A stretch of DNA of 26,051 bases from positions 1-26,051 of the IMG/VR virus record IMGVR_UViG_3300047564_003341, one strand, 5' to 3'. Of the stretch, positions 1 through 26,051 are shown one piece after another. The notes under the pieces were generated by a model, which ran no database searches, was not told the DNA's origin, and saw only the letters and a program-made list of their open reading frames with translations. Position numbers and translations under genes: made by a program. The DNA comes from a virus. How positions within the stretch are numbered: the stretch's first letter is position 1; the number at the start of each line of letters is the position of its first letter.

Positions 1-2
1 TC

Positions 3-368
3 TTATATGACAATCACTTCTCAGAGCTTAAAGATGCAGAGTTAATGACTGAAAGATTGAATCTTGCGGCAACTGCAGAACCTTATATCGGTAAATATTT
101 CTCACAAGAATATGTAAGAACTCAAATTCTCAAGCAAACTGACGGTGAAATTAAAGAAGAAGATGCAAAGATTAAAAAAGAAATTTCTAAAGGTATTATT
201 CCAGATCCAAATGCATTAGTTGATCCAGAAACTGGATTGCCTATGGATCCATCTGTGGTTCCTGGTGCAGATAATATAAATGGAGCATCGGGAAAAGTTC
301 CACTGGATGGAAAAACACCAGAAGTCAATGGTAAAGTCGCAGAACCACCATCAATAAGAATGAAATAA
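3..368 (+). CDS. gp20: Portal vertex protein gp20, C-terminal end (partial)
   Basis: This is the 3' end of a gene that begins before the window. The reading frame is open from base 3 and ends at a TAA at 366-368. In T4-like phages gp20 forms the dodecameric portal through which DNA is packaged and to which the neck attaches. The visible residues include YDNHFSELKDAELMTERL and an AAEPYIGKYFSQEYVRTQIL-type stretch, which resemble the C-terminal part of marine T4-like portals. They are followed by a proline- and glycine-rich acidic tail. The identification leans on the order that follows (prohead core, gp21, gp22, gp23), which is the standard T4 head cluster. An internal ATG at 45 is not the true start, because the frame continues upstream of it. 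Confidence 0.85.
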   Translation, partial: LYDNHFSELKDAELMTERLNLAATAEPYIGKYFSQEYVRTQILKQTDGEIKEEDAKIKKEISKGIIPDPNALVDPETGLPMDPSVVPGADNINGASGKVPLDGKTPEVNGKVAEPPSIRMK

Positions 369-387
369 TTTAATATTTTTTTATATT

Positions 388-1113
388 ATGGGAAAAGAAA
401 TTAAAGATAATTTAGATCCTGTTGAAGACTTTTTCTTTGGGATATCAAATGTAAAAGACTATCATAATGCTACCCATACAGCATTGGGACATATGATTTA
501 TAGTCATTTTGAATGGGTCAATGGAAAATTTTTTGAGGCCTTAATTGACTTCTTAAAAAAAGCAAAGATTGAATCCATGATTGATGTTGGTGGTTGTAAT
601 GGACATGTATCAAAACTATTATTAGAATTTATTGATACGTTGGAGCAAACAATTATTATTGAACCCGTTCCAAAAAACTATCATTTTATTAATTTTAGAT
701 TTTGTGATGAACCAAGGATACAAGTATGTACAGATGCAATTTATTACGGAAAAGATTCATTATTATTAACTTCTGAAGATGGAAATCTGGGTGGATTTCA
801 TAATTCTAATCATGGATATGAAGTACCGACTACAACCTTAGAAAAATTTCCTGTACCAGATTTTTTAAAACTGGATGTTGAAGGAGCAGAATATAACATT
901 ATTGAAAATTCAACCATGTTAAAAAAAGTTCCTTTTATAAACATAGAATTTCATGACAGTGAAAATAACTCTTGTAATGACTGGGAAGATTATGTAACTA
1001 AACACTTTCCAGAGCATAAAATTCATTTAAATGGCAAGAATTTTTTAAGATTTGATAATCTTTCGTATCATGAACAAGTTCTTTTAGTTCCTAAAAGATA
1101 TAAAATCTCATAA
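388..1113 (+). CDS. FkbM-type SAM-dependent methyltransferase (accessory gene in head module)
   Basis: This 241-residue protein looks like a class I methyltransferase of the FkbM type. Motif I is IDVGGCNGHVSK (D66, G68, G69, G72), the binding site for S-adenosylmethionine. An acidic residue follows at E92 in IIIEPVPKNY, and the family-typical FLKLDVEGAEYNIIE block sits near residues 159-173, followed by an INIEFHD strand. FkbM enzymes usually O-methylate sugars or small molecules; the substrate here cannot be read from sequence. The gene sits 19 bases after portal gp20 and before the prohead core genes, a place that is purely structural in T4, so it is probably an acquired cargo gene. Its DNA is very AT-rich. 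No late promoter is visible in front of it, so it probably depends on read-through from gp20. Its stop codon lies inside the late promoter of the next gene. Confidence 0.8.
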   Translation: MGKEIKDNLDPVEDFFFGISNVKDYHNATHTALGHMIYSHFEWVNGKFFEALIDFLKKAKIESMIDVGGCNGHVSKLLLEFIDTLEQTIIIEPVPKNYHFINFRFCDEPRIQVCTDAIYYGKDSLLLTSEDGNLGGFHNSNHGYEVPTTTLEKFPVPDFLKLDVEGAEYNIIENSTMLKKVPFINIEFHDSENNSCNDWEDYVTKHFPEHKIHLNGKNFLRFDNLSYHEQVLLVPKRYKIS

Positions 1114-1116
1114 ATA
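1109..1116 (+). promoter_or_regulatory. Late promoter (CATAAATA) overlapping the methyltransferase stop
   Basis: CATAAATA differs from the T4 late consensus TATAAATA only in the first base and fits the NATAAATA form I associate with cyanophages. With T4 spacing, transcription would start near 1122, 19 bases before the ATG at 1141. The TAA stop of the upstream methyltransferase (1111-1113) lies inside the motif. Confidence 0.6.
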
Positions 1117-1140
1117 ACACGAAAACACAGAAAAACAATT

Positions 1141-1302
1141 ATGGAAAACATTGTTGATTTAATTACTTATGACGAGTCTCCATCGGAGATTAGTGACGCA
1201 ATTAAAGATTCTTTATTTGCAAGAGCAGCAGAAAAAATTGAAAATATAAAACCAGATATTGCAGCATCTTTATTCGTATCGCCAGAGTATGAAGAAGAAT
1301 AG
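1141..1302 (+). CDS. Small prohead-core-like protein (gp67-like candidate)
   Basis: This is a 53-residue acidic protein beginning MENIVDLITYDESPSEISDA and ending PEYEEE. It is mostly helical in appearance: a short negatively charged N-terminus, an SDAIKDSLFARAAEKIENIKP helix, and an acidic tail. In T4 the small, acidic prohead core proteins gp67 and gp68 lie between gp20 and gp21, and marine T4-like phages carry a short gene of this type in the same position. Location, size, charge and the late promoter 25-32 bases upstream support a prohead core role. Sequence identity to T4 gp67 is too low for me to confirm by eye, so the exact orthology is inferred. Confidence 0.6.
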   Translation: MENIVDLITYDESPSEISDAIKDSLFARAAEKIENIKPDIAASLFVSPEYEEE

Positions 1303-1304
1303 TT

Positions 1305-1312
1305 TATAAATA
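1305..1312 (+). promoter_or_regulatory. Late promoter TATAAATA (first of a tandem pair)
   Basis: An exact match to the T4 late promoter, three bases after the end of the gp67-like gene. The predicted start is near 1318. It would transcribe the 86-residue ORF and gp21. Confidence 0.7.
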
Positions 1313-1320
1313 TACCGTTC

Positions 1321-1328
1321 TATAAATA
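1321..1328 (+). promoter_or_regulatory. Late promoter TATAAATA (second of a tandem pair)
   Basis: A second exact late-promoter match, 16 bases after the first, with a predicted start near 1334 and the ATG at 1356. The octamer is followed by ATATTA, resembling the late promoter after hsp20 at 21830. Confidence 0.75.
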
Positions 1329-1355
1329 ATATTATAAAAATCGTTAATTATAATC

Positions 1356-1616
1356 ATGATCATTAAGCCCAAAGGTGTTGCTGTAAATATTGTTGGATCT
1401 GCTAGTTCTGTTCCAGATCTCAGTTCCATTGGAGCAACATTAGTGTCTCTTGTTAATACACAAGCATCAGCAGTTAGTGTTGCACTGAGTCCAGATGGGA
1501 CAGATGTTTATATTGCAGCGGGCGAGAGGGTTTTACTCCAAAAAGCACCAGCAACCACTATTACTGTTGCCTCTGGTGATCCAGTATATGCAACTAACGT
1601 AGGATTCACAAATTAA
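1356..1616 (+). CDS. Small beta-rich protein of the head module, function unknown
   Basis: An 86-residue protein with no family I can name. It is rich in Val, Ala, Ser and Thr and looks like a run of short beta strands (VAVNIVGSAS, ATLVSLVN, SVALSPDGTDVYIAAGERVLLQK, TITVASGDPVYATNV) with no long helix, cysteine or signal peptide. It lies directly behind two exact late promoters and four bases before gp21, so it should be made late together with head proteins. The composition would fit a small capsid-binding or decoration protein, or a virion stabiliser. That role is inference from position and composition only. Confidence 0.7.
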   Translation: MIIKPKGVAVNIVGSASSVPDLSSIGATLVSLVNTQASAVSVALSPDGTDVYIAAGERVLLQKAPATTITVASGDPVYATNVGFTN

Positions 1617-1620
1617 TCTC

Positions 1621-2265
1621 ATGAAACTAATCAAAGAAGAAATAGAATCAGTAAATTTTATTACTGAGGAAAAAAATGGAAAGAAAACCCTTCATATCGA
1701 AGGAACTTTTCTCCAAGGAAATATAAAAAACCGTAACGGTCGTATGTATCCCATGGAGACTCTTCAAAGAGAAGTTAAGAGATATAATGCAGAATATGTT
1801 GAAAAAGGACGTGCTCTTGGAGAACTCGGACATCCTGATGGACCTACTGTGAATCTCGATAGAGTTTCACATATGATTACATCCTTAAAGGAAGATGGGA
1901 CAAACTTTGTCGGAAAGGCAAAAATCCTTGATACTCCTATGGGTAAAATTGCATCTTCTTTAATTGGGGAAGGTGTAAAACTTGGAGTTTCTTCAAGAGG
2001 AGTTGGTTCTCTTGTAGAGAAAAATGGAGTCAAAGTTGTTAATGATGACTTCATGTTAGCAACTGCAGCAGACATCGTTGCCGACCCATCAGCACCAGAT
2101 GCTTTTGTAAATGGCATCATGGAAGGTGTTGAGTGGGTTTGGAATAGTGGTGTTTCTGAGCAAAAAGTAGAGAGTTTACAAAAAAGAATTGACAAACTTG
2201 CAAGAGAACGTGCTTTAAATGAGCAAGCACTCAGTCTTTTCAATGAGTTTCTCAATTCTTTGTAA
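1621..2265 (+). CDS. gp21: Prohead core protease gp21
   Basis: A 214-residue serine protease of the T4 prohead type (gp21 family), which matures the capsid by cleaving the scaffold, the core proteins and the N-terminus of gp23. The conserved block RALGELGHPDGPTVNLDRVS carries the catalytic His (H71). The LGVSSRGVGS block carries the nucleophile Ser (S124 or S125). DIVADPSAPDAFV near residue 151 is the third conserved block. The start at 1621 follows the previous stop closely and gives an MKLIKEEIE N-terminus fitting the family. The C-terminal 35 residues form a charged helix. It lies between late promoters and gp22, as in T4. Confidence 0.93.
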   Translation: MKLIKEEIESVNFITEEKNGKKTLHIEGTFLQGNIKNRNGRMYPMETLQREVKRYNAEYVEKGRALGELGHPDGPTVNLDRVSHMITSLKEDGTNFVGKAKILDTPMGKIASSLIGEGVKLGVSSRGVGSLVEKNGVKVVNDDFMLATAADIVADPSAPDAFVNGIMEGVEWVWNSGVSEQKVESLQKRIDKLARERALNEQALSLFNEFLNSL

Positions 2266-2276
2266 TTAAATAATTT

Positions 2277-2284
2277 TATAAATA
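2277..2284 (+). promoter_or_regulatory. Late promoter TATAAATA for gp22-gp23
   Basis: An exact late-promoter match 12 bases after gp21, with a predicted start near 2290 and the gp22 ATG at 2323. No further late promoter is visible before gp23, so scaffold and capsid are probably co-transcribed from here. GGAGAG at 2311-2316 is a plausible ribosome binding site for gp22. Confidence 0.75.
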
Positions 2285-2322
2285 AATATAGTTTAACTTA
2301 TACGAGTTTACGGAGAGTTCAA

Positions 2323-3585
2323 ATGTCCCGTGGTAGAAATTTACAGGAAATGGAAGCAGGCACTACACAATCCAAAACTGCTGTCAATACTGGAGCAAAA
2401 GGTGCAGAACCTATGAAGAAGTTGACTACTGGAATTCCAGATGGTCAATCAACAAGCTGGCAAGATCTTGGTGGACCAACACCAGATAATTATACTAATG
2501 ACGAAAATGGACCAGCAAAACTTGGAGATGCATCTACCCCATTAAAGCAAGTTAGAGATGTAGTCAACAAAGGTTCAAAGGCAGCAGAAGGAATGAAGAA
2601 AGCTCCTGCTTATGCAACAACAGGAGGTTCTTCAGTTTCTCGCAGTGCTGGAGAAGGAATGAAGAAAATGGCAAATCCAGTTAAAGAAGAAGAAGAACTG
2701 GATGATGAAATGGTCGAAGAATTCCTTGAGGATGAAGAGGTAATCTCTGAGGCTGAAAAGGAAGAAGAAGACGAAAAGGATGAGGACGAAAAGGAAGAGG
2801 GCAAGAAAAAGTCCAAGAAGGAAGATGATGAAGATGATGAAGATGAAATGAAGAAGGAAGAGTTTGACATCGAAGAAGATGTTCATGCTCTTCTTGATGG
2901 TGAGGAACTCTCCGAAGAATTCCAAGAAAAAGCACGTACAATCTTTGAAGCAGCACTTCGTTCAAAGGTAACTGAAATCCGTGAGTCTCTTGAAGCACAA
3001 TACGAAGAGAGACTTGTAGAAGAAGTTGCTGAAATCAAGTCTGTTCTTGAAGAGCGTGTTGATTCATATCTTGAGTACGTTGCTCAAGAATGGTTAGAGG
3101 AAAATGCACTTGCAGTTGAGCAAGGCATTAGAACAGAAATGACCGAATCCTTCATTACTGGTATGAAGGGTCTTTTTGAAGCACATTATGTAGAAATCCC
3201 TGAAGAGAAATATGATGTCCTTGAGAGTATGGTAGACAAACTTGATGAAATGGAGACAAAACTCAACGAGCAAATTGAGAAGAATGTTTCCCTTAACAAG
3301 CGCCTCGCAGAGTCGGTTGCTGACGGAATCTTTGATAATGTTGCTGAGGGACTTGCCCTGAGCCAGAAAGAAAAGCTCGCTTCACTTGCTGAAAGTGTTG
3401 AGTTTGAAAGTGAAGAACAATATCGTGAAAAGTTGGAGATGCTGAAAGAATCTTATTTCACAGCACAGAAAGCTCCAAAGGCAACAACAGAGACTCTCTC
3501 AGAAGGAGTAGATTCTACTCCAGAAATGGTTTCTCCAGGAATGGAGGCTTATATGAGAGCACTGAACTCAGTTGCAAAAAACTGA
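2323..3585 (+). CDS. gp22: Prohead core scaffold protein gp22
   Basis: A 420-residue scaffold that forms the prohead core around which gp23 assembles and that gp21 later degrades. Residues 1-120 are low-complexity and contain three short repeats: AEPMKK, AEGMKK and GEGMKK. Residues from about 120 to 195 form an extreme Glu/Asp/Lys tract. From residue 200 on the protein is helical and coiled-coil-like (for example ALRSKVTEIRESLEAQYEER and SMVDKLDEMETKLNEQIEKN). T4 gp22 is about 269 residues, so this one is longer, mainly through the N-terminal repeats and acidic tract. Position between gp21 and gp23 makes the assignment firm. Antisense reading frames over the acidic tract are artefacts of composition. 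Confidence 0.9.
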   Translation: MSRGRNLQEMEAGTTQSKTAVNTGAKGAEPMKKLTTGIPDGQSTSWQDLGGPTPDNYTNDENGPAKLGDASTPLKQVRDVVNKGSKAAEGMKKAPAYATTGGSSVSRSAGEGMKKMANPVKEEEELDDEMVEEFLEDEEVISEAEKEEEDEKDEDEKEEGKKKSKKEDDEDDEDEMKKEEFDIEEDVHALLDGEELSEEFQEKARTIFEAALRSKVTEIRESLEAQYEERLVEEVAEIKSVLEERVDSYLEYVAQEWLEENALAVEQGIRTEMTESFITGMKGLFEAHYVEIPEEKYDVLESMVDKLDEMETKLNEQIEKNVSLNKRLAESVADGIFDNVAEGLALSQKEKLASLAESVEFESEEQYREKLEMLKESYFTAQKAPKATTETLSEGVDSTPEMVSPGMEAYMRALNSVAKN

Positions 3586-3635
3586 ATTTAATATTAACAA
3601 CAAAACAAACGCACTTTAGTAAAAGGTAAAAAGCA

Positions 3636-5072
3636 ATGTTTCAATCAGAAGCACTGCAGAAGAAGTGGGCACCTCTTCTGGAGCACGAAGGTTGCGAAGC
3701 AATCAAAGACTCCCACAGAAAGGCTGTAACCGCTGTTCTGCTTGAGAACCAAGAAAGATTTTTAAGAGAGCAATCTGCTTTCAATGCAGGTGGACTCCTG
3801 ACCGAGACCCCAACTGTCAACACTGGATCAGGTCCAGTTGTTAACGGTGTTGGTGGCCCTGGTTTCGGTGGATCCGCCGATGCTGCTGGTCCAGTAGCAG
3901 GTTTCGATCCCGTACTGATTTCACTGATCCGTCGTTCAATGCCAAACCTGGTCGCTTATGACCTCGCTGGTGTTCAACCAATGAACGGACCAACAGGACT
4001 CATCTTTGCGATGAGAGCACGTTATGAAGATCAGAACGGAACAGAAGCACTGTTCAATGAGCCAAACACTGCATACTCTGGTCAAGATGACGGATTCGAT
4101 AACGATCTTGGCGATTACACCAGAAACGCAGGAAATGGAGCTGCTGTAGGTCTCGGTACTACAGGACCACAAACAGGAGATAATCCTGGTCTTCTGAATC
4201 CAAATGGATCAGAAACTGGATATAACGTTGGTCAGGGTATGAATACCGCTGATGCTGAGAATCTCGGCAACGGTACTGGTAACCAGTTCAACGAAATGGC
4301 TTTCTCAATCGAGAAAGTTCTTGTTGAGGCCAAGTCAAGAGCACTGAAGGCAGAATACAGCCTTGAACTTGCTCAAGACCTGAAGGCAATCCACGGTCTG
4401 AATGCAGAAGCTGAGTTGGCAAACATTCTGTCAACTGAGATTCTTGCTGAAATCAACCGTGAAGTCATCAGAACCATCTACAAGGTTGCTGAGCAGGGTG
4501 CAACTCTGAACACCGCAACCGCAGGTGTATTTGACCTTGACGTTGACTCCAACGGTCGTTGGTCAGTTGAGAAGTTCAAAGGTCTGCTGTTCCAAATCGA
4601 GCGTGATGCAAACCAGATTGCACAGAGAACTCGTAGAGGAAAGGGCAATGTAATCATGTGCTCTGCTGACGTTGCTTCAGCACTCACCATGGCAGGAGTA
4701 CTTGACTACACCCCAGCACTCAACGCAAACCTGAATGTTGATGACACTGGTAACACCTTCGCTGGTGTTCTGATGGGCAAATTCCGCGTATATATTGACC
4801 CATATTCTGCTAATAACGCTGCTTCACAGTACTACGTTATTGGTTATAAGGGTTCTTCACCTTATGACGCAGGACTTTTCTATTGCCCATATGTTCCTCT
4901 CCAAATGGTACGTGCCGTTGGTGAGAACACCTTCCAACCAAAAATCGGATTTAAGACCCGCTACGGCATGGTCGCTAATCCATTCGCAGAAGGAACTGCC
5001 CAGGGTCTCGGAAGACTGCAAACAGGTACAAACCGTTACTACAGAAGAGTACGTGTTAACAACCTCATGTGA
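3636..5072 (+). CDS. gp23: Major capsid protein gp23
   Basis: A 478-residue HK97-fold capsid protein. The helical N-terminus (MFQSEALQKKWAPLLEHEG) and the following domain, including VAYDLAGVQPMNGPTGLIFA and the C-terminal GFKTRYGMVANPFAEG, are hallmark gp23 stretches in marine T4-like phages. The N-terminal segment should be removed by gp21; GLLTE|T after E57 fits the small-x-Glu cleavage pattern of T4 prohead proteases. The start at 3636 has an AAAGG-like site 10-12 bases upstream. Codon use is visibly richer in C- and G-ending codons (CTG, AAC, GGT, CGT) than the flanking genes, consistent with very high expression. A strong terminator follows 25 bases after the stop. No gp24 vertex paralogue is seen nearby. 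Confidence 0.97.
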   Translation: MFQSEALQKKWAPLLEHEGCEAIKDSHRKAVTAVLLENQERFLREQSAFNAGGLLTETPTVNTGSGPVVNGVGGPGFGGSADAAGPVAGFDPVLISLIRRSMPNLVAYDLAGVQPMNGPTGLIFAMRARYEDQNGTEALFNEPNTAYSGQDDGFDNDLGDYTRNAGNGAAVGLGTTGPQTGDNPGLLNPNGSETGYNVGQGMNTADAENLGNGTGNQFNEMAFSIEKVLVEAKSRALKAEYSLELAQDLKAIHGLNAEAELANILSTEILAEINREVIRTIYKVAEQGATLNTATAGVFDLDVDSNGRWSVEKFKGLLFQIERDANQIAQRTRRGKGNVIMCSADVASALTMAGVLDYTPALNANLNVDDTGNTFAGVLMGKFRVYIDPYSANNAASQYYVIGYKGSSPYDAGLFYCPYVPLQMVRAVGENTFQPKIGFKTRYGMVANPFAEGTAQGLGRLQTGTNRYYRRVRVNNLM

Positions 5073-5097
5073 TCCATTAGGTTCACTAGGTTTTCTT

Positions 5098-5122
5098 GGG
5101 GGGTCTTCGGACCCCCTTTTTT
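5098..5122 (+). terminator. Strong intrinsic terminator after gp23 with UUCG loop
   Basis: A stem of GGGGGTC and GACCCCC (5099-5105 with 5110-5116) closes on a UUCG tetraloop, which is very stable, and is followed by six T residues (5117-5122). It separates the capsid transcript from the downstream tail/recombination genes. Confidence 0.92.
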
Positions 5123-5124
5123 AT

Positions 5125-5132
5125 TCTAAATA
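5125..5132 (+). promoter_or_regulatory. Possible late-promoter variant TCTAAATA
   Basis: TCTAAATA, two differences from TATAAATA if the first base is counted strictly and one in the AT-rich core, lies directly after the gp23 terminator and 14 bases before the next ATG. The identical octamer occurs upstream of uvsW at 6178. Weak on its own. Confidence 0.35.
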
Positions 5133-5145
5133 GTTAAAAAATACC

Positions 5146-5733
5146 ATGGAAGATAAACCAAAAGGTAGAAGAGGTCAAATAGAAAATAGAAACTATCTTT
5201 CAAGTACTGGATTTAAATTTGTTTTGAGTCGTGCTCCAAAGACAGCCTTCTTTTGCAATAAAGCAAATATACCTGGAATCACTCTAGGAGTTGCAAATCA
5301 ATCAAATTATCTTACAAATCCAATTCCTCATCCTGGGGATAATATGATATTTGAAGATTTTCAAATGGATTTTATAGTGGATGAAGATCTGACAAACTTC
5401 ATGGAAATTCAATTTTGGATGAGAGGATTGGGATTTCCTGAGAGTTTAGAAGAAATATATGATTGGCAAAATGACCCAGATAGTTATCTTTATGGCGGTT
5501 TAGATGCAAATATGAATTTGTATTCTGATGGAACTTTATTCATATTGAATAGTAATTTCAGGTTGAATCATCAAATAAGATTTAGAAAAATGTTCCCATA
5601 TAGATTATCGGAACTTTCTTTTGATGCAACAAATACAGATGAAGAGTACTTTACTGCTAGTGTGAGTTTTAAATATATGATGTATAATATAGCAGATGAA
5701 AAAGGATACATTAAACCAAAACGATATAGTTAA
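5146..5733 (+). CDS. Putative virion protein with tail-tube (gp19/gp54-like) fold
   Basis: A 195-residue protein without an assignment I am certain of. Its layout resembles T4 tail-tube protein gp19. There is an FFCNKANIPGITLG segment (gp19 has a similar Cys/Lys-Ala-x-x-Pro stretch), then a PIPHPGDNMIFEDFQMDF stretch comparable to the gp19 region with GDRTFDDW. Last comes a C-terminal FPYRLSELSFDATNTDEEYF / ASVSFKYMMY strand pair comparable to WPTNVGELQLDW and EVTLALDY. It could be a tube-like adaptor, a tail initiator or a tail completion protein. It sits between the gp23 terminator and uvsY, with only two bases separating it from uvsY. Position next to structural genes supports a virion role; the fold call is inference by eye. 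Confidence 0.5.
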   Translation: MEDKPKGRRGQIENRNYLSSTGFKFVLSRAPKTAFFCNKANIPGITLGVANQSNYLTNPIPHPGDNMIFEDFQMDFIVDEDLTNFMEIQFWMRGLGFPESLEEIYDWQNDPDSYLYGGLDANMNLYSDGTLFILNSNFRLNHQIRFRKMFPYRLSELSFDATNTDEEYFTASVSFKYMMYNIADEKGYIKPKRYS

Positions 5734-5735
5734 TT

Positions 5736-6173
5736 ATGGCAATTGATTTAGATCTTATACAGTCAATGTGGGAAAAAGATTCAAAAATAGATATAGATAA
5801 TCTTCATACAGAATCTTTAAATATTCCCGTATTGCATTCAAAATATTTTGATTTATATAATAAAATAACAATTCTCAGAACAAACGCAGAAAATAAGAAA
5901 AAAACAGTAAGAAAAAATCGTCATGAGTATTATACTGGAAAAGCGGATCCTGATGAGTATGTGGAAAATCCATTCCCTAAAAAAATCCGTGATAAAGAAA
6001 CTTTACGACAATATTTGGATGCCGATGAATCACTTTCTCAGATCTCACTTAAAGTAGAATATTATGACATTATGCTTCGATATTTGGAAGATATAATTAA
6101 AACAATCCATAATCGCACTTATCAAATTAAAAATGCAATTGAATATCAAAAATTCATGAGTGGGTTGGGATAA
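5736..6173 (+). CDS. uvsY: Recombination mediator UvsY
   Basis: A 145-residue protein matching T4 UvsY (137 residues) in layout. UvsY loads UvsX recombinase onto single-stranded DNA covered by gp32. Recognisable blocks are the helical N-terminus with LHSKYFDLYNKI (T4 has LYSKWLNKHSSI), then KKKTVRKNRHEYYTGKADPDEY (T4 has a KARLDYYSGRGDGDEF equivalent). The middle holds LDADESLSQISLKVEYYDIM (T4: LSADKDVLKVDTSLQYWGIL), followed by a C-terminal helix ending EYQKFMSGLG. The start at 5736 is two bases after the upstream stop. Its partners UvsX (25190) and UvsW (next gene) are both in this window. Confidence 0.88.
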   Translation: MAIDLDLIQSMWEKDSKIDIDNLHTESLNIPVLHSKYFDLYNKITILRTNAENKKKTVRKNRHEYYTGKADPDEYVENPFPKKIRDKETLRQYLDADESLSQISLKVEYYDIMLRYLEDIIKTIHNRTYQIKNAIEYQKFMSGLG

Positions 6174-6177
6174 CAAA

Positions 6178-6185
6178 TCTAAATA
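6178..6185 (+). promoter_or_regulatory. Possible late-promoter variant TCTAAATA upstream of uvsW
   Basis: The same octamer as at 5125, in the 33-base gap between uvsY and uvsW. With T4 late spacing, transcription would start near 6191, before the ATG at 6207. In T4 uvsW is a late gene, which fits, but the match is imperfect. Confidence 0.35.
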
Positions 6186-6206
6186 CATTAGTTATAGCAA
6201 TACTTT

Positions 6207-7673
6207 ATGACTAATGTGACAATCACAAAAAAGAATGAGGTTTACATTAAGTTGGAATGTGAACCTCATGTTTTATATGACTTAGAACCTCATTTCACAT
6301 TTGATGTTGATGGGGCAAAGTTTATGCCGCATATGAGAAATAAGTATTGGGATGGGAAAATAAGGTTACTTAGTACTCATACTGGAGAAGTTTATGCTGG
6401 ACTTCTTGATAAAGTAATTGCTAAGTTAAAAAAATATGATTACGATTATACGTTTAAAGAAAACAAATATTATGGTCTTCCATTTGAAGTAAACGATGAG
6501 ATATGCCCAGAAGGGGTTGCAGACTACATGAAAAGTATTTGTAGTCACATTCCCTATGACTATCAAATTAACGGTGTTTATGAGTGTCTGAGGTACAATA
6601 GAAAACTTATACTGAGTCCAACTGCATCTGGTAAGTCTTTAATGATTTATTCGATCATAAGATATTATGTTGCAAAGGGGAAAAGGATTCTTATTGTTTT
6701 TCCAACTACATCACTTGTCCGTCAAATGTTTAATGACTTTAAGGATTATGGTTGGAATGCTGATGAATATTGCCATTTGATTTATTCGGGTAAAGAGAAA
6801 AATACGGACATGCCCGTTACTCTTTCCACATGGCAATCTTTATATACTTTACCAAAAAGTTTCTTTGAAAATTATGACTGTGTAATTGTAGATGAGGCGC
6901 ATACTGCCAAGTCCAAATCATTAATAGACATTATGAAAAAATGTCATAATGCAAAGTATCGTTTTGGATTTACTGGAACTCTTTCTGGAAGTAATACCCA
7001 TGAGTGGGTTGTTTGTGGTTTATTTGGACCGCAGTATAAAACTATTGGAACATCTGAGATGATTGAGAAGGGAAGAGCATCTCAACTTGATATTAACTGC
7101 TTACTATTAAAACATAAACCTCAAAAATTTGATACGTATGAGGATGAAATACAATTTTTAATTACTAATGACAAGAGAAATAAATTTATACGAAATCTTG
7201 CTCTTAGTTTAAAAGGAAATACTCTTGTTTTATTTTCAAGAGTAGAAACTCACGGACAGATACTATTTGATTTAATAAATAATCGTAAGGAAGAAAGTCG
7301 AAAGGTTTTCTTCGTTCATGGTGGAGTAGATGCAGAAGAACGAGAAGCAATAAGGCAAATTACTGAACAAGAAGATAATGCGATTATTGTTGCTTCTTAT
7401 GGAGTGTTTAGCACTGGAATTTCTATAAAAAGACTTCACAATATAATTTTTGCATCACCTAGTAAATCAAGAATAAGAAATCTTCAAAGTATTGGAAGAG
7501 TTTTAAGAAAGGGTAAAGACAAAGATAAAGCAACCCTTTATGACATTGCAGATGATACTACATACAATTCAAAGAAAAACTATACATTAAATCATTTTAT
7601 AGAAAGAATTAAAATTTATGTCGAAGAAGATTTTAACTATGAAATAATACCAATCAATATAGGAGGAACCTAA
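6207..7673 (+). CDS. uvsW: UvsW RNA-DNA/recombination helicase
   Basis: A 488-residue superfamily 2 helicase close to T4 UvsW in length (503). UvsW unwinds R-loops and branched DNA and helps switch replication from origin-dependent to recombination-dependent start. Motif I is SPTASGKS (137-144), motif II VDEAH (225-229), motif III FTGTL (252-256), and motif VI is the RNLQSIGRVLRKGKDK block in the C-terminal RecA lobe. The N-terminal approximately 90 residues, with PHMRNKYWDGKIRLL, match the small UvsW substrate-recognition domain. It is followed two bases later by the first Sm-like gene, with the ribosome binding site of that gene overlapping the end of uvsW. Confidence 0.93.
   Translation: MTNVTITKKNEVYIKLECEPHVLYDLEPHFTFDVDGAKFMPHMRNKYWDGKIRLLSTHTGEVYAGLLDKVIAKLKKYDYDYTFKENKYYGLPFEVNDEICPEGVADYMKSICSHIPYDYQINGVYECLRYNRKLILSPTASGKSLMIYSIIRYYVAKGKRILIVFPTTSLVRQMFNDFKDYGWNADEYCHLIYSGKEKNTDMPVTLSTWQSLYTLPKSFFENYDCVIVDEAHTAKSKSLIDIMKKCHNAKYRFGFTGTLSGSNTHEWVVCGLFGPQYKTIGTSEMIEKGRASQLDINCLLLKHKPQKFDTYEDEIQFLITNDKRNKFIRNLALSLKGNTLVLFSRVETHGQILFDLINNRKEESRKVFFVHGGVDAEEREAIRQITEQEDNAIIVASYGVFSTGISIKRLHNIIFASPSKSRIRNLQSIGRVLRKGKDKDKATLYDIADDTTYNSKKNYTLNHFIERIKIYVEEDFNYEIIPINIGGT
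7661..7666 (+). promoter_or_regulatory. Shine-Dalgarno AGGAGG for the first Sm-like gene
   Basis: AGGAGG lies inside the last codons of uvsW, eight bases before ATG 7675 and eleven before ATG 7678. The spacing favours 7675. Confidence 0.7.
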
Positions 7674-7674
7674 T

Positions 7675-8094
7675 ATGATGGAAGATGATTTTTATGCATC
7701 AATAAAATTAATCAGTGGTGAAGAAGTATTCGCAAGAGTAATGCCTTGCATAGAAAATGAAAATATTAATTTACTTTTAAATAATCCTGTAACATTCTCT
7801 GAAATTAAAAACAGAAATGGAATGTGTGGATATAAAATAGAACCATGGTTAAAAACTTCAAGAGAAGATTTAATTATGGTAAATATGGAAAGAGTAATTA
7901 CTATTTGCGAAAGTACTGATACTGAAATGATACAATTGCATCAATCATTTGTAGATAAGTATCAAAGTATAAAACACAAAAAACTCAGTAAAGGTAATGT
8001 GACTAGAAAGATGGGTTACATTGCTAATATAAAGGAAGCAAAAAATCTCCTTGAAAAGATCTATAAAAAATCCCCAGATAAACCAAGTATTTAA
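7675..8094 (+). CDS. Sm-like small protein 1 (phage Sm/Lsm-like family)
   Basis: A 139-residue protein with an N-terminal pattern shared with three other genes in the window: a strand ending SIKLISGEEVFARV, then INLLLNNPVTFSEI, a YKIEPWL motif, and a strand DLIMVNMERVITICES followed by a helix with a conserved Tyr (FVDKYQ). The K-L-x-SGE-x-V / NP / PW / V-x-x-x-x-V-x-x / Y order is the family signature. I recall a structural-genomics structure of an Sm-like protein of putative cyanophage origin with this sort of sequence, so an Sm fold (RNA-binding ring) is plausible. A basic tail (KHKKLSKGNVTRKMGY) of about 50 residues is unique to this copy and could bind nucleic acid. It is the last gene before the gp55 promoter. 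Confidence 0.65.
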   Translation: MMEDDFYASIKLISGEEVFARVMPCIENENINLLLNNPVTFSEIKNRNGMCGYKIEPWLKTSREDLIMVNMERVITICESTDTEMIQLHQSFVDKYQSIKHKKLSKGNVTRKMGYIANIKEAKNLLEKIYKKSPDKPSI

Positions 8095-8152
8095 AGATAT
8101 TAAATTATCTCAAAGGCGACAAACCTAGTCTACTTGCTTTTTGCCCATTTGT

Positions 8153-8162
8153 CAAGTACTTG
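8153..8162 (+). promoter_or_regulatory. Palindrome CAAGTACTTG at the -35 region (operator candidate)
   Basis: A perfect 10-base palindrome that shares its last three bases with the -35 box of the gp55 promoter. It is positioned where a repressor or activator dimer would act. It could be chance. Confidence 0.35.
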
Positions 8163-8188
8163 CAATATTGATGTTAAAATGTTATGAT
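8160..8188 (+). promoter_or_regulatory. Sigma70-like promoter for gp55-gp47-gp46 operon
   Basis: TTGCAA (8160-8165), a 17-base spacer and TATGAT (8183-8188) give a good host-type promoter in the 120-base gap before gp55. Transcription would start near 8195, 20 bases before ATG 8215. The rest of the 8095-8159 gap contains no ORF. It does contain a possible minus-strand promoter discussed in the findings. Confidence 0.72.
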
Positions 8189-8214
8189 GTCTACATAGTA
8201 AATTAGTAATTTTT

Positions 8215-8712
8215 ATGGCATACGGCAGTATCATGACTAAGAGGAAGAGGTCAGTTCATTACGTTAATAACAAAGATTTTTTGGAAGCTCTGATCAAATA
8301 TAGAGAAGAAGTTGATTTAGCGGAGCAAAGAGGTGATCCAAAACCAAGAATAAACAATTATCTTGGAGAATGTTTCTTAAAGATTGCTACTCATCTATCT
8401 TTCAAACCTAATTTTGTAAATTATATTTTTAAAGATGATATGATTTCTGATGGGATTGAGAATTGTATTCAATATATTCATAATTTTAATCCAGAAAAAT
8501 CAAAGAATCCATTTGCATATTTTACTCAAATTATTCACTACGCATTTTTGAGAAGAATTCAAAGAGAAAAGCGTCAACTAGAAATTAAAAATAAAATTCT
8601 TGAACGAACTGGATATGATGAAGTGTTTCATGATGATTCCAGTATTGACGGAATGAACTATAGCGACTATAATTCTATTAAGGACTCTGTTCACTCAAAA
8701 CTTCGTAATTGA
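8215..8712 (+). CDS. gp55: Late-transcription sigma factor gp55
   Basis: A 165-residue, highly diverged sigma70-family factor that directs host RNA polymerase to the TATAAATA late promoters (T4 gp55 has 185 residues). The match covers VNNKDFLEALIKYREE near the N-terminus and MISDGIENCIQYIHNFNPEK, corresponding to the T4 segment with MIADGIEASIKGLHNFDE. It continues through SKNPFAYFTQIIHYAFLRRI, the region-2-like DNA/-10 recognition segment, and QREKRQLEIKNKILERTGYD. A second in-frame ATG lies at 8233; neither has a clear ribosome binding site, and I keep the first. It is first in an operon with gp47 and gp46 behind a host-type promoter, so it should be made before the late switch it controls. 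Confidence 0.92.
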   Translation: MAYGSIMTKRKRSVHYVNNKDFLEALIKYREEVDLAEQRGDPKPRINNYLGECFLKIATHLSFKPNFVNYIFKDDMISDGIENCIQYIHNFNPEKSKNPFAYFTQIIHYAFLRRIQREKRQLEIKNKILERTGYDEVFHDDSSIDGMNYSDYNSIKDSVHSKLRN

Positions 8713-9750
8713 ATGAAAGTAGCAATTATTACTGATCAACACTTTGGAGCAAGGAAAAACTCTAAAATGTTTCATGAGCATTTTCTAAAATTTTATGAAA
8801 ATGTTTTTTTCCCAACACTAGAATCCGAAGGTATTGCCACTGTCATAGACATGGGTGATACCTTTGATAGTCGTAAAGGAATTGATTTTTCTGCTCTTGC
8901 TTGGGCAAAAAATCATTACTATGATAAACTCCAAGAAATGGGGGTAAAGGTTCATACAATTGTTGGAAATCATACTGCTTATTATAAGAATACAAATGAA
9001 ATTAATGCAGTAGATTTGCTTCTAAGAGAATATTCAAATATAACAGTATACAGTAACCCAACAGAAATTAAGATTGGAAATCTTGATGTTTTGTTATTGC
9101 CATGGATAAATGAAGAAAATGAAAAAGAAACTTACTCACTTATTGAAACTACATCTTGCATTTGTGCGATGGGGCACCTTGAGTTCTCGGGATTTAGAGT
9201 TAATTCGCAAATCGTCATGGAGCATGGTCTTTCAAGCAAATTATTTAAAAAGTTCAAACGTGTCTACTCGGGACACTATCACACTAGATCGAATGATGGA
9301 AAAATTTTCTACTTAGGAAATCCATATGAAATTTATTGGACTGATGTTTACGATAAGAGAGGATTCACAATCTTTGATACAGAAACTCTTAAACATCAAT
9401 CCATAGATAATCCTTATAATATTTTTGAAATTGTTTATTATGGAGAAGATACAACTCCAATTGAAAATAACGATTACGAAAATAAAATTGTAAAAGTTAT
9501 TGTAAAGCAAAAAGATAATCAACTTAAGTTTGAAAAATTTTTAGATAATTTGTATTCTCAAAATCCGGCAGAAGTTAAAATTGTTGAAAATTTTGAAATC
9601 AATATTAAAGACTTTGAAGAAGATATTGAATCTGAAGATACGGTCTCTATCTTAGATAGATATATTCAGGATTCTGAAATTGATATGGATAAATCTAAAA
9701 TTAGATCTATTATCAGGGAAATCTACAAGGAGTCGTGCGAGATGATTTAA
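8713..9750 (+). CDS. gp47: Recombination nuclease subunit gp47 (Mre11/SbcD-like)
   Basis: A 345-residue calcineurin-like phosphoesterase, close to T4 gp47 (339). It pairs with gp46 to resect DNA ends for recombination-dependent replication and host DNA breakdown. Metal ligands are visible in order: D8 and H10 (ITDQHFG), D49 (DMGDTFDSR), N86 and H87 (VGNHT), H155 (AMGHLEFSG), H188 and H190 (YSGHYHTR). The C-terminal half is acidic and carries the capping region. The ATG follows the gp55 stop directly, with no gap, indicating translational coupling. Confidence 0.95.
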   Translation: MKVAIITDQHFGARKNSKMFHEHFLKFYENVFFPTLESEGIATVIDMGDTFDSRKGIDFSALAWAKNHYYDKLQEMGVKVHTIVGNHTAYYKNTNEINAVDLLLREYSNITVYSNPTEIKIGNLDVLLLPWINEENEKETYSLIETTSCICAMGHLEFSGFRVNSQIVMEHGLSSKLFKKFKRVYSGHYHTRSNDGKIFYLGNPYEIYWTDVYDKRGFTIFDTETLKHQSIDNPYNIFEIVYYGEDTTPIENNDYENKIVKVIVKQKDNQLKFEKFLDNLYSQNPAEVKIVENFEINIKDFEEDIESEDTVSILDRYIQDSEIDMDKSKIRSIIREIYKESCEMI

Positions 9751-9751
9751 C

Positions 9752-10030
9752 ATGTATATAATAACATTGGATGGTAGAGAAGAAGAAGGCGCTTATTCAG
9801 TCACAAATGAACATGGAGAACAAGTTCTTTACATTTTTGAAGAAGAAGATGATGCAATTCGATTTGCCATGATGTTAGAAGATGATAGAAACTATCCTCC
9901 CATGCACGTTATTGAAGTTGATGATGACGCAATACTGACTGCATGTAGAGAACATGATTATGAGTATAATATATTTTCACAACATGATTTTGTAATTCCT
10001 CCTGACGAAGAAGAAAATGATTTTATTTGA
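9752..10030 (+). CDS. DUF3110-like acidic protein between gp47 and gp46
   Basis: A 92-residue, strongly acidic protein. The arrangement MYIITLDGREEEGAYSVTN, then VLYIFEEEDDAIRFAMMLED, then a MHVIEVDDDAILTACREH stretch and a YEYNIFS segment matches what I know of DUF3110, a small family common in cyanobacteria: an N-terminal YVL strand, F-E-x-E-D-D-A-x-R-Y-A-x-x-L-E helix, then an acidic helix with a Cys. The function of that family is unknown. Here it sits one base after gp47, and its last 14 bases overlap the start of gp46, so translation of the nuclease subunits is coupled through it. Its cyanobacterial affinity is one of the better host clues in the window. Confidence 0.68.
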   Translation: MYIITLDGREEEGAYSVTNEHGEQVLYIFEEEDDAIRFAMMLEDDRNYPPMHVIEVDDDAILTACREHDYEYNIFSQHDFVIPPDEEENDFI

Positions 10031-11729
10031 AACAATTCGATGGAAAAACTTTTTAAGCACTGGAGATCAGTTTATTGAAGTTAATTTTTTAAAAGATCAA
10101 ACAACATTAATTGTTGGTCAAAATGGTGCAGGAAAAAGTACTATTTTGGATGCTCTCACATTTGTTTTATTTGGTAAATCTTTTCGTGGAATTAACAAAC
10201 CACAATTGATCAATTCTACAAATGAAAAAGAGTGTGTTGTTGAAATTGAATTCAAAATTGGATCTGTAAATTGGAAAGTTAAAAGGGGAATAAAACCTTC
10301 AATATTTGTTATTGAAAGAAATGGCAAAGAGTTGGATCAGCAACATTCATCCGCAGAACAGCAAAAGTGGTTTGAACAAACTGTTCTTAAAATGAATTAT
10401 AAATCATTCACTCAAGTGGTAATTATTGGAAGCAGTAATTTTGTTCCATTTATGCAGTTAACTTCTGTTAATCGTAGAGAAGTTATTGAAGATCTTCTTG
10501 ACATTAAAATCTTTTCTTCAATGAATTCATTGATTAAAGATAAAATAAAATTGACTAAAGATGAAATTAGAACTTTAGAACTCAAAAGAGATTCTTTGAG
10601 AGACAAAGTTGAAATGCAGGAAGATTTTATTAAAAAAATTAAAAATGAAGGAAATAATAAAGTTAAAGAATTAGAACAAGAAATTGAAGAGATCATATCT
10701 CAAGAAAAAGTGTCAATATCTTATAATAATAAGTATGAAGAAGAAATTATCTATCTTCAAAATAAGATGGAAGAACTTTCGTATTCTAAAGACACTTTAA
10801 AAAAACTTACAAATATTAAAGGTAAGTTGTCACAAAAAGTAGTAACGATTACTGAAGAGCATGAGTTTTTCCGTAATAATTCGGTATGCCCTACCTGCAC
10901 ACAAAATATAGAAGAATCTTTTAGATTAAATAGAATTAGTGATGCCATAAACAAGGCAAAAGAACTGCAATCTGGTTATGAAGAACTTGAGCAGACTATT
11001 CGTGATGAAGAAATTAAAGAAGATCATTTCCTTCAAATTTCAAAAGAAGTCACTAACTTAACACATGAAATTTCTCAAAATAATCTTAGGATCACTGGAT
11101 TCCAACGGAGAATCAGAGATAATGAAAAAGAAATTCAAAGAATTACCAATGACCTGGAAAATGAAAATTCTGAATATGAAAAGTTAGAGGATTTTAAGAA
11201 AAGACTTAATACTATTTTTGAAGAATTGTCCGAGAAAAAGGAAACAAATTCATACTATGAATATTGTTATAGTCTTTTAAAGGATTCGGGAGTAAAAACT
11301 CAAATCATCAAAAAATATCTACCATTCATTAACCAACAGGTGAATAGATATCTTCAGATGATGGATTTTTATATCAATTTTTCTCTTGATGAAGAGTTTA
11401 ACGAAACGATTCAATCACCGATTCACGAAGATTTTACCTATGGGTCTTTTAGTGAAGGTGAACGACAAAGAATTGACTTAGCACTTTTGTTCACTTGGAG
11501 AGAAGTTGCTAAATTTAAAAATTCTACAAATACTAATCTATTAATTATGGATGAGGTATTTGATAGTTCTCTTGATGGTAATGGAACTGAAGAATTTATT
11601 AAAATTCTTCGTTATGTTGTTCAAGATGCAAACACTTTTGTCATATCTCATAAAGTTGGTATGGAAGATAGGTTTGAAAGTGTGCTAAAATTTGAAAAGT
11701 ATAAAGGATTTAGTAGAGTTGTAAAATGA
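10017..11729 (+). CDS. gp46: Recombination nuclease subunit gp46 (Rad50/SbcC-like)
   Basis: A 570-residue SMC-like ATPase (T4 gp46 is 560). It has an N-terminal Walker A, GQNGAGKS (34-41), and a Q-loop region near VVIIGSSNFVPFMQ. A long coiled coil runs from about residue 165 to 410, interrupted by a zinc-hook CPTC (291-294). The C-terminal lobe carries the signature GSFSEGERQRIDLALLF and Walker B LLIMDEVFDSSLD, then the ISHK switch region. It forms the MR-type complex with gp47. The start overlaps the DUF3110-like gene by 14 bases, and its stop overlaps the next start (ATGA). Confidence 0.95.
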   Translation: MILFETIRWKNFLSTGDQFIEVNFLKDQTTLIVGQNGAGKSTILDALTFVLFGKSFRGINKPQLINSTNEKECVVEIEFKIGSVNWKVKRGIKPSIFVIERNGKELDQQHSSAEQQKWFEQTVLKMNYKSFTQVVIIGSSNFVPFMQLTSVNRREVIEDLLDIKIFSSMNSLIKDKIKLTKDEIRTLELKRDSLRDKVEMQEDFIKKIKNEGNNKVKELEQEIEEIISQEKVSISYNNKYEEEIIYLQNKMEELSYSKDTLKKLTNIKGKLSQKVVTITEEHEFFRNNSVCPTCTQNIEESFRLNRISDAINKAKELQSGYEELEQTIRDEEIKEDHFLQISKEVTNLTHEISQNNLRITGFQRRIRDNEKEIQRITNDLENENSEYEKLEDFKKRLNTIFEELSEKKETNSYYEYCYSLLKDSGVKTQIIKKYLPFINQQVNRYLQMMDFYINFSLDEEFNETIQSPIHEDFTYGSFSEGERQRIDLALLFTWREVAKFKNSTNTNLLIMDEVFDSSLDGNGTEEFIKILRYVVQDANTFVISHKVGMEDRFESVLKFEKYKGFSRVVK

Positions 11730-12541
11730 GTAAACTAACTGAAATTGTAACTGTAGGAATTATTGGAAACGGATTTGTTGGAAATGCAGTATATCAAAAC
11801 TTTAGGGATAAAGTAACCTGTAAAGTTTATGATGTTGATGCAAATAGATCACTTAATACATTGTCTGAAGTATTATCATGTGATTTTATTTTTGTTTGTC
11901 TTCCAACACCAATGAAATCTGGCGGGCAGTGCGACCTTTCTATTTTAGATAACTTTTTTGCTACTTGCTCCACAAATATAAATGGCATATTTATCATTAA
12001 ATCCACAGTTCCAATTGGAACTACTAAAAAGTATTCTCAAATGGGATTTAATGTTGTTCATAATCCAGAGTTTTTGACTGCAAGAAATGCAGTGGAGGAC
12101 TTTAAAAACTCTGAGAGAAATGTTATTGGTGGTGATCTTAAATTGGTAGAAAAGGTTGATACCTTATTTGTGAATACTTTTCATTACATTCCTTCTATCT
12201 ACACAACATCCGATGAGAGTGAGGCAATTAAATACTTTGCAAATAGTTTCTTAGCATATAAGGTAGCATATTTCAATAAGATCTATGACTTGTGCCAAGC
12301 AACTGGAATGGATTATGATACAGTATGCAATGGTGTCACCACAGACAGCAGAATCGGATCATCCCACACAAAAGTCCCTGGTATTGACAATGACAGAGGT
12401 TTTGGAGGAACATGCTTCCCGAAAGATCTGAATTCCCTGATAGTTCAGATGGAATCCCACGGAGTCAATGCCGATATGCTAAAATCTGTCTGGTCCTACA
12501 ATCAAGAAATTCGCACGGTCATCGACTGGCCGACTACCTAA
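11726..12541 (+). CDS. Short UDP-glucose/GDP-mannose dehydrogenase-like protein
   Basis: A 271-residue nucleotide-sugar dehydrogenase relative. The N-terminal Rossmann motif is VGIIGNGFVGNAV (G14, G16, G19), followed by DFIFVCLPTPM, IIKSTVPIGTT and NVVHNPEFLTARNAVEDF, all standard for UDP-glucose dehydrogenase. The catalytic Cys is present at C230 in GFGGTCFPKDLNSL. Full-length enzymes have about 390-450 residues with a C-terminal UDP-sugar-binding domain. That domain is absent: the protein stops soon after the central helix (YNQEIRTVIDWP). It may work as a compact version, lack full oxidation activity, or act on another ligand. It overlaps gp46 by four bases, so it belongs to the same operon, probably as auxiliary metabolism for host or phage surface sugars. 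Confidence 0.85.
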   Translation: MSKLTEIVTVGIIGNGFVGNAVYQNFRDKVTCKVYDVDANRSLNTLSEVLSCDFIFVCLPTPMKSGGQCDLSILDNFFATCSTNINGIFIIKSTVPIGTTKKYSQMGFNVVHNPEFLTARNAVEDFKNSERNVIGGDLKLVEKVDTLFVNTFHYIPSIYTTSDESEAIKYFANSFLAYKVAYFNKIYDLCQATGMDYDTVCNGVTTDSRIGSSHTKVPGIDNDRGFGGTCFPKDLNSLIVQMESHGVNADMLKSVWSYNQEIRTVIDWPTT

Positions 12542-12542
12542 C

Positions 12543-12731
12543 ATGAAAGTCCCTAATTGGCAACATCATTCCAAGAAGGATCAAAAACGGAAACTGAAAC
12601 CTCAGGCACTCCGACAAGCAAAAGCACGACTGAGACACTTTAAAAAGTGTCACATGACCTCCCCGAAACGGGAGGTTTTTTCGTGTATACTGATTTCAGT
12701 CGAACGAACCCACCATGTCTGTCAACTATGA
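12543..12731 (+). CDS. Small basic protein, hypothetical
   Basis: A 62-residue ORF beginning MKVPNWQHHSKKDQKRKLKP and continuing QALRQAKARLRHFKKCHM. The first 37 residues are very rich in Lys, Arg and Gln and could form a basic helix that binds nucleic acid. It starts two bases after the dehydrogenase stop, a spacing typical of real genes here. The last third overlaps two hairpins, a terminator, a promoter-like box and the first 17 bases of the next gene, which is unusual for a coding sequence. The gene may be real with a tail read from regulatory DNA, or the ORF may be accidental. I recognise no family with certainty. Confidence 0.42.
   Translation: MKVPNWQHHSKKDQKRKLKPQALRQAKARLRHFKKCHMTSPKREVFSCILISVERTHHVCQL
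12634..12651 (+). other. Hairpin GACACTT/AAGTGTC upstream of the terminator
   Basis: A 7-bp stem with a TAAA loop, five bases before the terminator hairpin. It has no T run of its own. It forms a tandem pair with the following hairpin. Confidence 0.6.
12657..12681 (+). terminator. Intrinsic terminator of the gp55-gp46 operon
   Basis: ACCTCCC (12657-12663) pairs with GGGAGGT (12670-12676), followed by TTTTTT. It would end the transcript from the 8160 promoter before the VWA gene, although it lies inside the small basic ORF. Confidence 0.8.
12686..12717 (+). promoter_or_regulatory. TATACT...TTCAGT leader, copy 1 (promoter-like)
   Basis: TATACT (12686-12691) resembles a -10 box and is followed by a TTCAGT and a GAACGAACCCACC stretch leading straight into ATG 12715. 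No -35 match is visible at the usual distance. A near copy lies at 14964 before the partner ATPase gene. There is no Shine-Dalgarno sequence between it and the ATG. Confidence 0.55.
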
Positions 12732-14910
12732 AGTAAAGGGCGGCGTTGCCCGCATCCTTGCAACTGAAAACTTGATTGTTGAGCACCGCAAGTGCCAAAC
12801 TGCTCAATTCAATGTTCAAACCCGTGTTCTAACTCTCCCAATGTGGGATCGAGCATCTGAAGAAGTATTTGATCTCCTCGTTGCCCATGAAGTTGGACAT
12901 GCTCTTTACACCCCCGATGTCAATTGGATTGTTGATCGTAAAATTCCTCCAGGTTATGTGAACGTAGTTGAAGATGCTCGCATCGAGAAATTGATGAAGC
13001 GTCGTTATCCTGGACTCCCTAAAACCTTTTATCGTGGTTATTCTCAAATGCATGAGGATGACTTCTTTGAACTCAAAGATGACAAGATTGATACTTTTAG
13101 TTTGATTGATCGTATTAATCTTTATTTTAAAATCGGCAATTTCCTGGATCTTCACTTTGATAGTGTTGAGCAACGGTTTGTTGACATGGTTGAAAATGCA
13201 GAAACTTTTGATGAAGTGTTGAATATTTCTGAGGAAATTTACAACTATTCTAAAAAAGAAAAGGAAGTAGTCAAGGAAAACGTTCCTGCACAAGTCGATC
13301 TCACCCAGGAATCTGGTGGTGCTGGGGATTTTTGTGAACCTCAAGTTCCTCAAGAATCTGGTGATTCTGACGAAGGGGAGGAGAAAGATAGTGGAGAAGA
13401 TTCTACTGAAAATAGTGGTGCTCTAAATCCAGATTTTGAATCTTCTAGCGGTGATCAACCTAAAAGTACTAATGATTCCACTGATTCATCTGCAGGAAAG
13501 GGCGATGAAGAAAAGTCTATTACTGATGAAATTCTGAATCGCAAACTTTCATCTTTGATCAATGATAATGCTCAACATGATAATTTGTATCTTGAATTTC
13601 CTGAATTTAAACTTGAATCCTTTGTGGCATCGAACAATGAAATTCATCAATATTTGAGTGGAGAATTTGCTGCTCAGCAAGAGCATTGTCCTGTTTACAT
13701 TAATGGGGAATCTATTTTTTATAATGCAGACCAAACTTATCAAGAATACAAATCTTCTTGCATGAAAGAAGTGAATTATCTTGTCAAAGAATTTGAATGT
13801 AAAAAAGCAGCAGATTCTTATTCCCGTGCTTCTGTATCTAAAACTGGAGTTTTGGATTGCAATAAACTACACACGTATAAGTTGACGGATGACATCTTTA
13901 AAAAGGTGACTACCATTCCAGATGGTAAGAATCATGGATTGATTTTTATTCTTGATTGGTCTGGTTCTATGGGAAATACTATTCTTCCTACTCTGAAACA
14001 ACTTTACAATCTTATCAATTTCTGTAAAAAGTGTTCAATTCCTTTTGATGTATATGCTTTTACTCAGAATTGGAAAACGGCACCTATTGATGTGAATCCA
14101 TATGTTCGTAAAAATGGAACCATGAAAATGGACATCGAATTCTCTCTCATGAATTTGTTTACAAGTTCTGTTAGCAATCGTGAGTTGGAAAAGCAAATGA
14201 AGAATATTTGGAGGGTTGTATATGCTCTTAAAAACTGGACTCCGTATTCTTATCCTGCTCGTCTCAGTCTTTCTGGGACTCCTTTGAATGAAACCATGAT
14301 GTGTCTTCGTAAAATTATCCCCCAATTTCAAAAAAAGAATAAAGCACAAAAGGTTCATTGCATTGTTTTGACTGATGGTGAAGGTAATCCTTTGAATTAT
14401 GATAAGGAAGTTCCTTCTCGTAATAATCCTAATGAAGCTTATCTTGGAAATGGTTCGGTTTTTTATCACAATGGTAATGTCTTTCTTCGTAATCGTGTTA
14501 CTGGAAAAGTTCGCAAATTCCTAAAACATGCCCCTTACAGTCATCAAGACACTATTCTTCAATCCATTAAAGACGAATTTCCGAGTGTAAACTTCATTGC
14601 TTTTCGTATTGTTGAAAGTGGGCATGATGTGAATAAACTTCTGGATCAATATGTTCCTTTTTCAGAAAATGACAAAAAGTATAAAGTTCTTGATATTTGG
14701 AAAAAGTTTAAAACATTTAGTATTGATTCTACTCCTTATGACAAATATTTTGGACTTGGTAATTCTCAATTGAATAACACGGTTGACCATTTGGAACAAC
14801 TTGAAGATGGTGCAACTAAGATTCAAATTCGTAATGCAATGCGTAAAACTCTTTCTACTAAAAAAATGAACAAGAAAATCCTTTCGGAGTTTATCGAACT
14901 GGTCGCATAG
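12715..14910 (+). CDS. VWA-domain protein with HExxH metallopeptidase motif (CobT-like)
   Basis: A 731-residue protein in three parts. Residues 1-195 hold an HEVGH motif (H58, E59, H62) followed by NVVEDARIE (E86 is a candidate third zinc ligand), which looks like a gluzincin-type metal site. Residues about 196-275 are a Ser/Asp/Glu-rich linker. Residues about 400-640 are a von Willebrand factor A domain with an intact metal site: D414-x-S416-x-S418 in LDWSGSMGN, T522 in SGTPLNE and D554 in LTDGEG. This layout resembles CobT, the VWA partner of the AAA+ protein CobS. The next gene is such an AAA+ protein. Cyanophage homologues are often called peptidase or cobalt chelatase subunit. Which activity is real cannot be settled from sequence. 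Confidence 0.82.
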   Translation: MSVNYEVKGGVARILATENLIVEHRKCQTAQFNVQTRVLTLPMWDRASEEVFDLLVAHEVGHALYTPDVNWIVDRKIPPGYVNVVEDARIEKLMKRRYPGLPKTFYRGYSQMHEDDFFELKDDKIDTFSLIDRINLYFKIGNFLDLHFDSVEQRFVDMVENAETFDEVLNISEEIYNYSKKEKEVVKENVPAQVDLTQESGGAGDFCEPQVPQESGDSDEGEEKDSGEDSTENSGALNPDFESSSGDQPKSTNDSTDSSAGKGDEEKSITDEILNRKLSSLINDNAQHDNLYLEFPEFKLESFVASNNEIHQYLSGEFAAQQEHCPVYINGESIFYNADQTYQEYKSSCMKEVNYLVKEFECKKAADSYSRASVSKTGVLDCNKLHTYKLTDDIFKKVTTIPDGKNHGLIFILDWSGSMGNTILPTLKQLYNLINFCKKCSIPFDVYAFTQNWKTAPIDVNPYVRKNGTMKMDIEFSLMNLFTSSVSNRELEKQMKNIWRVVYALKNWTPYSYPARLSLSGTPLNETMMCLRKIIPQFQKKNKAQKVHCIVLTDGEGNPLNYDKEVPSRNNPNEAYLGNGSVFYHNGNVFLRNRVTGKVRKFLKHAPYSHQDTILQSIKDEFPSVNFIAFRIVESGHDVNKLLDQYVPFSENDKKYKVLDIWKKFKTFSIDSTPYDKYFGLGNSQLNNTVDHLEQLEDGATKIQIRNAMRKTLSTKKMNKKILSEFIELVA

Positions 14911-14944
14911 TGGACAGTTCGCAGGGTGTCCACTCTGGACACCC
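14911..14944 (+). other. Mutually exclusive hairpins between the VWA and AAA+ genes
   Basis: GGGTGTCC (14924-14931) can pair with GGACACCC (14937-14944), an 8-bp stem with a 5-base loop. An upstream TGGACA (14911-14916) can instead pair with the same TGTCCA (14927-14932). The two structures compete. No T run follows, so it is not a standard terminator. It lies directly after the VWA stop codon. Confidence 0.6.
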
Positions 14945-14963
14945 ACCACCCCCATCCATGCTC

Positions 14964-14999
14964 TATACTTACTTCAGTTCAAACAAACACCACCAAATG
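14964..14999 (+). promoter_or_regulatory. TATACT...TTCAGT leader, copy 2 (promoter-like)
   Basis: TATACT (14964-14969) followed by a TTCAGT and CAAACAAACACCACC leads into ATG 14997. It matches copy 1 at 12686 base for base through most of the leader. It argues that translation starts at 14997 rather than at the upstream in-frame ATG at 14910. Confidence 0.55.
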
Positions 15000-16127
15000 A
15001 TTTCCATGACTAACGATCAAATCATCGAAGAACTCAAGTCCCTTTACGGAACTGAGATCACCACTAGTGATGTCAATGCATATTGTGCAATGCATGACAT
15101 TTCTTATCCCACCATCACTCGCCGCCTTGAAAATTATAAGAGTGGTCGTGGTCGGTGGAATCTTGAAGTGACTCAGGAACGAGTTGCTGAAATTGAAACC
15201 GCTTACAACTCTCCGTCTGCAATTCCCGCCCAAGAAAAGCAATGCATGATTCCTGCAAGGGATGATTCGTTTGTTCCTTTTGGCAATTTTGCCGATGTTA
15301 AAAAAATTATTAAATCTGAGATTTTCTATCCTGTGTTCATCACTGGTCTCTCTGGTAACGGTAAGACCTTCAGTGTCGAGCAAGCATGTGCTCAACTGAA
15401 ACGTGAACTGATTCGTGTCAACATTACTATTGAAACTGATGAAGATGATCTTATCGGGGGTTTCCGCCTTCTCAATGGGGATACTGCTTGGCACAACGGT
15501 CCCGTCATTGAAGCACTGGAGCGAGGAGCAATCCTGCTTCTTGATGAAATTGACCTTGCCAGCAACAAAATCCTGTGCCTCCAGTCCATTCTTGAAGGTA
15601 AAGGTGTCTTCCTGAAGAAGATCGGTCGTTATGTGAAACCTGCTCCTGGTTTCAATGTCATTGCCACTGCAAACACCAAGGGTAAGGGTTCTGATGATGG
15701 TCGTTTCATCGGCACCAACGTGCTCAACGAGGCATTCCTGGAACGATTCCCTGTGACCATGGAGCAGTCCTATCCCTCTCCTGCAACTGAGCAAAAGATC
15801 CTTGAAGGCACTGCTCTGGATCTTGGGGTGGAAGATACCGACTTCTGCAAACGACTCGTTGACTGGGCAGATAACATCCGTAAAACCTTCTTTGACGGTG
15901 GTGTGGATGAGATTATCAGCACTCGTCGTCTAGTCCACATCATTCGTGCTTATAGCATCTTTGGTAACAAAGAGAAAGCATTGAAATCCTGCATCAATCG
16001 CTTTGATGAAGAGACCAAACAGATTTTCATTCAAACTTATGATAAGTTCGATGCTGATTTCAATGCTAATGAAGCAGAAGAAGATGCTCCTGAAGGAAAA
16101 ATTGTTATCGAGGAAAATTCCTATTGA
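14997..16127 (+). CDS. cobS: MoxR/CobS-like AAA+ ATPase
   Basis: A 376-residue AAA+ ATPase of the MoxR/CobS type. Counting from ATG 14997, residues 1-70 carry a small helical domain beginning MISMTNDQIIEELKSLYG. Walker A is GLSGNGKT (117-124) and Walker B ILLLDEIDLA (about 179-188). DEDDLIGGFRLL lies between them, as in CobS, and the sensor/arginine-finger region is NEAFLERFP. The frame is open up to ATG 14910 and there is another ATG at 15006. I choose 14997 because the shared leader of the two partner genes ends there. Cyanophage versions are annotated cobS, but the next-door VWA protein suggests a MoxR-VWA chaperone machine. Codons are more GC-rich than in the neighbours. Confidence 0.88.
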   Translation: MISMTNDQIIEELKSLYGTEITTSDVNAYCAMHDISYPTITRRLENYKSGRGRWNLEVTQERVAEIETAYNSPSAIPAQEKQCMIPARDDSFVPFGNFADVKKIIKSEIFYPVFITGLSGNGKTFSVEQACAQLKRELIRVNITIETDEDDLIGGFRLLNGDTAWHNGPVIEALERGAILLLDEIDLASNKILCLQSILEGKGVFLKKIGRYVKPAPGFNVIATANTKGKGSDDGRFIGTNVLNEAFLERFPVTMEQSYPSPATEQKILEGTALDLGVEDTDFCKRLVDWADNIRKTFFDGGVDEIISTRRLVHIIRAYSIFGNKEKALKSCINRFDEETKQIFIQTYDKFDADFNANEAEEDAPEGKIVIEENSY

Positions 16128-16152
16128 CAATGAAGTAGAAACCTGATATGAT
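16124..16152 (+). promoter_or_regulatory. Strong extended -10 sigma70 promoter of the clamp/loader operon
   Basis: TTGACA (16124-16129, perfect), a 17-base spacer and TATGAT (16147-16152) with an extended TGa just upstream. The -35 overlaps the AAA+ stop codon. Transcription should start near 16159. The ATG at 16148 lies inside the -10 box and so cannot be the start of the next gene. GGGAGA (16154-16159) and TCTCCC (16172-16177) form an inverted repeat around the predicted start site. Confidence 0.85.
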
Positions 16153-16183
16153 TGGGAGAGGTAATTATGCTTCTCCCCTTTTT

Positions 16184-16747
16184 ATGGAAAATAATCAAAG
16201 TATGTTTGAGGCAGCAGCAAATTTAAATAAAAATCCAGTTAATTTGCCAAACGATCTTAGACAACTTCTAAATCAATTATCCGAAGAAGATACTGCATGT
16301 GCAGAATGCTATGCAACCGCTCCTGATTGGACAAGACTAACTCCAAACATGCCATCAATTTTGAAGGAGAACTCTCAAATGAATGGCCCAAAAATTAATG
16401 AAGAACAATTTGAAACTCTCCCCGAAATGCAAAAACAAAACCAAAGCAATTTAAGTAAGGAATCCAATAATGGGTTTTGGAAATATAATGAAGATAAAAT
16501 TCTTAAGCAATTGGAAAGTTACATTTCAAGTACTTATAGTCAGCATTATGTTGACCGAACTGGAAATGGAACGGAGCAAACTCTAGATAAAATTAAACAT
16601 AATCGTCGTGAGGGGTTTTGTGCTGGTAATGTTACCAAGTACATTGATCGATATGATACAAAAGGAACTCCCCGAGCAGATTTGTTTAAAGTTCTTCATT
16701 ATACAATTCTTCTCATCAACCATCTTGACCTGATTGAAAATAAGTGA
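16184..16747 (+). CDS. DUF3310-like protein
   Basis: A 187-residue protein. The C-terminal 80 residues carry the signature of DUF3310, a small helical domain common in phages. It begins with SQHYVDRTGNGTEQTLDKI, continues with REGFCAGNVTKYIDRYDTKG, and ends with RADLFKVLHYTILLINHL. The biochemical role of the family is unknown to me. The first 110 residues are polar and low-complexity, and contain TACAECYATAPDW with two Cys. I start at ATG 16184 because the longer frame would begin inside the -10 box of the promoter. It is the first gene of the operon that encodes the sliding clamp, and its stop lies just before the gp45 ATG. Confidence 0.78.
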   Translation: MENNQSMFEAAANLNKNPVNLPNDLRQLLNQLSEEDTACAECYATAPDWTRLTPNMPSILKENSQMNGPKINEEQFETLPEMQKQNQSNLSKESNNGFWKYNEDKILKQLESYISSTYSQHYVDRTGNGTEQTLDKIKHNRREGFCAGNVTKYIDRYDTKGTPRADLFKVLHYTILLINHLDLIENK

Positions 16748-16749
16748 TT

Positions 16750-17418
16750 ATGAAACTCTCTGAAAAAACTACCAGCATCCTCAAAAATTTCTCTGTAATT
16801 AATAGTTCAATTCTTTTTAAGAAGGGAAATCGACTTCGTACTATTTCGGTAATGAAAAACATTTACGCTGAAGCAGTTGTGACAGAAGATTTTCCAAAAG
16901 ATTTTGGAGTTTATGATCTCCCTCAATTTCTTGGAGGATTGAATCTTTATAAGCAACCAGAACTCATTTTTGATAATGATGGGTATGTTGTCATTAAAGA
17001 AGGTAAGTCACGATCCAAGTTCTTCTTTGCTAGTCAAAATACTATTGTAACTCCTCCCGATAAAGAAATTTCTCTCAATTCTGAAGATGTGTTCTTTCAA
17101 ATTGACACAAATCAACTAGATAAACTGATCAAAGCATCCAATACTTATCAAGCACCAGATTTGTCTGTTATTGGTAAAAATGGTGAAGTTGATTTGATTG
17201 TAAGGGACAAGAAAAATGATACCTCTAACGACTTTTCATTTAATGTTGGAGAAACTGATTTGGATTTTTCTTTGAATTTTAAAGTGGAGAATCTTAAGAT
17301 TATTACGGGATCTTATGAAGTTGCAATCTCAAAAAATAATCTTGCTAGATTTAAAAGTAAAGATTATGATCTGACATACTATATTGCTCTTGAACCAGAT
17401 TCTTCATTTAATGAATGA
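16750..17418 (+). CDS. gp45: DNA polymerase sliding clamp gp45
   Basis: A 222-residue processivity clamp (T4 gp45 has 228). It forms a ring trimer that holds gp43 on DNA and in T4 also activates late transcription with gp33 and gp55. The N-terminal MKLSEKTTSILKNFSVINSS, then ILFKKGNRLRTISVMKNIYA and VYDLPQFLGGLNLY are typical of T4-type clamps, and the C-terminus ends YDLTYYIALEPDSSFNE. I start at ATG 16750; a GTG at 16744 in the same frame would only add two residues and overlaps the previous stop. The stop codon overlaps the next start (ATGA). Confidence 0.95.
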   Translation: MKLSEKTTSILKNFSVINSSILFKKGNRLRTISVMKNIYAEAVVTEDFPKDFGVYDLPQFLGGLNLYKQPELIFDNDGYVVIKEGKSRSKFFFASQNTIVTPPDKEISLNSEDVFFQIDTNQLDKLIKASNTYQAPDLSVIGKNGEVDLIVRDKKNDTSNDFSFNVGETDLDFSLNFKVENLKIITGSYEVAISKNNLARFKSKDYDLTYYIALEPDSSFNE

Positions 17419-17633
17419 ATTCAAATACCCTTAGAATTTTAGGAAGTGTACTACTTGTAGTAGGGTACTTCCTTGTTTTGTATGTAGATATGAAAATCGG
17501 ATGTACTGTCCGATTGGTTGGGAACTTGGCAATGATCCCATTTGCTGTTAAGATACGTACATGGGATGTCGTTGTTCTGGAAGCATTCTTTTCATTCATC
17601 GACCTCTCAAAAATTATTGAACTTTCATTATGA
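17415..17633 (+). CDS. Small membrane protein in the replisome operon
   Basis: A 72-residue protein with no family I recognise. It is hydrophobic. A probable transmembrane segment spans residues 8-24 (ILGSVLLVVGYFLVLYV), a second about 32-46 (VRLVGNLAMIPFAV) and a third hydrophobic stretch about 51-65 (DVVVLEAFFSFIDL). It overlaps the gp45 stop by four bases and overlaps the next start (ATGA) by four bases, so it is translationally coupled to both. It may anchor replication factors at the membrane or act independently of them; the sequence does not tell. Confidence 0.65.
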   Translation: MNSNTLRILGSVLLVVGYFLVLYVDMKIGCTVRLVGNLAMIPFAVKIRTWDVVVLEAFFSFIDLSKIIELSL

Positions 17634-18142
17634 ACATCTTTGTTACTTCACCATGGCCTGCGGAATCTGCTATTTGTCTACCAGATAAGCACATTGTTAA
17701 AATGCCTCTAGAGTGCTGTCAGATGCTTTCCATTGTGGCATCGGAAAAATGGGGACACGGGTATGGATACCTTTATAAGACCGATCACACCCCGTACAAG
17801 ACCGATAAGGGGGCATTCAGGAATCATCCATGCACCATCTGGGCAGCAGAGTCGATTCACAATGCTTATTGGTTGATTAAACATGGACTTAATTTGTGCG
17901 ATGAGTATTCCTTGAGATATGGTAAAACCCACGCTTGCTACAAAACTCTTGTGGATTCCTTTTACTTATTTCCTAAAGGTAAAATTGACCAAGTAACATC
18001 ATTTGCCCGTGCTATGCCAGATGAATATAAACTTGACACAAGCATTGACACTTTTACTGCTTACAAGATGTATATCGCATCCAAACCTTGGGTTGCATCT
18101 AATTATCTTCGTATGCCGCAACGTAAACCTGAATGGATTTAA
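17630..18142 (+). CDS. Conserved phage protein, distantly like the pyrimidine-dimer-glycosylase (Pyr_excise/MSMEG_6728) family
   Basis: A 170-residue protein that I associate with a recurrent cyanophage family. The order is NIFVTSPWPAESAICLPDKH, then IVKMPLECCQMLS, then AFRNHPCTIWAAESIHNAYW, and LIKHGLNLCDEYSLRYGKTH. It parallels a bacterial family annotated as pyrimidine-dimer glycosylase: an N-terminal strand, an L-D-x-x-R/H-x-x-K-x-x-x-E-x-x-Q-I-L helix, a GW-x-NHP-x-x-x-W block and an E-W/Y-x-x-R-G helix. A DNA repair role would fit the replication context. The correspondence is by eye and does not show T4 endonuclease V residues in register. It ends with a WVASNYLRMPQRKPEW tail. It overlaps the previous gene by four bases and gp44 begins three bases after it. 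Confidence 0.6.
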   Translation: MNIFVTSPWPAESAICLPDKHIVKMPLECCQMLSIVASEKWGHGYGYLYKTDHTPYKTDKGAFRNHPCTIWAAESIHNAYWLIKHGLNLCDEYSLRYGKTHACYKTLVDSFYLFPKGKIDQVTSFARAMPDEYKLDTSIDTFTAYKMYIASKPWVASNYLRMPQRKPEWI

Positions 18143-18145
18143 ATT

Positions 18146-19093
18146 ATGAGTAACACTGATTTTCTTTGGGTCGAGCAATATAGACCCCAAACTATTGATG
18201 AATGCATTCTTCCGGAAAGAACCAAAGAAACATTCAAGCAGTTTGTAAATAAGGGTGAAATTCCTAATCTACTTCTTGCTGGACCTCCAGGAGTTGGTAA
18301 AACCACAGTTGCAAAGGCATTGTGCTCCGAACTTGGAGTTGATTTTTATTATATTAATGGTTCTGATGAAGGTCGATTTCTTGACACTGTGAGGAATCAA
18401 GCAAAAAACTTTGCATCTACTGTTTCCATCACATCTGATGCAAAACATAAAGTTATTATTATTGATGAGGCAGACAATACTGGAAATGATGTCCAACTTT
18501 TGTTGAGGGCAAATATTGAACAATTTAGTAGTAATTGTAGATTTATTTTCACCTGCAACTATAAGAACAAGATTATTGAACCACTACATAGTCGGTGTGC
18601 TGTAATTGAGTTTTCTTTGAAGGGTAAAGATAAATCTAAATTGGCGGGAGAATTTCTTCAAAGATTGGAAGATATTCTTGATGAAAATTTAGTTTCTTAC
18701 GATGAAAAAGTTCTAATTCAATTGGTTAAAAATTATTTTCCAGATTGGAGAAGAGTCCTAAATGAATGTCAAAGATATTCTGCCGGAGGTAAAATTGATT
18801 CTGGTATCCTTGCAATGTTTTCTGATGTTGCAGTTGATGATTTGATCGACAATTTGAAGGGTAAAAAATTTAATGATGTTCGTAAATGGGTTGTGTCAAA
18901 CCTTGATAATGACGCAAGCACTATTCTTCGTAAAATTTATGACGCTTGCTATGAAAAATTGACACCAGCGAGTATTCCTATTGCAATTTTAATTGTTGCA
19001 AAGTATCAGTATCAATCAGCATTTGTTGCCGATCAGGAAATTAACCTACTTGCAGCATTAACTGAAATCATGGTAGAATGTGAGTTTAAATGA
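18146..19093 (+). CDS. gp44: Clamp loader large subunit gp44
   Basis: A 315-residue AAA+ ATPase (T4 gp44 is 319). Four copies join one gp62 to open the gp45 clamp. Residues 8-14 (WVEQYRP) are the usual clamp-loader N-terminus. Walker A is GPPGVGKT (46-53), Walker B is VIIIDEAD (103-110), and the SRC motif with the arginine finger is at 149-151. The C-terminal collar domain follows. The Sm-like gene begins ten bases after the stop, and the ribosome binding site of that gene overlaps the gp44 stop codon. Confidence 0.96.
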   Translation: MSNTDFLWVEQYRPQTIDECILPERTKETFKQFVNKGEIPNLLLAGPPGVGKTTVAKALCSELGVDFYYINGSDEGRFLDTVRNQAKNFASTVSITSDAKHKVIIIDEADNTGNDVQLLLRANIEQFSSNCRFIFTCNYKNKIIEPLHSRCAVIEFSLKGKDKSKLAGEFLQRLEDILDENLVSYDEKVLIQLVKNYFPDWRRVLNECQRYSAGGKIDSGILAMFSDVAVDDLIDNLKGKKFNDVRKWVVSNLDNDASTILRKIYDACYEKLTPASIPIAILIVAKYQYQSAFVADQEINLLAALTEIMVECEFK

Positions 19094-19095
19094 GG
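19092..19095 (+). promoter_or_regulatory. Shine-Dalgarno GAGG deciding the start of Sm-like gene 2
   Basis: GAGG overlaps the gp44 TGA and lies eight bases before ATG 19104. It supports that ATG over the upstream in-frame GTG at 19080. Confidence 0.65.
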
Positions 19096-19103
19096 TATTA
19101 AAA

Positions 19104-19397
19104 ATGTTGAATGTAAAACTTGTTAGAATGTCCAGTGGTGAAGATGTTATTACTAATATAGTCGAAGAGACTGATTCACACATTAAACTAAAAAATCCTA
19201 TTGTGTCCTTTCCAACTCAAGAAGGCAGAATCGGATTTGTTCCTTGGTCTCCTTTGATCGATAAAAAAAATCCAGAAATGGAAGTTTCTAAGAATTTTAT
19301 CGTTTACATTGCGGATCCAGATGTAACGATTGTTGAACAGTACAATCAAATGTTTGGAAGTAAACTTGTAACTCCAAATAAAGATCTTATTCTCTGA
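19104..19397 (+). CDS. Sm-like small protein 2 (between gp44 and the DruA-like gene)
   Basis: A 97-residue protein, the most compact member of the four-copy family here. The order is LNVKLVRMSSGEDVITNIVE, then HIKLKNPIVSFPTQEGRIGF, VPWSPLIDKKNPEMEV, a strand NFIVYIADPDVTIVEQYNQM and a short tail. The SGE, NP, PW and Q-Y positions line up with the copies at 7675, 21958 and 22262. Sm-like proteins form rings that bind RNA; that activity is inferred from resemblance. The start is ATG 19104, chosen by its ribosome binding site. The stop overlaps the next ATG (TGATG), indicating coupling to the DruA-like gene. Confidence 0.7.
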   Translation: MLNVKLVRMSSGEDVITNIVEETDSHIKLKNPIVSFPTQEGRIGFVPWSPLIDKKNPEMEVSKNFIVYIADPDVTIVEQYNQMFGSKLVTPNKDLIL

Positions 19398-20455
19398 TGT
19401 TATCACCCGAACAAGCAATTTGGGCAGCAGATCAATTTATTGACTACTACTCAAAATTCAATAGAATTGATGATTATCTTAGATTTGTAAAGAATAGTAG
19501 AATTATGGAATCCTCTGGTAAATTATTTGGACCAGAGTATGAAATATTTTCAGATTTCAATATTCATCCAATGGATATGGATTTTAAAATTTGCGTAGTT
19601 GATACTTCTGCAAAACCTAAATCCAAATATAATCAAGATCTTTATGCTGAAATTTTGAATGATACGGCATCAAATGCAATAGAAGAAGCAATTCCAGGAA
19701 GAACATTGAAATGGATAGTTGAAGAAACCAATACCAATAAAATTGTTGGAGTGATTAGATTTGGGTCTCCAACAATAAACAGTAAACCTCGTAATGATTA
19801 TTTCGGTGAAGTCCTTCCTCTATCTGATATTAACTCTCATTTTGTCATGGGTTTTAATATTGTTCCTACTCAACCTTTTGGATTCAATTACTTGGGAGGG
19901 AAATTACTGGCCCTTTTAGCTTCATCAAATGAACTAAAGCGTCAATTTGATTCAAAGTATGGTACGGATCTTAAGTATTTTGAAACCACATCTTTATATG
20001 GAACAACTAAAGGTGTATCTATGTATGATGGACTTAAACCATATATTAAACATATAGGGGATACTGAAAGTAAATTTCTTCCTCTATTTCATGATGATTA
20101 CTTTCGTGAAATGTTTTGGTGGTTTAATAATAATGCCAACGGTGGAGAACGATTAATCTCTGCCGACAAATCTTCTAAAAAATTGAAAATTCAAACCAAG
20201 ATGATTTCAATCATCACAAAGTCTCTTCAAGATGCTTCAAAGTTACATGAGTTTAAACAATGTATTGAACATGCCAAATCTTTAACTGAGAAAAAAAGAT
20301 ATTACTTATCAAAATTTGGATATGAAGTTGAAGAGGTAATTCAATGGTGGAAAAGAAAATCTACAAAAAGATATGAGAAATTGAAAAATTCAGGACTTCT
20401 TAGAACTGAACTTGAATTGTGGAAACCTGGAGTTGATTTGGAGATTATCCGATGA
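19397..20455 (+). CDS. DUF4338/DruA-like protein between gp44 and gp62
   Basis: A 352-residue protein resembling the DUF4338 (DruA) family. The core runs KIVGVIRFGSPTINSKPRND (about 115-134), then HFVMGFNIVPTQPFGFNYLG (148-167) and GKLLALLASS. It continues with FDSKYGTDLKYFETTSLYG (184-202) and SMYDGLKPYIKHIGDT (208-223). These echo the family features of a VG-x-I-x-F strand, an R-F-x-I-x-P strand, an L-G-x-x-L-L helix, a Y-G-...-E-T segment and an x-x-x-x-IG-x-T end. The N-terminal 100 residues and the basic C-terminal helical domain (KRYYLSKFGYEVEEVIQWWK) are extra. In bacteria DruA belongs to Druantia anti-phage systems and its biochemical activity is unclear. Here it lies inside the clamp-loader operon, overlapping gp62 by four bases. 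Confidence 0.62.
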   Translation: MLSPEQAIWAADQFIDYYSKFNRIDDYLRFVKNSRIMESSGKLFGPEYEIFSDFNIHPMDMDFKICVVDTSAKPKSKYNQDLYAEILNDTASNAIEEAIPGRTLKWIVEETNTNKIVGVIRFGSPTINSKPRNDYFGEVLPLSDINSHFVMGFNIVPTQPFGFNYLGGKLLALLASSNELKRQFDSKYGTDLKYFETTSLYGTTKGVSMYDGLKPYIKHIGDTESKFLPLFHDDYFREMFWWFNNNANGGERLISADKSSKKLKIQTKMISIITKSLQDASKLHEFKQCIEHAKSLTEKKRYYLSKFGYEVEEVIQWWKRKSTKRYEKLKNSGLLRTELELWKPGVDLEIIR

Positions 20456-20838
20456 CTATTGAATTGAAAGACTGGTTAAATTCTATAAACTATACAAAAG
20501 AAAATTTGATGGAGGGTGACCCATCGAATAAAAAAGAATATCCATCTTATATTATTAATAGATGTTTGTCCGGACATTTGGATTGTGTTTTATTTGCTAA
20601 TGAAATTAACAAATATCCAAGTCTGGATAAGGATCTTCAATATTTGTTTTTTATAAATACATTGAGGAAAAAGAAGAGATTCTCTCCCTGGCTCCGTAAG
20701 GATAGTGTAAAAGATTTGGAATGTGTTAAGCAATACTATGGTTATAGTAATGAAAAAGCATCCCAGGCTTTAAAGATCCTTAGAAATGATCAAATTAATT
20801 GGATCAAACAACGACTTGATATTGGCGGATTAACATGA
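20452..20838 (+). CDS. gp62: Clamp loader small subunit gp62
   Basis: A 128-residue protein, shorter than T4 gp62 (187). The N-terminus is MTIELKDWLNSINYTKENLM, the middle has YIINRCLSGHLDCVLFANEI, and the block LRKKKRFSPWLRKD is typical of marine gp62. The C-terminal part (GYSNEKASQALKIL) is a helix ending IKQRLDIGG. Gp62 completes the gp44/62 clamp loader. Position between gp44 and regA is as in T4, apart from the two inserted genes. The stop overlaps the regA start (ATGA). Confidence 0.88.
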   Translation: MTIELKDWLNSINYTKENLMEGDPSNKKEYPSYIINRCLSGHLDCVLFANEINKYPSLDKDLQYLFFINTLRKKKRFSPWLRKDSVKDLECVKQYYGYSNEKASQALKILRNDQINWIKQRLDIGGLT

Positions 20839-21272
20839 CAAACCAAACTATTGAACCTCAAGTAAATTGGTCTCCCGACATGATGGTAGAAGTTACCCTT
20901 AGGGAACCAGACGATTTCTTAAAAGTAAGAGAAACCCTTACAAGAATCGGAGTAGCATCGAGAAAAGAAAAAAAATTGTATCAAAGTGCCCATATTTTAC
21001 ATAAACAGGGTAGATACTACATCACTCATTTTAAGGAATTGTTTGCTTTGGACGGCAAACATGCAAACCTTACTGTGAATGATGTTCAAAGAAGAAACCG
21101 TATTATTCGACTTCTTTCGGATTGGGGACTTATTGAAGTAATTGATGAGGAAAAAATTATGGATATTGCACCTCTCAATCAAATCAAGGTCATTGCGTAC
21201 AAAGAAAAAAACGAATGGATTCTTGAACAAAAATATAATATCGGTGTTAAAAAAAGAACAGTTTCTGAGTAA
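20835..21272 (+). CDS. regA: Translational repressor RegA
   Basis: A 145-residue protein clearly matching T4 RegA (122). VEVTLREPDDFLKVRETLTR, then KKLYQSAHILHKQGRYYITH, FKELFALDGK and RNRIIRLLSDWGLIE match the T4 protein nearly position by position. RegA binds the start regions of early mRNAs (in T4 including genes 44, 45 and regA itself) and blocks translation. The N-terminus has an extra stretch of about 14 residues before the T4-like part. It is last in its operon; a terminator follows 20 bases after the stop. Confidence 0.95.
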   Translation: MTNQTIEPQVNWSPDMMVEVTLREPDDFLKVRETLTRIGVASRKEKKLYQSAHILHKQGRYYITHFKELFALDGKHANLTVNDVQRRNRIIRLLSDWGLIEVIDEEKIMDIAPLNQIKVIAYKEKNEWILEQKYNIGVKKRTVSE

Positions 21273-21292
21273 TTCGGAAAACACTATAGAAT

Positions 21293-21320
21293 AATGGGGG
21301 TTTCAACACCTCCATTTTTT
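21293..21320 (+). terminator. Intrinsic terminator after regA
   Basis: A 9-bp stem, AATGGGGGT (21293-21301) with ACCTCCATT (21308-21316, one G-T pair), followed by T residues up to 21320. It closes the long operon that starts at 16124. Confidence 0.8.
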
Positions 21321-21335
21321 ATGCTTATGTTAATA

Positions 21336-21341
21336 TATACT
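21336..21341 (+). promoter_or_regulatory. TATACT -10-like box upstream of hsp20
   Basis: TATACT lies 16 bases after the regA terminator, with no convincing -35. The predicted start near 21348 would give a leader of about 50 bases before hsp20. The same hexamer occurs before the VWA and AAA+ genes. An ATG at 21344-21348 in this region is too close to be the hsp20 start. Confidence 0.5.
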
Positions 21342-21396
21342 ATGGATGCCTTCGGGGTCCACAAAATACAAACTCGCTTTTAAAGGAGCTACTATA

Positions 21397-21834
21397 ATGA
21401 CTAATCTCGCACGATTAAATACGTCGGATCTTCCTACCCTTATGGATAGGATTCATCGATATGGTATTGGTTTTGATGATTACTTTTTTGATAGATTCTG
21501 GAATCTTCACGAAACGACTTCAAATTATCCCCCATATAACTTAGTTACGTTAAGCAATGTCGAATCACGTTTGGAAATCGCACTCGCAGGATTTAAGAAA
21601 AAGGAAGTTTTTGTCTACACGCAAGACGGAAAACTCTTTGTGGAAGGGCAAAAAGAAGACAAGGAAACGGAGTCCACCTACGTACACAAAGGATTGGCGC
21701 AACGATCCTTCACTAGATCTTGGACTCTCGCAGATGACACAGAAGTTAGATCAGTTGAATTTGAGGATGGATTGTTGAGCGTTGTTCTTGGTAAAATTGT
21801 TCCAGAATCTCATAAACGAAAAGATTATCTATAA
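21397..21834 (+). CDS. hsp20: Small heat-shock protein Hsp20 (alpha-crystallin type)
   Basis: A 145-residue small heat-shock protein, an ATP-independent holdase. The N-terminal arm includes RYGIGFDDYFFDRFWNLHE. The alpha-crystallin domain runs from about YNLVTLSNVESRLEIALAGF through KKKEVFVYTQDGKLFVEGQK and QRSFTRSWTLADDTEVRSVE to EDGLLSVVLGKIVPE. Hsp20 genes are common in T4-like cyanophages next to the gp43 cluster, as here. The ATG at 21397 has a clear AAGGAG eight bases upstream (21383-21388); the ATG at 21346 has none. It lies between two terminators and is probably transcribed alone. Confidence 0.93.
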   Translation: MTNLARLNTSDLPTLMDRIHRYGIGFDDYFFDRFWNLHETTSNYPPYNLVTLSNVESRLEIALAGFKKKEVFVYTQDGKLFVEGQKEDKETESTYVHKGLAQRSFTRSWTLADDTEVRSVEFEDGLLSVVLGKIVPESHKRKDYL

Positions 21835-21837
21835 ATA
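21830..21837 (+). promoter_or_regulatory. Late promoter TATAAATA overlapping the hsp20 stop
   Basis: An exact late-promoter match with its predicted start at G21843. No protein gene begins for 115 bases downstream, and the terminator at 21883 intervenes. It therefore appears to serve the non-coding RNA candidate. Confidence 0.65.
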
Positions 21838-21842
21838 ATATT

Positions 21843-21924
21843 GGGCTACCCCCGATAACTATCGTTGTCGCATACTCAAATTAGGAGGGGAACTGGCAAA
21901 AACCAGTTGACACCCCTCCTTTTT
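21843..21924 (+). ncRNA. Candidate late non-coding RNA (about 82 nt)
   Basis: The segment is bounded by an exact late promoter (21830-21837, start predicted at G21843) and a strong branched terminator ending in a T run at 21924. It contains no ORF. Internal structure is a short GGG/CCC hairpin at 21843-21851, a small CGAT/ATCG hairpin at 21853-21864, a single-stranded stretch and the terminator itself. The last arm carries CCCCTCCTTTTT, which resembles the anti-Shine-Dalgarno end of 16S rRNA, paired to AGGAGGGG. The transcript is an inference; no expression evidence exists here. Confidence 0.45.
21883..21924 (+). terminator. Branched intrinsic terminator after hsp20
   Basis: The outer stem AGGAGGGG (21883-21890) pairs with CCCCTCCT (21913-21920). 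An inner stem AACTGG (21891-21896) pairs with CCAGTT (21903-21908) around a CAAAAA loop. A GACA bulge separates the two on the 3' side. T residues run to 21924. The bulge and part of the inner stem form the -35 box of the following promoter. Confidence 0.82.
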
Positions 21925-21935
21925 CTTGGTAAAAT
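21907..21935 (+). promoter_or_regulatory. Near-consensus extended sigma70 promoter for the gp43-uvsX operon
   Basis: TTGACA (21907-21912, perfect), a 17-base spacer and TAAAAT (21930-21935), with an extended TGg just before the -10. The 3' arm of the terminator lies entirely in the spacer. Transcription starts near 21942, before ATG 21958, and would cover both Sm-like genes, gp43, the microprotein and uvsX. Confidence 0.85.
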
Positions 21936-21957
21936 GGTAAGAGGTATTAAGAGGAAA

Positions 21958-22335
21958 ATGACCGTAAAAGTTTTATTGTTAAAATCCGGTGAACAGATCA
22001 TTGCAGATATTAATGGCATGTTCCGTGGAGAGGATCTAGTTAAGTATCAATTGATTAAACCATGTCAAGTGATAATCAATGGGGAATTTCGCGTCACAGA
22101 ACCTCATGAAGAGGTGGCTGAAAATCAAATGAGCGTTTCTCTTTATCCTTGGCCTGCTCTAACCGAGGATGAAACGGTTGAGATTTTTTGTGATTGGGCA
22201 GTAACTATGGTAAATCCTAGTAGTAATCTTAAAGAAATGTATGAAACACAGGTATTGAAAAATGACAGAAGAGAAGAAGGAACCGAAATTAATCAAAGCG
22301 ATTCTTCTGATGAACAATCAATTGTTGATCAGTGA
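21958..22335 (+). CDS. Sm-like small protein 3
   Basis: A 125-residue member of the same family as the genes at 7675, 19104 and 22262. The order is MTVKVLLLKSGEQIIADING, a YQLIKPCQVII strand (KP in place of NP), MSVSLYPWPALTEDETVEIF with the PW motif, and a DWAVTMVNPSSNLKEMYETQ segment with the conserved Tyr. It ends in an acidic Ser/Asp/Gln tail. The start is ATG 21958, after two GAGG elements and downstream of the predicted transcription start; longer readings start on weak codons inside the promoter. The last 74 bases overlap the next gene in another frame. An RNA-binding Sm role is inferred from family resemblance. Confidence 0.68.
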   Translation: MTVKVLLLKSGEQIIADINGMFRGEDLVKYQLIKPCQVIINGEFRVTEPHEEVAENQMSVSLYPWPALTEDETVEIFCDWAVTMVNPSSNLKEMYETQVLKNDRREEGTEINQSDSSDEQSIVDQ

Positions 22336-22552
22336 AATTGAACAGATAGCATGTGATATAGGTGAACCAGATTGTAGATTGACAGACCCCTATTTGGTAA
22401 ATCAATTGACGGGGGAAATCGAAGGAACATGGTTACAAGAATTTTCAAAACCAGGAGTAAATTCATTTGAAATTCATTCCGATAAAATAGTAACCTTTTT
22501 TACTCCAAGAGCAACACTTCTAGAAAAATACACAGAGCATCTTATCAAATGA
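22262..22552 (+). CDS. Sm-like small protein 4, overlapping protein 3 by 74 bases
   Basis: A 96-residue diverged member of the family. IKAILLMNNQLLISEIEQIA matches the position of VKVLLLKSGEQIIADI in protein 3, with the SGE replaced by NNQ. CRLTDPYLVNQL matches the strand with DP for NP, WLQEF replaces PW, and FEIHSDKIVTFFTPRATLLE ending with KYTEHL matches the last strand and helix. The ATG at 22262 is kept because the first strand would be lost with any later start. The loss of SGE suggests it may not bind the same ligand as the others, or acts only as a partner. The stop overlaps the gp43 start (ATGA). Confidence 0.6.
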   Translation: MTEEKKEPKLIKAILLMNNQLLISEIEQIACDIGEPDCRLTDPYLVNQLTGEIEGTWLQEFSKPGVNSFEIHSDKIVTFFTPRATLLEKYTEHLIK

Positions 22553-25056
22553 GATTTTATACGAACGTCCAAATGATCGGGAATAAGTTTCTCGTTCGTG
22601 GTTATGAAAATGGTGAACGTGTGATGTTCAAAGAAGAGTATTCTCCTACTCTTTTTGTAAAATCAAATAAAAAAACTGAATATAAAACTCTTGAGGGGGA
22701 ATACGTTCAAGCAATTAAACCTGGAACAGTTAAGGACTGCAGAGAGTTTTATAAACAGTATGAAGATGTAAATAACTTTAAAATTTATGGAAATGATAGG
22801 TATATCTATCAGTATATTTCTGACAAGTATCCAGAAGAAGAAATAAAGTTTGACATTACTAAAATTAAACTTTATACTATTGATATTGAAACTACTTCAG
22901 AAAATGGATTTCCAGATCCCAAAGAATGTTCAGAAGAAATTCTTCTGATTACAATTCAAGATTATGCAACAAAACAAATTACAACATGGGGAATCGGTCC
23001 ATTTGATAACAAACAAGAAAATGTTCATTATATTCAATGTGACTCTGAATATGATCTTTTGGTAAAGTTTCTCAATTACTGGGAGCACAATATTCCAGAA
23101 GTTGTTACTGGTTGGAATATCGAGTTTTTTGATATTCCTTATATTTGTGGTCGTCTTGCAAGAGTTCTTGGTGAAAAACGGATGAAAAGTTTTTCACCTT
23201 GGGGACTTGTAACTGAAAACAAAGTTTTCATGAATAATCGAGAACAAGTAAACTATGATATTGGTGGACTTACTCAACTAGATTACTTGAACCTTTACAA
23301 GAAGTTTACTTATACTGCCCAGGAATCATATCGTCTGGATTATATTGCTGAAGTTGAATTGGGTCAAAAGAAACTAGATCACTCTGAGTTCGATACGTTT
23401 AAGGATTTTTATACAAAGGGATGGCAGAAATTTGTTGAGTATAATATTGTTGACGTGGAACTTGTTGATCGTTTAGAGGATAAGAAGAAATTGATTGAAT
23501 TGGCAATCAATATGGCATTCGACGCAAAAGTAAACTTTGTAGATGTATTCTACCAAGTCAGGATGTGGGATGCGATCATTTACAATTATCTTAAGAAAAA
23601 GAACATCGTAATTCCTCCTAAAGATCCAACTGAAAAGAATGATAAGTATGCTGGTGCTCATGTAAAAGATCCAATACCGGGGGTCTATGATTGGATTGTT
23701 AATTTTGATCTTAATTCCCTATACCCTCACTTGATTATGCAATCAAACATTAGCCCAGAAACACTAATCGAAGAAAGATTCCCAAATATTTCTGTGGATA
23801 AAATTCTTGACCGTAAAATTTCTATTGATGGTTATGAAGATTATGCAATCTGTCCAAATGGATCTATGTATAGAAAAGATGTTCGTGGATTTCTTCCTGA
23901 ATTGATGGAAAAGATTTATAATGAACGTGTGATCTATAAAAAGAAAATGATTGCCGCTAAGAAGAAATACGAAAAAACTCCCACAGAAGAACTGAGAAAG
24001 GAGATTGATCGTTGTAATAATATTCAAATGGCACGTAAGATTCAATTAAATTCTGCTTATGGTGCTATTGGAAATCAATATTTCCGATACTACAAACTTG
24101 AAAATGCTGAGGCAATTACCCTCGGTGGACAAGTGGCGATTCGTTGGATCGAAAGTAAATTGAATGAATACATGAATAAAGCTCTTAAAACTGAGGATAT
24201 TGAATATGTCATTTATGCTGATACTGATTCTGTTTATCTCCATATGGGTCCTTTGGTTGAAAGTATATTCAAGGGAAGAGAGAAAGTTACTGAAAGCATT
24301 GTGGGGTTCCTTGATAAGGTCGCTAAAGTGGAACTTGAAAAATATATTGAAGGTTCTTACCAAGAATTGGCGGAATACTTAAATTCATACGAACAAAAGA
24401 TGCAGATGAAGCGAGAGAACATTGCTGATCGTGGAATCTGGACTGCAAAAAAACGTTATATTCTCAATGTATGGGATAGTGAAGGAGTTCGGTATGAAGA
24501 ACCAAAACTTAAGATTATGGGAATTGAAGCAATTAAATCTTCAACTCCAGCTCCTTGTCGGCAGATGATTAAAAATGCCATTAAAATTATGATGAGTGGT
24601 ACAGAAGATACTCTCATTGATTATATTGAAAAACAAAGAAAGGAATTTAAAAAGTATTCTCCAGAGCAAATTTCATTTCCCAAATCCATTTCCGATGTTG
24701 TAAAATGGAAATCACCAGCTACAATTTATTTGAAAAATACAGGAAAAGGATGTCCGATTCATGTTAGAGGAGCACTTTTGTTTAATCATTATGTGAACAA
24801 AAGCAAACTGACGAATAAATATTCACTGATTCAAAATGGCGAAAAAATTAAATATTGCTATTTGAAACTTCCAAATCCCATTCACGAAAATGTAATTTCT
24901 TTCATTCAGGAATTCCCGAAAGAATTGGGACTTAATGAGTTCGTAAATTATGACATTCAATTTGAAAAAGGATTTCTTGAACCATTGAAAATTATTTTGA
25001 ATGCAATTGGATGGAAACATGAAAAGATTGCATCTTTGGAGGACTTTTTTACTTGA
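22549..25056 (+). CDS. gp43: DNA polymerase gp43 (family B)
   Basis: An 835-residue family B polymerase (T4 gp43 has 898). Exonuclease motifs are DIET (D112, E114) in YTIDIETTSENG, the VVTGWNIEFFDIPYI block (D195) and YNIVDVELVDRL (Y298, D302). Polymerase motif A is NFDLNSLYP (D387), motif B is ARKIQLNSAYGAIGNQ (K497, Y504) and motif C is YADTDSVYLH (D558, D560). All catalytic acids are present, so both polymerase and proofreading should be active. The C-terminus ends IASLEDFFT, consistent with a clamp-binding tail for gp45. The reading frame is continuous, with no sign of an intein or split gene. It overlaps the preceding Sm-like gene by four bases and the following microprotein by one. Confidence 0.98.
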   Translation: MRFYTNVQMIGNKFLVRGYENGERVMFKEEYSPTLFVKSNKKTEYKTLEGEYVQAIKPGTVKDCREFYKQYEDVNNFKIYGNDRYIYQYISDKYPEEEIKFDITKIKLYTIDIETTSENGFPDPKECSEEILLITIQDYATKQITTWGIGPFDNKQENVHYIQCDSEYDLLVKFLNYWEHNIPEVVTGWNIEFFDIPYICGRLARVLGEKRMKSFSPWGLVTENKVFMNNREQVNYDIGGLTQLDYLNLYKKFTYTAQESYRLDYIAEVELGQKKLDHSEFDTFKDFYTKGWQKFVEYNIVDVELVDRLEDKKKLIELAINMAFDAKVNFVDVFYQVRMWDAIIYNYLKKKNIVIPPKDPTEKNDKYAGAHVKDPIPGVYDWIVNFDLNSLYPHLIMQSNISPETLIEERFPNISVDKILDRKISIDGYEDYAICPNGSMYRKDVRGFLPELMEKIYNERVIYKKKMIAAKKKYEKTPTEELRKEIDRCNNIQMARKIQLNSAYGAIGNQYFRYYKLENAEAITLGGQVAIRWIESKLNEYMNKALKTEDIEYVIYADTDSVYLHMGPLVESIFKGREKVTESIVGFLDKVAKVELEKYIEGSYQELAEYLNSYEQKMQMKRENIADRGIWTAKKRYILNVWDSEGVRYEEPKLKIMGIEAIKSSTPAPCRQMIKNAIKIMMSGTEDTLIDYIEKQRKEFKKYSPEQISFPKSISDVVKWKSPATIYLKNTGKGCPIHVRGALLFNHYVNKSKLTNKYSLIQNGEKIKYCYLKLPNPIHENVISFIQEFPKELGLNEFVNYDIQFEKGFLEPLKIILNAIGWKHEKIASLEDFFT

Positions 25057-25190
25057 TGGAACTACCTATAAATTCTGTAGAATTTGAAACAATTTTAAAA
25101 ATGCTTGAAAAGGATAGATCTAAAAATTGGCAATTATGGTCAAAACTTTGGTCTTATAAAATGAACGTATTGAACAAGGAGAAAAATTAA
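25056..25190 (+). CDS. 44-residue microprotein between gp43 and uvsX
   Basis: A small ORF coupled on both sides: its ATG shares one base with the gp43 stop (TGATG), and its stop shares one base with the uvsX ATG (TAATG). It encodes [20 protein letters not shown], then [20 protein letters not shown] and KEKN. It is short, has three Trp and is probably helical. I know no family. The precise overlaps argue that it is real, or that it keeps ribosomes passing to uvsX. Confidence 0.6.
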
Positions 25191-26051
25191 TGGATTTTCT
25201 TAAAGATATAATTAAAGAAATTGGTGGTGAATACACCCAACTTGCTTCAGATATTAATGAAACTGAAACTTTTGTGGATACGGGTTCGTACATTTTTAAT
25301 GCTCTTGTATCCGGCAGTATATTTGGTGGGGTATCTGGGAATAAGATTACTGCAATCGCAGGCGAAAGTTCTACAGGTAAGACTTTCTTCTCTCTCGCCG
25401 TCGTTAAAAATTTTCTTGATAATAATCCTGATGGATATTGTCTGTATTTTGATACTGAAGCAGCAATCACAAAATCCCTTCTGGAGAGCAGGGGAATTGA
25501 CACAACTCGCTTGGTGGTTGTCAATGTCGTAACTGTTGAAGAGTTTCGCACAAAGGCACTCAAGGCAGTTGATATGTATATGAAGAAACCTGAAGGAGAA
25601 CGCAGTCCTTGCATGTTTGTGTTAGACTCTCTAGGAATGCTTTCTACCAGTAAAGAGATCAATGATGCTCTGAACGATAAAGAAGTTCGGGACATGACCA
25701 AATCTCAACTGATTAAAGGTGCCTTCCGTATGTTGACTCTTAAACTGGGTCAAGCGAATATTCCCATGTTAGTTACTAATCACACTTATGATGTTATTGG
25801 TGCTTATGTTCCTACAAAAGAAATGGGTGGTGGTAGTGGTCTTAAGTACGCCGCTTCTACTATCATTTATCTTAGTAAGAAGAAAGAGAAGGATGGAACG
25901 GAAGTCATTGGAAATATTATCAAGGCAAAGACTCATAAATCGCGTTTAAGTAAGGAGAATCAAGATGTGGAAGTCCGTCTTTATTATGATGAGCGCGGCC
26001 TTGATCGTTACTATGGTCTTTTGGAACTTGGTGAACTTGGTGGACTCTGGA
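25190..26051 (+). CDS. uvsX: Recombinase UvsX (RecA/Rad51-like), 3' end outside the window
   Basis: About 287 residues of an expected 350-390 are present; the frame is open to the last base. UvsX coats single-stranded DNA and drives strand exchange and recombination-dependent replication, loaded by UvsY. Walker A is GESSTGKT (58-65), Walker B is [11 protein letters not shown], and the loop region [20 protein letters not shown] follows. AAGGAG lies eight bases before the ATG at 25190. It is the fifth gene of the operon starting at 21907. An antisense frame across 25120-25701 is a shadow. Confidence 0.95.

What the first reader, a model, noticed from the sequence alone, without database searches (positions are those of the whole stretch)
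7675..22552. Four divergent Sm-like paralogues distributed through the replication genes
Genes at 7675, 19104, 21958 and 22262 share the order K-x-L-x-x-SGE-x-V, a strand with NP/KP/DP, PW or W-L, then a V-x-x-x-x-V strand and a helix with a conserved Tyr. They sit directly after uvsW, after gp44, and as a pair before gp43. Sm-like rings bind U- or A-rich RNA, and this is an AT-rich phage that also encodes RegA. Four different subunits could form mixed rings, or each could control a specific early mRNA. Protein 1 has a basic tail, protein 3 an acidic one and protein 4 has lost SGE, so specialisation is likely. I recall a structural paper on an Sm-like protein of putative cyanophage origin, but I do not know of any study of multiple copies acting together.
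Basis: partly seen in the sequence, partly recalled or inferred. Interest (0 to 1): 0.75.

Follow-up and report, generated by a model that had tools for sequence, protein, structure and literature searches.

The report
Cyanophage sets of Sm-like ring proteins
A virus whose relatives infect photosynthetic bacteria carries four related small genes for proteins of the ring-forming Sm-like kind beside its DNA-copying genes, and its named relatives carry matching sets of three to five, so a protein known from a single structure turns out to be a conserved multi-member set whose job is still unknown.

Summary
The four genes (7675-8094, 19104-19397, 21958-22335, 22262-22552) are mutually related, and a family profile finds no other member in this record. 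Profile comparison links 6 of 6 pairs at 91-98.5%; 39 of 39 other pairs stay under 7%. Profiles of all four find the Sm-like structure 3by7. Models of Sm1 and Sm4 have the Sm barrel and match 3by7 best; Sm2 and Sm3 were not modelled. The set is normal for its lineage: 15 of 15 named cyanophages hold 3-5 copies: Sm1 between uvsW and gp55, an overlapping Sm3-Sm4 pair before gp43, and Sm2 in 4 of 15. A Pelagibacter phage has one, between uvsW and gp55, probably the ancestral place. RNA binding is unproven: canonical contact residues (recalled) are absent and cores are acidic. Searches made found no paper on a multi-copy set.

The parts
7675..8094 (+). Sm1 (139 aa; phrog_471, annotated elsewhere as 'methylamine utilization'): Sm barrel plus a conserved C-terminal extension
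   Evidence: phrog_471 E 4.7e-33; AF2 model pLDDT 82, best PDB match 3by7 Z 12.1, rmsd 1.7 over 82 residues; 1 nt after the uvsW stop
8011..8070 (+). Conserved C-terminal helix of Sm1 (residues 113-132, MGY..V..AK..LEK.YK type)
   Evidence: G114 in 95% and E127 in 97% of 73 rows; helix 119-132 in the model, low to middling confidence there
19104..19397 (+). Sm2 (97 aa; phrog_527), accessory paralogue whose profile scores highest with 3by7
   Evidence: phrog_527 E 3.9e-31; 3by7 E 5.1e-7 alone, 1.1e-12 with ortholog profile; group scores to 3by7 51, 46, 43, 34 bits for Sm2, Sm3, Sm4, Sm1
21958..22335 (+). Sm3 (125 aa; phrog_431) with acidic tail
   Evidence: phrog_431 E 8.8e-22, Pfam DUF6561 30.5 bits, cut-off 27; profile finds 3by7 E 2.2e-9
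22262..22552 (+). Sm4 (96 aa; phrog_483), GE turn lost
   Evidence: Pfam DUF6561 76.6 bits, cut-off 27; AF2 model pLDDT 84, 3by7 Z 11.9, rmsd 1.7 over 78 residues
22262..22335 (+). 74-nt overlap of the Sm3 and Sm4 frames
   Evidence: frames overlap in 29 of 31 contig pairs, near-copies included
6207..7673 (+). uvsW, fixed upstream neighbour of Sm1
   Evidence: upstream of Sm1 in 84 of 84 contigs with room to tell
8215..8712 (+). gp55 late sigma factor, fixed downstream neighbour of Sm1
   Evidence: phrog_234; downstream of Sm1 in 86 of 86 contigs with room to tell
18146..19093 (+). gp44 clamp loader, usual upstream neighbour of Sm2
   Evidence: within 300 nt upstream in 51 of 62 contigs
22549..25056 (+). 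gp43 DNA polymerase, start overlaps the Sm4 stop by 4 nt
   Evidence: gap of -4 to +2 nt in 28 of 29 contigs

Best explanation
The four genes are members of one old viral family of Sm-fold proteins of the 3by7 type. (Shown: homology, fold, synteny. Inferred: the rest.) The single ancestral copy most likely sat between uvsW and gp55, where a Pelagibacter phage still keeps its only copy; duplication in the cyanophage lineage gave Sm3 and its likely derivative Sm4 at gp43 and Sm2 after gp44. Each probably closes into a small ring, most likely of five identical subunits as in 3by7, with Sm3 and Sm4 made together from overlapping frames and possibly sharing a ring. The rings are made beside the recombination helicase, clamp loader and polymerase, and most likely hold single-stranded nucleic acid, RNA before DNA, at the pore side through paralogue-specific loop-5 residues (basic-aromatic in Sm2, D-W in Sm3, invariant S in Sm4), while different tails (conserved helix in Sm1, acidic in Sm3) recruit different partners. 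They would then act as stabilisers, chaperones or recruiters for phage RNA or for RNA at replication forks, not as one mixed four-part ring.
For: Homology of the four. Profiles of all four against the PDB find 3by7: Sm1 7e-6, Sm2 1.1e-12, Sm3 2.2e-9, Sm4 3.8e-8. Sm fold of Sm1 and Sm4: 3by7 Z about 12; the other entries among the 50 listed are Sm/LSm rings, TIP60, or, by title and recall, proteins with Sm-type domains. Ring: 3by7 has 5 chains, TIP60 60; TIP60 is described as a fusion with a 'pentameric LSm' (PMC10374429, passages). Ancestral place: HTVC008M has one copy in four profile searches, between helicase and late sigma factor; it joins Sm1 in the tree (97/81) and phrog_471 first among PHROGs. 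Sm1 and Sm4 are clean groups (99/95, 100/99), Sm4 within an unresolved cluster with Sm3. Tightly coupled gene places. Loop 5: Sm2 K/R63 29 of 48 and F/H65 46 of 48; Sm3 D79 28 of 37, W80 25 of 37; Sm4 S73 35 of 35.
Against: Nothing here shows a ring or any bound nucleic acid for these proteins. Core net charge is negative in every row of the four groups (medians -8, -6, -7, -8) and median pI is 4.4-5.0, unlike a typical RNA binder; but the whole Sm1 of this window is basic (pI 8.37), and 19 of 29 window proteins computed have pI under 6. Canonical loop-3 Asp/Asn, loop-5 Arg-Gly and Hfq Lys-His are not conserved (canonical motifs recalled). The tree has 97 columns for 59 rows, 18 open forks and a very long HTVC008M branch; by HMM score HTVC008M is nearer Sm3 (36.5 bits) than Sm1 (31.2), by hhalign equal (92.1, 91.5). 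3by7 sits next to Sm1, not Sm2, in the tree (96/75). Sm2 and Sm3 were not modelled. One 196-kb contig (L071) has Sm4 but no detectable Sm3.
Confidence: 0.5

Rival explanations
1. Protein scaffold, not nucleic acid binder: the rings are replisome or recombination accessory factors that bind UvsW, the clamp loader or polymerase (or host proteins), the Sm fold serving as a ring scaffold only.
For: Net negative cores in all rows of the four groups; no canonical RNA-contact residues; close coupling to uvsW, gp44 and gp43; conserved C-terminal helix in Sm1 that could be a docking peptide.
Against: Neighbourhood does not prove contact; conserved loop-5 residues per paralogue suggest a ligand or nucleic acid site.
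Confidence: 0.27
2. One reading: two or more paralogues co-assemble into one hetero-oligomeric ring, most plausibly Sm3 with Sm4, perhaps with Sm1.
For: Sm3 and Sm4 overlap in 29 of 31 contig pairs; Sm1, Sm3 and Sm4 occur together in 15 of 15 named cyanophages; Sm4 clusters with Sm3 in the tree. Hetero-rings after duplication are the eukaryotic Sm precedent (recalled). Raised from 0.18 to 0.20 on review for the constant trio.
Against: For a ring of all four: copy number 3, 4 or 5 and Sm2 in 4 of 15; 3by7 and TIP60 are each made of one chain type. L071's contig has Sm4 with no detectable Sm3. No direct evidence of any mixed assembly.
Confidence: 0.2
3. Chance likeness: four unrelated small beta proteins that share a short motif.
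Against: 6 of 6 profile pairs at 91-98.5% against 39 of 39 controls at or under 6.5%; all four profiles find the same solved structure.
Confidence: 0.01

Closest known systems
PDB 3by7 (JCVI_PEP_1096686650277), Sm/LSm-like protein, and the TIP60 cage built on it (7eq9, 7xm1, 9uol)
   Same: Same family by sequence profile (E 1e-12 to 7e-6) and best fold match, Z about 12
   Different: One orphan protein, highest in Sm2 profile score but next to Sm1 in the tree; here are four diverged paralogues with set places, two with distinct tails
Pfam PF20198 DUF6561 and PF16243 Sm_like
   Same: Sm3 and Sm4 pass the DUF6561 cut-off; Sm1 matches both models and Sm2 DUF6561, all below the cut-offs
   Different: No Pfam model covers all four above its cut-off; no paper with the word DUF6561 turned up
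Canonical Sm/LSm rings and Hfq
   Same: Sm barrel; eukaryotic and archaeal Sm/LSm chains make up nearly all the other rows listed (Z 7.1-8.3 and 5.5-6.6)
   Different: No N-terminal helix in the models, a C-terminal helix instead; canonical RNA-contact residues absent; Pfam LSM not reported for the four
The small gene after uvsW in a T4-type Klebsiella phage (UvsW.1; name recalled)
   Same: Same slot after uvsW (L212)
   Different: Another family (phrog_1143), no profile likeness to the Sm groups

Membership tests
3by7-type Sm-like family | Sequence profile detects 3by7 | tested here: met
   4 of 4 paralogue profiles, E 1.1e-12 to 7e-6 against 177,635 PDB sequences
3by7-type Sm-like family | Same fold | tested here: met
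   Sm1 Z 12.1, Sm4 Z 11.9 to 3by7; 2 of 4 modelled, Sm2 and Sm3 by sequence only
3by7-type Sm-like family | Homopentameric ring | not testable with these tools
   No multimer prediction; pentamer known for 3by7 and TIP60 only
Pfam DUF6561 (PF20198) | Score above curated cut-off 27 bits | tested here: inconclusive
   Sm3 30.5 and Sm4 76.6 pass, Sm2 21.3 and Sm1 17.9 do not
Pfam Sm_like (PF16243) | Score above curated cut-off 29.4 bits | tested here: not met
   Only Sm1 matches, 24.2 bits
Canonical Sm/LSm/Hfq | Five-stranded Sm barrel | tested here: met
   Strand order and Sm/LSm fold matches for Sm1 and Sm4
Canonical Sm/LSm/Hfq | N-terminal helix before strand 1 (recalled) | tested here: not met
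   Models of Sm1 and Sm4 start with strand 1 at residues 6 and 10; helix is C-terminal
Canonical Sm/LSm/Hfq | Loop-3 Asp/Asn and loop-5 Arg-Gly, or Hfq Lys-His (recalled) | tested here: not met
   Column counts in 73, 48, 37 and 35 rows; Sm2 and Sm3 loops were mapped by sequence alignment, not by a model
Canonical Sm/LSm/Hfq | Binds U- or A-rich RNA | not testable with these tools
   Needs binding assays
Eukaryotic-type hetero-oligomeric Sm ring of these four | All four subunits always found together | tested here: not met
   Sm2 in 4 of 15 named cyanophages; 3, 4 or 5 copies in 9, 5 and 1. A trio Sm1, Sm3, Sm4 is found in 15 of 15, so a smaller hetero-ring is not excluded

The most novel reading that the evidence does not exclude
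A virus-encoded, multi-paralogue Sm system with division of labour: cyanophages took an uvsW-linked ancestral pentamer and expanded it into a core set (Sm1, Sm3-Sm4, sometimes Sm2) that acts on phage RNA, also in hosts that lack Hfq (10 of 12 Prochlorococcus strains, PMC2518516), with Sm3-Sm4 forming a hetero-ring, a viral parallel to the archaeal-to-eukaryotic Sm expansion.
Probability: 0.17. Interest if true: 0.85.

Novelty: new variant of a known kind. Interest (0 to 1): 0.55.

Why it matters
Several hypothetical or misnamed genes found in every named cyanophage examined here turn out to be one family of proteins with a known fold and set positions in the replication region. One of them is carried in databases as 'methylamine utilization', which is very probably wrong. 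This makes testable what conserved unknown genes of T4-like cyanophages do, and whether viruses have evolved their own multi-member Sm sets.

Tried and rejected
Chance similarity: rejected. Obligate four-member ring: disfavoured by the absence of Sm2 from 11 of 15. Sm2 remnant in S-SM2: the region of the 135-nt gene T4-GC 158 was translated and shows no Sm2 by eye. Sm gene in T4, KVP40, Klebsiella VPA32, two Rhizobium and two Stenotrophomonas phages: phrog_431 finds none. But P0002 matches one Stenotrophomonas record by tblastn (row not shown), and BFVD lists fold matches to Sm4 in Stenotrophomonas IME-SM1, Burkholderia BcepSauron and Ralstonia phiRSL1 phages, so more distant Sm-like genes outside cyanophages are likely; not followed.

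Hits not counted as copies: KVP40 (phrog_527 E 0.017, in a 516-aa frame), P-SSM2 at 195896 (phrog_483 E 3.4e-4, part of a 310-aa frame), P-TIM68 at 145436 (phrog_431 E 0.0105), S-SRM01 at 129284 (E 0.029, three stops). The tool's 14 control genomes ring in 3, 5 and 6 cases for phrog_431, 483 and 527 at E up to 1, so weak hits mean little; for phrog_471 at E up to 0.01 in 0 of 14. Every counted copy of the 15 named cyanophages has E of 2.2e-10 or better with at least one profile.

Post-uvsW genes of Rhizobium (L210) and Stenotrophomonas (L209) phages look Sm-like by eye but score no better than their own shuffles against the Sm groups; the Rhizobium type has only sub-threshold Sm matches. A search for more of it in viral contigs found none. 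Weak P0004 matches to WD-40 propeller chains (down to E 1e-6, but no stretch passing), and the Sm4 profile's match to a designed protein (E 2.3e-4, no stretch passing) were taken as chance.

Rows set aside: the third P-HM2 frame (out_PHM2) was left out of the tree; Sm2_SRSM4, Sm3_SRSM4b and Sm3_PHM2b were left out of the HMMs but kept in the profiles. Counts by contig include near-identical contigs: 90 Sm1, 69 Sm2, 32 Sm3 and 32 Sm4 hits are 58, 44, 19 and 20 distinct proteins. For A1, 55 of 56 listed Sm1 rows plus the window were used; for A2, 19 of 20; for A4, 18 of 19; for A5, 31 of 42.


Full report
WHAT IS THERE. The window is a 26,051-base virus record, 34.9% GC, T4-like by its genes; the best named DNA matches of its 18-25 kb part are cyanophages S-SRM01 (from a Singapore reservoir), S-SM2 and SynMITS9220M01. 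Its own host is not known; a cyanobacterium is inferred. Sm1 starts 1 nt after uvsW, Sm2 10 nt after gp44, Sm4 overlaps Sm3 by 74 nt and gp43 by 4 nt.

ARE THEY RELATED. hmmscan assigns them to phrog_471, 527, 431 and 483, and each of these profiles also hits at least one other of the four with E under 0.001. One profile, phrog_431, finds these four places in the record and nothing else. I gathered orthologs from 15 named cyanophages and from metagenomic virus contigs and compared group profiles: Sm1-Sm2 91.2, Sm1-Sm3 96.6, Sm1-Sm4 96.3, Sm2-Sm3 98.5, Sm2-Sm4 94.7, Sm3-Sm4 98.4% probability, against a highest control of 6.5% in 39 pairs.

ARE THEY SM-LIKE. P0002 alone matches PDB 3by7 at 5.1e-7; P0003 only weakly (0.0099 to TIP60, 0.1 to 3by7); P0001 and P0004 alone do not match it. 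Ortholog profiles of all four find it: 7e-6, 1.1e-12, 2.2e-9, 3.8e-8 for Sm1 to Sm4. AlphaFold2 models of Sm1 (mean pLDDT 82.2, pTM 0.64) and Sm4 (83.7, 0.72) show six strand segments and C-terminal helix; I read segments 4 and 5 as one interrupted fourth strand of the five-stranded barrel. Foldseek puts 3by7 and TIP60 first for both; for Sm4 no PDB match reaches E 0.001 (best 1.9e-3), for Sm1 seven do, all 3by7 or TIP60. VIA-align gives 3by7 Z 12.1 (rmsd 1.7, 82 residues) and Z 11.9 (rmsd 1.7, 78 residues); the further listed entries, at Z 7.1-8.3 and 5.5-6.6 below the TIP60 rows, are Sm/LSm proteins or, by title and recall, Sm-type domains. Those Z values alone would be middling; it is 3by7 that stands out. 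Of 50 predicted viral structures listed for Sm4, 17 are from named cyanophages and 2 are called 'Sm-like domain'.

DISTRIBUTION. In 19 named phages searched with phrog_431 and phrog_483, phrog_527 and phrog_471, 15 of 15 cyanophages have Sm1, Sm3 and Sm4 types: three copies in nine, four in Syn9, P-HM2, S-CAM1, S-B64 and S-SCSM1, five in S-RSM4 (my union of these calls; hits not counted and the tool's control rings are given under Tried and rejected). True Sm2 is in Syn9, S-CAM1, S-B64 and S-SCSM1. P-HM2 and S-RSM4 hold an additional Sm3-like copy; S-RSM4 also one far away that the tree does not place with Sm2. Pelagibacter phage HTVC008M has one copy; Vibrio phage 2.275 has one (best with phrog_527, E 1.7e-10; hhalign 96% to Sm2, though the tree sets it in the Sm3-Sm4 cluster); T4 has none, KVP40 none that I accept. 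By single-sequence tblastn over 50,697 phage records P0001 meets 394 records and P0002 353, all but a few named as cyanophages or marine viruses; P0003 61 and P0004 88, fewer than the profile searches imply. Eight long metagenomic contigs (fragments) give three to five copies each.

PLACE. Over the contigs with room to tell, Sm1 has uvsW upstream in 84 of 84 and gp55 downstream in 86 of 86; Sm4 lies -4 to +2 nt from gp43 in 28 of 29; Sm3 and Sm4 frames overlap in 29 of 31; Sm2 follows gp44 within 300 nt in 51 of 62 (contigs include near-copies, and were fetched by Sm1, Sm2 or Sm4 likeness). HTVC008M's only copy is also between the helicase and the late sigma factor. In a T4-type Klebsiella phage the gene after uvsW is of an unrelated family.

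HISTORY. In a 59-row tree Sm1 (99/95) and Sm4 (100/99) are clean groups, five of six Sm2 rows form one (98/92), Sm3 is an unresolved set around Sm4; 3by7 and HTVC008M fall on the Sm1-Sm2 side. There are only 97 columns, 18 open forks and several long branches, HTVC008M the longest, and HMM scores put HTVC008M a little nearer Sm3 than Sm1. So I infer, with moderate trust and mainly from position, an ancestral uvsW-linked copy, then duplications, Sm4 from Sm3.

HOW IT MIGHT WORK. Shown: family, fold, gene order. Inferred: rings, since 3by7 has five chains and TIP60 sixty, TIP60 being described as a fusion with a 'pentameric LSm' (PMC10374429, passages read). Loop 5, which in canonical Sm proteins contacts RNA (recalled), is conserved differently in each group: Sm2 S-K/R-N/K/R-F/H, Sm3 D-W, Sm4 invariant S, Sm1 mixed. 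This suggests a site with different ligands. Against plain RNA binding: core charge is negative in every row, medians -8, -6, -7, -8. Control: 19 of 29 window proteins computed have pI under 6, while RegA, gp62, gp55, UvsW and the whole Sm1 are above 8. Tails differ by group. The Hfq gene is absent from 10 of 12 Prochlorococcus strains, but present in the other completely sequenced cyanobacteria (PMC2518516, passages); this leaves room for phage-made Sm proteins in some hosts and is no evidence for it.

LITERATURE. The core-gene paper of T4-like cyanophages (PMC3037559, section 14 and term passages) calls the remaining core genes hypothetical and has no 'Sm-like', 'Lsm' or 'methylamine' in its main text; its supplements were not read. 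The S-SCSM1 record calls its Sm1 'Sm-like RNA-binding protein', but the S-SCSM1 paper has no 'Sm-like' in the main text (PMC9602691, term search). The structural paper on an Sm-like protein of putative cyanophage origin is recalled; that phrase brought no such paper among those listed from the held library. Searches for Sm-like proteins with cyanophages or phages (listings, besides the passages named) showed no paper on several copies acting together; most subscription papers are not held.

VERDICT. Real, lineage-wide and under-described; a new variant (multi-paralogue, syntenically fixed) of a known kind (3by7-type Sm-like protein). Function open; a ring of all four unlikely, smaller mixed rings open.

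Noticed in passing
window 19397-20455: 352-aa gene next to Sm2 matches Pfam DruA (Druantia defence protein DruA, 40.9 bits, cut-off 27) and two PADLOC DruA models weakly; 'putative cytoplasmic protein' at this place in S-SM2 and S-SRM01. A DruA-like gene among phage replication genes is odd.
   Followed up: partly
window 11726-12541: UDP-glucose/GDP-mannose dehydrogenase-like gene (Pfam PF03721, PF00984), matching the NAD-binding and central domains, after gp46 in the recombination gene cluster.
   Followed up: partly
window 388-1113: FkbM-type methyltransferase (Pfam PF05050) just after the end of the portal gene.
   Followed up: partly
window 17630-18142: Pyrimidine dimer DNA glycosylase (Pfam PF03013) between clamp and clamp loader.
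   Followed up: partly
L210:3502-3768, L215-L218: Rhizobium, Sinorhizobium and Agrobacterium phages have a small gene next to uvsW whose best Pfam and PDB matches, all below threshold, are Sm/LSm. The slot after uvsW may hold Sm-like proteins more widely.
   Followed up: partly
L209:3479-3904: Stenotrophomonas phages carry a 141-aa protein between uvsW and gp55 that looks Sm-like by eye, but is not above shuffled sequences.
   Followed up: partly
G005:66336-66743 and G006:124029-124397 (contigs of L026, L044): Fifth Sm copies about 17-18 kb from the nearest other copy.
   Followed up: no
BFVD A0A8S0HZU4: A 605-aa viral protein matches the Sm4 model over about 100 columns, perhaps an Sm domain fused to something else.
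   Followed up: no
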